DNA from: Halosimplex salinum
Lineage (GTDB): Archaea > Halobacteriota > Halobacteria > Halobacteriales > Haloarculaceae
DNA length: 64,000 nucleotides
Reading direction: 5' to 3'
NCBI RefSeq assembly: GCF_003730195.1
Contig: NZ_QWGG01000003.1
Span: forward strand, 248,001 to 312,000
Shown: one piece after another, positions 1 through 64,000 of the stretch
How the letters are laid out: every line of letters starts with the position of its first letter
Position numbering within the stretch: the stretch's first letter is position 1
Notes under the pieces: model-generated
Database searches by the model: none
The model's input: only the letters and a program-made list of their open reading frames with translations
Told to the model about the DNA's origin: nothing
Position numbers and translations under genes: made by a program

Positions 1-510
1 GGGTTCGTCGGGCAGGTCCGCTCCGTCAACGAGGACGTGGAGAAACGGGCGGACGCGGCCATCGCGGCCGTCGACCGCCTGGAGCGCCGCGTCGGCGAAC
101 TCGAAGCGCTCACCGAGGGCCCGGCCCGCGGCGGGCGGGGCGACGACCGTCACCGGTCGGCCGGGGGCGGTCACGGGCGCGCCGGACCGGAGAACCCCGA
201 GCGGTCCGTCGACCGGGTCGTCACCGGCGGCGACCAGGGACGGGGACGGGACGCCGGCGGAGCGAACGGCCAGGGCCGCGGCGCGGGCGCGGGCGCCGGC
301 AACGGGGCCGGAACGGGAGCGGGTGGCCGTGGCGGGGCCGGCCGTCGCGCTGGAACCGGCGGAGCCGGCGGCCGCGCCGGGACTGCGAACGGCAGCGGCC
401 GCGCCGACACCGACGGGGACGCCGATCAGGAGATGCTGTCCGACACGTTCGACCGCGACGACGACGACGGCGACGGTATCCTGACCGCGATCCGTTCGAA
501 ACTGCCGTGA
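1..510 (+). CDS. Partial coiled-coil protein at head of pilus cluster (C-terminal part)
   Basis: The reading frame is open from base 1, so the true start lies upstream of the window. The visible N-terminal part is a heptad-like helix (VDRLERRVGELEAL). It is followed by a long low-complexity Gly/Ala/Arg/Asp segment and an acidic tail ending ILTAIRSKLP. The stop overlaps the next start as GTGA (507-510), which ties it to the pilus genes downstream. The arrangement resembles the haloarchaeal coiled-coil family (DUF7310-type, from memory) that precedes pilus ATPases. Its biochemical role is unknown; a structural or scaffold role in the secretion machine is inference. Confidence 0.7.
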   Translation, partial: GFVGQVRSVNEDVEKRADAAIAAVDRLERRVGELEALTEGPARGGRGDDRHRSAGGGHGRAGPENPERSVDRVVTGGDQGRGRDAGGANGQGRGAGAGAGNGAGTGAGGRGGAGRRAGTGGAGGRAGTANGSGRADTDGDADQEMLSDTFDRDDDDGDGILTAIRSKLP

Positions 511-974
511 TCCGCGTCCTCCTTGCAGTCGTCCTGACCGTCGTGCTGCTCGGGATCGCGTTGCCGGCGATCGACCACGCGGCCGGCGCCAACAGCGACG
601 GGCGTGTCGGGAGTATCGCCAGTCAGTTCGAACAGACCGCAGTCGAACTCGACGAGCGGGAAGACCTTCCCCCGAGAGGCGTGCAGGGTCCCCAACGGGT
701 CCTGGAGGTGGAGTTCCCGACCCCGTCGCTCACGGCGACTTCGGTCCTGAAGTTCCAGATCGAGTACTTCCCAGACGAGAGACACAGTATCATCACCTAC
801 CGCGTGGGAGGGCGTCCCGAGCGGACCCACCACGTCGACGCACCGGTCGTCAACGCCGACGGCGGGACGCTGAAGCTGGGGCGGATCACCGGACATCAGG
901 AGTTTATCCTCCGGCTCGAACGGGAGCGCGGGACGGGCGACTCGATCATCCGGGTCCACCGGGTCGGCGGGTGA
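507..974 (+). CDS. Pseudopilin-like membrane-anchored protein of pilus cluster
   Basis: 155 residues with a GTG start overlapping the previous stop by 4 bp. Residues 1-20 (MIRVLLAVVLTVVLLGIALP) form one hydrophobic helix, followed by about 130 soluble residues rich in beta-prone stretches. This is the layout of a minor pilin or of the haloarchaeal DUF7311-type proteins found between the coiled-coil gene and the ATPase gene; the family name is from memory. It is probably exported and anchored in the membrane. No clear archaeal class III signal peptide (basic n-region plus cleavage site) is visible, so pilin processing is uncertain. Confidence 0.7.
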   Translation: MIRVLLAVVLTVVLLGIALPAIDHAAGANSDGRVGSIASQFEQTAVELDEREDLPPRGVQGPQRVLEVEFPTPSLTATSVLKFQIEYFPDERHSIITYRVGGRPERTHHVDAPVVNADGGTLKLGRITGHQEFILRLERERGTGDSIIRVHRVGG

Positions 975-1045
975 CCCGGTCACGTCGGCGAGACGCTCGC
1001 TCCCGCGTGTAGAAGTTTAAGACCGAACACGCGGCCACTCCCGGC

Positions 1046-2980
1046 ATGGCAAAGGGTACGTTCTCTCTGGGGTCGGTCCTCGGCGCGGTCGGGCTCGACG
1101 GTCTGGCCGGCGAGGGGCCGGACCAGACGGACGACGGTCCCTGTACCTGCGATCTGACCATCGAGGAGGGGACGCTGCTGGTCGACGCCTCGGCGTGTGA
1201 CGGCGACGGCGACCTGCGGGCGTCGCCGGCGTGTCGGGCGACGGTCGTCCGCCAACTCGCCGACCACACCGTCGGCGGGCTGGTCGTCCGGTCGAGCGGG
1301 CTGGAGTACCGCTACGGCGACCGCGCGCTCGACCTGCTCGGGACCGCCGGCCGGTTCGTCGACCTGCTGGGCGAGCGCGACGAGCGCCTCGCCGGGGCCG
1401 CCGCGACCGACCCGCTCTCGGTCGCCGAGGAGGTTGAGACGCGCGTCGGCCCGGTCGCCGACATCGCGACGCAGGCGGGGCTGGTCGGCGCGGCGGCCGA
1501 CGTCGAGGACTACGACGCGGCGCTGGCCCCGACCGTCGGCCTGACCGTCGGTCACTACTTCGTCGACCGGGCCGTCGACGACGGCGCACGGCTGCGGGAC
1601 GTGAGGGAACTGCCGACCGGCAGCACGGCACGTATCTACGGCCGCGAGGACTCCGTCCCCCTGTACTCGCTGGACGTGGTCGACGTGAGCCTCTCGGTCG
1701 ACCAGCGCGAACTCCTGCTGAAGGGGTACGAGGCCATCGCGAAGGGGTTAGTCGAGGGCGACCGTCGGGCCTCGCGGGCCGTCGAGTACGTCAGCGACGG
1801 CGAGGTCGACCCGATCCTGACGTCGATCCTCGGGAAGCACACGCAGGGGTACGGCGTGCTGGAGGACCTGTTCGCGGACCCGCGGGTGACAGACGTGTAC
1901 GCCACCTCGCCGGTCGGGTCGAACCCGATCCGGGTCGAGGTCGACGGGCAGGCGATGACGACGAACGTCCACCTCACCGAGGACGGCGGCGGGGCGCTGG
2001 CCTCACGCATCCGCCGGACGAGCGGACGGGCGTTCTCGCGGGCGACGCCGACCGTCGACGCGACGGCCGACCTGCAGAACGGGACCGGCCTCCGCGTGGC
2101 CGGGGTGACCGACCCCGTCGCGGAGGGGGTGGCCTTCGCCTTCCGCGAGCAGGCCGAGGACACGTTCACGCTGCCGGAACTCGTCAGGAACGGGACGATG
2201 CCCGCCGAGGCCGCGGGCTTCCTCTCGGTCGCCATCGAGCGCAACGCCGCCGCGCTCGTCGCCGGCACCCGCGGCGCCGGGAAGACGACCCTGCTGGGGA
2301 CGCTCCTCTACGAGGTCACGCCCGACACGCGGACGGTCGTCATCGAGGACACGCCCGAACTGCCGGTCGACCAGCTCCAGCAGTGCGACCGCGACGTGCA
2401 ACCCCTTCGAACGGGCACCGGCGACGGCCCGGAGATCAGCGCAGCCGACGCGCTCCGGACGGCGCTCCGACTCGGCGACGGGGCGCTCGTCGTCGGCGAG
2501 ATCCGCGGCGAAGAGGCGCGTGTCCTCTACGAGGCGATGCGGGTCGGCGCGAACGCCAACGCGGTGCTCGGAACGATCCACGGCGACGGCGCCGAAGAGG
2601 TGTACGAACGGGTCGTTTCCGACCTCGAGGTCCCCGCCTCCTCGTTCGGCGCGACCGACCTCGTGGTGACGGTCCAGGCCTACCGCACTCCGACGGGCCG
2701 CAAGCGCCGCCTCTCCGCTATCGAGGAGGTCATCGTCGGGGAAGACGGGATCCGCTTTGCCCCCCTCTACGAGATCGGGGACGACGTCGCCCGCTCGACC
2801 GACCGGATCGACCGCGGGGAGAGCCGCTTTCTCGACCGCCTCACCGGGCCGGCGGAGTCGTACGCGGACGTGCGAGCGGCGGTCAAGGAGCGCGGCGACC
2901 GGATCGCGACGATCGCGGACGACGGGAAGACGTCGCCGACGGAGGTCGCCGCGGCATACGCCGGACGGGGCGTCGAGTGA
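1046..2980 (+). CDS. Type II/IV secretion (pilus) ATPase, PilB/TadA-like
   Basis: 644 residues. This is the cytoplasmic ATPase that should power assembly of a type IV pilus-like structure. Walker A is GTRGAGKTT (residues 407-415, Lys413). The Asp-box region VVIEDTPELP follows at about 431-440, then the Walker B/His-box region GALVVGEIRGEEARVLYEAM near 480 and a TIHGDGAEEVYERVV segment. The roughly 270-residue N-terminal part is less conserved and has a CTC motif near residue 34. ATG at 1046 lies 71 bp after the upstream stop. The F-type platform gene follows within a few bases, as in haloarchaeal pil clusters. FlaI/ArlI is the main alternative, but no archaellum genes are nearby. Confidence 0.92.
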   Translation: MAKGTFSLGSVLGAVGLDGLAGEGPDQTDDGPCTCDLTIEEGTLLVDASACDGDGDLRASPACRATVVRQLADHTVGGLVVRSSGLEYRYGDRALDLLGTAGRFVDLLGERDERLAGAAATDPLSVAEEVETRVGPVADIATQAGLVGAAADVEDYDAALAPTVGLTVGHYFVDRAVDDGARLRDVRELPTGSTARIYGREDSVPLYSLDVVDVSLSVDQRELLLKGYEAIAKGLVEGDRRASRAVEYVSDGEVDPILTSILGKHTQGYGVLEDLFADPRVTDVYATSPVGSNPIRVEVDGQAMTTNVHLTEDGGGALASRIRRTSGRAFSRATPTVDATADLQNGTGLRVAGVTDPVAEGVAFAFREQAEDTFTLPELVRNGTMPAEAAGFLSVAIERNAAALVAGTRGAGKTTLLGTLLYEVTPDTRTVVIEDTPELPVDQLQQCDRDVQPLRTGTGDGPEISAADALRTALRLGDGALVVGEIRGEEARVLYEAMRVGANANAVLGTIHGDGAEEVYERVVSDLEVPASSFGATDLVVTVQAYRTPTGRKRRLSAIEEVIVGEDGIRFAPLYEIGDDVARSTDRIDRGESRFLDRLTGPAESYADVRAAVKERGDRIATIADDGKTSPTEVAAAYAGRGVE

Positions 2981-2982
2981 CC

Positions 2983-4719
2983 ATGGGCTGGAAGGCCGGG
3001 CTCGTCCGCGCGCTCGCGCGTCTCTACCCCTACGAGGTCGAGACGAGCGACGAACTCGTCGACGCCGTGGCGTTCGTCGAGTCGCCGTTCACGCCGGAGA
3101 CAGTCGTCCAGGCCGGATACGGCGCGGGCGTGGTCGCGGCGGTCCTGACGACCGTCGTGACGTTCGCTATCGGTCAGCCGCTGTTCGCTCTTCTGGCCGT
3201 CCCCGTCGGTATCGGGGTGGTTCACGGCGCTCACACGTCGCCGACGATCCTCGCCGGCTTCCGCCGGACGGAGGCGCTGGGCGACACACCGAACCTGGTC
3301 GGTCGGGCCGTCCTGCGGATGCAGATCCAGCCGGCGACGGAGACGGCCGTCGAGTTCGCGGCCGAGACCGGCCACGGACCGCTCGCGGCGAGTCTGCAGA
3401 GCCACATCGACCGGTCGATCGGCTCGCCCCAGACGGGGCTGGTCTCGTTCGCCGAGGACTGGGCCGAGGACTTCCCGGCGCTCCGGCGAGCGGCCCACCT
3501 GCTGGCGACGGCCGAGGACGCGCCCCCCGACGAGCGCGAGCGGACGCTCGAACGGTCGCTGACGGCGGTCCTCAACGGGACGCGCGAGGAGATGGCCGAG
3601 TTCACCAGCGAGATCCGCGGGCCGACCACCGGCCTCTACGCGTTCGGCGTCATGCTCCCGCTCGCGCTCGTCGCGCTCGTGCCGGCCATCGGCCTCGCCG
3701 GCGGGTCGGACGGCGGGTTCTACCTCCCGATCGAGTTCTTCGTGCTCGTCTACGACGTGGCGCTCCCGGCCGGACTCGTCGCGGCGAGCGTCTGGCTGCT
3801 CCAGCGGCGACCGGTCGCGTTCCCGCCGCCGGCGGTCGGTCTCTCCCACCCCGACGTCCCGGACCGCCGCATCGAGGCGATGGGCGGCGGACTGGCCATC
3901 GGCCTCGTCGCCGCGGCCACGATGATGCTCATCGACCACGGGTTCCTCGCTCCGATCGCGGGCGTCGGACTGGGCCTCGGGACGGCCCTGCTCACGTACT
4001 TCGCCCCGATAAAGGCGGTCCGCGAGCACGTCAGGGCAGTGGAGGAACACCTCACCGACGCGCTGTTTCTCGTCGGTCGGCAGGTCGCGGAGGGGCAGGC
4101 CGTCGAGTCGGCCATCGGCCACGCCGGCGAGCGCGTCCCCGCCGAGACCGGCGAGGTGTTCGCACACGCCGCCGGCCTGCAGGAGCGCCTACACGTTACC
4201 GTCGACGAGGCCTTCTTCGGCGAGTACGGCTCGCTCACCGACGTTCCCAGCCCGCGCGCACACGGGATGGCGTCGCTCCTGTCGATCGCCGCCCACGAGG
4301 GGCGGCCGGCGGGGAGCGCGGTCGTGTCGATGGCCAACCACCTGGAGGAACTCCAGGAAGTCGAGGCCGAGGCCAAGCGAGAGCTCTCGGCGGTGACGGG
4401 GACGCTCGACAGCACGGCGGCGTACTTCGGGCCGCTGGTCGCCGGCGCGACCGTCGCGCTGGCCAAGACCATCGAGGACAGTTCGGGCACCGCCGCGGCC
4501 AGCGACCAGGTCGGACAGGCGCTGGCGGCCGACCAGTTGAGCCTCGTCGTCGGCGGCTACGTCCTCATGATGTCTGTCATCCTCACCACGCTCTCGATCG
4601 GACTGCGACACGGGCTCGACCGGTCGCTCGTCGGCTATCACGTCGGCCGGTCGCTCGTCTCCTCGACCCCCATCTACGTCGTCGCCGTCGTCGTCACGCA
4701 ACTGACGATAGGCTCCTGA
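2983..4719 (+). CDS. Type II secretion system F family (TadC/PilC-like) platform protein
   Basis: 578 residues. It is the polytopic inner-membrane platform that partners the upstream ATPase. Two T2SSF-like repeats are visible, each a soluble helical region followed by paired hydrophobic helices, with TM segments near residues 45-85, 215-275, 305-345 and 480-575. A GTG six bases upstream (2977) overlaps the ATPase stop as GTGA and may be the real start; ATG 2983 gives MGWKAGLV. Coupling to the ATPase gene supports one machine. No pilin is certain in the window, so the secreted subunit may be encoded elsewhere. Confidence 0.92.
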   Translation: MGWKAGLVRALARLYPYEVETSDELVDAVAFVESPFTPETVVQAGYGAGVVAAVLTTVVTFAIGQPLFALLAVPVGIGVVHGAHTSPTILAGFRRTEALGDTPNLVGRAVLRMQIQPATETAVEFAAETGHGPLAASLQSHIDRSIGSPQTGLVSFAEDWAEDFPALRRAAHLLATAEDAPPDERERTLERSLTAVLNGTREEMAEFTSEIRGPTTGLYAFGVMLPLALVALVPAIGLAGGSDGGFYLPIEFFVLVYDVALPAGLVAASVWLLQRRPVAFPPPAVGLSHPDVPDRRIEAMGGGLAIGLVAAATMMLIDHGFLAPIAGVGLGLGTALLTYFAPIKAVREHVRAVEEHLTDALFLVGRQVAEGQAVESAIGHAGERVPAETGEVFAHAAGLQERLHVTVDEAFFGEYGSLTDVPSPRAHGMASLLSIAAHEGRPAGSAVVSMANHLEELQEVEAEAKRELSAVTGTLDSTAAYFGPLVAGATVALAKTIEDSSGTAAASDQVGQALAADQLSLVVGGYVLMMSVILTTLSIGLRHGLDRSLVGYHVGRSLVSSTPIYVVAVVVTQLTIGS

Positions 4720-4736
4720 ACGCCCCCGGCGTCCCG

Positions 4737-4835
4737 CCGGCCGTGTCCGCCGCCCCACCGACCCCGCCGCCCCGCCGGCCGTGTCCGCCGTCCCACCGAC
4801 CCCGCCGCCCCGCCGGCCGTGTCCGCCGCCCCACC
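4737..4835. repeat. 38-bp tandem repeat, 2.6 copies, before a pilus-cluster promoter
   Basis: Units at 4737-4774 and 4775-4812 differ at one base (CGCC versus CGTC), and a partial third unit covers 4813-4835. It lies between the platform gene and the TATA box of the next gene. The unit is C-rich on the plus strand. Confidence 0.9.
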
Positions 4836-4851
4836 CGTCCTCGCGTGTTCG

Positions 4852-4859
4852 TTTAAATA
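4852..4859 (+). promoter_or_regulatory. TATA box for leaderless pilus-cluster gene
   Basis: TTTAAATA in an otherwise very GC-rich background. It ends 22 nt before ATG 4882, the distance expected of an archaeal promoter that gives a leaderless mRNA. It implies the two genes after the platform gene can be transcribed separately from the ATPase/platform operon. Confidence 0.6.
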
Positions 4860-4881
4860 CGATGACGGGACCAAGGGGAGT

Positions 4882-5409
4882 ATGGAACTGGAGTCGCCGG
4901 CAGACGCGTGGTACGTGTGGTTCGGCGTCGCGCTGGTGAGTCTGGCGTTCGTGGGGGTCGTCGCCTCCTTCCCGTCGGAGCCGGCGCCGGACACGCCAGC
5001 GGTGGCAAACGCCATCGACCGGACGACCGCGAGCGGCTACAACGCCACCGCGGAGTACGAGCACACAGCCGACCGCTGGTACGTCGCCAACAAGACCATC
5101 GTCATGAAAAACGACGGCGGCACGACCCGCGCGACCCTCTCCTACGCCCGGGTGGTGCCGGTCTGGGCCGACAGGTCGGGCGACGACCTCGAGAAGATAC
5201 TCCACGGGGAACCGATCTCCCACCAGTACAGCGGGGGGGTCGGGTGGACAGCCAAAGAGGAGTTCCGGAACGACATGACTTCGGCGTCCGACTTCGCGGA
5301 GAACAGCGTCGACGACCCCGACGTGCCGAAGTGGCGCGTCGCGGACGGACGGCTGGTCGTGAGACACGTCAAGTGGGGTGAGTACCGTGCGACGCTCGTC
5401 GACGCGTGA
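4882..5409 (+). CDS. Single-TM extracytoplasmic protein of pilus cluster
   Basis: 175 residues starting MELESPADAWYVW. One hydrophobic helix (about residues 10-30) is followed by a soluble domain with beta-like pattern, presumed outside the cell. ATG 4882 was chosen over an upstream in-frame start (4819) because it sits at the right distance from the TATA box. The 3' end overlaps the next gene by 32 bp. It resembles the DUF728x set of small haloarchaeal proteins linked to pilus ATPases (family recalled, not searched). A minor pilin or accessory subunit is the likely role. Confidence 0.75.
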   Translation: MELESPADAWYVWFGVALVSLAFVGVVASFPSEPAPDTPAVANAIDRTTASGYNATAEYEHTADRWYVANKTIVMKNDGGTTRATLSYARVVPVWADRSGDDLEKILHGEPISHQYSGGVGWTAKEEFRNDMTSASDFAENSVDDPDVPKWRVADGRLVVRHVKWGEYRATLVDA

Positions 5410-5920
5410 CGGCGGCCAGACGGAGCCGCTCGCGGCGCTGATCGCCGTCGCCGCGATGGCCATCGGCCTGAGCATCTACGCGGGCTACGTCACCGACACG
5501 CTCCCGGGGACGAGCCAGCGTGACGTGGCCGAGTCGGCCATCGACGACGTGTGGAACAAAGTCGAGGACGCCGGCGTGTACGATGCGAGCACGGGACTCG
5601 ACGGGCTGTACGACTCCTCGGACCCGTCGGGACTGCCGCAGGGATACTACGTCTACATCAACATCACACGCACCGAGGCCGGGGATAGCGAGAAACAGGC
5701 GCTGTTCGAATACGACGACCCGAGCGGCGGGGACGTGCCGCGTCACGTCGTCTACGGACCGCAGGGAGATCCGAATCATCCCAACGTCCTCAGCGAGGTC
5801 GAAGACCCCGATCTGGGCGTTCCCGACGGCGCGAGTACGGCGAGCCGTCCGATCCCGATCCAGCGCGGGCACGGCGACGTGGTCGCAGGCCGACTCAACG
5901 TCGCAGCGTGGGAACAGTGA
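5378..5920 (+). CDS. Pilin-like protein with N-terminal hydrophobic helix
   Basis: 180 residues. The N-terminus MSTVRRSSTRDGGQTEPLAA is basic and leads directly into a hydrophobic helix (about residues 18-36). The layout is like haloarchaeal pilins, in which a charged leader is cut before a Q-x-x-P-type helix start, but no cleavage was tested. The rest is a soluble domain with N-x-T sites. GTG 5378 lies inside the previous gene; GTG 5387 is an alternative start. It is the last gene of the pilus cluster and is probably co-transcribed with the preceding one. Confidence 0.7.
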   Translation: MSTVRRSSTRDGGQTEPLAALIAVAAMAIGLSIYAGYVTDTLPGTSQRDVAESAIDDVWNKVEDAGVYDASTGLDGLYDSSDPSGLPQGYYVYINITRTEAGDSEKQALFEYDDPSGGDVPRHVVYGPQGDPNHPNVLSEVEDPDLGVPDGASTASRPIPIQRGHGDVVAGRLNVAAWEQ

Positions 5921-5990
5921 CCGGAAACGCCGTGGCCGAACCGAACCCGACCGAAACCCGTACCCGTTCGCGACGCGACAGTCTCACTCG

Positions 5991-6347
5991 ATGACCGGAC
6001 CGTTCGCGGCGGACTCGATCGTAGTGGGGCTGGAGACGGGGCGACCCGAGCGCTATCTCCGGTTCGAGCCCGACGGGCTCGACGGGGACCGGTGGCTCCA
6101 CCGCGCGGACGAGTTCGACGAGACCCTCGACCGCGAGGCCGTCGTCGACCGGTACGCGCTGCCCGAGGCGGAGACGTATCGCGTCTCGGTCGTCGAGGTG
6201 CCCGACGGCGAGTCGCTTCGCATGGGGTCGGTCGCGGCGATGCACGGCCGCGGTGGGGGCGGCGACCTGGTGACGCTGACTATCCGCGAGTCCGTCCCCG
6301 ACGACTGGGTGGTCGAGGAGACGACGCTGGACGACCTGCTCGCGTGA
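5991..6347 (+). CDS. Small hypothetical protein (118 aa)
   Basis: ATG at 5991 begins MTGPFAADSIVVGLE. The protein is acidic and soluble, with no TM segment and no metal-binding motif. The pattern of short beta strands and the glycine-rich turn HGRGGGGDLVTL near residue 88 suggest a small beta-rich fold. I do not recognise the family. It lies between the pilus cluster and sepF on the same strand with its own spacing, so a link to either is not shown. Confidence 0.75.
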   Translation: MTGPFAADSIVVGLETGRPERYLRFEPDGLDGDRWLHRADEFDETLDREAVVDRYALPEAETYRVSVVEVPDGESLRMGSVAAMHGRGGGGDLVTLTIRESVPDDWVVEETTLDDLLA

Positions 6348-6434
6348 CACCGGAGGCCGCTCCAGCGGTGTGCGCGGCGGACGGGTCGTCGAGCGTCGCC
6401 CGCGAATGTCCGCGCGGCGAGGAGTGTCTGACGT

Positions 6435-6442
6435 AAAATACA
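6435..6442 (+). promoter_or_regulatory. TATA-like box upstream of sepF
   Basis: AAAATACA about 27 nt before ATG 6469, consistent with a leaderless archaeal transcript. Confidence 0.5.
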
Positions 6443-6468
6443 AACGGACAGCGACCGGGAGAGGTTGT

Positions 6469-6828
6469 ATGGGACTTATGAGCAAGATCCTCGGGGAATC
6501 AGGCGGAAGTCGGCAGAAGGAAGACTACATCGAGATCGAGAGCGACGGCGTCGACACCGCCGCGGCCGGGGCGTCGAAGCAGGTTCGGATCGCGAAGATT
6601 GGCGACAAGCAGGACGTCATCGACATCAAGGACGCCGTCTACGACGGCGACGTGGTGATCGCGGACATCACGCGTCACACGACCCAGGACCGGACGATGG
6701 AACACATCACGGACGAACTCAAGCAGGTCGCCAACGAGGTCGGCGGCGACATCGCCCAGAAGGGCGACGACCAGCTCATCATCACGCCCCACGGCGTCGC
6801 GATCAACCGCGACCCGCTGGGCCAGTAA
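6469..6828 (+). CDS. sepF: Cell division protein SepF (archaeal)
   Basis: 119 residues. SepF anchors FtsZ to the membrane at the division site in archaea that have FtsZ. The N-terminal MGLMSKILGE is the short amphipathic membrane-targeting helix. A charged linker follows, then the SepF fold with DKQDVIDIKDAVYDGDVVIADI (read here in two parts: DKQDVIDIKDAVYD and GDVVIADI) and the C-terminal ITPHGVAIN. Length and order match archaeal SepF. A second in-frame ATG (6478) would remove three residues. FtsZ genes are not in the window. Confidence 0.92.
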   Translation: MGLMSKILGESGGSRQKEDYIEIESDGVDTAAAGASKQVRIAKIGDKQDVIDIKDAVYDGDVVIADITRHTTQDRTMEHITDELKQVANEVGGDIAQKGDDQLIITPHGVAINRDPLGQ

Positions 6829-6840
6829 GCGACCCGCCGC

Positions 6841-6937
6841 TCCACCGCCTTCATCCGCCGACCGAGAGGGGAGCCGTCGCACCCTCCACCGCCTTCATCC
6901 GCCGACCGAGAGGGGAGCCGTCGCACCCTCCACCGCC
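6841..6937. repeat. 44-bp tandem repeat, two full copies plus 9 bp
   Basis: Identical units at 6841-6884 and 6885-6928, followed by the first nine bases of a third. It lies 12 bp past the sepF stop. The exact identity points to recent duplication. Confidence 0.93.
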
Positions 6938-7020
6938 GCGACCGCACGGGTGTTCGGGGGACGCTCCGCGGTCGCGCGAAGACGACTCCGTCTCCTCGCT
7001 TCCCAGAAAACATTTACCGG

Positions 7021-7114
7021 AACCGCCGGATACCGATGGTGACCGCCTCCCGCGAGAGGTGGTACCGGACAGGAACTGTGGACGGCCCTACCCATGACCA
7101 CAGTTCCGGCGGTT
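7021..7114. other. Nested inverted repeats in the 6829-7228 intergenic region
   Basis: The 400-base gap after sepF holds the tandem repeat above and two inverted repeats. GGAACTGTGG (7072-7081) pairs with CCACAGTTCC (7098-7107). AACCGCCGGA (7021-7030) pairs with TCCGGCGGTT (7105-7114). An AT-rich CATTTA lies just upstream at 7011-7016. No ORF or tRNA is apparent. It could be an operator, an RNA structure or a remnant of a mobile element. Confidence 0.6.
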
Positions 7115-7228
7115 CGGCCGGGATACTTCGTGTGCGCCTCCAGGAAGGCGACGTGTGGTACTACGTGTCAAACGTATTTATGTCTGCCGCGAACACTGTT
7201 CGACCGACTGTCGGGGTCGAGAAGAGCG

Positions 7229-7621
7229 TCAGACTTCGTCGGCTTCGTCGGGACTGTCCTCGACGGAGCGTTTCATCGAGTCGCGACGGCTCTTGGCGTC
7301 GCGCCCGGTCGCCTCGAGCAGGAAGTCGTTCTTCGCGTCGACCGCGTCCGCGGCGGCGTCGGCGTCCCCCTCGGCGATGACTTCCTCAGCGGGTCGCTCC
7401 ACGAAGTCGACTGCGAGTTTGTCTTTCTTGCCGCTGTACTCGACCGTCCCGGCGATGATGCGTTCGAACACCGGGTTGTCCGGGTCCTCGACCACGTACA
7501 GGTCGCTCCCCTTGAACTCCTCGGTGCCGGAGATGGTTCCGAAGTAGTCCTCGACGGTCGCCTCCATATCTTCGATGCGATCTTCGAGGTGTTCGCCCCG
7601 GCGCATCTTGTACTCCCGCAT
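7229..7621 (-). CDS. DUF5611-like protein
   Basis: 130 residues. The start at 7621 gives MREYKMRRGEHLEDRIEDME, which I recognise as the conserved opening of a haloarchaeal family (DUF5611 from memory); in-frame sequence up to 7690 is not needed. It is a soluble alpha/beta protein with the segment GTISGTEEFKGSDLYVVEDP in the middle and a charged C-terminal tail. Function is unknown. It converges with sepF across a 400-base gap and lies downstream of, and on the same strand as, the zinc-ribbon gene. Confidence 0.82.
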   Translation of the reverse strand: MREYKMRRGEHLEDRIEDMEATVEDYFGTISGTEEFKGSDLYVVEDPDNPVFERIIAGTVEYSGKKDKLAVDFVERPAEEVIAEGDADAAADAVDAKNDFLLEATGRDAKSRRDSMKRSVEDSPDEADEV

Positions 7622-7723
7622 GGGCGACCCTTTGCAAGCCCCGTTCTTACCTTTTTCGAGGACGCCGAGCCAGCGGCCCGGCCCGGTCACCGCTCGCAGT
7701 CGGCTCGACGTCGGCGCTCGGCG

Positions 7724-8788
7724 TCACTCCTCGGCAGTCGCGGTGTCTTCGGGCTGGAGGAGAGTCCCGCGGTGACACTCCGGGCAGAAGTCGCCCGCCC
7801 GGAGCGACGAGGAGTCGGCCTCGGTCGTGAACCCGCACTCGGCGCACTTGAACATCCCCTCGGGGACGGTGATCGAGTGGGACTCGCTCCCGTCGAGCGA
7901 GGGGCCGCTGGCTCGCGAGTCCGCCGGTTCGTCGCGTTTGGTCTCCTCGGGCCAGTCACCCATCGGGGACGCACCGGCCGAGGGCTCCTCCTCTTCGGGC
8001 CACGCGCCGGCCGCGTCGCCGCTCGCATCCGCCGACTCCTCCGAGTCGGGCGTTCCGGCGTCGTCCGCGGACGCCGCACCGGCGTCGACACCGAGGTCCG
8101 TGTGGGCATCGGGGTCGGCGCCGACGGCCGACTCGTCCGACTCGTCGGCGCCGGCGTCGTCGTCGCTATCGCCCAGAATCTCGACCTCGGCCGTCTCGCC
8201 GGCCCGTTCGGCGGGGTCCGAGGGCTCGTCCGGCCACTCGCCGGGCTCGCGGTCGTCGTCGGCTCCTTCGTCGGGGTCCTCGGCCGGAGCGTCGGTCGGT
8301 TCGTCGGACTCCGCGGAGTCGTCGGCCGGCGGTTCGTCGTCGCTCTCGTCGTCGCCGATGATGACGGCGTCGTCCCCCTCCGACGACGTGTCGGCGTCCG
8401 CCTCGACCGGCGAGTCGGATTCGGCGTCGGGGATGGTCGTCTCGCCGCCCCGGGCTTCGGCCTGTGCCGTCGACTCCGTGTCGGTGTCGTCGAGGATGAC
8501 GGCGTCGGTCGCATCGCTCGGGTCGACGGGTTCGTCCGCGTCGTCGTCGGCGTCCCCCTCGTCGGCCTCGGACTCCTCGACGGTCGCCTCGAACTCGTCG
8601 CCGTCGTCGTCGGGCGTCTCGAGCGTCGTGACTTCCTTGTTCTCGGAGACGACGCGCGTCTCGCCGCAGCGAGAACAGGTCTCCATCTCGGTGATGGTGA
8701 TGACGACTTCGGTCCCCTCCTCTTCGCGCTCCCGTTCGACGGTCGTCTCGCCGAAGCTGTGTCCCAGGAGCGAACACTTGATACTCAT
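7724..8788 (-). CDS. Acidic protein with zinc ribbons at both ends (DUF7093-like)
   Basis: 354 residues. The N-terminal part begins MSIKCSLLGHSFGE and contains CSRCGE near residue 44; the C-terminal part has CAECGF and CPECHRG. Together these could bind zinc at each end. The middle 220 residues are extremely acidic and disordered-looking, with repeated short motifs: DAVILDD, DAVIIGDD and EVEILGD, then GEWPDE, GAWPEE and GDWPEE. ATG 8788 is preferred over in-frame upstream codons because a TATA-like box lies about 25 nt before it. The role is unknown; spaced motifs in a disordered chain suggest an adaptor that binds partners. Confidence 0.8.
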   Translation of the reverse strand: MSIKCSLLGHSFGETTVEREREEEGTEVVITITEMETCSRCGETRVVSENKEVTTLETPDDDGDEFEATVEESEADEGDADDDADEPVDPSDATDAVILDDTDTESTAQAEARGGETTIPDAESDSPVEADADTSSEGDDAVIIGDDESDDEPPADDSAESDEPTDAPAEDPDEGADDDREPGEWPDEPSDPAERAGETAEVEILGDSDDDAGADESDESAVGADPDAHTDLGVDAGAASADDAGTPDSEESADASGDAAGAWPEEEEPSAGASPMGDWPEETKRDEPADSRASGPSLDGSESHSITVPEGMFKCAECGFTTEADSSSLRAGDFCPECHRGTLLQPEDTATAEE

Positions 8789-8810
8789 TGCCACATGTTC
8801 GACGCCTCCG

Positions 8811-8818
8811 AACAATAA
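8811..8818 (-). promoter_or_regulatory. TATA-like box for the zinc-ribbon gene
   Basis: Plus-strand ACAATAAG reads CTTATTGT on the minus strand, about 25 nt before ATG 8788. Confidence 0.5.
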
Positions 8819-8922
8819 GCGTGCTGTTTGTCCGAACACCGAGCAGTCGGGCGGTCCGGAGGCGGGCACGCGAGACCGTCACGAGGGATAAGCGTAAGAC
8901 CCAGCCTACCGAAGGAAGAGGT

Positions 8923-9213
8923 ATGAGGGCGAAACCGGAGTACCGCGACCGCGACGAGGTCGAGGTCGCGGTCCTCGACGCGCTGGCCGACCGGCGCGAG
9001 GAGGGGATGACCGTCTTCGAACTCCGGTCGCGCGTCGAGGTCGACATCGACGCGCTCGAGGACGCGCTGGCCGACCTGAAGTCCGACGGCCTCATCGAAG
9101 CCACCGAGGAGGACCGCCGGACCGTCATCGTCCCCGAGGAGGGCGTCATCGGCCCGGTCGACCCCGGCGACGATTCGTTCATCGGACAGATCCGCGAACG
9201 GCTCCCCTTCTGA
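8923..9213 (+). CDS. Small winged-helix-like protein (DUF6432-like)
   Basis: 96 residues. The sequence EVAVLDALADRREEGMTVFE is followed by a helix-turn-helix-like run (ELRSRVEVDIDALEDAL) and a short beta hairpin GLIEATEEDRRTVIV. This is the typical layout of a small winged-helix DNA-binding protein. It ends in an aromatic tail, IRERLPF. The opening MRAKPEYRDRDEVEVAVLDA matches a haloarchaeal family I recall as DUF6432. It is divergent from the zinc-ribbon gene, with 134 bp between starts. Targets are unknown. Confidence 0.8.
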   Translation: MRAKPEYRDRDEVEVAVLDALADRREEGMTVFELRSRVEVDIDALEDALADLKSDGLIEATEEDRRTVIVPEEGVIGPVDPGDDSFIGQIRERLPF

Positions 9214-9262
9214 GCGTGCCCCGCCGGGCGAGCGTCGCCCCCCGACACGCCGAACCGCAGTT

Positions 9263-9760
9263 CTACGTCTCGAACGAGACCGACACCGCGTCCGCGACTC
9301 CCTCCGTCCGCACGTACCGCAGCGGGTCGCGCTCCACACGAAACGCGCGGAGGACGACGACCAGACGGCCGTCGGGCGTCGACCCGCGCAGGACGGGCCC
9401 GCGACTCGTGACCGCGACGTACGGCGGCGCTGCCACCGGATCGGCCGCCAGCTCGAGCCCCGCCGCGTCGACCGCCGTCTCCAGTACCGCGGGCAGCCGG
9501 TCGAGGACGCCCGCGTCGGCGAGTTCGCGTTCGAGCGCGGCCGCGAGCGCCCGGCCGTCGGTGAGCGGTGCGTCCCCGGTGTCGGCGGTGGCAATCTCCT
9601 CGTCGGCTGCGACCGCCTCGGCCGCCGCCGCGACGGCGTCGAACACGTCCGCGTGTTCGTCGCGGAGTCGCTCGTGAACGGCGCGCTCGTCGACCGAGTT
9701 GGCGGGGCGACCCGCCGGCGAAGCGTCGGTGCGCCCGTCCGCAGGGTCGCGGTCGGTCAC
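9263..9760 (-). CDS. Hypothetical haloarchaeal protein, co-transcribed with rhodanese/MBL gene
   Basis: 165 residues from GTG 9760, two bases after the stop of the upstream gene, so the two are almost surely one transcript. The N-terminal half is helical (AVHERLRDEHADVFDAVAAA) with an Ala/Glu-rich run. The C-terminal half has beta strands (PPYVAVTSRGPVLRG, GRLVVVLRAFRVE). No catalytic motif or membrane segment is seen and I do not recognise the family. An unrelated reading of the frame extends further upstream into the next gene and is discounted. Confidence 0.72.
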   Translation of the reverse strand: MTDRDPADGRTDASPAGRPANSVDERAVHERLRDEHADVFDAVAAAAEAVAADEEIATADTGDAPLTDGRALAAALERELADAGVLDRLPAVLETAVDAAGLELAADPVAAPPYVAVTSRGPVLRGSTPDGRLVVVLRAFRVERDPLRYVRTEGVADAVSVSFET

Positions 9761-9762
9761 GG

Positions 9763-10980
9763 TCAGTCGTCGGCCGGCGCGGCCGCGCAGTTGTTCGGTC
9801 CCAGTTCCAGTTCGAACGCGTCCGCGTCGGCCGCCGACTCGCGGCCGAGGTTGATCGCCACGATCCGCTCGTGGTTGGCCGGTCGCGGCGGCGTCCGATC
9901 GGTGAGGTGGTCGACGAACGCGGCCTCGTCCATCCCGAAGACGGGCAGGTCCCGACACTCGCCGAGCGACGCTCGGACGGCCCCCTCCTCGTCGGGTCGC
10001 GCGCCCTCGGCGTGGTGGCCCGGTGCGACGACCGTCTCGTCCGGGAATCGCGCGAACCGCTCGGTGAGCGTGCGATAGAGTTCGCGGGCGAACTCCGGCG
10101 CGTCCGCGGTCCGTTCGAGGTCCGGCCGGGCCACGCCGTCGGTGAACAGGCTGTCGCCGGTCAGGAGCGCGTCACCGATCGCGAACGCCGTCATCCCGGT
10201 CGTGTGGCCGGGCGCGCTGACGGCTTCGAGCGACAGGTCGCCGACCCGGAGTTCCTCGCCGTCGGCGACCGTCTCCACGTCGTACGCGACGCCGCGCTCG
10301 ACCGCCGCCGCGGGCATCACGGCCGTCGCGTCGCTGGCCTCGGCCACCGCGCGCAGGCCACTGACGTGGTCGGCGTGGACGTGCGTGTCGACGACGTACT
10401 CGACCTCGGCACCGTGCTCGTGAGCGTCGGCGACGTAGCGGTCGGCGAACGCCCGGAGCGGGTCGACGACCGCCGCGTCGTCGCCCGAGACGACCAGGTA
10501 GCCGAGACACCCGCTGGAGGGGCGGCGGTACTGGACGAGCGACGCGTCGCCGTCGGGGACTGCGCCGCCACCGGGGACAGCACCCTCGATCTCGGTGGCG
10601 AGCAGGATGCGCGCCCACGCCTCCATCCCGCCGGCGAGGTTGCGGGCGTCGTGTCCGGCGTCCGCCAGCCCCGACGCCACCTCGGCGCTGGCCTCCCCGC
10701 GCGCGCAGACCACCGTGATCGGCCCGTCCCCCTCGAGGTCGGCGACGAACCCGTCCACGTCGTCGGTCACCGTCGCCTGGACGAACCGGTTGTACGGCTT
10801 CTGCGTGAGCGAGACGGCGGGGCCGGCGAGGCGCCACTGCTCGACCTCGTCGCGGTTCCGCAGGTCGAGCACTCGCACCGGGTCGCCGACGTCGATGCGC
10901 CGCTGGAGCGCCGCCGGATCGACGCTGGGCGTCTCTCGGTCTCCGGCAGTATCGCCCTCGGTGGACGTGTCGTCGGTCAT
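9763..10980 (-). CDS. Rhodanese plus metallo-beta-lactamase protein (persulfide-dioxygenase-like)
   Basis: 405 residues. Residues about 20-120 form a rhodanese domain with the active Cys in VVCARGEAS. Residues about 140-390 form a metallo-beta-lactamase domain with the metal motif THVHADH, then SAPGHTTG, LLTGDSLF and APGHH. Such proteins act on persulfides or glutathione-like thiols (ETHE1, CstB and Blh families), giving sulfite in sulfide handling. Here the rhodanese comes first, whereas many fused persulfide dioxygenases carry it last. The start is ATG 10980. The small gene downstream is transcriptionally coupled. Lactonase or glyoxalase II activity is less likely. Confidence 0.87.
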   Translation of the reverse strand: MTDDTSTEGDTAGDRETPSVDPAALQRRIDVGDPVRVLDLRNRDEVEQWRLAGPAVSLTQKPYNRFVQATVTDDVDGFVADLEGDGPITVVCARGEASAEVASGLADAGHDARNLAGGMEAWARILLATEIEGAVPGGGAVPDGDASLVQYRRPSSGCLGYLVVSGDDAAVVDPLRAFADRYVADAHEHGAEVEYVVDTHVHADHVSGLRAVAEASDATAVMPAAAVERGVAYDVETVADGEELRVGDLSLEAVSAPGHTTGMTAFAIGDALLTGDSLFTDGVARPDLERTADAPEFARELYRTLTERFARFPDETVVAPGHHAEGARPDEEGAVRASLGECRDLPVFGMDEAAFVDHLTDRTPPRPANHERIVAINLGRESAADADAFELELGPNNCAAAPADD

Positions 10981-11298
10981 ACCTTCCCGTAGCGGCGCCG
11001 GCGAGAAAAGCGCGCGGTCGTTCGCGCCGGCGAACTCGCCCCTGCGACAGCAGGCACACCGGATTACCCGCTTGCGGGAGACAGTGCGGCTAGAATGGCT
11101 CTGACGGAGACGGGATCCGGTATCGGTCGCCCGAGCGGCGAACGCCGCGTCCCCCTCGAGACCGGTCACGAACCGGCGGCGGTGTGAGCGGTGCTCCGAC
11201 GAGTGCCGACAGATGGCCGGCGCACGAGCGCCGGGTCGACGAGAACGCCCGTTTCTCGTCGGCGAACAGCACCCCCGTCGCGATAGCTCCTCGGACAG
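10981..11298. other. Intergenic gap without a recognised feature
   Basis: 318 bases between the rhodanese/MBL start and a small membrane-protein gene. GC-rich, with no convincing ORF, tRNA or tandem repeat on either strand. It must hold the divergent promoters of both genes, but no clear TATA box stands out. Confidence 0.5.
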
Positions 11299-11625
11299 AT
11301 GTGCCCAGACGACACTTCCACGAGCACGGATAAGATCGAAGACCGACTCGAGCAGGTAGGACGGTACTCCCGGTTCGTCAAGGCCGGTCTCGGGGTGATC
11401 GTCGGTGCGTTCCTCCTCGCAACCCTCACTCTGCTGCCCGAGAATCTCGACTCCGTCCCGGCCGCAGTCGACGCGGTTCTCATGCCGCTGATCTTCGTCG
11501 GGATGGGGCTGTTGTTGTTCGGTATCGGGATGCACCTCCATCTCATGCACCTGAACCTGATCAGACAGCTACGGCAGAGCCGAGAGTCGGAGTCGGAGCC
11601 CTCCGAAGGCGAGCACGACCCGTGA
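11299..11625 (+). CDS. Small two-TM membrane protein
   Basis: 108 residues. An N-terminal charged helix (DKIEDRLEQVGRYSRFVK) is followed by two hydrophobic helices (about 31-50 and 60-82). Then comes a His/Leu-rich MHLHLMHLNLIRQL stretch and a short acidic tail. The family is not recognised. The paired helices and soluble ends suggest a small integral membrane protein with cytoplasmic termini. No operon partner: the next gene (thiE) is 240 bp away. Confidence 0.75.
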   Translation: MCPDDTSTSTDKIEDRLEQVGRYSRFVKAGLGVIVGAFLLATLTLLPENLDSVPAAVDAVLMPLIFVGMGLLLFGIGMHLHLMHLNLIRQLRQSRESESEPSEGEHDP

Positions 11626-11640
11626 GAGTCCCCCCGGTAG

Positions 11641-11679
11641 CGGGCGTTCGCCCGAACGCCGGAAGCGCGTCGGCTTCCG
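11641..11679. terminator. Two consecutive short hairpins downstream of the small membrane-protein gene
   Basis: CGGGCG/CGCCCG with a 2-nt loop (11641-11654) is followed by CGGAAGC/GCTTCCG with a 6-nt loop (11660-11679). Position just after a stop codon suggests transcript end processing. No T-tract follows, so termination activity is uncertain. Confidence 0.3.
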
Positions 11680-11865
11680 ACCCCTCGTTCGCTAGTGCTC
11701 ACTTCGTGGAGGCGGCGAGCGCGACCCGCGGCCGGAGCGACGGTTTAGCGGTGTTTCACCCGGCTTCCGCCCGTGGGTCCGCAGGCGCGCCGGGCGCGCA
11801 GCGGAACTCCGGGCGAGAAAAGATGGTTCGAAAGTAACACATCGGTCGGCGCCCTGTGTTCGTCA

Positions 11866-12507
11866 ATGTCCGACTGGGACGTCTATCTCGTCACACAGGA
11901 GAGCCTCTCTGCGGATCGAACGACGCTGGAGGTCGCCGAGGCGGCGCTCGACGGCGGCGTCGACGTGGTGCAGTTGCGGGAGAAAGACCGGAGCGCTCGC
12001 GAGCGCTATCACCTCGGGCGGAAACTCCGGAAACGCACCCGCGAGGCAGGGGCGACCTTCGTCGTCAACGACCGCGTCGACCTCGCACGGGCCGTCGGCG
12101 CCGACGGCGTACACCTCGGTGACGACGACCTCCCGATCGCGGTCGCCCGGGACCAGCTCGGCGAGGACGCCCTGATCGGCCGCTCGGTCTCGTTCGTCGA
12201 CGACGCCCGCCGTGCCGAGAAGGCCGGCGCCGACTACCTCGGCGTCGGCGCCGTCTACGCCACCGGATCGAAGGACGACATCGACGACGACGAACACGAG
12301 ATCGGTCCCGAACGCGTCGGCGAGATAGCCGAGGCCGTCGACGTCCCGGTCGTCGGTATCGGCGGGGTCACCGCCGACACCGCCGGCCCAGTGGTCGAGG
12401 CGGGCGCGGACGGCGTCGCCGTCGTCACCGAGATCACGCGCGCGGACGACCCCGAGACCGCCGCTCGCGACCTCGGGAGCGCCGTCTCGCGAGCGCGCGA
12501 GGACTAA
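11866..12507 (+). CDS. thiE: Thiamine-phosphate synthase
   Basis: 213 residues. It joins HMP pyrophosphate and thiazole phosphate to make thiamine phosphate. TIM-barrel motifs are in order: VVQLREK (35-41), FVVNDR (65-70), GADGVHLGDDDLP (78-90), YLGVGAVYATGSK and VVGIGGVTADTA. The usual GVHLGQ-D-P reads GVHLGDDDLP here, with Asp in place of Gln, a variation also plausible in haloarchaea. ATG 11866 sits at the right place for MSDWDVYLVT; in-frame sequence from 11773 is not needed. It is monocistronic, and I see no TPP-riboswitch core upstream. Confidence 0.93.
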   Translation: MSDWDVYLVTQESLSADRTTLEVAEAALDGGVDVVQLREKDRSARERYHLGRKLRKRTREAGATFVVNDRVDLARAVGADGVHLGDDDLPIAVARDQLGEDALIGRSVSFVDDARRAEKAGADYLGVGAVYATGSKDDIDDDEHEIGPERVGEIAEAVDVPVVGIGGVTADTAGPVVEAGADGVAVVTEITRADDPETAARDLGSAVSRARED

Positions 12508-12593
12508 GGGTCGTTTCCAGTCCGGCCCGGTATCGAGGTCGGACGGTGACGGGCAACCCTAGTTATTCCACCTGACGCGCCCAACGGTGGCGC

Positions 12594-13946
12594 GTGCAGG
12601 ACCCACGCGCGGTCGTCAGTTCCGTCACCGGTCGACAGCGGGCGCTGTTCGCCGTCCTCGCGATCGTGTTCATCGACCTGCTGGGGTTCGGGATCGTCAT
12701 CCCGATCCTCCCGTTCTACGTGCGGAGCTTCGGCGCGAGCGACGTGGTGTACGGCCTCCTCGCGGCCTCCTACTCGTTCATGCAGTTCGTCTTCGCGCCG
12801 CTGCTCGGACAGCTCTCGGACTCGCGGGGCCGCCGACCGGTGCTCATGCTCTCGCTGGCCGGGAACGCGGTCGCATGGACGGTGTTCGGCCTCGGCGGCG
12901 AGGTCGGGACCGTCGCCGGGACGACCGCCGCGCTCGGGACGCTGTTCGCCGCGCGGATGCTCGCCGGCGCGATGGGCGGCAACATCGCCACCGCGCAGGC
13001 CTACATCGCCGACGTGACGCCGTCCGACCGCCGCGCCGGCGCGCTCGGGCTCGTCGGCGCGGCCTTCGGCCTCGGCTTCGTGTTCGGCCCCGCGCTCGGG
13101 TCGGTGCTGGCGAGCGACGGCGTCGTCGCCGGCGCGACCGCGCTCTTCCCCGACTTCGTGCCGGCGACGCGCTTCTCGCTCCCGAGTTTCGGCGCCGCCC
13201 TGCTGAGTCTCGTCGCGTTCGCCGCGACGTGGGCGTTCCTGCCCGAACCCGAGCGCCACGCGGGGCCGGCCCGGCGCCCGCGAGTCATCGGCCAGTTCGT
13301 CGACGCGTTCCGCGACGCGACCCTGCGTCCGCTCGTCCTGGCCTTCCTGATCGCCTCCGTCGCGTTCTCGGGCATCCAGATCGCCTTCATCCCGTACGTC
13401 GCCGACATCTACGGCTTCGACGCCTCGCAGGCCGGCCTCCTGTTGACCTACGTCGGCGCGCTCGCCGTGATAAACCAGGGAGTCGTCGTCGGTCGGTTGG
13501 CGCGGACGGTCCCGGCGAGACGGCTCGCGGTCGCCGGGGCCGCGCTGCTCGTCGTCGCGCTGGGAACGTTCCCCTTCTCGCCGGAGATCGGACGTGCGCT
13601 CCTCGGAGAGAGCGCGATACTCGGGTTCGGACCGCGGATTATCGCCCTCCTGGGCGCGCTGACGCTCCTCTCGCTCGGCAACAGCCTGCTGACCGTCGCG
13701 CTGACGACGCTCGTCTCGCTGGCGGCCAGCGCCGAGACGCAGGGGAGCGCCTTCGGCGTCACACAGGGCGCGGGCAGTCTCGGTCGGACCGTCGGCCCGC
13801 CGATAATGACCGCTCTCTACGCGCTCGTCGTCTACTGGTCGCCGTTCGTCCTCGGCGCGGCCCTGACGGTCGTGATCGTTGTCCTCCTGACCGCGACGCA
13901 GGTCGCCGAGATGCCCACCGCAGACCCCACCGAGACGGCCGAGTGA
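12594..13946 (+). CDS. MFS drug-transporter-like protein
   Basis: 450 residues with about 12 hydrophobic helices. The N-terminal IDLLGFGIVIPILPFYVRSF is characteristic of TetA-like drug:proton antiporters. The loop motif GQLSDSRGRRPVLM (about 72-85) is the MFS A-motif, and helix 5 carries GAAFGLGFVFGPALG. The start is GTG 12594. Export of drugs or small organic compounds is the likely role; the substrate cannot be read from sequence. It stands alone between thiE and an SDR gene. Confidence 0.88.
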   Translation: MQDPRAVVSSVTGRQRALFAVLAIVFIDLLGFGIVIPILPFYVRSFGASDVVYGLLAASYSFMQFVFAPLLGQLSDSRGRRPVLMLSLAGNAVAWTVFGLGGEVGTVAGTTAALGTLFAARMLAGAMGGNIATAQAYIADVTPSDRRAGALGLVGAAFGLGFVFGPALGSVLASDGVVAGATALFPDFVPATRFSLPSFGAALLSLVAFAATWAFLPEPERHAGPARRPRVIGQFVDAFRDATLRPLVLAFLIASVAFSGIQIAFIPYVADIYGFDASQAGLLLTYVGALAVINQGVVVGRLARTVPARRLAVAGAALLVVALGTFPFSPEIGRALLGESAILGFGPRIIALLGALTLLSLGNSLLTVALTTLVSLAASAETQGSAFGVTQGAGSLGRTVGPPIMTALYALVVYWSPFVLGAALTVVIVVLLTATQVAEMPTADPTETAE

Positions 13947-14029
13947 GGGGGCGTTCGAGCGCGGCCGTCCCCGTACGTCCACGACTAGTTGGGCGACGCG
14001 TTTGAGTGGATCGCGGCCGACCGACAGGT

Positions 14030-15079
14030 ATGAGCAACTGGACCGCCGCGGACGTTCCGGATCTCACCGGGAAGACCGTCGTCGTGACGGGCGCGAACAG
14101 CGGCCTCGGCTACGAGGCGACGAGCGTCCTCGCTCGTAACGGCGCGACGGTCGTGATGGCCTGTCGAAGCGCCGAACGCGGCGAACGGGCGGCCGCCGAG
14201 ATCCGGGAGTTCGAGTTGCGCGAGGCGCGGACCCCCTCGAAATCGAGCGGGCGAAGCCCGCGAGCGGCGGCCGAAGACGCCGCCCTCGACGTGCGCGAGT
14301 GCGACCTGGCCGACCTCGAATCGGTCGAGTCGTTCGCCGACGAGGTACTCGCCGACTACGACGAGTTGCACGTCCTCTGTAACAACGCCGGCGTGATGGC
14401 GGTCCCGCGCTCCGAGACCGCCGACGGCTTCGAGATGCAGTTCGGCGTCAACCACCTCGGCCACTTCGCGCTGACCGCTCACCTCGTGGAGCGGATCGTC
14501 GAGACGCCGGGCGAGACGCGCGTGGTCACCCACTCCAGCGGCGCCCACCAGGGCGGCGAGATCGACTTCGACGACCTCCACCACGAGGAGTCCTACGGAA
14601 AGTGGGAGGCCTACGGCCAGTCGAAGCTCGCCAACCTCCTCTTCGCCTACGAACTCCAGCGCCGACTGGACGCGGCCGGCGTCGAGGACACCGTCTCGGC
14701 GGCCTGTCACCCCGGCTACGCGGACACCGGACTGCAGGCCCGCGGTCCCCAGCAGGAGGGATCGGCGCTGAAACTCTACGCGATGCGGGCGGCCAACGCC
14801 GTCTTCGCCCAGTCGGCCGAGCGGGGAGCGCTCCCGCTCCTGTACGCCGCGACCGCGCCCGACGTGACCGGCGGCGAGTACGTCGGCCCCGGCGGTCTCT
14901 TCGACATGCGGGGGTATCCCGAGCCACAGCGGTCCAGCGACGCCTCCTACGACGCGGACGCCGCCGACCGCCTCTGGAGCGTCTCCGAAGAACAGACCGA
15001 CGTCACCTACGACTTCGACGCGGTGGCCGAGACCGCCGCGGGCGACGTGAGCAGCGACGCCGCGAGCGCGGCAGAGTGA
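14030..15079 (+). CDS. Short-chain dehydrogenase/reductase, retinol-dehydrogenase-like
   Basis: 349 residues. The Rossmann motif TGANSGLG (20-27), NNAG at about 124-127, and YGQSK (catalytic Tyr and Lys) are intact, so it should be an NAD(P)H-dependent oxidoreductase of the RDH/WWOX-like kind. The substrate is unknown. Residues about 61-83 are an unusual Arg/Ser-rich insert between helix alpha-2 and the strand DAALDVRECDL. Its DNA carries two short perfect palindromes (14236-14247 and 14247-14261). ATG 14030 was chosen from an open frame that begins at 14006. Confidence 0.9.
   Translation: MSNWTAADVPDLTGKTVVVTGANSGLGYEATSVLARNGATVVMACRSAERGERAAAEIREFELREARTPSKSSGRSPRAAAEDAALDVRECDLADLESVESFADEVLADYDELHVLCNNAGVMAVPRSETADGFEMQFGVNHLGHFALTAHLVERIVETPGETRVVTHSSGAHQGGEIDFDDLHHEESYGKWEAYGQSKLANLLFAYELQRRLDAAGVEDTVSAACHPGYADTGLQARGPQQEGSALKLYAMRAANAVFAQSAERGALPLLYAATAPDVTGGEYVGPGGLFDMRGYPEPQRSSDASYDADAADRLWSVSEEQTDVTYDFDAVAETAAGDVSSDAASAAE
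14236..14261. repeat. Twin palindromes inside the SDR coding sequence
   Basis: CTCGA-AA-TCGAG (14236-14247) adjoins GCGGGC-GAA-GCCCGC (14247-14261). Both encode the SKSSGRSPRA insert. Similar GGGCGAAGCCC hairpins occur in intergenic repeats at about 18699 and 34281. Confidence 0.8.
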
Positions 15080-15112
15080 CCGGGCTGTGGACTCGCCGCC
15101 GGGCCGACTCAC

Positions 15113-16549
15113 TCACTCGTCGAGCGAACCGTTCAGCACCTTCGCGGCGGTCAGGACCGGGTCCCAGACGGGGGAGAACGGCGGCGCGTACCCGAGGTCG
15201 AGGTTCTCCACCTCGCCGACGGTCATGTCGCCCTCCAGCGCCGTCGCGACGGTGTCGATCCGGACGGCCGCCCGGTCGGTGCCGACGATGGTGCCGCCGA
15301 GCAGCCGCCCCGTCTCCCGGTCGGCGGTCAGCGAGACGACCGTCTCGGCCGCGCCGGGATAGTAGCCCGACCGCGAGGCCGTCGTGATCGTCTCGCTCAC
15401 CGGGTCGAACCCCGCCTCGCGCGTCCGCTCGTGGTCGACGATCCCGACCCGGCCGCACTCCTGCTCGAATGCCTTGACGACGGCCGTCCCGGCGATGTCG
15501 CCGGTGGGTTTCGGGTCGCCGGCGACGGTCTGCCCGATGGCTCGGCCCGCCCGGTTGGCCGTCAGCCCGAGCGGTACCCAGTCGAACTCGCCGGTGACGG
15601 TGTGGCGCGCCTCCGCGCAGTCGCCGGCGGCGTACACGTCCTCGGCCGACGTGCGCCCGTAGTCGTCGACGGCGACGGCCCCCGACTCGCCGAGGTCGAC
15701 CGCCGTGTCCGCGACGAGCGAGACGTTCGGCCGGATCCCCACGCCGACGAGCGCCATATCCACGTCGATAGCGGTGTCGCCGGTACACTCCAGTCGCTCG
15801 ACGCGCCCCTCGCCGGCGAGTCGGTCGACCTCGGTGTCCAGGTGGAGCGTGACCCCCTGCTCCCGCAGTTCGGTCTCGACGCGCTCCGCGACGGCCTCGC
15901 CGAAGGGCCCGAGGACGTGGTCGCCGCGCTGGAAGACGTGCACGTCGAGGCCGTGGGCGGTGAACGCCTCGGCCATCTCGACACCGACGTAGCCGCCGCC
16001 GACGATGGCGACGGTCTCCGGTGGCGCCCACGCGGCGTAGCGCTCGACCCGCTCGCGGTCGACGTAGCCGTCGCCGCCGAGCGACTCGGGCGTCGCTTCC
16101 CCCTCGGGTTCCAGCGCCGCCCGGATCGCCGCCGCGTCGTCGAGTCCGTGGAGCGAGAAGACGCCGTCCAGGTCGGTCCCGTCGACCGGCGCGGTCAGCG
16201 CGTGGGCGCCCGTGGCGACGAGCAGGTCGCTGTAGGACTGTTCGCGTCGCTCGCCCGCAGGCGTGCGAACCGTCACGGACCGCGCGTCCGTGTCGACGGC
16301 GACGACCTCGCGTTCCCGGCGCAGGTCGATACCGCGCTCCTCGATATCGTCCGGGGACAGTGTCAGCAGGTCGGTCAGCCGCTCGACCTCGCCCTTCACG
16401 AAATATGGCGTGCCACAGTGGGCGTAGGACACCCACCGCCCCTTCTCGAAGACGACCACCTCGCGGTCGGGGTCCTCGCGTTTGCACTTGCTCGCGGCGC
16501 TGAGTCCCGCGGCGTCGCCACCGACCACGACGAACGGTTCGGCTGTCAT
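15113..16549 (-). CDS. CoA-disulfide-reductase/NADH-oxidase-like flavoprotein
   Basis: 478 residues. The FAD-binding N-terminus has VVVGGDAAGLSAASK (7-21), a second Rossmann motif VAIVGGGYVGVEMAEAF for NAD(P)H near 180, and the FAD motif DVYAAGDCAE. SYAHCGTPYF places Cys45 where CoA-disulfide reductases have their redox Cys (S-x-x-N-C-G-x-P), with His in place of Asn. The C-terminal dimerisation domain ends in GYAPPFSPVWDPV, also typical. Likely reaction: NAD(P)H-dependent reduction of a thiol disulfide or of oxygen. ATG 16549 is the start; frame upstream is discounted. Confidence 0.87.
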   Translation of the reverse strand: MTAEPFVVVGGDAAGLSAASKCKREDPDREVVVFEKGRWVSYAHCGTPYFVKGEVERLTDLLTLSPDDIEERGIDLRREREVVAVDTDARSVTVRTPAGERREQSYSDLLVATGAHALTAPVDGTDLDGVFSLHGLDDAAAIRAALEPEGEATPESLGGDGYVDRERVERYAAWAPPETVAIVGGGYVGVEMAEAFTAHGLDVHVFQRGDHVLGPFGEAVAERVETELREQGVTLHLDTEVDRLAGEGRVERLECTGDTAIDVDMALVGVGIRPNVSLVADTAVDLGESGAVAVDDYGRTSAEDVYAAGDCAEARHTVTGEFDWVPLGLTANRAGRAIGQTVAGDPKPTGDIAGTAVVKAFEQECGRVGIVDHERTREAGFDPVSETITTASRSGYYPGAAETVVSLTADRETGRLLGGTIVGTDRAAVRIDTVATALEGDMTVGEVENLDLGYAPPFSPVWDPVLTAAKVLNGSLDE

Positions 16550-16623
16550 GGCTCGGAAGTGGGTTCGTGCCCACGTAGTCGTTCGGGGCGTCGACCTCGT
16601 CCCCACACGACCGCCGGACCGGA

Positions 16624-17514
16624 TCAGGCGGGCTCGAACAGGTCGGCGTGGTCGGCGACGAACGTCGTCAGATCGCGCGGCGGCCGGCCCAGCACGCGCT
16701 CGGCGTCGTCGGTGACGCGTCCGGCGAGCCCGAGCCGTGCGGTCGTGTAGATACCGGCCATCGTGACCGCGAACCCCAGCGACCGCCCGCGGCCGAGTTC
16801 GCGCCGGAGGAAGGCGAGGAGCGACGGGTCGGCGTAGGTCACCGGCCGGTCGAGGACGGCGGAGAACACCCGCGCGACCTCGCGGTAGTTCAGCGCCGCG
16901 GGCCCGGTGAGGTCGTAGGCGCGGCCGCGGTGGCCGGGTTCGACGAGCGCCAGCGCGCCGACCTCGCCCACGTCCCGCGCGTCGACGAAACTCGTCTCGC
17001 CGTCGCCCGCCGGCACGACGATCCGGCCCTCGCGCACGTCGTCGCGGTGGACCTCGGCGAAGTTCTGCATGAAGAACGACGCCCGCAGGTGCGTGTGCGC
17101 CATCGACGACGCCTCGACGTGCGCCTCGATCCGTCGATGGGGCAACAGGGGATTGTTCCCGGCGCCCAGCACCGACAGCACGACGACGTGGTCGACGCCC
17201 GTCCGCTCGGCCGCGTCGAGGAAGGGGAGGACGGACTCGCCGACGCGAGTCGCCGTCGGCGGCCGCACGAGGAAGAGGCGATCGATCCCCTCCAGCGCCC
17301 GTCCCCACGTCTCCGGCCGGTCGAAGTCAAACGTCGTCGGCTCCGCGTTCGCCGGGAGATCGGCACCCACCGGGTCGCGCGAGGCCGCCACGACCGGTTC
17401 GCCTCGCTGGACCAGCTCCGCCGCGACGACGGACCCGACGGTCCCGGTCGCGCCCGTCACGAGCACCGACCCGTCAGTTCCGGGTGCCGCGCCCGCCGAA
17501 CCGGTCCCCGTCAT
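16624..17514 (-). CDS. NmrA/NAD(P)-binding atypical SDR
   Basis: 296 residues. N-terminal VLVTGATGTVGSVVAAEL (18-35) is the dinucleotide motif of atypical extended SDRs. No YxxxK catalytic pair is obvious. HRRIEAHVEASSMAHTHLR and RASFFMQNFAE near the middle are typical of NmrA-like proteins related to quinone or azo reductases or redox sensors. The gene begins 7 bp after the aldo/keto reductase stop on the same strand, so both are likely one transcript. The substrate is unknown. Confidence 0.87.
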   Translation of the reverse strand: MTGTGSAGAAPGTDGSVLVTGATGTVGSVVAAELVQRGEPVVAASRDPVGADLPANAEPTTFDFDRPETWGRALEGIDRLFLVRPPTATRVGESVLPFLDAAERTGVDHVVVLSVLGAGNNPLLPHRRIEAHVEASSMAHTHLRASFFMQNFAEVHRDDVREGRIVVPAGDGETSFVDARDVGEVGALALVEPGHRGRAYDLTGPAALNYREVARVFSAVLDRPVTYADPSLLAFLRRELGRGRSLGFAVTMAGIYTTARLGLAGRVTDDAERVLGRPPRDLTTFVADHADLFEPA

Positions 17515-17521
17515 CGCGTCC

Positions 17522-18334
17522 TCACCAGTTCCAGGGACCGTGGCCGGGGTCGATCTCCCGGTGGCGCTCGTCGATGGAGTCGATCAGTTCGATATCCTCG
17601 TCGTCGAGGGCCAGTTCGAGCGCCGCAAGGTTCTGTGCCATGTGCTCGCGACTGCTCGCCTTCGGGATGGCGGCGACGTTGTCGTGGGACGTCACCCACG
17701 CCAGACTCACCTGCGCCGGCGTCGCGTCGTATTTCTCCGCGACCTCCCGGATCTCGGGCACGTCGAAGACCGCGCCCTTCCCCAGCGGCGAGTACGCCAC
17801 CAGCCAGTGGTCGTGCTCCTGCGCGTACTCGACCAGTTCCGTCTGGGGCAGGAGCGGGTGCATCTCGACCTGGTGGGCGAACAGCGGCGCGTCGAGCACT
17901 TCGCGGGCCTCGTCCAGCAGCTCGGGCGTGAAGTTCGAGAGCCCGATGTGGCGGGCCTTCCCCGCTTCGTAGGCGGCGTCGAACGCCGGGAGGACCTCCT
18001 CGTGGCTGTATATCCCGGAGGGCCAGTGGACGTACAGCAGGTCGACGGCGTCGACTCCGAGACGGTCCAGACAGCCGTCGATGGCCTCGGGCACCTGCTC
18101 CGGTTCTGCCGGCACGTCGTGGTGGACGGTCTTCGTCGACAGCCACACGTCGTCGCGGTCGACGCCGCTGTCGCGGAGCCCCTGCCCGACGAATCGCTCG
18201 TTCTCGTATACCTGCGCGGTGTCCACGTGACGGAACCCGACGTCGAGCGCCGTGGCGACGTTCTCGCGCCACTGCTCGCGATTGTCGTCGGAGTACGTGC
18301 CGAGCCCGAGTCGCGGAAGTGTGTCGACTGGCAT
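17522..18334 (-). CDS. Aldo/keto reductase
   Basis: 270 residues, with the full catalytic tetrad in place: Asp38 and Tyr43 in HVDTAQVYENE, Lys68 in STKT, and His103 in YVHWPSG. Family signatures IGLSNF and IPKASS are also present. The length is typical of prokaryotic AKR5-like enzymes that reduce keto aldehydes such as 2,5-diketogluconate or methylglyoxal with NADPH. The substrate cannot be assigned. It probably leads an operon with the NmrA-like gene. Confidence 0.93.
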   Translation of the reverse strand: MPVDTLPRLGLGTYSDDNREQWRENVATALDVGFRHVDTAQVYENERFVGQGLRDSGVDRDDVWLSTKTVHHDVPAEPEQVPEAIDGCLDRLGVDAVDLLYVHWPSGIYSHEEVLPAFDAAYEAGKARHIGLSNFTPELLDEAREVLDAPLFAHQVEMHPLLPQTELVEYAQEHDHWLVAYSPLGKGAVFDVPEIREVAEKYDATPAQVSLAWVTSHDNVAAIPKASSREHMAQNLAALELALDDEDIELIDSIDERHREIDPGHGPWNW

Positions 18335-18419
18335 GTGTTCGATCCTGCGTCGGAGGCCGTTTCACCCTGCTGATCCCGGAAGAACGAGCGGTTGCGGGTG
18401 TGGGTGTCGGTGCGAGACT

Positions 18420-18770
18420 CATCGGGACCGCAACCGCGAACAGCGTGAAAGCCCCCGGACGCTGCGGTCGCGCGGCTCGCTGTCGCCGAAAATCGAAGAT
18501 TTTCGAGATGACGAGAGAGCGGCGCTCTCTCGGACCACGCCCTTCGCTCACTGCGTTCGCTGCAGTGCTTACTGCGCCGTGCTTCCCGCAGCGTCCGGCC
18601 CCTTTCATTCCCACCCGCTTCGACCGTCGCATCAGCCGCCGTGGGTGGGAATGAAAGGGGCGCCCGTCTCGACGAAGGCTGGCGAAGTAAGCACCGCAGG
18701 GCGAAGCCCGAGGAGCGCAACGAGCCACCCGAGTCGAGACGGGCGGGGCTTTCACGCTGTTTGCGGTCTC
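18420..18770. repeat. Composite palindromic element in a 525-base gap
   Basis: The gap 18335-18859 has no gene but is packed with inverted repeats. Outer arms are 18426-18455 and 18745-18768 (CAGCGTGAAAGCCCC type; the left arm has 6 extra bases). Inside are CGAAAATC/GATTTTCG (18487-18505), an exact 18-bp pair at 18599-18616 and 18643-18660, and CCCGTCTCGAC/GTCGAGACGGG (18663-18673 and 18733-18743). It looks like a non-autonomous mobile or foldback element; no transposase is present. Confidence 0.75.
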
Positions 18771-18859
18771 GTGAGCCGTCGCCGTCGCTACGCTCACACT
18801 GGTCGTTACTGTGGTAGCGGTCGCGGCGAGAGAACCGAGACGGACGTGCCTCCGAACAG

Positions 18860-19165
18860 CTAGTAGTCCGGCGGGACGTACAGGTTCAGCGTCTCCAGTG
18901 GTTCGTCGCCGTCGTTCTCGATCTCGTGGGTCTCGCCCGATTCGACGACGACGAGATCGCCCTCGCTCAGTCGGACGTCGTCGCCGTCGACGGTCGCTCG
19001 ACCCGACCCGGACACGACGTAGAGCCACTGGTCGCTCTCCGCGTGGAAGTTGTCGGGGCCGCCGGTGGACTGGCCGGGCGAGAGCGTCATCTGGGCGGCC
19101 TGCGCGTCGTCGGTCGTCAGTCGAACGTCGAAGAAGCCGGAGAAGTCGAGGGTGGTGCGTTTCAT
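18860..19165 (-). CDS. Small cupin-domain protein
   Basis: 101 residues from ATG 19165. It is a single cupin barrel. Motif 1 is partly degenerate (GGPDNFHAESDQWLYVVSGS has one His and no H-x-H). Motif 2 reads GDLVVVESGETHEIENDGDE, with a His in place. Metal binding could therefore involve H, E and H ligands. Small cupins of this type act as mannose-6-phosphate isomerase-like or oxygenase-like enzymes, or as sensors; no substrate is indicated. It lies 28 bp after the TetR gene on the same strand and may be co-transcribed with it. Confidence 0.85.
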   Translation of the reverse strand: MKRTTLDFSGFFDVRLTTDDAQAAQMTLSPGQSTGGPDNFHAESDQWLYVVSGSGRATVDGDDVRLSEGDLVVVESGETHEIENDGDEPLETLNLYVPPDY

Positions 19166-19193
19166 GCCGGCCGGGCGTACGCGCTCCTCGCCG

Positions 19194-19880
19194 TTAGTGT
19201 TCGGTGTCGTCGCCGTCGCGCTCGTCGCCATCGTTCTTGCTGAAACCGGACCGCTCGGCGTCGTAATCGGCCACTTCGCCGTCCTCGACCAGCAGGTCGT
19301 CGACGACGAACTCGGCGATCTGGTCGCGCATCCGGCGACTGGCGTGTTCGGCACCCAGTGTCACCTGATACATACGCGCGCCGACGAGCGAGGTGTAGAT
19401 CGCTTCGCCAACCGTGTCGGGGTCGACTTCGTGGAAGACGCCCGCCTCGACGCCGTCGGCGATGATCTCGGCGACGGTGTCGATGTTGGTCTGGTAGTGG
19501 GTCGCCAGCTTCTCGCGGAACTGCTCGTTGTGGACCGCCTGGACCCGCAGTTCCAGCAGCGCCAGCGCGAACGTCTCCCGGTCCTCCTCGCCGTGATCGA
19601 TGACGAAGCCGTCGACGAACTCCTCCAGTCGCTCCAGGGGCTCCTCAGTGTCCGACTCGGCGAGGCGGGCACCGACCCAGCCGACGATGTTGTCGACGAA
19701 CGCGAGCATCAGCTCCTCTTTCGTGTCGTAGTGATAGTGGAGGAGCGAGCGGCTCTTGTCGAACTCGTCGGCGATGTCCTGCATCGTGAGGTGGGCGTAC
19801 CCGTGCTTGCACAGCGCGTGATAGGTCGCACCCATGATCTCCTCGTGCGTGTCTCCCTGCACGTCCACCTCAGTTGCCAT
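19194..19880 (-). CDS. TetR-family transcriptional regulator of the ABC exporter pair
   Basis: 228 residues from ATG 19880 (GTG 19886 adds two). The N-terminal helix-turn-helix reads ATYHALCKHGYAHLTMQDIA followed by DEFDKSRSLLHYHYDTKEEL, the TetR_N hallmark. The C-terminal ligand domain is helical and ends in a charged tail. It is divergent from the first ABC exporter. The 106-base gap contains an 18-bp palindrome (19939-19956) that recurs before the second exporter (22267-22284). Inference: it represses both exporters, perhaps also itself, and is released by a transported compound. Confidence 0.9.
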   Translation of the reverse strand: MATEVDVQGDTHEEIMGATYHALCKHGYAHLTMQDIADEFDKSRSLLHYHYDTKEELMLAFVDNIVGWVGARLAESDTEEPLERLEEFVDGFVIDHGEEDRETFALALLELRVQAVHNEQFREKLATHYQTNIDTVAEIIADGVEAGVFHEVDPDTVGEAIYTSLVGARMYQVTLGAEHASRRMRDQIAEFVVDDLLVEDGEVADYDAERSGFSKNDGDERDGDDTEH

Positions 19881-19904
19881 ATCCACGAGTCATCGGGAGC
19901 CGGG

Positions 19905-19913
19905 AAAAATCTT
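19905..19913 (-). promoter_or_regulatory. TATA-like box for the TetR gene
   Basis: Plus-strand AAAAATCTT reads AAGATTTTT on the minus strand, about 27 nt before ATG 19880. Confidence 0.45.
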
Positions 19914-19938
19914 CCGCGCGCCCGGGTCGTCGACGAGG

Positions 19939-19956
19939 ACTAACACGAAAGTCAGT
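19939..19956. promoter_or_regulatory. Putative TetR operator, site 1
   Basis: ACTAAC-ACGAAA-GTCAGT is an inverted repeat with one mismatch, followed directly by the TCTTATG promoter box. ATG 19987 lies 30 nt after it. A near-identical site precedes the second exporter. Confidence 0.65.
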
Positions 19957-19986
19957 CTTATGGGTTCGAGGGTGATACGGTGGGGC

Positions 19987-21933
19987 ATGCCACCGGGAGG
20001 GCCCGACGACGACGAGTTCGAGGAGTTGCGCGCCGACGAGGACAACGCGATGGTGCGGCTGTTCGGCGAGTACGGTCGCGGCCAGCGGGCGCGCTTCACC
20101 GTCGGCGGGCTGGCGAGCGTCTTCTCGACGCTGATGGAGCTCGTCCCCGCGTTCCTGCTCGGAGTCGCCATCGACTCGTTTTTCGGGTCGAACCTCGGTA
20201 CGATGCGGCTCCCGTTCGTCCCCGACCCGTGGATCCCGACCGACGCGCTCGACCAGTTCCTCTTGCTGATCGGGCTGCTCGGCGCGTCGCACGTCCTCGG
20301 CGCAGCGCTGGGGTGGGTGAACTCCTGGGCGTGGAACGGCTTCTCTCAGCACTTCCAGCACGAGATGCGCGTCGACGCCTACGACGCGATGCAACGCCGT
20401 GAGCTCTCCTTCTTCGACGACAAGCAGACCGGCGAGGTGATGTCGATCCTCAACAACGACGTCAACCAGCTGGAGGGGTTCCTCACGAACAGCCTCAACC
20501 AGGGCATCGGCATCGTCTTCCGCGTCGGCGGGATGGGCGTCGCGATGTTGCTTCTGAACTGGCGGCTCGGCATCGTCCCGACGGTCATCATCCCGGCGCT
20601 GGGCTACGCCAGCCTCGTCTTCGTCAGGCGCATCCACCCGAAGTACCAGGAGGTCCGCTCGTCGGTCGGGCAGCTCAACTCCCAGCTGGAGAACAACCTC
20701 GGCGGCATCGAAGTCGTGAAATCCTACACCACCGAGCGCTTCGAGACCGACCGCGTCGCGGAGTCCTCACAGGAGTACCTCGACGCTCAGTGGGACGCCA
20801 TCACGACGCGAATCGCCTTCTGGCCGACGCTGCGGCTGGTGACAGCCGCCGGGTACACCGCAACCTTCCTCGTCGGCGGCTACTGGGTGATGGCGAACAA
20901 CGGCCTCGTCGCCGAGCCGCTGCCCTTCTTCAACGGCCCGCTGACGGCCGGCCTCCTCGTCACCTTCCTCTCCTATTCGCGGCGGTTCGTCTACCCGATG
21001 CGGCAGTTCGGCCAGATCATCAACGACTACCAGTACGCCGAGGCCGCCGGCGAGCGCGTCGTCGGCCTCCTCGACACCCCCTCGGGGATCACCGACCGCT
21101 CCGACGCGGTCGAACTCGGTGGACTCGACGGGGCCGTCGAGTACGACGACGTTCACTTCGCCTACGACACGGAGGACGGCGAGGAGCAGGTGCTCGACGG
21201 CGTCTCCTTCGACGTCGAACCGGGCGAGATGGTCGGCCTCGTCGGCCCGACCGGCGCCGGGAAGACGACGCTGATGAAGCTTCTCCTGCGCCTCTACGAG
21301 GTCGACGAGGGCGCGGTTCGAGTCGACGGAACGGACGTGCGCGACGTGACCCTCCACAGCCTCCGGCAGTCGATCGGCTACGTCAGTCAGGAGCCGTACC
21401 TGTTCTACGGGACAGTCCGGGAGAACATCGCCTACGGCATCCCCGACGCGGCCGACGAAGACATCGAGGCGGCGGCGAAGGTGGCCGGCGCCCACGAGTT
21501 CGTCGCTGACCTGAAAGACGGCTACGACACGAAGGTCGGCGAGCGCGGCGTGAAGCTGTCGGGCGGCCAGCGCCAGCGCGTCTCTATCGCCCGCGCGGTG
21601 CTCAAAGACCCCGACGTCCTCGTCCTCGACGAGGCGACCAGCCACGTCGACAACGAGACGGAGGCCGTCATCCAGAACAGCCTCGACGACCTCATCGAGG
21701 ACCGAACGGCCTTCGCCATCGCCCACCGCCTCTCGACGGTGCGCCACGCCGACACCATCCTCGTCATGGACGACGGCGAACTCGTCGAGCAGGGGACGCA
21801 CGACGAACTCCTCGCCGAAGACGGCCTCTACGCCACGCTCTGGCAGGTGCAGGTCGGCGAGATCGACGCGCTCCCCGAGGAGTTCATCGAGCGCGCTGCG
21901 GGCGGGCAGGCGAAGCCCGGCGATCTGGACTGA
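19987..21933 (+). CDS. ABC exporter (fused permease and ATPase), first of pair
   Basis: 648 residues. Six N-terminal TM helices (about 40-340, type-I exporter fold) precede the nucleotide-binding domain. Walker A is GPTGAGKTT, the Q-loop YVSQEPYLFYGT, the signature LSGGQRQR, Walker B VLVLDEAT with SHVDNETE replacing the usual S-A-L-D, and the switch His in IAHRLS. All ATPase motifs are intact. The likely role is multidrug or lipid-like export. It is a close paralog of the 22315 gene; the two could form a heterodimer. ATG 19987 gives a leaderless transcript from the box next to the operator. Confidence 0.93.
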   Translation: MPPGGPDDDEFEELRADEDNAMVRLFGEYGRGQRARFTVGGLASVFSTLMELVPAFLLGVAIDSFFGSNLGTMRLPFVPDPWIPTDALDQFLLLIGLLGASHVLGAALGWVNSWAWNGFSQHFQHEMRVDAYDAMQRRELSFFDDKQTGEVMSILNNDVNQLEGFLTNSLNQGIGIVFRVGGMGVAMLLLNWRLGIVPTVIIPALGYASLVFVRRIHPKYQEVRSSVGQLNSQLENNLGGIEVVKSYTTERFETDRVAESSQEYLDAQWDAITTRIAFWPTLRLVTAAGYTATFLVGGYWVMANNGLVAEPLPFFNGPLTAGLLVTFLSYSRRFVYPMRQFGQIINDYQYAEAAGERVVGLLDTPSGITDRSDAVELGGLDGAVEYDDVHFAYDTEDGEEQVLDGVSFDVEPGEMVGLVGPTGAGKTTLMKLLLRLYEVDEGAVRVDGTDVRDVTLHSLRQSIGYVSQEPYLFYGTVRENIAYGIPDAADEDIEAAAKVAGAHEFVADLKDGYDTKVGERGVKLSGGQRQRVSIARAVLKDPDVLVLDEATSHVDNETEAVIQNSLDDLIEDRTAFAIAHRLSTVRHADTILVMDDGELVEQGTHDELLAEDGLYATLWQVQVGEIDALPEEFIERAAGGQAKPGDLD

Positions 21934-21947
21934 GGCGGAGCGGCCAC

Positions 21948-22202
21948 CTACTCGCGCTGTGCTTCCCTGAACAGGTGCATCCACTCGGCGATCGAGCCCC
22001 GCATCCCCTCGACGGTGACCGTGACCTTCCCGTCGAACTGCCACTGGGCCCGCTGGGCCTCCTCGCCGAACGACAGCGGGACGTCGACTGTCAGGTCCTC
22101 GGCGTTCAGCGTTACCGATTCCTCCCTGTCGACGCTCTCGTCGATGAGTTCGTCGGCGACGTCGAGCCACGTCGGTCCCGCTTTCCCTGGGGATTTGGCC
22201 AT
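21948..22202 (-). CDS. Small hypothetical protein between the ABC exporters
   Basis: 84 residues from ATG 22202 (MAKSPGKAGPTWLDVADELI). It is acidic and beta-rich (ESVTLNAEDLTVDVPLSFGE, WQFDGKVTVTVEG), with an amphipathic C-terminal helix. No membrane or catalytic motif. It converges with exporter 1 (15-bp gap) and is divergent from exporter 2, so operator site 2 could influence it too. Homologues are probably haloarchaeal only, from its composition. The function is not known. Confidence 0.75.
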   Translation of the reverse strand: MAKSPGKAGPTWLDVADELIDESVDREESVTLNAEDLTVDVPLSFGEEAQRAQWQFDGKVTVTVEGMRGSIAEWMHLFREAQRE

Positions 22203-22266
22203 ACGCACCGTTCGAGCGCGACGGCCCTGTTCGTTACGGTCGGACCGGGTTCGCCGAGCACGACCG

Positions 22267-22284
22267 ACTAACACGAGAGTTAGT
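22267..22284. promoter_or_regulatory. Putative TetR operator, site 2
   Basis: ACTAAC-ACGAGA-GTTAGT is a perfect inverted repeat with 6-bp arms and 6-bp spacer. It abuts the TATA box TTATTTA (22284-22290), 25-31 nt before ATG 22315. Site 1 differs only in two bases. Confidence 0.7.
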
Positions 22285-22290
22285 TATTTA
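22284..22290 (+). promoter_or_regulatory. TATA box for the second ABC exporter
   Basis: TTATTTA centred 28 nt before ATG 22315. Overlap with the operator arm means a bound repressor should block TBP. Confidence 0.6.
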
Positions 22291-22314
22291 CGCGGAGCCC
22301 CGCTATCGCGTCCC

Positions 22315-24267
<1,953 letters not shown>

Positions 24268-24298
24268 ACCGACGGGGAATCGCGCCGTCTCCGCCGTC

Positions 24299-24694
24299 TC
24301 AGCTCCGCTCGCGGCTCAATTCCCGGTCGATGCTGTCGGTCTCGGGGCCGTCGAGTTCCAGTTCCAGGCGTCGTTCGAGTTCCGCCTCGGATAGCTCGCC
24401 GTTCGCGTACCGCTCCCGGAGCCGAGCGACCCCGTCTTCGCCCGTCCCGTCGGTCCTCGTCGTCCGGGAGCGGTCCCGGATCGAGTCGCGTTCGGACGAC
24501 CCGTCGTCGGAGAGCCACGAGTACAGTTTGAATCCACCGTAGAGGAGGGCGGCGACGGTCAGTAGCGTGGCGACCGTGGTCACCAGCGCCCACACCAGTC
24601 CGACGAGCGCCGAGACCACCGAGAGGACGACGCTGACCAGTATGAACGCGCCGATCGCCAGGGCGGCGAACTTCAGTACTTTCGCGAGGGCCAT
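24299..24694 (-). CDS. SHOCT-domain membrane protein
   Basis: 131 residues. Two adjacent hydrophobic helices (about 8-35 and 37-60) are followed by a charged linker. The C-terminal SHOCT module reads GVARLRERYANGELSEAELERRL in full, a short helical hairpin that mediates protein contacts or oligomerisation. Such small proteins are common in haloarchaea and have no assigned enzymatic role. It is convergent with the second ABC exporter (32-bp gap). Confidence 0.87.
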   Translation of the reverse strand: MALAKVLKFAALAIGAFILVSVVLSVVSALVGLVWALVTTVATLLTVAALLYGGFKLYSWLSDDGSSERDSIRDRSRTTRTDGTGEDGVARLRERYANGELSEAELERRLELELDGPETDSIDRELSRERS

Positions 24695-24740
24695 GCTCGA
24701 AGCTGCGTCCTGAACGACAAAAGGTCTGTCTCCGGATCGC

Positions 24741-24831
24741 TCGGACGGCGACGGGTCAGCGCCTTCGGTGCTCGGACGACGACGGGTCAGCGCCTTCGGT
24801 GCTCGGTGACGACGATCGGGGTCTTCGGTGC
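24741..24831. repeat. 31-bp tandem repeat, three copies
   Basis: Units 24741-24771 and 24772-24802 are nearly identical; 24803-24831 is a diverged third unit. It lies between the SHOCT gene's start and the histidine-kinase stop, both on the minus strand. Confidence 0.9.
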
Positions 24832-24855
24832 TCGGACGGTTTCAGCCCGCCGGCT

Positions 24856-26685
24856 TCAGGTGTTCGTCAGTTCGTGCTCTGGCTCGGTGCGCCCCTCGAT
24901 CAGTTTGACGCCCGAGAAGACGACCCTCGCGCCCGAATCGCCGTCGCTCTCCGTCATCGACACCTCCCAGCCGTGCGCGCGGGCGACGGCGTCGACGATG
25001 GCGAGGCCGAGCCCGGTGCCGTCGTCGGCCGTCGTGTAGGCGTACTCGAACACCTGTTCGCGCTCGTCGGCGGGGACGCCCGGGCCGTCGTCGGCGACGA
25101 AGAAGCCGTCGTCGGTGCGGCCGACGGTGACGGTCACGGACTCGTCGCCGTGGTCGATCGCGTTGCGATACAGGTTCTCGAACACCGACTGCAGGCGTGT
25201 GGCGTCGGCGTAGACTCGCGTCGCGTCGTCCACGTCCACATCGAGAGTGGCCGCTCCGGTGTCGGTCGTCCCCCAGGAGTCGCGGGCGACCGTGGCCAGC
25301 GAGACCCGCGACAGGTCGTCGACGGTCTCCCCCTCGCGAGCGAGCGTGAGGGTGTCCTGGACGATCTGGTCCATCCGGTCGAGCGCGTCGCTGGCTTTCG
25401 AGAGGTGCTCGTCGTCGCGCTCCTCGCGGGCGATCGCCACTCGACCGTGGGCGACGTTCAGCGGGTTCCGCAGGTCGTGCGAGAGCGTGCTCGCGAACCG
25501 CTCTAGCTGCGTGGTCTGCTGTTCGAGGTCGCGAACGTGCTGACGGCGCTCGGTCACGTCCCGGAGGACGAGCGTGTAGCCGGCGACCGACCCGCGGACC
25601 TGCAGGTCGGAGACGGTGACGTCGTACTCCCGCACCTCGCCCTCCTCGAACCGCGTGAACGCGGACACGAACGGCGAGTCGGGCGCCCCGTCAGAGGGGA
25701 GCACCTCCGTCGGTTCGCCGGACTCGTTCGACTCGACGGGAGCGACGACACCGCCGCCGTCGGGCCCGCTGTCCGACGACACCTCGGTCGGTCCGTCGGC
25801 AGCGGTGCCGTCGGCCTCGCTGGTCGGGTAGAGTTCGGGGACGGCGCGCTCGACCGGTTCGCCCTCGTAGTCCGAGACTGCCGGGAACGTCTCGGCGGCC
25901 GCTCGGTTGTAGTCGAGCAGGCGGCGGTCGCTGTCGACGACGACGACGGCGTCGTCGAGGACTTCGAGGACGGACTCCCGGGCGAGCGGCGCGAGGTCGA
26001 ACAGCTGGTGGCGGAAGACGGCCCAGGCCACGACGCCGAGCAGCCACGGAGACCCGATGACGAGCGCACCCGACAGCGGGCCGGGGATGGTGCCCGCGAA
26101 CCACAGCGAGAAGATGGCGAACGTCGGCAGGTAGCCCACCAGGAGCGCCGCCGTCTGCTTGCGCCTGACGCCCGGCCCGAACAGGAGGTGCGCGCCGAGC
26201 AGTCCGAGCCCGCCGTAGTACAGCAGCGACCCGGGGAGCAGGAGTGCGAAGGAGAGCCCCGTCGGGACGGCCTCCGTGTAGGTGAACGGCTCGGAGACGA
26301 GCGTGAACTCGGTCCAGATCAGCTCGTGCAACGGATTCGTCGCCTCGAGCAGCGCGACGAGGACGTGCCACCCGACCGCCCCGTAGACGACCGACCGCGG
26401 GACCCGCCGGAGATGACCCACGTACTCCAGGATCAACAGGAACCACAGCAGCGGCAAGAACCCCGTGAGGGCGGCCTGGAACCTGAACGACGATATCATC
26501 AGCGACCGCGACGGCGCCAGCAGTTCCGCGATCACGAGCGGCCCCGACACCGCGTAGAGGGCCACGATGGCGACGAACAGCCGACTCTGCAGGTTCGTGT
26601 CGTCGTCCCACAGCCAGACCGCGACCGCCACCGAGACGACTGTCGAAAGCGCGACCAGCGCGAGATAGACGCTCTGAGAGACCAC
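24856..26685 (-). CDS. Membrane histidine kinase with 7TM-type N-terminus and PAS domain
   Basis: 609 residues. Seven hydrophobic helices occupy roughly residues 1-230 (the haloarchaeal 7TM sensory layout). A PAS-like domain follows (VLEVLDDAVVVVDSDRRLL), interrupted by an acidic low-complexity insert of about 60 residues. The phosphoacceptor His403 lies in STLSHDLRNPLN. The ATPase domain has NLYRNAIDHG (N box), DDGPGVP (G1) and GTGLGLAI (G2). It should autophosphorylate and pass the phosphate to a response regulator encoded elsewhere, since none is adjacent. The ligand is unknown. Confidence 0.92.
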   Translation of the reverse strand: MVSQSVYLALVALSTVVSVAVAVWLWDDDTNLQSRLFVAIVALYAVSGPLVIAELLAPSRSLMISSFRFQAALTGFLPLLWFLLILEYVGHLRRVPRSVVYGAVGWHVLVALLEATNPLHELIWTEFTLVSEPFTYTEAVPTGLSFALLLPGSLLYYGGLGLLGAHLLFGPGVRRKQTAALLVGYLPTFAIFSLWFAGTIPGPLSGALVIGSPWLLGVVAWAVFRHQLFDLAPLARESVLEVLDDAVVVVDSDRRLLDYNRAAAETFPAVSDYEGEPVERAVPELYPTSEADGTAADGPTEVSSDSGPDGGGVVAPVESNESGEPTEVLPSDGAPDSPFVSAFTRFEEGEVREYDVTVSDLQVRGSVAGYTLVLRDVTERRQHVRDLEQQTTQLERFASTLSHDLRNPLNVAHGRVAIAREERDDEHLSKASDALDRMDQIVQDTLTLAREGETVDDLSRVSLATVARDSWGTTDTGAATLDVDVDDATRVYADATRLQSVFENLYRNAIDHGDESVTVTVGRTDDGFFVADDGPGVPADEREQVFEYAYTTADDGTGLGLAIVDAVARAHGWEVSMTESDGDSGARVVFSGVKLIEGRTEPEHELTNT

Positions 26686-26910
26686 GATACCCCAGTAGAT
26701 ACGCGGTCACGGATAAAAGCGTTCCCGCCGGATATTCAGGTCTGAAACTCCCAGCGATGCTGTCGCGGGGCGGCCGTGACGGGCGCGCCCCGGGCGGTGC
26801 CACTCGCTCGGACCGGCACGAGGCGGACCGACGCGACTCGTCTGGACCGAGGCCGACCGAATCGACGCCGACCGACGGACACAAGCGCCCGGGGCGCCGA
26901 TACTCCGCCG

Positions 26911-28143
26911 ATGAACGTCCGGTTCCTGGGTGGTGCCCGCGAGGTCGGCCGCAGTGCGATCCTCGTCAACGACCGGCTCCTCCTCGACTACGGCATGCTC
27001 ACGGGCAACCCGCCCCGGTTTCCGGTCGACGACGTCGACCCCGAGGCCGTCGTCGTCTCCCACGGCCACCTCGACCACGTCGGCGCCGTCCCGTCGCTCC
27101 TCTCGGGCGACCGACGCCCCCCGATCCACTGGACGCCGCCGACGCGCGAACTCGCGCTGACGCTCGCCCGCGACACGCTCAAACTCCACGGCGGCACCTA
27201 CGACTGCCCGTTCACCGAGACCGAGATCCGACGGGTCACCCAGGTCTCCGAGACCCACGGCTACCGCGAGTCCTTCGAGGCGGCGGGCCACGAGATCACC
27301 TTCTACAACGCCGGCCACATCCCCGGGAGCGCCCACGTCCTCGTCGACGACGGTGACACCCGACTCCTCTACACGTCGGACTTTCACACGGACGACCAGC
27401 GGCTGGTGTCGGGTACCACCGCTCGTCCCGACGCCGACGTGGTGCTCTGCGAATCGACCTACTCCGACGTGGAGCACGAGGCCCGCGCGGCCATCGAGGA
27501 CCGCTTCGCCGAGAGCGTCCGCACCACAATCTGGCAGGGCGGCACCGTCGTGGTCCCGGCCTTCGCCATCGGCCGCACGCAGGAGATGCTGCTGGTCTGC
27601 GAGGCCAACGACCTCGATTGCTACGTCGACGGGATGGGCAAGCAGGTGACGCGGATGCTGCGTCGCAACCCGGAGTTCGTCCGCGACGCCGACGCGCTCC
27701 AGCGGGCGAAGTCCAACGCTCGCTTCGTCGACGGCGCGGACGGCCAGCGTCGGCGCATCGCCGACCAGAACACCGTGATCGTCACCACGAGCGGGATGCT
27801 CTCCGGCGGCCCGGCGATGACGTACATCCCGGCCGTCCGCCAGCGACCGACGAACAAGATCGCGATGACGGGCTACCAGGTCGAGGGGACGCCCGGCCGT
27901 GACCTGCTCGACACCGGGAGCGCCGAGATCGACGGCCGGCGGATGCCCGTCAGCGCGCAGGTCGAGTCCTACGACTTCTCCGCCCACGCCGACCGGGACG
28001 GCATCCTCGAGTTCCTCGACGCCTACCGCGACGCGCGCGTGCTCGTCAATCACGGCGACCGCTGCGAGGCGTTCGCCGAGGAGTTGCGGGCCGACGGGTT
28101 CGAGGCGACGGCCCCCGCGGTCGGCGACGAAGCGGGGATCTGA
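26911..28143 (+). CDS. Beta-CASP metallo-beta-lactamase ribonuclease (aCPSF2-like)
   Basis: 410 residues. Metallo-beta-lactamase motifs include SHGHLDH (50-56), an HIPGSAH segment, YTSDFH and a C-terminal SAHAD with NHGD. The beta-CASP part has VVPAFAIGRTQEML and TSGMLSGGP. This is the KH-less type of archaeal CPSF-like ribonuclease (aCPSF2 or RNase J-related), acting on RNA ends or as an endonuclease. ATG 26911 is preferred over in-frame upstream sequence starting at 26776. It is monocistronic and divergent from the histidine kinase. Confidence 0.9.
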   Translation: MNVRFLGGAREVGRSAILVNDRLLLDYGMLTGNPPRFPVDDVDPEAVVVSHGHLDHVGAVPSLLSGDRRPPIHWTPPTRELALTLARDTLKLHGGTYDCPFTETEIRRVTQVSETHGYRESFEAAGHEITFYNAGHIPGSAHVLVDDGDTRLLYTSDFHTDDQRLVSGTTARPDADVVLCESTYSDVEHEARAAIEDRFAESVRTTIWQGGTVVVPAFAIGRTQEMLLVCEANDLDCYVDGMGKQVTRMLRRNPEFVRDADALQRAKSNARFVDGADGQRRRIADQNTVIVTTSGMLSGGPAMTYIPAVRQRPTNKIAMTGYQVEGTPGRDLLDTGSAEIDGRRMPVSAQVESYDFSAHADRDGILEFLDAYRDARVLVNHGDRCEAFAEELRADGFEATAPAVGDEAGI

Positions 28144-28149
28144 GCCCGG

Positions 28150-28239
28150 GCGATTCCGGCCGAGAGCCGGCACGCTGCGTCCAGGCGAACCCGGCCGACC
28201 ACCGGCACGCTACGTCCGGCAATTCCGGCCGGTCACGGG
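28150..28239. repeat. 34-35-bp tandem repeat, about 2.6 copies
   Basis: Units at 28150-28184 and 28185-28218 share CGGCACGCT-CGTCC; a partial third unit starts at 28219 with ATTCCGGCCG. Located 7 bp after the ribonuclease stop. Confidence 0.8.
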
Positions 28240-28323
28240 AGTCGTGAGACGGGACGACACACCGCAAGCGGAGCGCTCGACCGGATTCTAAACCGTTTTC
28301 AGGGTCGAGACGAAACCCGGTCC

Positions 28324-29769
28324 GTGGTGTCCTGGTCCCGGTACAACCCCGTCCGCGCGCTCCTCCTCGCGGTCGGTGCGCTCGTCGCTCGCTTCGGCAT
28401 CATCGACCGCGAGCGGGTCGAGCGGGCGACCGACCTCGCGTGGCCGCGCATCATCACCGGCCTCGCGCGGATGTCCCGCTCGACGGCCGACGTGGCGATG
28501 GTCGGTATCGCGCTCGGACCGACCGCCATCGCCGGGGTCGGCTACGCCAGCCCCTTCTGGGGCCTCGCGTTCGCGCTCGGCGGCGGCGTCGCCGGCGGGA
28601 CCATCGGTCTCGTCTCCCAGCGGTTCGGCGCCGACGCTTACGACGAACTCGCCCTCTCCGTGAAGGCCAGCGCCGTGCTCACCGTCGCGATCACCCTCCC
28701 GCTGGTCGCCGTCTACTGGTTCCTCTCGGCGCCGCTGATCGGACTCATCGGCTCCGGCGACCAGGCGGTCGCCTTCGGCGCCGACTACCTCCGGGTCGTC
28801 GCATTCGGCGTCCCGTTCGCCGCGCTGAACCTCATCGGGAGCCGGACGCTCGTCGGCGCCGACGACGCGTGGACGCCGATGATACTCCGCGGCGGCGGCG
28901 CGGTGATCAACATCATCCTCAACGCCGTGCTCATCTTCGGCCTCGGCTGGGGCGTCGCCGGCGCTGCCATCGGGACCGCACTCTCGAACGTCCTCGTGAC
29001 GGCCGCGTTCGGCGTCGGCCTCGCCCGCGGCGGCCTGCCCTGCATCGGCGAGTTCCCGGTCCGAATACCGCTCTCCGGCCCGCATTTCGACCGGTCGCTA
29101 CTCGGCGACCTCGTGGAGATGGCGACGCCGCTCATCGGGACCAACCTCGCCCGGAGTGGGGGCCAGTTCCCTAAACTGTTCATCGTCGGGCTGTTCGGCC
29201 CGAACGTCGTCGCCGCCTACGTCGTCGCCATGCGCGTTCGCGCGCTGATGGATACCCCGAACTGGGGCTTCAGCATGGCCTCCTCCAGCCTCGTCGGGCA
29301 GGCGCTCGGTCAGGACGACGAGGACGACGCCGGCGTGTGGGCCCACGACATCATCCGGTTCTCTATCGCCGTCTACGCCCTCATCGCCGTCGGCGTGTTC
29401 GTCTTCGCGCGGCCGATCGGCCGGGTGTTCGTCGACCAGCCCGAGATTCTCCCGACGGTGGTCACCTTCATCCGCGTGGCCTGCGTCGGCGTCATGTTCA
29501 GCGGCGTCTACGGCGGGTCGACCGGTCCCCTGCGGGCCAGCGGCGACACCCGATGGCCCCTCTACGCGCAGCTCGCGGGACTGTACATGTTCGCCCTCCC
29601 CATCGCCTATCTCGGGGTCGCCGTCCCCGAGTTCGGTCAGACGGCGCTGTACGTCGCCGTCTTCGCCGAGATGGCCATCCCGGCCTGCATCACCTACTAC
29701 CGGTACCGCTCCGGGACGTGGAAAGTGGTGAGCCGCGACTACCGACCCGACGCCTCCCCGACCGACTGA
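28324..29769 (+). CDS. MATE-family multidrug exporter
   Basis: 481 residues with about 12 hydrophobic helices in two similar halves. Family markers include WPRIITGLARMSRSTADVAM at the N-terminus and the second-half segment NFA/NWGFSMASSSLVGQALGQ near 300-325. The first helices carry an ADVAMVG motif, and the SLVGQALGQ loop is a MATE signature. It should export cationic drugs or metabolites using a Na+ or H+ gradient. GTG 28324 is the start. It stands as a single gene. Confidence 0.9.
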   Translation: MVSWSRYNPVRALLLAVGALVARFGIIDRERVERATDLAWPRIITGLARMSRSTADVAMVGIALGPTAIAGVGYASPFWGLAFALGGGVAGGTIGLVSQRFGADAYDELALSVKASAVLTVAITLPLVAVYWFLSAPLIGLIGSGDQAVAFGADYLRVVAFGVPFAALNLIGSRTLVGADDAWTPMILRGGGAVINIILNAVLIFGLGWGVAGAAIGTALSNVLVTAAFGVGLARGGLPCIGEFPVRIPLSGPHFDRSLLGDLVEMATPLIGTNLARSGGQFPKLFIVGLFGPNVVAAYVVAMRVRALMDTPNWGFSMASSSLVGQALGQDDEDDAGVWAHDIIRFSIAVYALIAVGVFVFARPIGRVFVDQPEILPTVVTFIRVACVGVMFSGVYGGSTGPLRASGDTRWPLYAQLAGLYMFALPIAYLGVAVPEFGQTALYVAVFAEMAIPACITYYRYRSGTWKVVSRDYRPDASPTD

Positions 29770-29818
29770 CCTCCTACCGACCCGAAGACACTTGCCGACG
29801 AATCGCTCACTCACGGGC

Positions 29819-30781
29819 ATGCCCTCCCGGTCTCGCCGCTCGTTCCTCGCGACCGCCGGTGCCGCCAGCGCTGTCGCCCTCGCTGGCTGTGTCAGCGTCG
29901 ACGCGCTCTCCGGCGAGCAGAAGCTCACCTACACGCTGAACGTCGACCGTCTCGGGACTTCGCTGGCGCCCCTCGCGCTCTGGGACCCACCCGAGGAGCC
30001 CCGGCCCTGGACCGCCGACTACGCGGAGACCATCGACGCCGCCGTCGCGGGCGAGCGCCCGACGACGCACGGCTACCCGCCGGTCCCGGAGGGCGAGTAC
30101 GTCGAACGCGACGGGACCTACTACCGACTGATCGTCGTCACCACCGGTCTGGAGCGCGTCGAACGGCCGGTGTTGACCCTGGAGTGGGTCGGGAAGCTCC
30201 GCGACCTCGACGACCCGCCGGGCCGGGTGCGCCACTCGGCGCTCACGCGGATCGACCGCCGCGCCGTGAAGATCGCGTACGTCGCCGCCCGACACCGACA
30301 GATGGGCGGGACCGCGCCCGGAGACGTCGTCGAGGACGGCGGCTACGTCTATCGGCGGGGCTACGAGGGGCCACAGAGCGGGCTCGCACCGGACCCGATC
30401 CACGACTACGTCGAGTACAACGGCGCCGTTCTCGAGGTCTCGGTCGAATCCCGCGAACTCGCGGAGCCGGCGTACACGGGTGTGGCGGTCCCGGTCGCCG
30501 ACTCGGAGGCCGCGTTCGAGCGCGCGCTCGACGGCGACACGGTCGACGCGCGCCTCTCGTTGGACGAACTCACCGAGAACCAGCGGATCGCGATCTCGCG
30601 TGACCAGTACGAGGAGACGGCACCGCTGTCGGACGACTACCGGTCGCTCCTCGTCGACCTCGGTCTGCGCGACCTGCTCGACAGTTCGCCCGACGACGCG
30701 CCCCGGGCCGAGAACGGGCTCCGGCTCGCGCTCGACGACGAGTACTACCGCTACGGCCTGTACGTGAACCCAGCGGACTGA
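29819..30781 (+). CDS. Tat-exported lipoprotein of unknown function
   Basis: 320 residues. The N-terminus has a twin-arginine motif, RRSFLATAG, then a hydrophobic segment and the lipobox VALAGC, so it should be folded in the cytosol, exported by Tat and lipid-anchored outside. The mature domain is mixed alpha/beta, with long hydrophilic loops and no recognised motif. ATG 29819 (MPSRSRRSFLA) is preferred over TTG 29792, since it gives the shorter n-region. It lies 49 bp after the MATE gene on the same strand; linkage is possible but untested. Confidence 0.83.
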   Translation: MPSRSRRSFLATAGAASAVALAGCVSVDALSGEQKLTYTLNVDRLGTSLAPLALWDPPEEPRPWTADYAETIDAAVAGERPTTHGYPPVPEGEYVERDGTYYRLIVVTTGLERVERPVLTLEWVGKLRDLDDPPGRVRHSALTRIDRRAVKIAYVAARHRQMGGTAPGDVVEDGGYVYRRGYEGPQSGLAPDPIHDYVEYNGAVLEVSVESRELAEPAYTGVAVPVADSEAAFERALDGDTVDARLSLDELTENQRIAISRDQYEETAPLSDDYRSLLVDLGLRDLLDSSPDDAPRAENGLRLALDDEYYRYGLYVNPAD

Positions 30782-30814
30782 TATCGTCCCGCCGCTCGCG
30801 AGCGCGAGTCGCGG

Positions 30815-31456
30815 TTAGTCCTCGGCCGCCCAGTCGACGGCGTTCCGCAGCAGGGTGACGAACGACTCGTGTTCGAGCGCCTCGTCGGTGTGACCGAGCG
30901 AGATGTAGGCCGCCCGACCCGCCGATTCGTTGGTCCAGACCACGGGGTAGCGCTCCAGGTCGGGGTGGTCCATCTCCGCGAGCACGGTCACGTCGTCGTC
31001 CCAGTCGACCTGGTAGGGCTCGTCGAAGACGGTGAAGTCGTCGACGCCCTCGGTGATCTCGTGGTCGGCGACGACGTCGACGCCGAACTCCGAGTCCTCG
31101 GGGTGGGTGAGGAAGTGGCCGCCGATCAGTTCGCGCAGTTCCGGGAACGGCTCGTCCATGTGGTCGAGCAGTTCGTCCGGGTCGTCGGCGGCCGTCGACG
31201 TCAGGTCCGACGCGCAGTGGACGCCGACGTAGCCGCCGCCCGACTCGACGTGGGCGAGCAGAGCGTCGAGTTGCTCGTCCGTGAGCGTCGAATCGGTGAG
31301 GTAGTCGACGAACACGTCGTACTCGCCGGTGAGCGCGTCGCGGTCCGTCGTGATCGTCAGGTCGTACCCCTCCAGCGCGGCCTCGAACTGCGCGCGCTTC
31401 TCCTCGATAGCGTGGAACGGGAAGGTGTTCTCCCCGACCACCAGAACGCGTGTCAT
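30815..31456 (-). CDS. ThuA-like protein
   Basis: 213 residues from ATG 31456. It has the glutamine-amidotransferase-like fold of ThuA: VLVVGENTFPFH at the N-terminus, YDVFVDYLTDSTLTDEQLDAL, then a GGGYVGVHCASD segment with a Cys at the nucleophile-elbow position, and DHEITEGVDDF. ThuA proteins act in disaccharide or sugar-alcohol metabolism, but the exact reaction here is unknown. An upstream in-frame ATG at 31483 would add nine residues. Confidence 0.87.
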   Translation of the reverse strand: MTRVLVVGENTFPFHAIEEKRAQFEAALEGYDLTITTDRDALTGEYDVFVDYLTDSTLTDEQLDALLAHVESGGGYVGVHCASDLTSTAADDPDELLDHMDEPFPELRELIGGHFLTHPEDSEFGVDVVADHEITEGVDDFTVFDEPYQVDWDDDVTVLAEMDHPDLERYPVVWTNESAGRAAYISLGHTDEALEHESFVTLLRNAVDWAAED

Positions 31457-31626
31457 GTCCGATTCGTTCGCCGCTCGACGCATAGCTCCACCGGTCCCGG
31501 AAGGTACGTCGGCTACCCCGAACTGGGTCCCCACACGGGCCGTTCCGGCCCACGCGAGACACAGCTCACTCCCGCGTGAGACCCGTCCACACCCCGCGTA
31601 TGCCCTGCCAACACATACCGGGTAAA

Positions 31627-31635
31627 CAATTATTA
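31627..31635 (+). promoter_or_regulatory. TATA box for the small zinc-finger gene
   Basis: An AT-rich block including AATTATTAA ends 26 nt before ATG 31661, fitting a leaderless transcript. Confidence 0.65.
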
Positions 31636-31660
31636 AGGTAGGCCACCATTGTCAACTCGT

Positions 31661-31789
31661 ATGGCAACACGCCAGTCCACGTCGGAGCCGACTCCGACAT
31701 ATCACACGTGCAGCTGTGGGAAACAGTTCGAAACCACAGAGGAGCTTCTCGAACACGCACGAGAGTCGCACGGACTGAGCGTATTCTGA
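31661..31789 (+). CDS. 42-residue C2H2-type zinc-finger protein
   Basis: This gene is below usual length cut-offs but is well supported. ATG 31661 sits at promoter distance from a strong TATA box. The protein has one C2H2 finger: CSCGKQFETTEELLEHARESH (Cys-x-Cys, then two His five residues apart). A short Ser/Thr-rich leader, MATRQSTSEPTPTYHT, precedes it. Small proteins of this kind are abundant in haloarchaea and affect motility, biofilm or growth in the few studied cases. The targets of this one are unknown. Confidence 0.8.
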   Translation: MATRQSTSEPTPTYHTCSCGKQFETTEELLEHARESHGLSVF

Positions 31790-31823
31790 ACTGTCGCGCC
31801 GGCCTCGGGCTGGACCGGCGCCG

Positions 31824-32090
31824 TCAGTACACCCTGACCTGAAACTGTTCGTAGCCGCCGTGAGAGAGTTCTAGCGAACCGACCCACCAGTTCCACCGCT
31901 CGACGAGCGAGTGGTCCTCGGGCGCGTCCGCGAGGTTCTCCACCACCGTCTCTACGTCGAGTTCGAACCCCAGATCGTCCTCGACGAACCCCGAGTCCGC
32001 CAGATCGCGCGCCTGCCGAGCGACGACCCGACGCGCGTCGGCGTCGCTCTCGAAGCGTTCGAGTTCGTCTTCCAGTCGCTCCCGGTTCAC
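31824..32090 (-). CDS. Small hypothetical protein (88 aa)
   Basis: GTG 32090 gives VNRERLEDELERFESDADAR, an N-terminal coiled helix. It continues in a helical acidic stretch and ends with an aromatic segment, VERWNWWVGSLELSH. No metal site or TM helix. The family is not recognised. It converges with the zinc-finger gene (34-bp gap) and lies downstream of hairpin element E1 (32131-32200) on the same strand as dph6. Confidence 0.7.
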   Translation of the reverse strand: MNRERLEDELERFESDADARRVVARQARDLADSGFVEDDLGFELDVETVVENLADAPEDHSLVERWNWWVGSLELSHGGYEQFQVRVY

Positions 32091-32130
32091 ACCTGCCCGA
32101 TACAGCGCCCACCTCTTGAAACTCCGGTCA

Positions 32131-32263
32131 CCATCTTTTTCTCGGAGGGGTGTCCTCGCTCACTCCGTTCGCTGCGGGCACCCCTCCGACAAAAACATGG
32201 GTGAAAAAGGCCGAACTTGCGCAAAGCGCGAGTTCGGGGAACCGGCGCCGAAGGCGCCGGATG
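32131..32263. repeat. Hairpin element E1, downstream of dph6
   Basis: Arms 32131-32153 and 32178-32200 match at about 20 of 23 positions with a 24-nt loop. On the minus strand the right side reads GGCCTTTTTCACCC and ATGTTTTTGTCGG, two T5 tracts just after the dph6 stop, so it may end that transcript. A palindromic tail with GGCGCC-GAA-GGCGCC follows to 32259. Related to element E2. Confidence 0.8.
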
Positions 32264-32264
32264 C

Positions 32265-32996
32265 TCACTCCAGCCAGGCGTCTTCGATCCGCAGCGACCC
32301 TCGCGTCCCGTCCCACTCCGTCTCGAAATCCAGTCGGATCGCCCGCTCCATGTGCGGCCCGTCCGTCACCAGCGTCTCGAACTCGCCGCCCTCGCCGAGG
32401 ATGTGGACGCCGTACTCCTCGTTGAGGGCTTCGAGTTCGTCGAGCGCGTCGGCGTCGAGTCGTCGTCCCAGCCACGACTCGTCGAGGCCGCCCGCCGCGA
32501 CGCGGATGATCCGGATCTCGAAGCCGGCGTCGAGCATCGCGTCGGCGAGCTGGCGGGGCTCGCGCTGCCAGAGCGGCGCGAACACCTCGGCGTCGAGTCG
32601 CTCGGCCATCGCCTCGATGCGCGAGGTCTGGTACTCGCTCTCGACGGCGCCGGCGGTGACGCCCGCGAGGCCGCCGGGGAGTTCGCGGCCGAGTTCATCG
32701 AGCGCCGCCTCCAGCGGTTCGAGTTCGGCGTCGCCCTGCGTGCTCGAGTCGACCGCCTCGCCCGCGTCGAAGTCCTCGGGTTCGACTCCAACCAGTTCGA
32801 TCCCGATGCTCTCGGCGGCCAGCGTCGCGAGTCGCGTCGCCGGGACGTGGTACATGTACGAGTCCCCCTCCGGGTGGACCGTGACGAGGCGCTCGACCGG
32901 CAACCCGCGTTCGAGCGCCCGGTACAGCGCCCACGAGGAGTCCTTGCCCCCCGAGAAGAGCGAGACCCAGCTCCCGTCCCCCGCCTCGTCTGTCAT
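32265..32996 (-). CDS. dph6: Diphthine--ammonia ligase
   Basis: 243 residues. It catalyses the last step of diphthamide formation on elongation factor 2: ATP-dependent amidation of diphthine. The PP-loop motif SGGKDS (15-20) is at the N-terminus, followed by the hallmark EYQTSRIEAMAERL at about 120 and the C-terminal GEGGEFETLVTDGP. ATG 32996 fits MTDEAGDGSWVSLF; further upstream frame runs into hairpin element E2. A TATA-like TTTATG on the minus strand lies about 27 nt before. Two related hairpins flank the gene. Confidence 0.93.
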   Translation of the reverse strand: MTDEAGDGSWVSLFSGGKDSSWALYRALERGLPVERLVTVHPEGDSYMYHVPATRLATLAAESIGIELVGVEPEDFDAGEAVDSSTQGDAELEPLEAALDELGRELPGGLAGVTAGAVESEYQTSRIEAMAERLDAEVFAPLWQREPRQLADAMLDAGFEIRIIRVAAGGLDESWLGRRLDADALDELEALNEEYGVHILGEGGEFETLVTDGPHMERAIRLDFETEWDGTRGSLRIEDAWLE

Positions 32997-33037
32997 ACCC
33001 GTGGATAGACGCGCTCGCGCATAAACGGCCTGCGATC

Positions 33038-33250
33038 CCATCTTTTTCATCGTCGGGTGTCTTCGCTCGCTTCGCTCGCTGCGGGCACCACTCCTCGAAA
33101 AACAGGGGTGAAAGAGGCGGACGGCTCGCTCACTTCGTTCGCTCGCGTCCGATGTCCGCGGAAGTGAGCCCCGCGAACGACCGCGGGCTCGTCAGCGCTT
33201 GCTCTGACGGCGAACCGCGCCTCACTCCGTTCGGCGCGGCTGTTCAATAC
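33038..33250. repeat. Hairpin element E2, upstream of dph6, with further palindromes
   Basis: Left arm 33038-33060 (CCATCTTTTTCATCG...) and right arm 33085-33107 keep the 24-nt loop length of E1 and the same loop core, TCGCTGCGGGCACC-like. More short inverted repeats follow, such as CCGCGAACGACCGCGG at about 33170. E2 lies 907 bases from E1 in the same orientation. Confidence 0.75.
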
Positions 33251-33490
33251 AGATGAGAGAGTGAACAGGTGGACGTATCACGTGGGCATCCGGCGAGCGA
33301 GGCAGTTCTCCGGACGCAAGCGAAGAAGCCCGAGTCATACGAAGGTCGGTTCGCGCGTGAATTGATTATCCCTACTCCAATAACTTATCCAGAACAGGAG
33401 TCGGGCAGATCGTCAGAACCAGCCATCTGAACAGACGAGCGTGGTATCGCTGAATCGGACTGGCGATATATACCGCCGCTACTGACCGCG
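33251..33490. other. Lower-GC intergenic tract
   Basis: A 240-base stretch with visibly more A+T than the surroundings (ATTGATTATCC, AATAACTTATCC, CGATATATACC). It lies between E2 and the lipoprotein stop. No ORF of worth was found on either strand. It could be the decayed end of an acquired segment. Confidence 0.5.
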
Positions 33491-34030
33491 CTACTGCTGG
33501 GTTTCGGGCTCTTCTCCCCATAGATCGAGCGTCGTGAACGACAGGTAGGGAATCGTGTGCTCGTACCCTCCATCTGTCGTATACGTGACGAGCTGCTCGG
33601 CAACCCCGACGACGGGATTCAGCTCGTCCCCCGCTACGCGTGTGTTGCCAGTCCACTCGCCCGCAATGCGCCCTTCCCACTCAACCTGACTGTTCGAGAC
33701 GTGCATTCGGAGGCGGTCGTACTGGTCACGGTGCTGGACTCGGTAGACGTATCCGTATTCGAACCGGACCGGTTTCCCCTCGTACGCTTCGAAGTCGTGG
33801 AAGAAGTCGTCGTACGCGAGTTCGTGAGGGGTGCTCGGGGGCGTCGGTGTCGTCGTTGCAGTTGGGGTCTTCGACGGGCTCGGGGTTGCGGCCGGCGTTG
33901 GTGACGAGGCCCGTGTGTCCACGGACGTGGAGCCGCTGCCCCGACCGTCGCTGCGCCCTCCGCCCAGAAGCCCGTTACAACCAGCCATAGCCACGCCCGT
34001 TACTGTCGCGAGGAACTGCCGTCGGCGCAT
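33491..34030 (-). CDS. Short Tat lipoprotein with Ser/Thr/Pro-rich linker
   Basis: 179 residues. The start MRRRQFLATVTGVAMAGC has a twin-arginine motif (RRRQFL) and lipobox. A linker of about 45 residues (STSVDTRASSPTPAATPSPS and repeats) resembles an extracellular, probably O-glycosylated spacer. The C-terminal 110 residues form a domain with FEYGYVYRVQHRDQYDRLRM and beta-rich segments; the family is not recognised. Base composition is less GC-rich than in flanking genes, hinting at transfer. A TATA-like TTATTG lies about 25 nt upstream on the minus strand. Confidence 0.8.
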   Translation of the reverse strand: MRRRQFLATVTGVAMAGCNGLLGGGRSDGRGSGSTSVDTRASSPTPAATPSPSKTPTATTTPTPPSTPHELAYDDFFHDFEAYEGKPVRFEYGYVYRVQHRDQYDRLRMHVSNSQVEWEGRIAGEWTGNTRVAGDELNPVVGVAEQLVTYTTDGGYEHTIPYLSFTTLDLWGEEPETQQ

Positions 34031-34125
34031 ACATTCAACGTCACCAACAGATACAATAAGAATGGCCCTCATACACCGTTTACGTGCTGCTTTATCCCCG
34101 AACATGAGAGCCCACAGAGTGAACA

Positions 34126-34375
34126 ACTGCGGTGGCGCGCGCCGTCGAGCGTCTCGTCGCGAGACGGCGTCGCGCGAGGGATGACTGAGCGAGCGGAGCG
34201 AGCGAAGGAATCGGTTGGGGAGGCGTGAGGCTGGTTGCTGGGCGGTCCTTGGTGGACTGAAAGGGCGAGGTCCGTTCGCGGGGCGAAGCCCCATGGTCGC
34301 TGAGCGAGCGCTATCCGAACGGAGTGAGGATATCTCGCTCAGCGGCCGCGAACGGACCGAGGGCTTTCAACTCTC
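34126..34375. repeat. Dispersed structured repeat, copy A
   Basis: The gap 34031-34527 holds this element. It shares with copy B (51203-51440), in the same order, GGCGCGCGCCGTCGAG, GAGACGGCGTCG, TCGGTTGGGGAGGCGTG, a GCGGTCC-TGG-GGACTGAAAGGGCGAG block, CTATCCGA, GGATAT and CGAGGGCTTTC. Internal palindromes include GGGGCGAAGCCCC (34280-34292). The ends GAAAGGGCGAG and CGAGGGCTTTC are roughly inverted. No ORF. Confidence 0.8.
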
Positions 34376-34527
34376 ACCGTCTCCTGTGATCACTCCAACT
34401 CGACTTCCTTCCACACCAACTCGAACAGAAACAACCACTCAGTTCGCACGCGATACAGCGCATCGAAGCCCGACCCACACTGTCCCGGTCGAATAGACCC
34501 AGACGAGAACGAAATTAACAGCAGTTC
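34376..34527. other. A+T-richer tail of the repeat-bounded island
   Basis: About 150 bases with reduced GC (CACTCCAACTCGACTTCC, GAACAGAAACAACC). No gene or repeat recognised. It separates copy A from the DUF373 stop codon. Confidence 0.45.
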
Positions 34528-35676
34528 CTAGTCGCCGCCTTCGCGCTGGCGGGCGAGTTCGTGCTCGACGGCGGTGCCGCTGAAGTAGGCGGCGAAGCGG
34601 ACGCCGGCGAGGCTCACGAGGATGCCCGCGAGGATGAACAGCGCGAGTCGGGTGCCCGGCGGTTCGAGCGTCGCGCCCTCGAAGAAGAGGGGGCCGAGCT
34701 CGATGGAGCGGATCCGGAAGGGGTCGAACACGTCGGCGAGTTCGAGGAAGTACGCGGAGAACCCGCGGATCACGAGGCCGACGGCGACGGCGCCGAAGGG
34801 GAGGTTGAGGTAGGCGCTGCGGACGCCCTCGTGGCGGATGAGTTCGTCGAGCAGGCGGCCGGTGCTCGCCGCGAGCGCGGCACCGGTCAGCCAGGGGATG
34901 GCGTCGAAGGCGAATCGGCTGGCGAGGATGAGCGCGCTCTCCGACCCGGTGGCCGAGACGCCGATAGCGCCCGCGAAGACACCCACGAGCGAGAGGCCGG
35001 CGGCGACGACGTAGGTGACGAGCGCGACCTGCCCGGAGTACAGCGCCTCCTGGATCTGTCCGGGGAGGGCGGCGAGGTAGGCGTCGACGCCGAGGCCCTT
35101 GTAGAGGAGGAAGAGGCCGACGACGGCGACGATGGCGCCCGTTGCGACGCCGGGACTCGTCACCGACCACAGCACCGGGTAGGCGATGAGCGCGACGCCC
35201 AGCGGGACGAGGACGGTTTTGCGCAGTTCCTCGTCGGCGAGGAACTGCTTGAGGAGGTAGTAGGTGGACTCGATGTCGCGGGCCTGCCTGACGACGACGC
35301 GGTCGACGGCGTCGACGGTGAGGCGCGACTCGACGATGGGGACGAGCCGTTCGTCCTCGGCGCTGTCGACGACGACGACGGCCGAGTCGGGCTCGTAGTC
35401 CTCGATGAGCCCCTCGACCTGGCGAGCGATGGCCCTGTCGGCACTGATGGTGTCGTCGGTGCCGGCCAGCACCGCGACGACGGTCTCGTCACCGCTCGCG
35501 TCGAGGTCACGCGAGACTCGGAGGGCTTCCAGCAGACAGTTGACCTGGCTGTCCTCTGGGTCCTCGACGCCGACGTCGACGACGAGGGATTCGACGGCGT
35601 CCCGTCCCACGATCGGGGGTGCCGTTCCCTGCACGAGGTCGCCCGCGCGATCGATACAGACGACCAGCGTTGTCAC
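34528..35676 (-). CDS. DUF373-family membrane protein
   Basis: 382 residues. The N-terminal 150 residues are a soluble alpha/beta domain starting MTTLVVCIDRAGDLVQGTAP, which I recognise as the DUF373 opening, with DSQVNCLLEAL and VVVVDSAEDE. About six to seven TM helices follow (about 165-365). The family is conserved across archaea but has no assigned role. ATG 35676 is preceded by a TATA-like GATTTTTATCC on the minus strand (35698-35708). It seems to be a single gene. Confidence 0.88.
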   Translation of the reverse strand: MTTLVVCIDRAGDLVQGTAPPIVGRDAVESLVVDVGVEDPEDSQVNCLLEALRVSRDLDASGDETVVAVLAGTDDTISADRAIARQVEGLIEDYEPDSAVVVVDSAEDERLVPIVESRLTVDAVDRVVVRQARDIESTYYLLKQFLADEELRKTVLVPLGVALIAYPVLWSVTSPGVATGAIVAVVGLFLLYKGLGVDAYLAALPGQIQEALYSGQVALVTYVVAAGLSLVGVFAGAIGVSATGSESALILASRFAFDAIPWLTGAALAASTGRLLDELIRHEGVRSAYLNLPFGAVAVGLVIRGFSAYFLELADVFDPFRIRSIELGPLFFEGATLEPPGTRLALFILAGILVSLAGVRFAAYFSGTAVEHELARQREGGD

Positions 35677-35697
35677 GTATCGAGGGAGGCGACCACG

Positions 35698-35707
35698 GGA
35701 TAAAAAT
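35698..35707 (-). promoter_or_regulatory. TATA-like box for the DUF373 gene
   Basis: Plus GGATAAAAAT reads ATTTTTATCC on the minus strand, 22-31 nt before ATG 35676. Confidence 0.55.
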
Positions 35708-35769
35708 CCTCGCGACCGTTCGCGGTCGATCCGCCGACCGCAGTCCGGCGAGTCGGGGCGAGCGACTCG

Positions 35770-36858
35770 CTACGCCCCGTCGTGTTCGGACGCGACCGTG
35801 TCGACGACGCCGCGGAGGTAGCCGACCGTGAACCCGCGCGCGCGGTGGCGCCAGTCGGTGTCGCCCTCCATCTCCGGGACGTGGTCCGGGACGACCACGC
35901 CGTCGAAGCCGACCTCGTGGAGCGTGCGCACCGCTTCGACCGTGTCGAAGTTGCCCTCGTCGACGAACGTCTCGTGGAATTTCGGGACCGTCCCCGTCAC
36001 GTCGCGGAAGTGGACGAAGACGATCTGGTCGCGCTCGCCGAACGTCCGCAGGACCTCGGTCACGTCCTCGCCCATCTGCGAGAAACAGCCCAGACAGAGT
36101 TTGAGCCCGTGGTTGTCGCTCGGCACCAGATCCATCGCTTTCTCGAAGTTCTCCACGTTACGGAAGAGACGCGGGATCCCACCGAGCGATTCGAGACTCG
36201 GCGGGTCGACCGGGTGGAGCGCGAGGTCGACGCCCGCCTCCTCGGCGACGGGGAGGATCCGTTCGAGGAAGGCCTCGTAGTTGTCCCAGAACTCGGCCTC
36301 GGTGTACTCGCGGTCGAGGCCCGGCGCGAGTTCGTGGGGGTCGTCGATCTCGTCGAGGTCGAACGCGGTCCCGACGGCGCCGCCGCGGATCTCGACGGGC
36401 TCGGTCCGCATCGGGACCACGCCGCGAGGGTTCCACTGGTAGCCGAGGATGGGGATACCCGCCTCGCCGAGGTTCCGAACCAGTCGCTCGATCTGGTCGA
36501 GCGCTTCGTCCTTGCCCTCGCGGTCGAACATGATGTCGCCGTACAGCGAGTAGGGGAGCGACTGGATGCCGGCCAGCCGGAGGCCGTGGGACTCGACCTG
36601 CTCGCGGGCGGCGACGAGTTCGTCGACGCTCGGGATCGAGTCGGGGCCGACGGCCACCGTGTGGGAGGCCTCGCGGTCGTTGAACTCGTCGGGCTCCTCG
36701 TCGGTGTCGGCGTGGTCGACGAACACGTCTGTCGCGCCGAGCTGGCGGAGGTATCGGAGTCGTTCGTCCGAGAGATTGCGACTGCGGACGCCGACCCGCA
36801 CGGTCGGCTGAGAGCGGTCGGGGTCGGGTCGGTCGGTCGCCGCGCGCGTCTCGTTCAT
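35770..36858 (-). CDS. uxuA: Mannonate dehydratase
   Basis: 362 residues. It dehydrates D-mannonate to 2-keto-3-deoxygluconate in glucuronate or mannonate breakdown. TIM-barrel motifs with metal ligands are present: ALHPVDPP, LCLGCFSQMG, VHFRDVTG and PDHVPEMEGD. The length fits the family (about 340-400). No other uronate genes are next to it, so its pathway partners lie elsewhere, or the enzyme acts on related sugar acids. A TATA-like GGTATTTTTCC on the minus strand lies about 25 nt before ATG 36858. Confidence 0.9.
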   Translation of the reverse strand: MNETRAATDRPDPDRSQPTVRVGVRSRNLSDERLRYLRQLGATDVFVDHADTDEEPDEFNDREASHTVAVGPDSIPSVDELVAAREQVESHGLRLAGIQSLPYSLYGDIMFDREGKDEALDQIERLVRNLGEAGIPILGYQWNPRGVVPMRTEPVEIRGGAVGTAFDLDEIDDPHELAPGLDREYTEAEFWDNYEAFLERILPVAEEAGVDLALHPVDPPSLESLGGIPRLFRNVENFEKAMDLVPSDNHGLKLCLGCFSQMGEDVTEVLRTFGERDQIVFVHFRDVTGTVPKFHETFVDEGNFDTVEAVRTLHEVGFDGVVVPDHVPEMEGDTDWRHRARGFTVGYLRGVVDTVASEHDGA

Positions 36859-36878
36859 AGCCGGAGGTCGGTCCCACC

Positions 36879-36888
36879 GGAAAAATAC
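36879..36888 (-). promoter_or_regulatory. TATA-like box for uxuA
   Basis: Plus GAAAAATACC reads GGTATTTTTC on the minus strand, about 25 nt before the start at 36858. Confidence 0.55.
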
Positions 36889-36925
36889 CCACCGACCGCG
36901 GCGGCGCTCGCTTGGAATCGGTAGA

Positions 36926-37002
36926 GCGGTCGCGGGGCGGTCGCGGAGCCGTCACGGAGCTGTCGCGGAGCCGTCACGGAGCGGTCGCGGGGCGGTCGCG
37001 GA
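36926..37002. repeat. 11-bp tandem repeat, seven copies
   Basis: Consensus GC(G/C/T)GTC(G/A)CGG(A/G) repeats seven times without gaps: 36926, 36937, 36948, 36959, 36970, 36981 and 36992. It lies between the uxuA promoter and the SppA stop. The copies alternate between two variants. Confidence 0.93.
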
Positions 37003-37022
37003 GCCCCCACAGGAGCGTCGGA

Positions 37023-38057
37023 CTATCGACGGAAGCGCAGTCCCGCCGCGTCGGCGTCGCCGTCGAACGCGCTGGCGAGGCCGGAACCGAACGCGTAGGT
37101 CGCCCGTTCGGCGCCGATCTGGACCCGGTCGCGCAGGGACCGGACCGGCTCGAACTCCCGGACGACGACCGACTCGTCGAGGCGTTCGGCGAGTGCGTCT
37201 TCCACGTCCTCCCGGGTGCCGAGTTCGTCGACCAGGTCGCGCTCGAGCGCATCGGTGCCGAGAAAGACCCGGGCTTCGGTGTCCTCGACGGCGTCGCGGT
37301 CGAGGTCGCGGCCCTCGGCGACGGTGTCGACGAACTGGTCGTAGTAGTCGTCGACGAGCCCCTGGAGGTACTCGCGCTCCCGGGGGTCGAGTTCCTTCAG
37401 CGGCGCGCCGGCATCCTTGTAGTCGCCGGCGGTGAACCCCTCGTAGGAGAGCCCGAGGCGCTCGGCGAGGTCGTGTGCGTTGACACGCGAGCCGATAACG
37501 CCGATCGATCCGACGAGTGTGCCCTCGCGCGCCCAGAACTCGTCGCAGCCGACGGCGATGTCGTAGCCGCCGCTCGCGCACACGTCGGTCGCGTACCCGA
37601 CCGTCGGTCCGTCGAACGACTCGGCGGCCAGCCGGATGTCCGCGCTCGGGACGATCTCGCCGCCAGGGGTGTTGAGTTTGACCAGGAGCGCGTCGACGTT
37701 CGGGTCGGCGTCGGCCTGTTCGATCTGTTCGACCACGTCGTCGGCGCTCAGGCCGATGGGTGACCCCGGGACGCCGCTCTTGCTCTCGCGGGCGATCGGT
37801 CCCTCGACCGCCACCTCGGCGACGTTGTAGGGGGTGACGAACGAGCCGCCGAGACGGCTCCCGAGCCACAGCGCCACCAGCGTGACGACCGTCACCATCA
37901 GCACTCCGAGGAGTTCCGAGAGCGACTCGGGGTAGCTGACGAACGCGTACCAGGCGCCGACGAGTCCGACGAGCCCGACCAGTGCCGTGACGAGGAGCGG
38001 GACGACCGTCCCCTCGACCGTCCCGACCGCTTCGCTGTCGTGTGATGTTCTGCTCAC
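37023..38057 (-). CDS. sppA: Signal peptide peptidase SppA (S49 protease)
   Basis: 344 residues from GTG 38057. Two N-terminal TM helices (about 18-40 and 47-70) are followed by one S49 protease domain. The nucleophile is Ser162 in DVCASGGYD and the general base Lys214 in TAGDYKDAG. NTPGGE and GSIGVIGS are family markers. It degrades membrane-released signal peptides or other membrane proteins outside the cell. GTG 38075, six codons upstream, is an alternative start. Confidence 0.9.
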   Translation of the reverse strand: MSRTSHDSEAVGTVEGTVVPLLVTALVGLVGLVGAWYAFVSYPESLSELLGVLMVTVVTLVALWLGSRLGGSFVTPYNVAEVAVEGPIARESKSGVPGSPIGLSADDVVEQIEQADADPNVDALLVKLNTPGGEIVPSADIRLAAESFDGPTVGYATDVCASGGYDIAVGCDEFWAREGTLVGSIGVIGSRVNAHDLAERLGLSYEGFTAGDYKDAGAPLKELDPREREYLQGLVDDYYDQFVDTVAEGRDLDRDAVEDTEARVFLGTDALERDLVDELGTREDVEDALAERLDESVVVREFEPVRSLRDRVQIGAERATYAFGSGLASAFDGDADAAGLRFRR

Positions 38058-38176
38058 GTGAGTGCCCTCCGTCACTCACTCGGTCGGTCACGGTGAAAAG
38101 CTGTCGGCGGTCTCCGGGAGAGCGCGCGGGCAGTGTCGGTCGGCGGTCCGCGGCGTCGGCCGTCCGCACGGCCCGC

Positions 38177-38965
38177 TCACAGCGAGACCGAATCGAAGTC
38201 ACTCCATATCTCGAAGGCGGTTCCCTCCCCGATACTGTCGGTGTGGCGTCCGAGCCCGTGTTCGGAGACGTTCGTCGCGACGATCCGGTCGGCCTCGAAC
38301 CGCCGGGCGAACTCCCGCAGTTCGGTGGCGTCGCGGTCGCCGCGGCGCTCCTCGTCGAGGACGGACCCGTCGAAGAAGAGCAGGTCCGCGTCGACGCAGT
38401 AGTCGGGAATCTCCCCGGGACCGTCGACGTCGGGCGCGTAGACGACGGTCCGCTCCCCGGCCGAGACGGCGTACCCCTGTGTCGGGAAGGCGGTGGTGCC
38501 GTGGTCGACCGCGAAGGCGCGGATCCGCACGTCGTCCGCCCGGACGGCTTCGCCGGGGTCGACCGGTTCGTAGTCGAGGTAGTCGAGGACGTACGGGAAG
38601 GTGTCCTCGGTGAACGTGCGGACCGGACGACTCCCGTAGACGGTGAACTCCGGGTCGGAAGCGGCGCTGTCGAACTCCTCCCGGCCGTGACCGGCCCGCT
38701 TCATCGCCGCCTGACCGAGTTCGTTGATCCCCCAGTAGTTGTCGAAGTGCGCGTGTGTCGCGAAGAACCCGTCCACGTCGTACACGTCCATCTCGTCGAG
38801 TTGCCGGGCGATGTCCGGCCCGATGTCGAGGACGACCGTCCGGTCGTCGACCTCGACGAGGACGGCCGGCCGGCGGCGCCGCTCGCTCTCGACGCAGTAC
38901 TCGCAGCCACAGAGGGGCGCGGGCACGCCGACCGCGTCACCGGACCCCATGAGGGTGACCCGCAT
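38177..38965 (-). CDS. PhnP-like metallo-beta-lactamase hydrolase
   Basis: 262 residues. It opens MRVTLMGSGDAVGVPAPLCG with CGCEYC (zinc-binding insert as in PhnP) and continues with VVLDIGPD. The metal motif reads THAHFDNYWG: the canonical H-x-H-x-D-H has Asn in place of the last His. Later ligand positions are DHGT and VYAPDVDG. PhnP acts on cyclic ribose phosphates in phosphonate use, but no phn genes are nearby. The likely activity is a phosphodiesterase; the Asn may change metal binding. Confidence 0.83.
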   Translation of the reverse strand: MRVTLMGSGDAVGVPAPLCGCEYCVESERRRRPAVLVEVDDRTVVLDIGPDIARQLDEMDVYDVDGFFATHAHFDNYWGINELGQAAMKRAGHGREEFDSAASDPEFTVYGSRPVRTFTEDTFPYVLDYLDYEPVDPGEAVRADDVRIRAFAVDHGTTAFPTQGYAVSAGERTVVYAPDVDGPGEIPDYCVDADLLFFDGSVLDEERRGDRDATELREFARRFEADRIVATNVSEHGLGRHTDSIGEGTAFEIWSDFDSVSL

Positions 38966-39080
38966 ACACGCGGTAGGGCCGAGGCGCCGAAACCCGTTTC
39001 GTCTATCACGATCCGTACCTGTCCGATCCCGTCACTGTGTGTCGATCGCGGCGCCGGAGTCCGGGAGGGCAGGGGAGGTC

Positions 39081-41174
39081 TCAGCTGTTGACGGCTTCGA
39101 GGCGGTCGCTGACGACGAGGCGCCCGCGGGCGGTGAGGCCCGTCCCGGCGAGGTCGGTGGTGGTAACCATCCCCTTCTCGGCGAGCGACGCGAGGTTCTC
39201 CCGCAGTTCCTCGTCGTCGCGTTTGAACGCGGCCGAGAGGTCGACGCCCTCGCCGATGGTGTAGAGGGCGACGAGCACCTCCTTCTCGCGGTCGGGGATC
39301 GAGAGCGCCCGCGCCGCTTCGAGACGCTCGCGGTAGTCGCGCCGGACGAACCGCTCGAACAGCGCCAGCGTCCGCGTCGACTCGCTGCCGACGACGGCCG
39401 TGACCGCCTCGCCGTCGTCGAACCGCTGGACCGCGAGCGCGGGCCGGCGGTCGCCGTCCACGGTCTGGCGAGTCCGCTCGACGTGGAGCACGTCGTCCAG
39501 GTCGATCGACAGCAGGGTCGTGTCAGAGCCGACCGGCGTGAACCGCACCCGGCCGCGGTCGACGTAGCACATCGCCGGCGTCGCCGATTCGTCGGTGACG
39601 CGCCCGCCGACCCGGGCGGGGTCCGTGACCGTCGTCCGGGAGACGTGGAGGGCGTTGCGGAACAGCGCGATCCAGAAGTCCCACTTGCGCCCCTCGTCGA
39701 GCGCGACGATGGCCGCCTCCTGACTCCCCGCCCGGCGGACGACGATCCCGAGCGCCGAGTCGAAGGGGACGTCCGTCGCCGTCTCCGCGTCGGGGACCAC
39801 GTCGACCACGCGGTCGAGCGCCAGCAGGTCGAACTCGACGGTCTCGTCGTCGAGCGACCCGTCGGTCGCCGGCGAGACCAGGAGGACCTCGTTCTGCCCG
39901 AGGACGACCTGCCCCTCGACGGCCTGCCCGTCCGCGACGGCCGGCGAGACGAAGCGGGTTCCGACCCGGGCGACCATCGGCTGGGTGATCGCCTCCTCGA
40001 CCGTCTGCGGCTGGGTCGCCAGCGGCTCGTCCGCCTCCAGCCGGCCGTCGCCCGGCCCGGCGGTGGTGTGCGCGTTCGGGTCGGGTTCGGCGGGCGGCCC
40101 CTCACCGGGGTCGACGGGCGCCCCCCACTCGCGGTCCATCCCCGGCGCGACGGCCGAATCGCTGTCGACTCCGGCGCTCTCGGGGCGGACCGACGCGTCC
40201 TTCCTGGTGACCCAGTCCCGGAGCGCGGCCATGTCGTCCACGTCCGCGCCGGCGGAGCGCGAGAACTGGCCGCCCGCCGAATCGGCCTGCTCGGCCATCG
40301 TGTGCTCGTCGGGGTCGTAGTCGAACCCGTCGGGGACGCGGGCGGACCGCGGGTTTCGGACGCGCCGCCCGGCCTCGTTCTGCGCCCGCTCGAAGCGCGA
40401 GTCGGGGCCGTAGTCGGCGGCCGTGAACGGCTCCCGGGAGAACGGCGCCGGGTCACACACCACCGGGAACCGGCGGTCCGGGTTCGCCGGCGGCACGTCG
40501 GGGCCGAGCGCGTCCCGGTCGAAGGCGGCGTACGTGGCCGCGCTCGTCCGCTGGCCGGCGTAGCGGACGAACGCCTCCGCGGTCTCGCGGTCGGGCAGCC
40601 CCAGCGCGTGCCGGATCGAGGTCGCGTCGAACCCGACGTCGGCGAGGAAGCGCCCGCCGGTCGCGCGGAGGACGTGCGGCGTCAGCCCGTCCGGGTCGAT
40701 CCCTTCGGCGGCCGCCGCCGTCTCGGTCACGACCTCGCGGACGGTGGCGGCGTCGCCGTCGAAGTGGTCGAGGTAGTCGAAGAACGTGGCCAGCACCGCG
40801 GTGATCCGCTCGGACCAGCCGAAGGCGACCGTCCGGGCGCCCGCGTCCGTGCCCGGGGACCACTGCTCGGTGCGAACGATCTCGCCGAGGGGACGCTCGT
40901 CGCCCGCCGCCTGGCGCGCTCGCGCGTTCGCCCAGCACGAGCGGCAGGCGCACGGGTCCAGCGCCGGGACGCGGATCTCACCGCGCCCCCAGTCGATCCA
41001 CCCCTCGTGGCAGTGGACGATCTCGTCGGGCCGCAGGCCGAGGCGTCCGGCCAGCAGGGTGACGTAACACCGGCTCAGCCGCCGCTGGACGCTGTCGGCC
41101 GCGAGCGCACCCCGGTACAGCGAGTAGAACGCGCCCGGACCGAGCGTCCGATCGAGCGGCGGCCAGTCGGACAT
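39081..41174 (-). CDS. Tyrosine-recombinase-like domain fused to a CheF-like taxis domain
   Basis: 697 residues, one uninterrupted frame. Residues about 25-220 look like the haloarchaeal XerC/D-type integrase core: LAGRLGLRPDEIVH (Arg48), EIRVPALDPCACRSC (Cys75, 77, 80) and HVLRATGG (His167, Arg170). The usual Y-V-R-x-S-G reads AFVRYAG, so the nucleophile position is Phe202. Residues 221-400 are a disordered-looking acidic linker. Residues 401-697 resemble CheF, the adaptor linking CheY to the archaellum: FRNALHVSR-TTVTDPARVGGRV, then KEVLVALYTIGEGVDLS and GRLVVSDRLEAVNS. Loss of cleavage activity and a DNA- or taxis-adaptor role are inference. Confidence 0.78.
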   Translation of the reverse strand: MSDWPPLDRTLGPGAFYSLYRGALAADSVQRRLSRCYVTLLAGRLGLRPDEIVHCHEGWIDWGRGEIRVPALDPCACRSCWANARARQAAGDERPLGEIVRTEQWSPGTDAGARTVAFGWSERITAVLATFFDYLDHFDGDAATVREVVTETAAAAEGIDPDGLTPHVLRATGGRFLADVGFDATSIRHALGLPDRETAEAFVRYAGQRTSAATYAAFDRDALGPDVPPANPDRRFPVVCDPAPFSREPFTAADYGPDSRFERAQNEAGRRVRNPRSARVPDGFDYDPDEHTMAEQADSAGGQFSRSAGADVDDMAALRDWVTRKDASVRPESAGVDSDSAVAPGMDREWGAPVDPGEGPPAEPDPNAHTTAGPGDGRLEADEPLATQPQTVEEAITQPMVARVGTRFVSPAVADGQAVEGQVVLGQNEVLLVSPATDGSLDDETVEFDLLALDRVVDVVPDAETATDVPFDSALGIVVRRAGSQEAAIVALDEGRKWDFWIALFRNALHVSRTTVTDPARVGGRVTDESATPAMCYVDRGRVRFTPVGSDTTLLSIDLDDVLHVERTRQTVDGDRRPALAVQRFDDGEAVTAVVGSESTRTLALFERFVRRDYRERLEAARALSIPDREKEVLVALYTIGEGVDLSAAFKRDDEELRENLASLAEKGMVTTTDLAGTGLTARGRLVVSDRLEAVNS

Positions 41175-41280
41175 ACGCTCCCCCTGCCCCGTCCTGACAC
41201 ATAGCTGTTACTGGCGAAATCTCAGGACTGAGAACAGGTCGAACGACGCACACACCGGTGGACGGCCGTCGCGGACGCGT

Positions 41281-42690
41281 TCAGTCGCCGAACGGGCCGC
41301 CACCGCCGCCCATGCCACCCATCCCGCCCATGCCGCCACCGCCGCCACCGCCCTGCATCTGCTTCATCATGCGCTCCATGTCGGCGTCGCCCATGCCCTG
41401 GAACTGGTCCAGCATCTGGCGCATCGCGTTGTACTGTTCGAGCAGTTCGCGGATGCGCTCCTCGGGCTGACCCGACCCGCGGGCGATGCGCTCGATGCGG
41501 CTCTTGCCGACGGTACGGGGGTTCTCGAGTTCCTCGTGGGTCATCGAGTCCATGACGATCTCGAAGTCCTTGAGCCGCTCCTGGGTCACGTCCATCGCGT
41601 CGTCGGGGAGCTGGTCCATGAGCCCGCCGCCCATGCCGGGGATCATGTCCATCACCTGGTCGAGCGGACCCATCTTGTTCATCGTCTCCATCTGCTTTCG
41701 CATGTCGACGAGGGTGAACTTCCCCTCCATCATGTCCTCGGGGTCCCAGTCGTCCTCCTCCTCGCCCGTCTCCTCCATCGCCCGCTCGACGCGCTCGGTC
41801 AGCTGTTTGAGGTCGCCCATCCCGAGCAGGCGGGAGATGAAGCCCGAGGGCTCGAAGCGCTCGATGTCCTGCACCGTCTCCCCGGTCCCGAGGAAGGCGA
41901 TGGAGGAGCCGGTCTCGTTGACCGCGGCGAGGGCGCCCCCACCTTTCGCCGTCCCGTCGAGCTTGGTGATGACGACGCCGTCGACGCCGATGGAGTCCTC
42001 GAACTCCTGGGCCTGGTCCTTGGCGCTCTGGCCCATCGCCGCGTCGAGGACGAGCAGGTCGCGGTCGGGCTGGACCTCGTCCTCGATGTCCTCGATCTGG
42101 TCGATGAGCTCCTCGTTGAGGCCGTCGCGGCCGGCCGTGTCGACGATCCGGATGTCGGCGTCCTCGGTCGCGTCGAGCCCCGCTCGAGCGATCTCGACGG
42201 GGTCGTCGGCGTCGGCGTCGCCGTAGAAGTCCACCTCGGCGCGCTCGGCCATCTCCTTGGACTGGTCGTAGGCGCCCGGGCGGTCCGTGTCCGTCTGGAT
42301 GATAGCCGGGCGGAGCCCCTTCTTCGAGAACCACCACGCCATCTTGGCGGCGGTGGTGGTCTTCCCCGACCCGTAGAGGCCGGCGAGCATGATCGTCTGC
42401 GGTTCGAGCGGGAGGTCGGTCGACTCGCCGACGAGGCCGACGAGTTCGTCGTAGACGACCCGCAGCACCCAGTCGTGGGCGGAGGTGCCCGCCGGGGGCT
42501 CCTCCTCCAGGGCGCGGGTCTTGATGCTGTCCGACAGCTCCATCACCAGGTCGACGTCGACGTCGGCCTGCAGGAGCGACCGCTGGATGTCCTTGACGAC
42601 CTCCTCGACGTCCTCCTCGGAGATGCGGGACTGTCCCCGGAGGTCGTTGAGCGTGCTCCGGAGCGACGTTCCCAGATCGTCGAGTACCAT
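41281..42690 (-). CDS. ffh: Signal recognition particle 54 kDa protein
   Basis: 469 residues. It binds signal sequences and SRP RNA and targets proteins to the membrane with FtsY. N domain (1-95), then GTPase: Walker [14 protein letters not shown] (104-116), [35 protein letters not shown]. The methionine-rich M domain (about 300-440) ends in a Gly/Met tail, [12 protein letters not shown], typical of haloarchaea. It is monocistronic with a TATA-like CTTTAAC on the minus strand about 27 nt before ATG 42690. SRP RNA is not seen in the window. Confidence 0.97.
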
Positions 42691-42714
42691 TTGCCGACTG
42701 GTACGCGACCGGTC

Positions 42715-42722
42715 CGTTAAAG
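42715..42722 (-). promoter_or_regulatory. TATA-like box for ffh
   Basis: Plus CGTTAAAG region reads CTTTAACG on the minus strand, 25-32 nt before ATG 42690. Confidence 0.5.
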
Positions 42723-42811
42723 ACTTTGTACTCTCGGGGACGCGGCCGAACTCACGACGGGATGGCGCCCCGACAGGGCGGTCGACACCCCAGCACGTTA
42801 ATACATCAGCG

Positions 42812-42822
42812 ATAATTGATTA
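42812..42822 (+). promoter_or_regulatory. TATA-like box for the ABC-2 exporter operon
   Basis: GATAATTGATT lies 20-30 nt before ATG 42842, in an AT-rich patch that also includes GTTAATACAT. Confidence 0.5.
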
Positions 42823-42841
42823 CGTGCAGAGGTGTCTGGTA

Positions 42842-43783
42842 ATGGACGCTATCGTGCTGCGTGGCGTGACGAAACGGTTCGGGGAGACCACGGCGGTCGA
42901 CGAGATCGATCTGACCGTCGAGGCGGGCGAAGCCTACGGCTTTCTCGGACCCAACGGCGCGGGGAAGTCGACGACGATCAACGTCCTGCTGGGATTCACG
43001 AGAGCGATCGAGGGACGGGCCGAAGTGTTCGGCCGCGACTCGTGGCGTGAGTCGACGGCGGTCCGCGAACGGACCGGGGTCCTCCCTGAGGGGTACGACC
43101 TCTACGGACGGCTCACCGCCCGCGAACACATCGACCTCGCCGCCGATCTCCAGGGAACCGACGACGACCCGAACGAGATCCTCGAGCGGGTCGGGCTCGA
43201 TCCTGACGATCGGGGTCGGCGCGTCAGCGGCTTCTCGACGGGGATGCGACAGCGGCTTGCGCTCGGGATGGCGCTGGTGGGAGACCCCGATCTGCTCGTC
43301 CTCGACGAGCCCTCCTCGGGGCTGGATCCAAACGGCATGGCCAGTCTGCGGAGGATCGTCCGCGAGGAACTACAGCGGGGCACAACGGTCTTCTTCTCCA
43401 GTCACATCCTCGACCAGGTCGAAGGGGTGTGCGACCGGGTCGGAATCCTCCGGGACGGGCGGCTCATCACCGAAGACACCGTCGACGGACTGCGTACTTC
43501 GATGGGTGCCGAGTCCCGCATCGAGGTCCTCGTCGACGACCCACAGCCCGTCGATTTCCACGATATCGACGGCGTCACCGGCCACAGCGTCGCCGACGCG
43601 ACGGTCCGGGTCGCCTGTCGCGACCCGGCGGCGAAGGCCGACGTGATACGGCGGATCGAGGACGCCGGCATGGACGCCCGGGACGTGAAGATCCGCGATG
43701 CGTCGCTCGAAGACCTCTTCGCCGCCTACACCGACCGCGAGGCGGTCGAGTCACGGGAGACGATACTGGAGGGGCGGCCGTGA
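42842..43783 (+). CDS. ABC transporter ATP-binding protein (ABC-2 type)
   Basis: 313 residues. Walker A is GPNGAGKST, the signature FSTGMRQRLALG (instead of LSGGQ, as usual in ABC-2 and NosF-like ATPases), Walker B LLVLDEPSSGLDP and the switch His in SSHIL. The C-terminal 90 residues are a family-typical regulatory extension, ending SLEDLFAAYTDREAV. The gene overlaps the permease start by 4 bp (GTGA). Together they form an exporter; drugs, copper-enzyme maturation or lipids are the usual substrates of relatives. Confidence 0.93.
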   Translation: MDAIVLRGVTKRFGETTAVDEIDLTVEAGEAYGFLGPNGAGKSTTINVLLGFTRAIEGRAEVFGRDSWRESTAVRERTGVLPEGYDLYGRLTAREHIDLAADLQGTDDDPNEILERVGLDPDDRGRRVSGFSTGMRQRLALGMALVGDPDLLVLDEPSSGLDPNGMASLRRIVREELQRGTTVFFSSHILDQVEGVCDRVGILRDGRLITEDTVDGLRTSMGAESRIEVLVDDPQPVDFHDIDGVTGHSVADATVRVACRDPAAKADVIRRIEDAGMDARDVKIRDASLEDLFAAYTDREAVESRETILEGRP

Positions 43784-45507
43784 ATGCGCTGACGGTCGCC
43801 CGCAAAGAGGTGACGGACGCGAGGCGTTCCGCGCTCGTGTGGGCGCTGGTCGCCCTGATCGGGCTCGTCGCTGTTCCGACGATCGTGCGGTTCCCGGACA
43901 GCGTCGTCACGAGCGCGACGCCGGACCGCATCGCGCTCGTGTTGCTGACGAGTTTCGAGCGACCGGTCGCCCTCGCGGCCGTGCTCGTCGGCGGTCTGGC
44001 TATCGCCGGCGAACGCGAGACCGGCAGCCTCCGCGTCCTCTCTGGGTTTCCCTTGTCACGTCGGGATCTCCTCGTCGGGAAACTCCTCGGTCGTGGATCC
44101 GTCCTGATCGCCGTCGTACTGGCCGGACAGGTGCTGATCGTCGCTGCGGTCGTCTACCGGCTCGACGGCGTCTCGCTTCGTACGTTCGGGCACGGTGCCG
44201 GATTGACGCTCCTGTTCGCGCTCGCGTACTTCGGCATCGCGGTCGGCGCCTCGGTGGTCGCGAACACCCGTCTCCGCGCGCTGGTCCTCGGACTGGGCGC
44301 GTACATCTTCTTCAGCAGTTACTGGGAGCGGGTCGTCGTCGGCCCCGTCTTCGAGGTCCTCCGGGGGCGGCCGCCGACCGACGGGGAACTGCAGTTCGTC
44401 ATCGTGAATCACGTGGGTACGATAGACTACCTGCAACTGCTCAACCCGAACAACGCGTACACGGGGGCGAACTACTTCGACCCGGCCGTCGACTGGTTCG
44501 GCGTCACGGTGTTGCTCGGGTGGTTCGTCGTCCCGGTGGTACTGGGGTACGTGCGCTTCCGAAGTCAGGACGTCGAACCCGAGCGGCGCCGTCCGTTAGC
44601 GCCGCTCCGGCGGCGGCTCGAAGCGGTCTCGATACCCTGGTCAGCCCTCCCGACGCCCGCCCTCCCCCTCTCGCTTCCCGACCACGCGGCGGTCGCGTAC
44701 GGGCGAGCGGACCTGACGACGCTCCGTCGGTCCCGTCTGATCCTCGGACTGGTCGCGATACTGGTCGGGCAGTTCGTCGCCGCGGCACTGAGCGTGCCCG
44801 TCCCGGGCGCGGACACGGGCGGGCTCACACCCCCTCCGGGAGTCGGCACCAACTTCGGGCCGCTGTTCTCGGAACTCGGGACGCCGTTGCTGATACAGTT
44901 CGTGGCGGTCCTGCTCGGGGCGCTGGCGGTCGTCGACGGGGTCGAAACCGGGCGACTCAGGGTCCTCGTCGGGTATCCGGTGCGTCGCCGTGACGTGCTC
45001 GTCGGGACGGTCGTCGGGCGGGCGCTCCTCTACGTCTGCTCTCTGGCGACCGGGCTCCTCGCGGCCGCGGTTGTCCTCTGGGTTCGCCCGACGACGGTCG
45101 ACCCCGTATCGCTCGCGCTGGGCGGCAGCAGCGTCGCGGCGCTCGGGCTGGCCTTCTTCGGTATCGCGGTCGGCGCCTCCGCGTTCGCCCGCCGGCGGAT
45201 CACCGCACTGGGCGCCTCGTTCGGCGCGGTCGTCCTGTTCTCCGCGGTGTGGCGGACCTTCGTCGTCGGCCTGCCGTTCCTGTTCGTCCGGGGGGAGTTC
45301 CCGGGGCCGACCGAGCTCGCCTACACCGCCGGATCGACGCCGCAGTGGTACCACTACGTACTGTGGGTCGACCCGACCGAGGCCTACCGCATGCTGGGGA
45401 ACGTCACTGGGTCGCTCCGCTTCCAGTTGGCCGGCGTGCTGGCGTTCTGGGCGGTCGTTCCCGTCGTCGTCGGTTACTGGCGGTTCCGGTCTCGGGACAT
45501 CGCCTGA
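43780..45507 (+). CDS. ABC-2 type permease, two permease units in one chain
   Basis: 575 residues from GTG 43780. Each half has a similar order: a TM helix, a glycine-rich ETGSLRVL or ETGRLRVL motif, SRRDLLVGKLLGR or VRRRDVLVGTVVGR, then FGIAVGAS and a F(S)S-W-VVVG segment. Residues about 1-270 and 305-575 are thus a tandem repeat with about six TM helices each. One chain would supply both permease halves of the ABC-2 complex. The substrate is unknown. Confidence 0.9.
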   Translation: MNALTVARKEVTDARRSALVWALVALIGLVAVPTIVRFPDSVVTSATPDRIALVLLTSFERPVALAAVLVGGLAIAGERETGSLRVLSGFPLSRRDLLVGKLLGRGSVLIAVVLAGQVLIVAAVVYRLDGVSLRTFGHGAGLTLLFALAYFGIAVGASVVANTRLRALVLGLGAYIFFSSYWERVVVGPVFEVLRGRPPTDGELQFVIVNHVGTIDYLQLLNPNNAYTGANYFDPAVDWFGVTVLLGWFVVPVVLGYVRFRSQDVEPERRRPLAPLRRRLEAVSIPWSALPTPALPLSLPDHAAVAYGRADLTTLRRSRLILGLVAILVGQFVAAALSVPVPGADTGGLTPPPGVGTNFGPLFSELGTPLLIQFVAVLLGALAVVDGVETGRLRVLVGYPVRRRDVLVGTVVGRALLYVCSLATGLLAAAVVLWVRPTTVDPVSLALGGSSVAALGLAFFGIAVGASAFARRRITALGASFGAVVLFSAVWRTFVVGLPFLFVRGEFPGPTELAYTAGSTPQWYHYVLWVDPTEAYRMLGNVTGSLRFQLAGVLAFWAVVPVVVGYWRFRSRDIA

Positions 45508-45611
45508 CGGGGCGCCCTGTGGCGCGTCGTCACCGGACGTGCGGCGCCCGGATGGACTAAGGGGTCGCCGCGACGACTATCCGACATGAACTGGGCGAGT
45601 CCACGGCGCCG

Positions 45612-46838
45612 GTGGCACCGATGACGCCTGGCGGCCGCGGCGGCGACGCCGACGACCGCGTCGAGTACGAGCCGGTCAGCGTCAAGGAGCTGCTGGGCGA
45701 GATGAAGGACATCGCCGAGCTCCTGATCGATCTCTCCTATTCCTCCGTCCTCTTCGACAGTCGGGCGCTCGCCGAGGAGGTGCTCGAACTGGAGTCGGAG
45801 ATGGACGTGCTCCAGCTGAAAGCGCGGATGAGCCTCGTGATGGCCGGCCGCTCTCCGGAGGAGGCAGAACAGCTGGCGCCGATCTTCGGCATCGTCGGCG
45901 CCGCCGAGAAGATCAGCGACGCCGCGGGCGACATCGCGAAGGTCGTCCTCGAGGACATCGGCCTGCCGACGGCGCTCCGGTCGTCGCTCCCCGACCCCGT
46001 CGAGGCGCTCGCGCGGGCTGAACTCGCCGCCGACTCCGCCTACGCCGACCGGACGCTCGCGGACATCAACCTCGAGACAGAGACCGGCGTCCGGGTGCTC
46101 GCCATCCGCCGGAGCGACGAGTGGGTGCTCAACCCCGACCGGGAGACGGTGCTCCGGGCGGACGACGTGTTGCTCTGTCGCGGCCCCGACGACGGGATCG
46201 CCGGCGTCTACGAGACCGCGACCGGCGAGCCCTTCGAGCGCCCCGCGGTGTCCGAGTCGGACATCGCGGACCTCGACCGGGCGGTCGAGACGGTGGTCCT
46301 GATGAAGAACGTGAGCGAGCTGGCGGTCGACCTGGCCTACGGGAGCGTCCTCTTCGACGACCCGGAACTCGCGCGGGAGGTGAGCGAACTCGAGGTCGAG
46401 GTCGACGCGCTCAAGTCCCGCTTCGAGGCGTGGGCGCTCCGGGCGGCCGCCGAAGTGGAGGACCCGGTGACGATCCGCGGCCTGCTCCACATCGCCGCGA
46501 GCACGGAGGTGATCAGCGACGCCGCGCTGGAGATAAGCGAGGGCGTCCTCCGCGGGCTGGGGAGCCACCCCGTCGTGCAGGCCGCCGTCGAGGCCTCCGA
46601 CGAGGTGCTCGTCAGCGTCCCCGTCGCGGCGGGGAGCGACCTCGCGGACACGACGATCCGCGAGCAGGAACTGCGCACCACGACGGGGATGCTCGTCATC
46701 GCGATCCGCCGCGAGTCCGCGGGCGAGACCGACTGGCTGCTCACCCCGGACCCGGGGACGACGCTCCGCGCCGGTGACACCCTCATCGCGAAGGGGACGC
46801 GAACCGGCGCCGAGCGACTCAGGAATCTGGCCGGGTGA
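45612..46838 (+). CDS. Double PhoU-RCK_C (TrkA-C) regulatory protein
   Basis: 408 residues. Two similar halves, each a PhoU-like helical bundle (KELLGEMKDIAELLIDLSYS and VVLMKNVSELAVDLAYGSV) followed by an RCK_C/TrkA-C domain (TLADINLETETGVRVLAIRR and TIREQELRTTTGMLVIAIRR). RCK_C domains bind small ligands such as nucleotides and gate cation channels. The next two genes encode MgtE-like membrane halves, with a GTGA overlap into the first, so it is probably the cytosolic gate for a divalent-cation channel. GTG 45612 is used; ATG 45621 is the alternative. Confidence 0.88.
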   Translation: MAPMTPGGRGGDADDRVEYEPVSVKELLGEMKDIAELLIDLSYSSVLFDSRALAEEVLELESEMDVLQLKARMSLVMAGRSPEEAEQLAPIFGIVGAAEKISDAAGDIAKVVLEDIGLPTALRSSLPDPVEALARAELAADSAYADRTLADINLETETGVRVLAIRRSDEWVLNPDRETVLRADDVLLCRGPDDGIAGVYETATGEPFERPAVSESDIADLDRAVETVVLMKNVSELAVDLAYGSVLFDDPELAREVSELEVEVDALKSRFEAWALRAAAEVEDPVTIRGLLHIAASTEVISDAALEISEGVLRGLGSHPVVQAAVEASDEVLVSVPVAAGSDLADTTIREQELRTTTGMLVIAIRRESAGETDWLLTPDPGTTLRAGDTLIAKGTRTGAERLRNLAG

Positions 46839-47401
46839 CGATGGCGAGCGACTGGTCGGTCTCGGGGATCACGCGGCGACTCTTCCCGATCCTCGTGGCG
46901 CTGACGCTGCTCGAACTGGTCGGCGGGCTCACCCTCGGATCCTTCGAGGCGACGCTCCGGCGCTACCCATCCCTGCTCGTCCTCGTGCCGGTGACCATCG
47001 GGACCGCGGGGAACCTCGGGAGCGTCCTCTCGGCGCGACTGTCGACCGCGTTCCACCTCGGGATCCTCTCCTTCGACGTGACCGACGACGAGCTCCTCGG
47101 GAACACCATCACGACCGTCCTGCTGGCGGTGACCGTCTTCCCGGTCGTCGGCGCCGGCGCGTGGGCCGTCGCGCGGGTGACCGGCGGGGCGCGACTCCCG
47201 GTCGAGACCGTGGTCGCGGTGGCATCGATTAGCGGGCTCGTCCTCGCCGTCCTCGCCGTGGCCGTCACGGTCACCGCGGCTTACACCGCCTACCGGTTCG
47301 AGGCCGACCCCGACGACGTGGTCATCCCCGTCGTGACCAACGTCTGTGACGTGCTCGGCGTGATCGTCCTGTTCGGCGTCGTCCGGGTGATCGTCACGTG
47401 A
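46835..47401 (+). CDS. MgtE-like membrane half, first
   Basis: 188 residues from GTG 46835, overlapping the previous stop by 4 bp. It has about five TM helices, with the PVTIGTAGNLGSVLSARLST loop that corresponds to the MgtE channel-lining motif. There is no cytosolic CBS or N domain. A related half follows 43 bp later; together they equal one pseudo-dimeric pair. Predicted role: Mg2+ or similar cation transport gated by the PhoU-RCK protein. Confidence 0.85.
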   Translation: MTMASDWSVSGITRRLFPILVALTLLELVGGLTLGSFEATLRRYPSLLVLVPVTIGTAGNLGSVLSARLSTAFHLGILSFDVTDDELLGNTITTVLLAVTVFPVVGAGAWAVARVTGGARLPVETVVAVASISGLVLAVLAVAVTVTAAYTAYRFEADPDDVVIPVVTNVCDVLGVIVLFGVVRVIVT

Positions 47402-47444
47402 CCCGGACGGGGCGACAGCGCGCGCCTGGAGGTGAGTCCCCGCC

Positions 47445-48014
47445 GTGTCGGTGAGAGAGACGATCGTCGAGGGGTACCGCGGCGCCCTGCCGACGCTGCT
47501 GGTGAGCGCGCTCGGCGGGCTGCTCGCCGGGGGTATCCTCGGCGGGATGGAGGCCGAACTCGAGGCGGTCCCGGGCCTGCTGGTCGTCGTGCCGGCGTTC
47601 CTCGCGATCCGCGGGAGCGTCTACGGGTCGCTCGGGTCGCGGCTGTCGAGCGCGCTCCACCAGGGGCTCGTCGAACCGCATTTCACCCCTGACGACCGAC
47701 TCGTGAGCGCGATCGCCGCCGCCCTGCTCAACGGTCTCGGGGCCAGTCTGGTCGCCGCGACGTTCACCTTCGCCATCCTCACCGCGCTCGGCCGGCGGGT
47801 GGCGCCGCTGTGGACGCTCGCCCTGATCGCGCTCGTGGGCGGCGCGCTCGCCGGCGTGATACTGGTCGCAGTCATCGTCGTCGTCGTCTTCGGCGGCTAC
47901 CGCCGCGGGATGAACCCCGACAACCTCGTCGGCCCGACGGTGACCACGGCCGGCGACATCTTCGGGATGGCCGCCCTCTTCGTCGCGACTCGCCTCGCGC
48001 TCGCCGTGACCTGA
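47445..48014 (+). CDS. MgtE-like membrane half, second
   Basis: 189 residues from GTG 47445. It has five hydrophobic helices and the motif VPAFLAIRGSVYGSLGSRLSSALHQG, aligned with the first half's VPVTIGTAGNLGSVLSARLSTAFHLG (shown in parts). A conserved Asp (GPTVTTAGDIFGM) sits in the last helices as in MgtE. It probably pairs with the first half as one channel. Confidence 0.85.
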   Translation: MSVRETIVEGYRGALPTLLVSALGGLLAGGILGGMEAELEAVPGLLVVVPAFLAIRGSVYGSLGSRLSSALHQGLVEPHFTPDDRLVSAIAAALLNGLGASLVAATFTFAILTALGRRVAPLWTLALIALVGGALAGVILVAVIVVVVFGGYRRGMNPDNLVGPTVTTAGDIFGMAALFVATRLALAVT

Positions 48015-48097
48015 CCGCCCGGATGCGATAGATCGCCGGGCGCTCGCCCCTGCGTCGACACGAAACCTCGAAGTACGGGGGGTCCAAAGGCTCTGGT

Positions 48098-48319
48098 ATG
48101 GCAGACCTCGCAAGTTCGGCGATGGAGCTGGTAAACAGCATCATCGAGATGCCCGGCCACTTCCAGGAAGTCGCGACGCACGACCCGATCAGCGCCGTCC
48201 TGATCGCCTTCGGCGCGCTGTTCGTCCTCGCCCCGAGCGCGGCGCTCGGCTACCTCTCGCTGGGCGCGTTCCTCTCGCTGTTCACCGTCGATAGCTCGCC
48301 GCCGCCGGAAGCGCAGTAA
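48098..48319 (+). CDS. Small membrane protein (73 aa)
   Basis: ATG 48098 gives MADLASSAMELVNSIIEMPG, an amphipathic N-terminal helix. Then one long hydrophobic helix (about 33-63) and a short Pro-rich tail follow. It lies on the same strand as the cation-module genes, 83 bp downstream, so co-expression is possible. Haloarchaeal genomes carry many such proteins of unknown role. Confidence 0.75.
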   Translation: MADLASSAMELVNSIIEMPGHFQEVATHDPISAVLIAFGALFVLAPSAALGYLSLGAFLSLFTVDSSPPPEAQ

Positions 48320-48331
48320 GCGGTCGCCGCG

Positions 48332-49300
48332 CTACGCAGTGTGATTCTCGCCGAGTAGCTCGATAGCTCGCTCCACGTCCGGCCCGAGCGGCGACGCCGC
48401 GACGAAGCTGTCCGCGTACTCCAGCACCGCATCGATCTCCGCCTCGACCTGTTCGGGCGTCCCCGCGATACAGAACGCGTCGAGCATCGACTCCGTGACT
48501 CGCTCGGCCGCTTCGCGGAACTCGCCCGAGGAGACGGCGTCGCTCACGGCCGCTGCCGCCTCGGCGTCGATGTCGTGGCGCGAGAGCACCGGCGGGGGCG
48601 CGCCGCCGGCGACGAACGCCACCGGGAAGCGTGCGGTCTCGCGGGCCGCGGCCGCGTCCTCGGCGACGCTGACCGACGCGTAGGCGGCGAAGTCGAACTC
48701 GCCGCGGTCGTCGGGGCGCTCGTCGAGTCCCTCCGCGACGCGCTCGCTCGCCCACTCGTAGTCGCGCGGGTGCGCGCCGTTGTAGAGGACGCCGTCTGCG
48801 TGTTTGGACGCCATCCGGGTCATGTGCGGGCCCTGCGCGCCGACGTACACCGGGATCGAACCGACGTCGTAGTTGAGGCCGGCGTCGTCCGCGGTGAAGG
48901 TGCCGTCGTGGTCGACGCGCTCGCCGGCCCAGAGGCGCTGGGCGATCTTGAACGTCTCCAGCACGCGCCGGAGCGGGGTGTCGGGGTCGACGCCGAGGTT
49001 GGCGAGCGTCGAGGCGTCGCCGGGACCGACCCCGAAGACGCCGCGACCGCCGCTGTACTCGTCGAGCGTCGCCATCCGCGAGGCGAGGGTGACGGGGTGG
49101 GTCTCGTAGGGGTTGGCGACGCCCGGTCCGACGAGGATGTCGTCGGTCTCGGCCGCGATGGCCGTCAGCGCGGCGAACTGGTCGCGGTTGTTGTAGTGGT
49201 GGCTAACGAAGGCGGCGTCGAACCCGGCGGCCTCGGCGGTCTCGCCGAACCCGGCGAGCGTCGAGACGGGGTGTTCCGGGGTGAGTTCGACGGCGCGCAT
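48332..49300 (-). CDS. mer: F420-dependent 5,10-methylene-tetrahydromethanopterin reductase-like protein
   Basis: 322 residues. It is a luciferase-like TIM barrel with VGPGVANPYETHPVTLASRM, FGVGPGD near 90, and SIPVYVGAQGPHMTRMASKH, all typical of Mer. In methanogens Mer reduces methylene-H4MPT with F420H2; in haloarchaea it is thought to supply methyl or methylene groups on a folate-like carrier. The start ATG overlaps the cofE stop by one base (TGATG), tying it to F420 synthesis. Another F420-dependent oxidoreductase is possible. Confidence 0.87.
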   Translation of the reverse strand: MRAVELTPEHPVSTLAGFGETAEAAGFDAAFVSHHYNNRDQFAALTAIAAETDDILVGPGVANPYETHPVTLASRMATLDEYSGGRGVFGVGPGDASTLANLGVDPDTPLRRVLETFKIAQRLWAGERVDHDGTFTADDAGLNYDVGSIPVYVGAQGPHMTRMASKHADGVLYNGAHPRDYEWASERVAEGLDERPDDRGEFDFAAYASVSVAEDAAAARETARFPVAFVAGGAPPPVLSRHDIDAEAAAAVSDAVSSGEFREAAERVTESMLDAFCIAGTPEQVEAEIDAVLEYADSFVAASPLGPDVERAIELLGENHTA

Positions 49301-50148
49301 CAGTCGGTCGCCTCCGCGTCGGCGGCGTCCGTCGGAGTGTCGGTGTCGGCGGTGTCGTCGCCGTCGTCGGCGTGTCCGTCGACCTGTCGTAACCGGTCCT
49401 TGTCGTAGTCCCACTCCCGGAGCGCGTCGCGGACGTAGTCGGCGTTCTCGGAGCGGAAGAGCCCCTCGTGTGGCTCGTGGTCGCCGAACTCGAAGCCGCG
49501 CACCACGACGACGGGGAGGCCGTCGTCGCCCTCACCGGTGAGGAGATTCGCGGCGGCAGCGAGTTCGTCGGCGACGGCTTCGACGGTGACGCCGAGTTCC
49601 CGGCCGTCGCGGTCGGACTCCCCCCGCCAGTCGCGCGCGGCGGGCATCCCCGCGAGGCCGAGCGCGACGCCGCGCTGGCCCTGGCGGAACGGGCGCCCGG
49701 ACGTGTCGGTCACGATCACGGGCGCGTCGAGCGCCTCGTGGATCCGCTCGGCGCTGGCCGAGGGGTCCTCGGGCAGCAAGAGCAAGTCGGCGTCGGGGAC
49801 GTTCGAGCGGTCGATACCCGCGTTGACGGAGATGTGGCCGAACCGGGTCACCGCGAGCATGAGCGGTTCCTCGGTGAGCAGTTCCTGACTCTCGTCGATC
49901 ACGGCCTGCGCGAAGCGCGGGTCTTTTTCCTCGCCGGCGAGCGCGCCGATGCGGTCGGCGATGCGTTCGGCCTGCGGGCCGGGGTCGAACTCGGAGAGGT
50001 CGGCCTGTCGGCCCTCGGCCTTCGAGACGATAGAGTGCGAGACGCAGACGACGTCGTCCTCGTGCAGGTCGACCCGCTCGGCGATCAGTTCGCCCACGTC
50101 GTCGCCGGGGCGAACTTCGGGGAGGCCCTCGACCGCGAACAGTTCCAT
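49300..50148 (-). CDS. cofE: Coenzyme F420-0:L-glutamate ligase
   Basis: 282 residues. It adds gamma-linked glutamates to F420-0 using GTP. Family motifs: PEVRPGDDVGELIAERV, VVCVSHSIVSKAEGR, VIVTDTSGRPFRQGQRGVAL (in sequence), SDRDGRELGVTVEAVADELA, and RGFEF. The last about 30 residues are an Asp/Thr/Ala-rich tail. It is first in a two-gene operon with mer. ATG 50148 is the start. Confidence 0.95.
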   Translation of the reverse strand: MELFAVEGLPEVRPGDDVGELIAERVDLHEDDVVCVSHSIVSKAEGRQADLSEFDPGPQAERIADRIGALAGEEKDPRFAQAVIDESQELLTEEPLMLAVTRFGHISVNAGIDRSNVPDADLLLLPEDPSASAERIHEALDAPVIVTDTSGRPFRQGQRGVALGLAGMPAARDWRGESDRDGRELGVTVEAVADELAAAANLLTGEGDDGLPVVVVRGFEFGDHEPHEGLFRSENADYVRDALREWDYDKDRLRQVDGHADDGDDTADTDTPTDAADAEATD

Positions 50149-50292
50149 ACCCGCCCTGTGTGTCCCCCGGGCAAAAACACCGCGCTACGAGCAGGGTTCG
50201 CCCGGACCGGTGACGAAGCAGTCGCCGGCGACAGGGCCACCCCGGCCACCGATCCGAAACGATAGTAGGCCCCCCGCCGCTCAGACGTGAGC

Positions 50293-51177
50293 ATGAGCGA
50301 CGACCCCGCTCCCGTCCCCACCGATAGCGAAGCCGCTCCCACCTCCACCGATGGCGACGCCGCCGCCATCTCCACCGATAGCGACGCCGCAGCCCTCGCC
50401 GACGTGGCCGTGCGAGCGGTCGAGTCCGCCGGCGACTACCTCTCGGAGAGCTTCCGCAACGGCGGCACGCCCGCCGACTACACCGCCAAGGACGTGAAAG
50501 CCGAAGCGGACCGCGAGGCGGAACGGCGCGTCCTCGACGCGATCACCGACGCCTACCCCGACCACCGGATCTCCGCCGAGGAGTCCGGCGACCACGCGGG
50601 CGACGGCGCGTACCGCTGGGTGGTCGATGCCCTCGACGGCACGAACAACTTCACCGCCGGGATCCCCACGTTCGGCGTCGCGGCGACCGTCTGCGAACGC
50701 CCCGAACCCGGCGCGCCGGAGGACGACCCCGTCGCCACCGCCGTCCACGTGCCGGTCCTCGACGACACCTACGTCGCCGAGCGCGGCAACGGTGTCCGGT
50801 ACAACGGGACCACCGTCGAAGTGACAGACGGCACGGCGCTCCCGCCGGAGAAGGCGACCGTCGGGATGATCATCGGCCCCGAGGTCGTCTCGGGGGGCGT
50901 CGAGCGCGAGGAGTGGGACGCGATCACCGACGCCGTCGAGACGGTCCCCAAGCGCGCCATCCAGACGTGGGCGCCCGTCGTCTACTGGGGCCTGCTCGCC
51001 CGCGGACAACTCGACGGCTTCGTCTGCTACTACCCCGCCGAACGCGAACAGGTGGCCGGGAAGCTACTGGCCCGCGAGGCCGGGGCCGTCGAGCGCTCGG
51101 ACGGCCCGCTCACCGTCTTCGGCGCCGACGAAGAGATCTGTGACGCGCTCTGGACGGCCGCGAGCGGCGCGCTGTAG
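50293..51177 (+). CDS. Inositol-phosphatase/FBPase-family protein
   Basis: 294 residues. Metal ligands of the lithium-sensitive phosphatase fold are visible: AEESG (Glu pair), VVDALDGTNNF in place of the common DPxDGTxNF (Pro changed to Ala), and a C-terminal region lacking the usual WDxAAG Asp site. Instead it reads GFVCYYPAEREQVAGKLLAR. So catalysis may be altered. The N-terminus carries a short acidic repeat, STDGDAAAISTDSDAAA. Usual substrates are inositol phosphate, FBP, NADP or PAP. ATG 50293; GTG 50287 also possible. Confidence 0.85.
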   Translation: MSDDPAPVPTDSEAAPTSTDGDAAAISTDSDAAALADVAVRAVESAGDYLSESFRNGGTPADYTAKDVKAEADREAERRVLDAITDAYPDHRISAEESGDHAGDGAYRWVVDALDGTNNFTAGIPTFGVAATVCERPEPGAPEDDPVATAVHVPVLDDTYVAERGNGVRYNGTTVEVTDGTALPPEKATVGMIIGPEVVSGGVEREEWDAITDAVETVPKRAIQTWAPVVYWGLLARGQLDGFVCYYPAEREQVAGKLLAREAGAVERSDGPLTVFGADEEICDALWTAASGAL

Positions 51178-51202
51178 GAAGGGGGTTCTGCGGTCCGCGG
51201 GT

Positions 51203-51440
51203 CGCTGTGGCGCGCGCCGTCGAGGGTTTCATCCCGAGACGGCGTCGTGCGAGGGACGAGGAGCGCAACGGAGTGAGCACCGCAGTCGGTTGGGGAGGCG
51301 TGTGGCACGGTGCTGTGCGGTCCCTGGCGGACTGAAAGGGCGAGACACGGTCGCGTTCAGTTCAGTCGCCTGAGCGGGCACTATCCGACCGAAGGGAGGA
51401 TATCCTGCTCAGCGACCGCGAGCGGGTCGAGGGCTTTCGT
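51203..51440. repeat. Dispersed structured repeat, copy B
   Basis: The 418-base gap 51178-51595 holds this element and the 57-bp array. It shares ordered blocks with copy A at 34126-34375: GGCGCGCGCCGTCGAG, GAGACGGCGTCG, TCGGTTGGGGAGGCGTG, GACTGAAAGGGCGAG, CTATCCGA, GGATAT and CGAGGGCTTTC. The middle differs in length. No ORF. Confidence 0.8.
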
Positions 51441-51590
51441 CGCTTGCTCTCGAACGCGGTAAGAACAACTCCTGACGAGCGGGGCGAGGGCTTTCGTCGC
51501 TTGCTGTCGTCTGCGCCGAAGATCACTGCTAGCGAGCGGGTCGAGGGCGTTCACCGCTCGTCGTCGAAGACGGTCGAAACAGTCCAAACA
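51420..51590. repeat. 57-bp tandem repeat, three copies
   Basis: Units start with GAGCGGG at 51420, 51477 and 51534, each followed by CGAGGGC-TTC-CGCT. Copies 1 and 2 match best at the first 30 bases. The first unit overlaps the end of copy B. Confidence 0.85.
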
Positions 51591-51595
51591 GACAC

Positions 51596-52084
51596 TCAGA
51601 CTTCGTGAACCGTAACGTCCAGTTCACCGTCCGACACGTCGGCGGTCATCATCGTCGGTCGGTCAGCGGGCGCCGCGCCGGTCGCGCTCCCGGGGTTCAA
51701 CACGCGAACACCGTCGTGCTCGCGGTCGGTGACCTGATGGGTGTGACCGGCCACGCCCACCCGCGGTTCGTCGGCCTCTTCGCGAACCGCCCGCGCAACC
51801 CGGTCGATCCAGCTGCGCTTCGAACCGGTGCCGTGGAGCACGACGAACGTCACGCCGCCGAACTCGACGCTCACTCGTTCGGGCAGGCCGACGCGCGGGT
51901 CGGTGTTGCCCGCGACCGCGGTCAGTTCGCGGGCGAGGTCCTGCACGTTGGCGAGCGTCCCTTCGGAGTCGAAGTCGCCGGCGTGGATCGTGTGGTCGGC
52001 CGAGCGGATCCGCTCGCGGAACGCGTCGGGGATCCGCCGCGCGCGAGACGGGATGTGCGTGTCGCTGACGAGAGCGAGCCTCAT
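51596..52084 (-). CDS. YfcE/MJ0936-type metallophosphoesterase
   Basis: 162 residues from ATG 52084. All metal motifs are in place: SDTHIP (7-12), HAGDFD, AGNTD, HGTG and GHTH. This is the small phosphodiesterase family including MJ0936 and YfcE, active on model phosphodiesters; physiological substrates are unclear. In haloarchaea it is usually a free-standing gene. It converges with no obvious partner, facing the repeat-filled gap. Confidence 0.92.
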   Translation of the reverse strand: MRLALVSDTHIPSRARRIPDAFRERIRSADHTIHAGDFDSEGTLANVQDLARELTAVAGNTDPRVGLPERVSVEFGGVTFVVLHGTGSKRSWIDRVARAVREEADEPRVGVAGHTHQVTDREHDGVRVLNPGSATGAAPADRPTMMTADVSDGELDVTVHEV

Positions 52085-52207
52085 ACGAGCGTCTTCGAAG
52101 CGGACGGTGAAGTCGGTTTGCAACGCGGAATCGCCGCGGGGGACGCCACACCGCGAGCCACCCCGACGCTCATGCCGGCCGGCGACCAACGTGGACACGA
52201 CCGAGCG

Positions 52208-53581
52208 ATGCCCGGAGACAGGAACGGCGCGGAGGCCGAGACTGAGACCGACACCGATCTCACGGAGACCCACGTCGTGACGGTGTTCCTGCGGAACGGG
52301 GGCGACGTGCTCCTCCTCCGCCGGAGCGACGCGGTCGGGTCCTACAGCGGTCGGTGGGGCGCCGTCGCCGGCCACGCCGACGGCGACCCCCAGGCCGCGG
52401 CCCGCGAAGAGATCCGCGAGGAGACCGGTCTGGACCCCGAGACGGAGACGACGCTCGTCCGATGGGGCGACCCGTTCGAGGTGGTCGACCGCGACCTCGG
52501 CAAGCGGTGGGTCGTCCACGCCTCACTCTTCGACTGCCAGTCGCGAGCGATCGAACCGAACGAGGAGACGACCGAGTACGAGTGGGCGCCGCCGACCGCT
52601 ATCCTCCGCCGCGAGACCGTCCCGGAGCTGTGGACCTCCTACGAGCGTGTGCGGCCGACGCCGGAGGCCGTCGCCGCCGACCGCGACCACGGCTCGGCCT
52701 ACATCTCACTGCGCGCGCTGGAAGTCCTCCGGGACGAGGCCGCGCTGGCAGTCGAAGGCGGCGACGGCGACGGCAACGGCGACGGCGACGGCAACAGCGA
52801 CAGCGACGGCAAGGCCACGTCGACGTGGACCGCCCTCGAAGCCGTGGCCCGCGAACTCCTCGAGGCCCGCCCGTCGATGGCCGTCGTCACGAATCGGGTC
52901 GATAGAGCGGTCCACGCAGCCAGCGAATCGGCCGACCCAGCGGCGCTCGAACGTACTGCCCACGAAGGCATCAATCGCGCAACCGCTGCAGACGCGGACG
53001 CGGCGGCGCTCGCTGCGGACCGATTCCCCGACAGCGTCGCGACACTCTCCCGGTCGGGAACGGTCGCGGCGGCGGTCGAGCGGGCTGACCCGGTGGTGAT
53101 TCTGGTGGCCGAGTCGCGGCCGGGCCGAGAAGGAGTCGGGACTGCGGAGCGGTTCGCGGAGACCACGGACGCGACGCTGACGCTGACGACCGACGCGGCG
53201 CTGGCCGACCGACTGGCGGCGACGGGCGTCGAAGCGCTGGTCGTCGGCGCCGACACCGTCCTCCCGGACGGGCAGGTCGTGAACAAGGTCGGGACGCGGG
53301 GCGCCGCGCTCGCCGCCGCGAACGAGGGGGTCGACTGCTACGTCGTCGCCGCGAGCGAGAAGATCGCACCTGCGGGAGCGGACGATGCGGTCGACCGCGA
53401 GGAGCGCGACCCGGCGGAGGTGTACGACGGCGACGCCGACCTGCGCGTCGCGAACCCGACGTTCGACGTGACGCCCGCCGAGTCGGTCGACGCCGTCGTG
53501 ACCGAGCGCGGCGTGCTCGACACCGATGGTATCGGAGCAGTCGCCGAGGAACATCGCGAACTGGGCGAGTGGCGGCGGTAG
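52208..53581 (+). CDS. NUDIX hydrolase fused to an IF2B-like domain
   Basis: 457 residues. Residues about 20-150 are a NUDIX domain with AAREEIREETGL after GHADGDPQ. Residues about 200-440 resemble the initiation factor 2B alpha/ribose-1,5-bisphosphate isomerase family: GADTVLPDGQVVNKVGTRGAALAA and VVAASEKIAPAG. A Gly/Asp-repeat linker (GDGDGNGDGDGN) joins them. The coupling suggests handling of a nucleotide or sugar-phosphate substrate in two steps, but this is inference. ATG 52208; ATG 52171 in frame is an alternative start. Confidence 0.87.
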   Translation: MPGDRNGAEAETETDTDLTETHVVTVFLRNGGDVLLLRRSDAVGSYSGRWGAVAGHADGDPQAAAREEIREETGLDPETETTLVRWGDPFEVVDRDLGKRWVVHASLFDCQSRAIEPNEETTEYEWAPPTAILRRETVPELWTSYERVRPTPEAVAADRDHGSAYISLRALEVLRDEAALAVEGGDGDGNGDGDGNSDSDGKATSTWTALEAVARELLEARPSMAVVTNRVDRAVHAASESADPAALERTAHEGINRATAADADAAALAADRFPDSVATLSRSGTVAAAVERADPVVILVAESRPGREGVGTAERFAETTDATLTLTTDAALADRLAATGVEALVVGADTVLPDGQVVNKVGTRGAALAAANEGVDCYVVAASEKIAPAGADDAVDREERDPAEVYDGDADLRVANPTFDVTPAESVDAVVTERGVLDTDGIGAVAEEHRELGEWRR

Positions 53582-53655
53582 CGACTCGCCCGCGCTGACC
53601 CACACCGCACCACTCCGCACAACCGTTTTCACTGCGAACGCCCTCGATCCGGGTA

Positions 53656-53967
53656 GTGACAGCCAGCACCACCACCGACGGTGTCGCGGAACGGGTCGTC
53701 CTGCGGTACGCGCCCGCGACCGACCGCGTCACCGAGGAACTCGCGACGTCGCGCTACAGCGCCTACCTCCGGCGAGCGGAGGACGGACCGGTCGCGGCCG
53801 GCGACGCCTGGGACCACTTCGTCAGCTGCGGCTGTGGCACCACGAAGGACGTGACGCTCACCGTCGACGCCGTCGAGGGCGGTGACCACGTCGGTGCGGA
53901 CACCGAGTTCACTTTCGTCCCCGCCGAGGGCGGGGACGCCACCGACGAAGCCGACTCGTCGGAGTGA
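53656..53967 (+). CDS. Small hypothetical protein with CGCG motif
   Basis: 103 residues from GTG 53656. The centre has WDHFVSCGCGTTKDV, two Cys close together that could bind metal or be redox active. The rest is beta-rich, with an acidic C-terminal tail. Its stop overlaps the next gene's GTG start by 4 bp, so it is co-transcribed with the DUF3179 gene. The family is not recognised with certainty. Confidence 0.75.
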   Translation: MTASTTTDGVAERVVLRYAPATDRVTEELATSRYSAYLRRAEDGPVAAGDAWDHFVSCGCGTTKDVTLTVDAVEGGDHVGADTEFTFVPAEGGDATDEADSSE

Positions 53968-54959
53968 CCGGGATGCAGGTCCGCGACGTGCTCCCCCGCG
54001 ACGCGATCCCGAGCATCGACGATCCGACGTTCGACGGCGAGTACTTCGGCGACGGCGACGACGTCGTGATCGTCGTCGAGGGTGCGAGCGGAACCGTCCG
54101 CGCCTATCCCGTCCGGATCCTCAGCTATCACGAGATCGTCAACGACGAGATCGACGGGCGACCGGTCGCGGTCACGTGGTGCCCCATCTGCGGGAGCGCC
54201 GTCGTCTTCGACCGGCGGGCGGACGGTCGCGTGCTGACGTTCGGTACATCTGGCAAACTCGCCGACGACGGACTGGTGATGTACGACCGCGAGACCGACA
54301 GCGAGTGGCGCCAGCCCTCGGGCGAGGCCATCGCCGGCGCACTCGACGGACGGACGCTCGACGTCCTGTCCGCGACCGTGACCACCTACGAGCGGTTCGC
54401 GGTGGACCATCCCGAGGGGCGCGTCCTCCGACCCGTGAAGGGCACAGGGGGCCCCGGTGACCCGTCGGCGCGGAAACACTACGAGATGGCGCCCTACGAG
54501 GAGTACGAGCGTGCCACCGACTTCGGCCTCTACGCGATGCGGGGCGAGGGCGAGCGCCGAGAGTGGAACCGCGCGGACTTCGGGCCGAAGACGGTCGTCC
54601 TCGGGATCACCCGCGAGGGTGAAGCGGTCGGATACTCCCTTCCCCGGGTCCGCGACGCCGGCGGTGTCGTGACCGACTCCGTCGGCGGTCTCGACGTCGT
54701 CGTCTTCGCCGCCGGCGACGAACTCCACGCCTTCGAGGGCCCCGGATACGACTTCGAGCGGGTCGACGATAGCGACGGCAGGGCGGGCGAGAGAACCGGA
54801 ACCGACGGATCAGACCAGTTCCGTGCCGACGGCACGAACTGGGACGGCGTCACCGGCGAGAGCGCAGACGGGCGAGCGCTCAACCCCGTCCCCGCCAGAC
54901 GGCTCTACGCGTTCGCCTGGCAGGACGACCACGGGTCGGACGCCTTCTACGGGCGCTGA
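53964..54959 (+). CDS. DUF3179-family protein
   Basis: 331 residues. The DUF3179 signature is present: YPVRILSYHEIVND, VTWCPICGSAVVFDR, LTFGTSGKL and MYDRETDSEWRQ, with C-x-x-C as a probable metal or redox site. Function is unproven across bacteria and archaea. GTG 53964 overlaps the preceding stop by 4 bp; ATG 53973 is an alternative. The C-terminal part is acidic with a low-complexity loop near 270-300. No signal peptide is seen. Confidence 0.9.
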   Translation: MTGMQVRDVLPRDAIPSIDDPTFDGEYFGDGDDVVIVVEGASGTVRAYPVRILSYHEIVNDEIDGRPVAVTWCPICGSAVVFDRRADGRVLTFGTSGKLADDGLVMYDRETDSEWRQPSGEAIAGALDGRTLDVLSATVTTYERFAVDHPEGRVLRPVKGTGGPGDPSARKHYEMAPYEEYERATDFGLYAMRGEGERREWNRADFGPKTVVLGITREGEAVGYSLPRVRDAGGVVTDSVGGLDVVVFAAGDELHAFEGPGYDFERVDDSDGRAGERTGTDGSDQFRADGTNWDGVTGESADGRALNPVPARRLYAFAWQDDHGSDAFYGR

Positions 54960-54998
54960 GAAGCGGGTGTCGAGGCCCTGAGGCGGAACGGTACGCGC

Positions 54999-55745
54999 TC
55001 AGGTCTCGTCGAGGGCGACCGGAACGCCGGCGCCGGCCACGTCGGCGGCGAACGCCCGCGAATCCGTCTCGAGGGTCGAGAAGGTGTTGTAGTGGACCGG
55101 GACGACGAGTTCCGGCTCCATCGCGGCGGCGAGCGCGGCCGCCTCGTGGCGGTCCATCGTGAACCGCGGGCCGATCGGCGGGCAGAACACCGACACGTCG
55201 ACGTTCTGGTGCGGGCCCAGCGCGTCCGTGTCGCCGGGGTAGAGCACTCGCTTCCCCTCCACGGCGGCGATGAACCCGCAGCCGAACCCCTCGGGGTGGA
55301 ACGGAGTGCCGTCCGGGCGGGTGTGTGGGCCGTCGGGTTCGTTGTACGCCGGGACCGTCCAGAGCGGTACGTCGCCGACGGTCAGGCTGTCCCTGTCGCC
55401 GACCGTCTCCACGTCGTAGGGCAGCGACGACAGCGGCGGCAACTCTCGGTCCTCGACGTGTTCCTCGATGGCCTCGTATGCGACGATGGTCGTGTCGGGG
55501 CCGGCGACCCGATCGACGCCGTCGGGGTCGTAGTGGTGGACGTGGGTGAGACACACCACGTCGGCGTCCTCCGGGCGGTAGTCCCGGGCGGGCGGGTGGC
55601 CGACGCCGTCGGTGTCGGGCTCCCACTCGCCGGTGAGGACGCCGTACCGACCCGGGTCGGTGTAGACGACGGTCTCCTCGCCGGCGAAGCGCAGCGTGGC
55701 GTAGCCCAGCCACTCGACGGTGATCCCGTCGTGGCGTACGGTCAT
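54999..55745 (-). CDS. UlaG-like metallo-beta-lactamase hydrolase
   Basis: 248 residues. It begins MTVRHDGITVEWLGYATLRF, the UlaG-type opening. The metal region reads CLTHVHHYDPDGV instead of a canonical H-x-H-x-D-H, so one ligand is shifted or lost. Later markers are YPGDTDALG and VVPVHYNTF. UlaG opens L-ascorbate 6-phosphate lactone, but relatives hydrolyse many esters; none can be named. ATG 55745; single gene convergent with the DUF3179 gene. Confidence 0.85.
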   Translation of the reverse strand: MTVRHDGITVEWLGYATLRFAGEETVVYTDPGRYGVLTGEWEPDTDGVGHPPARDYRPEDADVVCLTHVHHYDPDGVDRVAGPDTTIVAYEAIEEHVEDRELPPLSSLPYDVETVGDRDSLTVGDVPLWTVPAYNEPDGPHTRPDGTPFHPEGFGCGFIAAVEGKRVLYPGDTDALGPHQNVDVSVFCPPIGPRFTMDRHEAAALAAAMEPELVVPVHYNTFSTLETDSRAFAADVAGAGVPVALDET

Positions 55746-55880
55746 TGCCTCGAATACGCGCCCGAGCCCACATAAGTCGGGTGCTTGTCGGCGGGCCCGC
55801 TGTGAATTCAATGAGATCTGTTGTATACACACCGGGACTGTATCGGGCCCCTCCGTGGCCGGCGACCGACGTGGGGGCGT

Positions 55881-59349
<3,469 letters not shown>

Positions 59350-60306
59350 ATGGACGACGCAGTCGCTCTCGCGCTCGACGCCGAGTTCCCGGAGCGGACG
59401 GTCGAACGAACGGGACCCGCAGGCCCCTCGTGGAACGAGAACAACCGAACGGTTCTGGTCGAGTTCGCCGACGGCGGGGTCGTCTACCTGAAAGTCGCGA
59501 CCGACGGCGACCCCTCGCGGATCGCTCGCGAGCGCGCGGCTATCGAGTACGTCGCGGCTCACTGCGAAGTGCCGGTCCCGGACGTACTGGGGAGCGACGT
59601 GGACGGGTCGACGCCGTACCTCGCTACCGCACCCCTCTCCGGGCGGGCCGTCGGGGACCACTGGGAGGAGTGGACGACGGACGAGCGGACCGAGACCGCC
59701 CGGCTGGCCGGTGAGACGCTGGCGGCTCTCCACGGAGTCGGGTTCGACCGCCCCGGTCGGATAACCGGCGGTGGCGCCGACGGGCTCGACGTCCGAGCGG
59801 AGGCCTGGCCCGACCAGCTCCTGGGGAGCGTCGAGTACATTCGCGAACTGGCTCCCTCCGACCGCTTCGACCACCACTTCGAGGCGGCACACGAGGCGGT
59901 CGAGGCGAACCACGATCGCCTGACAGGCGTCCCGAGCGTGCTCGTCCACGGGGACGTGACCCGGGGGAACTGCTTCCGCCGGGCGGACGGCGTCGCTCTG
60001 CTCGACTGGGAAGACGCCTACGCCGGCGATCCGGTCCGGGAGATCCGCCGGACACAGCGGCAGCTCCTCGACCCCGTCGGCCGAGAGCCCGACGAGAGGA
60101 CGGTCACCGCGTTCCACGACGGATATCGGGACCGAGCGGGCGGACTCCCCGACGGATTCGACGAACGGGCGCCGATCTACGCGGTCGTCTCCTTCCTGGA
60201 CACCTCCGGCTTTTTCGACACGTGGGCGCCCGAGGCGGACGAGCCGACCGACGAGATCGCCGACTGGGTCGAGGCGGAGATGGACCGACGGCTAGCGGCG
60301 GTGTAG
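59350..60306 (+). CDS. Aminoglycoside-phosphotransferase-family kinase
   Basis: 318 residues. The kinase-like fold has the phosphotransfer motif LVHGDVTRGNCF (His200, Asp202, Asn207) and the metal motif ALLDWED (Asp219). Lys48 in VVYLKVA is the probable ATP-contacting residue. Such proteins phosphorylate small hydroxyl metabolites; antibiotic resistance is not implied. The closest relatives act on homoserine, choline, fructosamine or unknown sugars. A TATA-like box lies at 59315. Single gene. Confidence 0.88.
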   Translation: MDDAVALALDAEFPERTVERTGPAGPSWNENNRTVLVEFADGGVVYLKVATDGDPSRIARERAAIEYVAAHCEVPVPDVLGSDVDGSTPYLATAPLSGRAVGDHWEEWTTDERTETARLAGETLAALHGVGFDRPGRITGGGADGLDVRAEAWPDQLLGSVEYIRELAPSDRFDHHFEAAHEAVEANHDRLTGVPSVLVHGDVTRGNCFRRADGVALLDWEDAYAGDPVREIRRTQRQLLDPVGREPDERTVTAFHDGYRDRAGGLPDGFDERAPIYAVVSFLDTSGFFDTWAPEADEPTDEIADWVEAEMDRRLAAV

Positions 60307-60341
60307 AGCGAGACCGCGATGGAACCAGAGCGACGACGCAG

Positions 60342-60719
60342 TCAGAACGGCGCCGCGGACTCGTCGCCCGAGTCGCCCGACGCGTCCGCAGCCTCCAGCG
60401 GTCCGTCCCACGCCTCCAGCCCGCCGTGCAGGCTCTCGACGGGGCCGTCGACACCCTCGTAGGACCCGACGAGACGAGCCGCCTGCACGCTGGACTTGCC
60501 GAGCGGGCAGACCGTCACGACGCGCTCGGCGCCGTCGAGTTCCTCGACCCGGTCGGTGAGTCGATTCGCCGGGATGTTCTCGCTCCCGGGGATGTGCCCC
60601 CGCTCGAACGCGCCGGGGTTCCTGATGTCGACGATCCGCAGATCCCCATCCTCGTCCCCGTTCGCTCCCGAGTCGTCCAGTAGCGCCTGCAGTTCCTCGA
60701 CTGAGATCTCGCCGTCCAT
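60342..60719 (-). CDS. Rhodanese-domain protein
   Basis: 125 residues. A single rhodanese domain with ISVEELQALL at the N-terminus, DIRNPGAFERGHIPGSENIP in the centre and the active-site loop VVTVCPLGKSS with its Cys. It transfers or carries sulfane sulfur. The C-terminal tail is acidic. It converges with the kinase gene and lies downstream of the NUDIX operon on the same strand, 90 bp apart. Confidence 0.92.
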   Translation of the reverse strand: MDGEISVEELQALLDDSGANGDEDGDLRIVDIRNPGAFERGHIPGSENIPANRLTDRVEELDGAERVVTVCPLGKSSVQAARLVGSYEGVDGPVESLHGGLEAWDGPLEAADASGDSGDESAAPF

Positions 60720-60809
60720 TCTTGGTCGCGATCGGTGGTCGGACGGCATAGGTTCGTCGGAGTCCAGCGGCGTTCGAGGAGCGCGGTCGACCGGGCCGAC
60801 CGCCCGGAA

Positions 60810-61421
60810 CTACAGCAGCCCCTCGTCGCTCGCGACGAGCACGGCGACGAGGCCGCCGCCGAACGGGAGGTCCCGGGAGCGAAGCGCAGCGACGGCCTCC
60901 TCGGCCGGGACGGTGAACGCGTCGATGTCCTCGCCGCCCTCGCGGTCGGCCGCCCCCGCTTCGAGGTCGGTCGCGTAGACGACGGCCTGTGTCATCCGGG
61001 TCCAGGCGGTCGGCTGGTAGGCCTCGAGGAGTTCCGCCTCGCCCGCACGAAAGCCCGTCTCCTCGCGCAGTTCTCGCAGGCCGGCGTCGACGAACGACTC
61101 CCCGTCCTCGACGGCGCCGCCGGGACAGGTCAACAGCGACCGGCCCAGCCGGGCGTCGTACTGTTCGAGCAGGACCACCTCGCCCGCGTCGGTCTCGGCG
61201 ACGACCGCCACGAAATCGCCGGGGTCGATCCAGTAGTACCGGCTCCGTTCGCCGTCCGGCTGTCTGTACTCGTCGTACCCCGCGGAGAAGTAGGGGTTCT
61301 CCCAGGCGACTTCCGTGTCGAGGTGCGTCCAGTCCGTGCCGGCGTCCGCCGGCGGGTCGGCCAGTTCGGCCGCGCTCGCCGACGCCGGTTCGGCGCTGTC
61401 ACCTCCCGCGTCCCCGGTCAC
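60810..61421 (-). CDS. NUDIX hydrolase, second of tandem pair
   Basis: 203 residues from GTG 61421, overlapping the upstream stop by 4 bp (61418-61421). The NUDIX box is GAVEDGESFVDAGLRELREE followed by TGF. PGGAVEDG and LLEAYQP point to the ADP-ribose pyrophosphatase group. It is a paralog of the upstream gene, with the same end, D/REEGLL-like (SDEGLL). Substrates are probably nucleoside diphosphate derivatives such as ADP-ribose; unproven. Confidence 0.9.
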   Translation of the reverse strand: MTGDAGGDSAEPASASAAELADPPADAGTDWTHLDTEVAWENPYFSAGYDEYRQPDGERSRYYWIDPGDFVAVVAETDAGEVVLLEQYDARLGRSLLTCPGGAVEDGESFVDAGLRELREETGFRAGEAELLEAYQPTAWTRMTQAVVYATDLEAGAADREGGEDIDAFTVPAEEAVAALRSRDLPFGGGLVAVLVASDEGLL

Positions 61422-62050
61422 AGCAGGCCCTCCTCGCGGGCGAGGAGGACGCCCTCGATGGTGGCGTCGTTGGCCGGCTGGCGTCGCGCCACGTCGAGCG
61501 CGTCGTCGACGGGGACGGTCGTCACCGAGAGGAACTCGTTGCCGTCGAGTTTCCGCTCGACCGGTTCCAGCCCCTCTGCGAAGACGATACCCCGTCGGTG
61601 GCGCAGGACGCCCGTCGAGCACCAGAACTCCTCCAGCAGGGAGACGCCGGCGGGGTCGAAGCCGGTCTCCTCGCGTAGTTCGCGGGCGCCGGCGGTCGTG
61701 AAGGACTCGCCGTCCTCGACGATGCCGGCGGGGAGTTCGAGACACTGCTCGCGGATCACCGGGCGGTACTGGTCGACGAGGAGGAGTTCGTCGCCGGTCC
61801 GTGCGACGATAACGACGGCGTCCGGCAGTTCCGCCCAGTAGTAGTCCTTCTCGGAGCCGTCCGGTTGCTCGACGCGGTCGTAGCCGCCGTCGTACCAGCC
61901 CGTCTCGTACTCCGTCTCGCGGTCGACGACCGGCCAGTCGTGGTCGGGTTCGCGGATCGATCCGTTGCCGTCGGTCGCTCGCGCGCTGTCGTCCGACTCG
62001 CCGGCGTCGCTGGCGTCGCTGGCGTCGCTGGTATCGTCGGGGTCGCTCAT
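61418..62050 (-). CDS. NUDIX hydrolase, first of tandem pair
   Basis: 210 residues from ATG 62050. The NUDIX box is GIVEDGESFTTAGARELREE followed by TGF, in a fold of the ADP-ribose pyrophosphatase type (LELPAGIVEDG). An acidic N-terminal tail contains the short repeat DASDASDAG. The start overlaps the membrane-protein stop by 4 bp and the stop overlaps the second NUDIX start by 4 bp, making a tight three-gene operon. Confidence 0.9.
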   Translation of the reverse strand: MSDPDDTSDASDASDAGESDDSARATDGNGSIREPDHDWPVVDRETEYETGWYDGGYDRVEQPDGSEKDYYWAELPDAVVIVARTGDELLLVDQYRPVIREQCLELPAGIVEDGESFTTAGARELREETGFDPAGVSLLEEFWCSTGVLRHRRGIVFAEGLEPVERKLDGNEFLSVTTVPVDDALDVARRQPANDATIEGVLLAREEGLL

Positions 62051-62496
62051 ACGCGCTGTCCGACCGCGACCCGGTAAAGCGTGCCGTTGTACGAGACCAG
62101 CACGCCGTCGTCCGAGACCGCCGTCGCGTTGCGCGCAGCCAGCGCGTCGCGCTCGTCGAACGGCGAGTGGGTGAACGCCTCCTTCAGCCCCCAGGGCCCC
62201 TTCTGATAGGGGTCCGAGGCGCCGTCGCGGAGGGCTTTCGTGGTGTAGGGGTACTGGCGCTCCGAGAGCGCAGTGCCGTTGATCGCGGCGCTCGCGTTGG
62301 CGACGGTCCCGTTACTGGCGACGGTAGCGTTGCCGCCGGCCGTCGCGTTCGGTCCGCCGTCTCCGGAATCGACGGGGTCGGCAGTCACGTAGTAGGGGTC
62401 ACCGCTCGCGAGCAACGACGGGAGGGCCCCCAGCGCGAGAAGCGCGACCAGCACGACCAGAATCAGCAGGACGGCATTGCGAGTGACCCGACGCAT
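62047..62496 (-). CDS. Membrane-anchored Asn-rich extracellular protein
   Basis: 149 residues. One hydrophobic helix (about 8-30) with a basic leader (MRRVTRNAVLLILVVLVALL) is followed by an extracellular domain rich in N-x-T/S sequons (NATAGG, NATVASNGTVANASAAINGT as two parts), so it is likely N-glycosylated. No enzymatic motif. It leads the NUDIX operon with a 4-bp overlap; why a glycoprotein is linked to NUDIX enzymes is unclear. Confidence 0.8.
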   Translation of the reverse strand: MRRVTRNAVLLILVVLVALLALGALPSLLASGDPYYVTADPVDSGDGGPNATAGGNATVASNGTVANASAAINGTALSERQYPYTTKALRDGASDPYQKGPWGLKEAFTHSPFDERDALAARNATAVSDDGVLVSYNGTLYRVAVGQRV

Positions 62497-62565
62497 AGCC
62501 GCGCTACGGTCGTCGCCGTGAAAACGACACGGATACGCGCCGGGGCGGCCGGGCCAGCCACTTCC

Positions 62566-63054
62566 TCACTCGCCGCCCGCCTGGCCGTCTGAATCGTCCG
62601 CCTCGTCGCTCCGCTCGTCCGCGTCGTCCGGCTCGCCGGCGACGAGTCCCTCGTAGACGCGCCCGAACGCCTGCCGGCGGAGCGTCCCGACGGCGGCCTC
62701 GCGCTCGTCCTGGAAGGTCGCGGCGACGACGGTCTCGGCGGCGGGCGCGACGTGCCAGACGACGTTGTCGACGTGTTCGCTCCCGGCCTCGTGGACGTCG
62801 TAGCCGTCGCGCTCGGCGACCCAGTCGTCGAACTCGTCGCGCGTCCCGACGCGGACCGCGAGCATCGAGGCGAACAGCGCGTCGCGAGCGGTCTCGACCA
62901 CCTCGCTCGTGACCCGCTCGCGGTACTCGGCCTTGTCCATCTCCATCGCCTTGGCGACCTCCTTGACGACCACCTGCGCCGTCGGCCCGAGCGCCTCGTA
63001 GCGCTCCCGGGCCTCGGCGGCGGTGGCCGGCTCTATCGTCCCCTCGGTGTCCAT
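62566..63054 (-). CDS. DUF5809-like protein
   Basis: 162 residues. The mostly helical N-terminal part (ARERYEALGPTAQVVVKEVA, MDKAEYRERVTSEVVE) is followed by a beta-rich region (NVVWHVAPAAETVVAATFQ) and an acidic tail. It begins 24 bp after the DUF5810-like gene on the same strand, and the two are probably one transcript. The names are from memory of haloarchaeal pairs. Function unknown. Confidence 0.82.
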   Translation of the reverse strand: MDTEGTIEPATAAEARERYEALGPTAQVVVKEVAKAMEMDKAEYRERVTSEVVETARDALFASMLAVRVGTRDEFDDWVAERDGYDVHEAGSEHVDNVVWHVAPAAETVVAATFQDEREAAVGTLRRQAFGRVYEGLVAGEPDDADERSDEADDSDGQAGGE

Positions 63055-63078
63055 GTCCGACGATCCGGACGCCGGGAC

Positions 63079-63603
63079 TTAGGAACTCTCGGTTTCGTCG
63101 TCGGCATCGGCGCCAGCGTCGGCGTCCGCGTTCGACTCCGCTTCGCCGTCGGTCGCGTCGACCTCGTCGCCCGTGTTCTCCCGGCGCTTTCGAGTCAGTT
63201 CGCGCGCCTCGGCGAGCACGTCGTCGGTCTCGCCCTCGAAGTCGTCGAGGTCCGCCACACCGCCGGGGGCGGCGCTGTCGATCGCGTCCGGCGTGCTTCC
63301 CGGAGAGCGCCCGCTCCGTCCGTGGTCGTGTGCGTGGCCGCCGTGGCTCCCGTGGTCGTGCTCGTGACCCGCCTCGGCGCCGCCGGTCGTGTCCTCGAAG
63401 ACCTGCGGGAACTCCTCCTCGTCGGCGCGGTCGGCGACCCGCTCGGCGAGTTCCTCGGGAGCGAGGTCGGCCCAGCCGTCGACGTGGTCGTCCAGCCACG
63501 CCTCGTGGCCCTCCCCGCGGAGCATCGCCGTGAACGCGAGGTGGTTGGCGAGGTGCTCGGCGTCGGCCTGAGGGTCGTCGCAGACGGGACACGCGTAGCC
63601 CAT
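63079..63603 (-). CDS. DUF5810-like zinc-finger protein with His-rich spacer
   Basis: 174 residues from ATG 63603. The N-terminal MGYACPVCDDPQADAEHLAN with HLAFTAMLRGEGH makes a C-x-x-C plus His zinc-finger module. A His/Gly/Asp-rich stretch (GHEHDHGSHGGHAHDHG) near residue 80 could bind further metal ions. The C-terminus is a low-complexity acidic tail. It is first in a two-gene unit with the DUF5809-like gene. Role unknown, perhaps a metal-responsive adaptor. Confidence 0.82.
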   Translation of the reverse strand: MGYACPVCDDPQADAEHLANHLAFTAMLRGEGHEAWLDDHVDGWADLAPEELAERVADRADEEEFPQVFEDTTGGAEAGHEHDHGSHGGHAHDHGRSGRSPGSTPDAIDSAAPGGVADLDDFEGETDDVLAEARELTRKRRENTGDEVDATDGEAESNADADAGADADDETESS

Positions 63604-63720
63604 ACCCGGCCGGACGGCCGCGACGGGCATATGCCTTTCAGGAGCGAGTCGACGGCGACCGCCGGACCGCGTGCCAGCGAGGCGACAGACGTAAGGACCG
63701 CACGGCCGTCCCGTCGGGTG

Positions 63721-64000
63721 ATGTGGCCCTGGGGACACCTCGCGCTGGCCTACCTCGCCTACTCGCTGTACTCTCGGCTCCGCCGCGGTCACCGCCCGAT
63801 CGCGGCGACGGCGCTCGTCGTCGCTCTCGGCTCGCAGGCGCCCGACCTCGTCGACAAACCGCTCGCGTGGACGCTCTCGGTCCTGCCGAGCGGCCGGTCG
63901 CTGTCCCACTCGCTCCTGGTCGTCGTCCCCGTCGTCGCGCTCGTGTACACGGTCGCGCTCGTTCGCGACGAGGACGAGGAACCGCTGGCAGTCGCGTTCG
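63721..64000 (+). CDS. Membrane metal-dependent hydrolase (YdjM/DUF457-like), truncated by window end
   Basis: 93 codons are visible from ATG 63721, and the frame runs off the end. MWPWGHLALAYLAYSLYSRL and QAPDLVDKPLAWTLSVLP with RSLSHSLLV match the YdjM-like membrane hydrolase family, in which H and D residues near the membrane bind metal. Two hydrophobic helices are complete. The remaining part and any partners lie outside the window. Confidence 0.8.
   Translation, partial: MWPWGHLALAYLAYSLYSRLRRGHRPIAATALVVALGSQAPDLVDKPLAWTLSVLPSGRSLSHSLLVVVPVVALVYTVALVRDEDEEPLAVAF

What the first reader, a model, noticed from the sequence alone, without database searches (positions are those of the whole stretch)
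34126..51440. A dispersed, structured ~250-bp repeat present twice
Copies A (34126-34375) and B (51203-51440) share at least seven ordered blocks over their length and contain no gene. Both end near A/B-specific palindromes with CTATCCGA and GGATAT, and both start with a GGCGCGCGCC palindrome. They look like a non-autonomous mobile element or a structured regulatory element.
Basis: seen in the sequence. Interest (0 to 1): 0.6.

Follow-up and report, generated by a model that had tools for sequence, protein, structure and literature searches.

The report
Haloarchaeal dispersed folded intergenic repeat
The two look-alike stretches belong to a large family of folded, non-coding repeats scattered between genes in many salt-loving archaea, whose shape is kept by evolution while the copies come, go and seem to overwrite one another.

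Summary
Copies A and B are 79% identical over about 240 bp and belong to a dispersed family: 70 covariance-model matches in this genome, the weakest partial, 20 to 94 per genome in the genus, and matches in 116 of 194 sampled class genomes, 40 of 65 genera. The genus is inferred to be Halosimplex. None of the 70 overlaps a predicted gene. One strand folds, with strong covariation and, in many copies, a helix alternating tandem G·A with two Watson-Crick pairs. Rfam has no match. Copies turn over: B is absent from the same junction in congeners; nine shared sites hold elements no more alike than random copies, which suggests ectopic conversion; one copy lies at a rearrangement junction. No recurrent transposase neighbour and no IS605 parent was found in this genome. 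Best reading: a non-autonomous, strand-specifically folded mobile repeat homogenised by conversion. How it moves, and whether it is transcribed, are not shown.

The parts
34106..34129 (+). Copy A: leader of the leader-plus-tail subfamily (...CCCACAGAGTGAACAACTG), resembling the 3' end of a second dispersed repeat
34129..34370 (+). Copy A: element core (model R1 match 34133-34370)
34136..34176 (+). Copy A: helix P1 (34136-34141 with 34171-34176) closing hairpin P2
34180..34212 (+). Copy A: helix P3, GAU...AUC with tandem G.A steps alternating with two Watson-Crick pairs (A fits the rule by hand)
   Evidence: family evidence; letters
34211..34223 (+). Copy A: highly conserved block TCGGTTGGGGAGG
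34257..34369 (+). Copy A: 3' domain, long stem 34258-34281 with 34346-34369 enclosing an inner stem and TATCC/GGATA (34312-34316 with 34328-34332)
34371..34450 (+). Copy A: A/C-rich tail of the leader-plus-tail subfamily
51203..51440 (+). Copy B: element core (model R1 match 51208-51440), about 30 nt after the stop of the upstream gene
51211..51251 (+). Copy B: helix P1 (51211-51216 with 51246-51251) closing hairpin P2
51419..51589 (+). Copy B: three 57-bp tandem units (51419-51475, 51476-51532, 51533-51589); the first overlaps the end of the core
   Evidence: 43 of 46 unit spacings measured among 64 own copies are exactly 57

Best explanation
A and B are copies of a non-coding, non-autonomous dispersed element of the class Halobacteria, about 240 bp plus a variable 3' tail. 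SHOWN: it is multicopy and intergenic; one strand folds, and that fold is kept by compensatory change; B's site is unoccupied in congeners; at shared sites position and orientation are kept while the element's sequence is no closer to its orthologue than to other copies. INFERRED: the folded strand, as a transcript or as single-stranded DNA, is recognised by a trans-acting factor that copies or inserts the element between genes. Once in place, ectopic gene conversion among the dozens of copies overwrites them and so maintains the fold across the family; crossing-over between copies rearranges the chromosome; copies also decay, leaving 5' stubs.
For: 70 model matches in this genome, 0 of 70 overlapping a predicted gene by more than 30 nt. 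Covariation on 27 copies: 18 of 61 pairs changed on both sides, 75 such cells against 17.7 in shuffles, 0 of 500 reaching it. Class-wide 5' domain, 57 sequences: 168 cells against 44.7, 0 of 500. G.U pairs outnumber A.C pairs 110 to 8 there, so it is this strand that folds. Site B: G002, G003, G004, G006 and G007 have 25-37 nt between the aligned flanks and no element, and R1 finds no element at the site in any of the seven congeneric loci, best E 0.098 elsewhere. Shared sites: of 20 high-scoring copies fetched from each relative, 5 in G005, 3 in G004 and 1 in G002 have both flanks matching a site occupied here in the same orientation; none has them in the opposite orientation. At those 9 sites the orthologous element ranks 47, 48, 1, 29, 46, 32, 36, 19, 7 of 65 own copies by identity, mean 29.4 against 33 at random (P 0.29), while the flanks are 79-85% identical. 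L334 joins the upstream flank of one own site to the downstream flank of another. In G005 a 5' stub of about 20 nt remains at the site of an own copy (by sight). Intermolecular gene conversion between genome copies, not between dispersed repeats, is reported for polyploid Haloferax volcanii (PMC8223754, title and start of abstract in a search listing).
Against: No mobilising protein, no shared ends with the fetched IS605-type loci and no target duplication were found. The empty site at B could be a loss in the relatives rather than a gain here; one case looks like a loss. Two of the nine orthologous elements rank 1 and 7, as vertical descent would predict. Conservation over a class is unusual for a purely selfish non-autonomous repeat. 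Transcription was not tested. The identity ranks ignore gaps and use one aligner and scoring; a score-based ranking was likewise scattered (ranks 11 to 57). Relatives were sampled with 20 copies each.
Confidence: 0.55

Rival explanations
1. A domesticated multicopy RNA: the transcript binds a conserved haloarchaeal protein (or acts as a scaffold, 3'-end or stability element), and copies are kept because the host uses them.
For: The 99-nt 5' domain with its conserved GCGAGGGAYGA and TCGGYTGGGGAGG blocks is found in 40 of 65 genera. 24 of 70 copies begin 11-60 nt after the stop of a co-oriented gene. A halite metatranscriptome reports 22 intergenic RNAs found in several Halobacteria without known function (PMC7002113, passages); whether this family is among them is unknown.
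Against: No orientation bias in tandem gene pairs (16 with, 18 against), no recurrent gene partner in the listed families, no conserved promoter-like sequence seen upstream of leaderless cores (110 nt by eye; 16 nt counted in 35 copies), places that differ among congeners, and 78 of 194 class genomes without a match under strict filters.
Confidence: 0.22
2. A single-stranded-DNA element of the IS200/IS605 kind (like the haloarchaeal PATEs): a Y1 transposase recognises the folded DNA strand at excision and insertion.
For: No terminal inverted repeats found, palindromes near the ends, non-coding, strand-specific folding; PATEs of Haloquadratum are described as lacking inverted repeats and having near-terminal palindromes (PMC3119063, passages). 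The genome holds 2 Y1 and 9 TnpB-type (PF07282) matches.
Against: The 11 fetched loci, some overlapping, carry no element by model R1 (best E 0.89). The best BLAST match is 49 bp at 86%, E 6.6e-9, to a hairpin-bearing stretch of one copy (L021), not to element ends. The covarying fold is much larger than a pair of subterminal hairpins.
Confidence: 0.15
3. A DNA-level architectural or recombination repeat (BIME/REP-like), selected as DNA, with the RNA-like fold secondary.
For: 28 of 70 copies lie between convergent genes, against 112 of 508 adjacent gene pairs in the fetched regions and window; inverted pairs of the element in other genera; a rearrangement junction at a copy.
Against: The excess of G.U over A.C pairs (110 to 8) and the matched G.A pattern show selection on one folded strand. 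Insertion between convergent genes may only reflect tolerance.
Confidence: 0.08

Closest known systems
PATEs (palindrome-associated transposable elements) of Haloquadratum walsbyi (PMC3119063, passages read)
   Same: Haloarchaeal, non-coding, numerous, no terminal inverted repeats, palindromes near the ends, many heterogeneous copies, strain-specific insertions.
   Different: PATE ends resemble IS605-type transposons of the same genome; here no such match was found. This family has a covarying multi-helix core found across a class and 57-bp tail arrays.
REP/BIME and REPIN repeats of bacteria (PMC3116915, search listing only; details recalled)
   Same: Extragenic, palindromic, dozens of copies, inverted pairs in some genomes.
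   Different: Several times longer (recalled comparison), complex fold, no Y1 transposase found next to a copy in this genome.
ERIC elements of enterobacteria (recalled, no call)
   Same: Intergenic, folded, unknown mobiliser.
   Different: Not compared in sequence here; this family has lineage-specific 3' domains and tandem tails and lives in archaea.
STAR elements of Staphylococcus (PMC3532100, search listing only)
   Same: Intergenic repeats whose places vary between species.
   Different: Described in the listing as interspersed direct repeats; no multi-helix core is mentioned there.

Membership tests
PATE / IS200-IS605 derivative | No terminal inverted repeats; palindromes near the ends; non-coding | tested here: met
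   (inverted-repeat scan done for copies A and B only)
PATE / IS200-IS605 derivative | Ends related to those of an IS605-type transposon | tested here: not met
   11 fetched loci of the own genome, some overlapping; other genomes not tested
PATE / IS200-IS605 derivative | Insertion without target duplication | tested here: inconclusive
   empty-site spacers too diverged to align; flank unconserved beyond GCGGT in 35 leaderless copies
MITE | Terminal inverted repeats matching a DNA transposon | tested here: not met
   in A the inverted arms are internal, in B none of 10 nt or more was found; no transposase family among the 25 commonest of 233 in 133 neighbours
MITE | Target site duplication | tested here: inconclusive
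   element ends variable
REP/BIME with RAYT | Y1 transposase gene flanked by the repeats | tested here: not met
   2 Y1 loci of the own genome, no element within the fetched flanks
Known Rfam RNA family | Match to a covariance model | tested here: not met
   window at gathering threshold: none; four loci up to E 5: three matches, all outside the element
CRISPR array (for the 57-bp units) | Near-identical repeats with unrelated spacers | tested here: not met
   units are alike over the whole 57 bp (74% and 67% to the first)
Cis-regulatory RNA | Fixed orientation relative to a recurrent gene class | tested here: not met
   16 vs 18 in tandem pairs; neighbours mixed
Independent ncRNA gene | Own promoter and transcript | not testable with these tools
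   no conserved upstream promoter seen; no RNA-seq at hand

The most novel reading that the evidence does not exclude
An archaeal SINE-like parasite: an RNA with a class-wide conserved 5' domain, including a helix built of alternating tandem G·A steps and two Watson-Crick pairs, joined to lineage-specific 3' domains and repeat tails, which is copied through its folded transcript by a factor encoded elsewhere and refreshed by ectopic gene conversion.
Probability: 0.17. Interest if true: 0.85.

Novelty: new variant of a known kind. Interest (0 to 1): 0.6.

Why it matters
If the reading holds, a large structured element found in 40 of 65 sampled haloarchaeal genera has no Rfam match and was not met in nine literature searches aimed at it (open-access papers only). 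It would offer a natural test of concerted evolution in haloarchaea, a source of chromosome rearrangement, and a new fold with repeated tandem G·A pairs whose partner protein could be pulled down.

Tried and rejected
Rejected: low-complexity or GC artefact. Known Rfam RNA. IS605/PATE parent in this genome. Association with a particular gene or transposase (proteins trimmed to 340 aa, only the 25 commonest of 233 families listed). Virus-borne element: copy A has no match in 50,697 phage records at E 1e-5; 8 plasmid records of Halorussus, Haloarcula and Halobaculum carry partial matches. CRISPR-like array. Solo 5' stubs as a class in this genome: 10 matches without the next core motif within about 180 nt, two of which are the starts of known copies with long inserts (L136, L166) and the rest no more than chance-like (5 in shuffles); stub formation therefore rests on single cases seen. 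A kink-turn or C/D-box reading of GGAUGA/CUGA (motifs recalled) was dropped because the letters vary. An empty site for copy A could not be tested: only its right flank is conserved in congeners. A regex segmentation matched 3 of 129 copies and was not used.

A looser count gave more shared sites, reaching also own copies outside the top 64 (L317, L333); those are not among the nine. Of the 70 own matches the last few are short or partial and three (C23:188619, 188687, 188869) may be pieces of one element.
Full report
What was checked. Copies A and B align at 79% identity over about 240 bp. The described blocks and palindromes are there, and neither copy lies in a predicted gene. A BLAST of A against the whole genome gave dozens of further matches, with 40 of 238 candidates scored. 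A covariance model (R1) built from 27 cores, 22 of this genome and 5 of congeners, gave 70 matches at E 0.01, 64 of them at E 1e-10; the weakest are short or partial. In the window itself only A and B match.

Where it lives. Two congeneric genomes have contigs of the same length as named ones: G004 (5,199,031 bases, as Halosimplex pelagicum R2) and G005 (4,824,346 bases, as H. aquaticum XZYJT29), so I infer that the window is from a Halosimplex. The eight genomes of the genus hold 20 to 94 matches at E 1e-10; the lowest is a 71% complete genome. A class-wide model of the 99-nt 5' domain (R2) matches 116 of 194 class genomes and 40 of 65 genera, with strict filters and at most 21 candidates scored per genome, so counts per genome are lower bounds. 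In a phylum sample 23 of 246 genomes match and all 23 are of the same order; how many of the negatives lie outside it is not shown, since 203 are unlisted. Named carriers include Natrinema, Natronococcus, Haladaptatus, Halorussus, Halococcus, Haloarcula, Halogranum, Halolamina and Halorubellus.

Anatomy. In leaderless copies the conserved sequence begins at GCGGTGGCGCGCGC; the 10 bases before it are not conserved in the 35 counted, and nothing further up struck the eye. Helix P1 closes hairpin P2, then come GCGAGGGAYGA, helix P3, TCGGYTGGGGAGG, and a 3' domain that differs between lineages: in Halosimplex CTGAAAGGGC...GAGGGCTTTC with nested stems, in several other genera GGGACTGAAAGGGGC...GGGGCTTTC, and in the Natrialbaceae genera seen a different, shorter end. 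Two 3' ends occur in this genome. 10 of 64 copies have a leader plus an A/C-rich tail, A among them; 36 of 64 have a second 57-bp unit without leader or tail, the arrangement seen in B; 1 of 11 leader copies has a second unit; 12 of 64 have none of the three. 43 of 46 unit spacings are exactly 57.

The fold is real. On A2, 18 of 61 pairs have changes on both sides, 75 cells against 17.7 in shuffles (0 of 500), and sliding the partner by one to three columns lowers pairing from 98.4% to at most 46.1%. On the class-wide A6, 168 cells against 44.7 (0 of 500), although the number of pairs with a double change is not exceptional (14, reached by 53 of 500). Helices 4 and 5 of A2 vary on one side only and are less secure. 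G·U pairs outnumber A·C pairs 110 to 8 in A6 and 53 to 8 in A2 without helices 4 and 5, so selection sees this strand. P3 hides a pattern that standard pairing rules miss: tandem G·A, two Watson-Crick pairs, repeated. 49 of 79 class-wide and 40 of 88 Halosimplex hairpins pair completely when G·A is allowed, 37 and 35 hairpins follow the strict alternating pattern; on the same-length subsets 46 of 74 pair completely against a mean of 16.0 (maximum 22 of 200) when 3' halves are swapped among sequences, and 38 of 85 against 12.5 (maximum 18). 30 of 79 and 48 of 88 do not pair completely; a part of these, B among them by sight, has another arrangement (..CGCA...CGCA). A fits by hand (letters). Sequences of one genome are related, which such controls do not remove.

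Dynamics. None of 70 matches overlaps a predicted gene by more than 30 nt; gene calls are from my own codon-usage script, not curated. Contexts in the element's frame: 28 convergent, 18 (-,-), 16 (+,+), 8 divergent. At B's junction five congeners have the two convergent genes with 25 to 37 nt between the aligned flanks and no element; G005 has about 1.2 kb of other sequence there, and in G001 the upstream match ends early. R1 finds no element at that site in any of the seven loci. Of 20 fetched copies per relative, 5 (G005), 3 (G004) and 1 (G002) have both flanks matching a site occupied here in the same orientation, none in the opposite one, so sharing is most simply by descent. Yet the element at such a site is no closer to its orthologue than to other copies (mean rank 29.4 of 65, P 0.29), with one rank 1 and one rank 7 against this trend; a score-based ranking on an overlapping set is likewise scattered. 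I read this as ectopic gene conversion. PMC8223754 and PMC11276520 (search listing) report efficient gene conversion between genome copies in the polyploid Haloferax volcanii; conversion between dispersed repeats is my extension. G005 copy L334 has the upstream flank of own site C21:518909 and the downstream flank of own site C21:260551, which fits recombination between two copies; seven further fetched elements share one flank only with an own site. At the site of own copy C21:195237, G005 keeps only a 5' stub, so losses occur too.

How it moves. No answer. 133 neighbouring proteins show no recurrent mobile-element family among the 25 commonest of 233. The genome has 2 Y1 and 9 TnpB-type matches and none of the fetched loci bears the element's ends. 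Random orientation in tandem pairs argues against a cis-regulator. The conserved folded strand argues for recognition as RNA or single-stranded DNA. The step from fold to copying is inference.

Known or new. PATEs of Haloquadratum (PMC3119063, passages) are the nearest described kind that I met; the link to IS605 ends was tested in this genome and not met. There is no Rfam match, and nine literature searches aimed at such an element listed nothing that by title or abstract describes this family; subscription papers and supplements were not searched. A halite metatranscriptome reports 22 unexplained RNAs found in several Halobacteria (PMC7002113, passages), which could include it.

Noticed in passing
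window 33038-33268: A second dispersed repeat with hairpins (...AAAAACAGGGGTGAAAGAGGC...), with further copies in this genome and in at least six of seven congeneric ones (list cut). It also stands directly upstream of some leader-type copies of the main element (motif before 6 of 11 leader copies and 2 of 53 others).
   Followed up: partly
L180, L231, L234, L245 (tail to tail); L252, L238, L259 (head to head): In Natrinema and some other haloarchaea the element occurs as close inverted pairs, somewhat like REPIN doublets.
   Followed up: partly
L334 4001-4331 and own sites C21:518909, C21:260551: A chromosomal rearrangement junction between two Halosimplex genomes falls at a copy of the element.
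   Followed up: yes
L021, L014, L126, L166: Stems of some copies are lengthened by small perfect hairpins (such as CGAAAATCTTCGATTTTCG) that recur in several copies, as if palindromes were inserted into stem tips; one such stretch also matches an IS605-type locus, L378.
   Followed up: no
L336 and own C21:30856: A decayed 5' end of what looks like an older copy lies just upstream of the present copy in both genomes.
   Followed up: no

Follow-up and report, generated by a model that had tools for sequence, protein, structure and literature searches.

A CheF-type taxis protein fused to a recombinase-derived domain with a degraded active site in Halosimplex salinum and other haloarchaea

Introduction

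What does a taxis protein do with the fold of a DNA recombinase? The question is raised by one gene of Halosimplex salinum that lies in a 64,000-nucleotide stretch of contig NZ_QWGG01000003.1, referred to here as the window. A first-pass annotation described its product as a CheF-like taxis domain fused to a tyrosine-recombinase-like domain, and proposed that the recombinase fold may act as a module for binding DNA or protein, through which taxis signals would bear on chromosome or gene control. The fusion joins two known families in a new domain architecture and is undescribed as far as found. In the open literature on CheF together with recombinase or integrase, no title or abstract features this architecture, subscription papers and preprints being outside the scope of the search.

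Gene organization and neighbors

The protein is encoded by a single open frame of 697 codons. The first-pass annotation had placed this frame correctly, and the strand, which it did not give, is the minus strand. The closest named relative by sequence comparison is the orthologue from Halosimplex aquaticum, which matches over residues 1-696 with 76% identity in the best segment. The gene, its regions and its upstream neighbor are as follows.

39081..41174, minus strand: whole gene, dead tyrosine-recombinase domain plus CheF, 697 aa (open frame; orthologues)
40530..41153, minus strand: tyrosine-recombinase catalytic domain of the phiCh1-Int1 type, residues 8-215, without an N-terminal core-binding domain (AlphaFold; fold matches; hhalign; dN/dS)
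40314..40463, minus strand: conserved post-domain segment (DPxPFxREPF...NPRP...DYDP), residues 238-287 (conservation among fusions)
39990..40304, minus strand: acidic low-complexity linker, residues 291-395, predicted to be disordered (pLDDT mostly about 20-40)
39651..39980, minus strand: first PH-like domain of CheF, residues 399-508 (pLDDT mostly 80-91; 7ovp profile match; fold match to 7ovp and PH domains)
39381..39647, minus strand: second PH-like domain of CheF, residues 510-598, with the motif DPARVGGRVTD (PF04283 match, 452-615)
39084..39377, minus strand: C-terminal tail of CheF, residues 600-697, ending in LEAVNS (profile matches to the 7ovp and 7od9 tails; C-terminus resembles LEDVN-type stand-alone CheF)
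41281..42690, minus strand: SRP54 (ffh), upstream neighbor, 106 bases from the fusion gene (Pfam)

SRP54 also adjoins the fusion in H. aquaticum. An operon with SRP54 was considered as the common context and rejected, as this arrangement is limited to two Halosimplex-type genomes. Other genera have different neighbors, and proteasome subunits, an RqcH-like gene or ribosomal proteins are found near the fusion by sequence inspection only. The context is common within a genus and varies between genera, so there is no shared genomic partner. The fusion is chromosomal in the loci read, and it lies outside the che and arl clusters in these loci, with the exception of a CheF-like neighbor in genome G117. 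Most CheF genes of the published set lie in a che region, but two H. marismortui paralogues are encoded elsewhere (PMC2666748), so this location is typical of CheF and does not define it. The H. salinum fusion gene is not in such a region, and a metallo-beta-lactamase and an S49 peptidase are its other neighbors. The first-pass annotation reported no other che or arl genes in the window, and for CheF and ArlD/E this holds for the contig, which carries no second CheF and no ArlD/E. The host genome (5.07 Mb) features four further CheF genes. A promoter scan found nothing with its bacterial-type models, which are ill-suited to archaea.

The CheF half

The CheF-like nature assigned to residues 400-697 is confirmed by a match of residues 452-615 to CheF-arch (PF04283) at 3e-21 and 76.6 bits, which passes the curated cut-off of 25 bits. 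With a profile of the C-terminal part, the crystal structure of CheF (7ovp) is found at 7e-21 and that of the CheF tail (7od9) at 1e-10; 7ovp is also the first fold match of the full-length predicted model. Predicted secondary structure, pLDDT and the 7ovp match divide residues 400-697 into two PH-like domains followed by a helical/beta tail of the CheY-binding type. In known CheF proteins the tail dimerises and binds CheY-P, with the terminal carboxylate reaching the phosphorylation site, and the PH-like domains probably act as platforms for proteins (PMC9126983).

A tree of 62 CheF domains places all 13 fusion copies together within a clade of stand-alone proteins that end in LEDVN, and this clade is separate from the main CheF clade. 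In several loci, for example L024 and L025, the LEDVN-type CheF gene is adjacent and convergent to a main-type CheF gene. An adjacent CheF pair, OE2402F and OE2404R, has been described (PMC2666748), and because the convergent pairing fits this pair the LEDVN clade is taken to be the OE2404R type. The CheF half of the fusion thus appears to belong to the second, non-essential haloarchaeal CheF, on a tree that was built without OE2404R itself. OE2404R binds CheY, CheD, CheC2, FlaCE, and FlaD, and the effect of deleting it is weak (PMC2666748). The fusion shares the PH-like domains, the CheY-binding-type tail and the LEDVN-like C-terminus with this type; however, the fusion alone adds an N-terminal recombinase domain and a long linker, and in the loci read it lies outside che regions. 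Three fusions (G268, G117, and G002) have lost the conserved VN at the C-terminus, and CheY binding may therefore not be general. Additionally, one stand-alone CheF-like gene, which adjoins the fusion in G117 (L040:10224-11183, minus strand), falls inside the fusion clade on a long branch, and its tail weakly matches HVO_A0261_N.

The recombinase-derived domain

There is some discrepancy between methods regarding the recombinase-likeness proposed for residues 1-230. It is supported by profile-profile comparison and by predicted fold, whereas the single-sequence integrase signal is weak, with PF00589 at 14.6 bits under a cut-off of 27.1 and PHROG 216 at 2.3e-4. When the fusion N-domains are compared by hhalign with short haloarchaeal recombinases of the active type, the match scores 100%, with an E-value of 5e-41 over 212 columns. 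A mixed profile reaches XerA at 2.9e-7, and a fusion-only profile found no PDB sequences. The AlphaFold model has a mean pLDDT of 90.4 over the recombinase domain, and the 50 PDB fold matches listed are all tyrosine recombinases, with a TM-score of ~0.6 to XerA and others.

The nearest proteins in public phage records are the haloviral recombinases HCTV-5 integrase and Int1 of phiH and phiCh1. In phiH and phiCh1 the Int1-type gene sits within the tail-fibre segment that inverts, and it is regarded as serving this switch, according to PMC6210493 and the annotation of the phage record. phiCh1 Int1 is homologous to the fusion across the whole domain and features the same G-R/K-LG and PC..C..C signature; it is likewise short and lacks a core-binding domain. 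The two proteins differ in that phiCh1 Int1 has all six catalytic residues, no CheF part and no EPF..NPR segment, whereas the fusion has lost most catalytic residues. The EPF...NPR...DYDP segment that follows the domain is common to the fusions and to a group of relatives with a hydrophobic tail. Measured over residues 232-290, its conservation among the fusions is 42%, compared to 43% for the recombinase domain. The length of the linker that follows varies widely among the fusions.

Haloarchaeal recombinases of the phiCh1-Int1 type feature an invariant set of one His and a Cys-x-Cys-x-x-Cys motif, which contains an insert in some of them. In the fusion the set consists of H54, C75, C77, and C80, which are invariant in 28 of 28 aligned sequences, both active and dead, and this invariance indicates that the fold is kept. 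The pattern suggests that the His-Cys3 set probably holds a structural zinc throughout the family.

Loss of the active site

The residues of the H. salinum copy that bear on catalysis and on the His-Cys3 set are encoded at the following positions.

41031..41033, minus strand: R48 codon, first catalytic Arg, retained in this copy (alignment)
41013..41015 and 40935..40952, minus strand: H54 and C75-x-C77-x-x-C80, probable structural zinc site (invariance)
40851..40853, minus strand: G108 codon, catalytic Lys position (Lys in 15/15 non-fused relatives and 0/13 fusions)
40665..40676, minus strand: H167-V-L-R170, HxxR motif retained in this copy, His to Gln in H. aquaticum (alignments)
40596..40598, minus strand: L193 codon, catalytic His/Trp position (Trp in 15/15 non-fused relatives and 0/13 fusions)
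40569..40571, minus strand: F202 codon, nucleophile (Tyr) position (alignments)

R48, H167-x-x-R170 and the AFVRYAG motif with F202 are all as first annotated. Phe does occupy the nucleophile position, as F202 aligns with the Tyr of XerD (phmmer) and with the Tyr of every active haloarchaeal relative. The catalytic R-K-HxxR-H/W-Y set is incomplete in this copy, in which K, H/W, and Y are replaced by G, L, and F. The alignment used to judge catalysis comprises 28 sequences, namely 13 fusions, nine short relatives that include phiCh1 Int1 and HCTV-5, and six hydrophobic-tail relatives. All six catalytic positions are intact in the short relatives (54/54) and 35 of 36 positions are kept in the hydrophobic-tail relatives. 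ArgI is retained in seven of the 13 fusions, the Lys in none, the HxxR His in one, the HxxR Arg in 10, and the His/Trp in none. The catalytic Tyr is found in at most three fusions, and the alignment is uncertain for two of these three. By these alignments, the active site decays differently in different genera while the fold is maintained. Judged by its residues and its predicted fold, the stretch of residues 8-215 is a recombinase-derived domain and not a recombinase.

Origin and distribution

The architecture that the first-pass annotation suggested looking for in other haloarchaea is present in 15 species from seven genera and two GTDB families. In the family of H. salinum, nine of 146 genomes carry the fusion (G000, G416, G117, G268, G430, G282, G138, G399, and G002), and in G399, G416, and G430 the presence of a CheF half is deduced from the open frames, which run to 626, 722, and 650 codons. 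The second family contributes G149, G284, G346, G124, G174, and G068. At least 11 other genomes carry the orthologue as one unbroken frame, which rules out a sequencing error or a false joining of two genes. In G068 (L043:8507-10635) the two halves of the fusion lie in two overlapping frames, by error, decay or programmed frameshift. Cargo of a mobile element was also considered and rejected, as phage, plasmid and viral-contig collections contain the recombinase half alone and no fusion.

In the tree, the N-domains of the fusions group together (97/96) beside the hydrophobic-tail relatives, and this topology shows a single origin of the recombinase half. The fusion is old and conserved. In the sister group (L019, L020, L021, L026, L027, and L028) the active sites are intact or nearly so. 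Its members carry the EPF...NPR segment, are hydrophobic at the C-terminus and are possibly membrane-anchored recombinases.

A separate observation concerns a conserved island at L047:655-9460, L048:7703-15213, L049:686-8811, and L050:345-9274. The island comprises a DUF7344 regulator, a small unknown protein, sometimes an HNH protein, and unknown proteins of 295 and ~414 aa. These are followed by a protein of 1158-1215 aa that combines a UvrD-helicase with PD-(D/E)XK, and then by a tyrosine recombinase that has its full catalytic set and a hydrophobic stretch at the C-terminus. PADLOC matches on the island are limited to the helicase part (GajB models). It may represent a new kind of locus for defence or DNA processing.

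Function of the fusion

On balance, the protein is probably a CheF-type taxis adaptor in which a recombinase-derived docking domain reaches a second partner over a flexible linker. A cell-domesticated tyrosine-recombinase domain, dead by its residues, would have been fused once to the N-terminus of CheF in haloarchaea. By analogy with known CheF, the tail would dimerise and take up CheY-P, and the two PH-like domains would keep contact with the archaellum C-ring or with another partner. The N-terminal position of the fusion leaves the C-terminus of CheF free, so this end is available, as the contact with CheY-P needs. The recombinase-derived domain on its long linker would then be the docking module that holds CheF at the second partner. 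The 12 fusion genomes tested all have other CheF genes and ArlD/E; however, ArlD/E is found in 305 of 391 genomes across the class (78%), and the co-occurrence is too weak against this background to serve as evidence.

The nature of the second partner separates this reading from its main rival, in which the dead domain still binds DNA and the protein would respond to CheY-P as a DNA-bound factor, coupling taxis to gene expression or nucleoid position. The retention of the fold and of several conserved Arg residues (R44, R64, R114, and R123) favors DNA. A precedent is TnsF, the inactivated tyrosine recombinase of Tn6022, a dead recombinase that targets DNA (PMC10293859). TnsF is also a catalytically dead recombinase fold in a new use; it has zinc fingers, selects targets for its transposon and, unlike the fusion, is not a signalling protein. 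However, ArgI is gone in six of 13 fusions and the Lys in all of them, the core-binding domain is absent, and there is no conserved neighboring target gene. The domain is also less basic than its relatives, with 9.4-12.4% basic residues in the fusions versus 11.7-15.2% (Mann-Whitney P 6e-5, indicative because the groups consist of related sequences). Among the 13 columns with basic residues in the active group, six (14, 36, 81, 108, 148, and 212) have none in any fusion. The lower basic content and the lost positions favor a protein partner over DNA. Five of these six positions (14, 36, 81, 148, and 212) are non-basic in the catalytically complete hydrophobic-tail group as well, so their loss alone is compatible with DNA binding. 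From these sequence comparisons a protein is the first choice for the partner, at roughly an even chance, and DNA is the second choice, a possibility that falls clearly short of that. The DNA-bound factor as a whole is rather unlikely. Its specific form, in which the dead domain sits on specific DNA and the taxis pathway directly controls genes or chromosome position, is more doubtful still. The core of the first-pass reading, a CheF fused to a catalytically dead recombinase fold that is probably a binding module, stands. The proposed link to gene or chromosome control gains no support: the lost basic positions and the less basic domain argue against DNA binding, and the genomic neighborhoods offer no conserved partner that would indicate gene control.

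A second rival is that the recombinase part is dead weight and that the CheF half alone works as an extra paralogue. The drift of the catalytic residues, the frame break in G068 and the patchy distribution (9/146 genomes of the family) are in line with such a relic, but no other part of the protein is as constrained as the N-domain. The comparison with H. aquaticum gives a dN/dS of 0.22 in residues 1-220, against 0.39 in the linker and 0.36 in CheF, and the mean pairwise identity among fusions is highest in the N-domain at 43%. Both halves are under purifying selection, which is strongest on the dead domain, and the invariant His-Cys3 set is kept across genera. These observations make a relic improbable. 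An unusual recombinase or topoisomerase activity through another nucleophile is very improbable: the H. salinum copy has R48, H167, R170, and a Tyr three residues past F202, but this Y205 is confined to two Halosimplex-type copies, and so was rejected as a shifted and conserved catalytic Tyr, H167 is Gln in H. aquaticum, and the Lys and His/Trp are absent in 13/13 fusions.

Conclusions

The fusion is a clean case of a viral-type recombinase that archaea have apparently domesticated to serve as a module without enzymatic function. Living genomes hold the related steps, which are a complete free enzyme, a complete enzyme with an extra segment and a hydrophobic tail, and a dead fusion to CheF. 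The role of the second haloarchaeal CheF is a question that this natural fusion makes testable. CheF is the known archaeal connector from chemotaxis to the archaellum, and a conserved CheF with a second binding module suggests another address for taxis signals.
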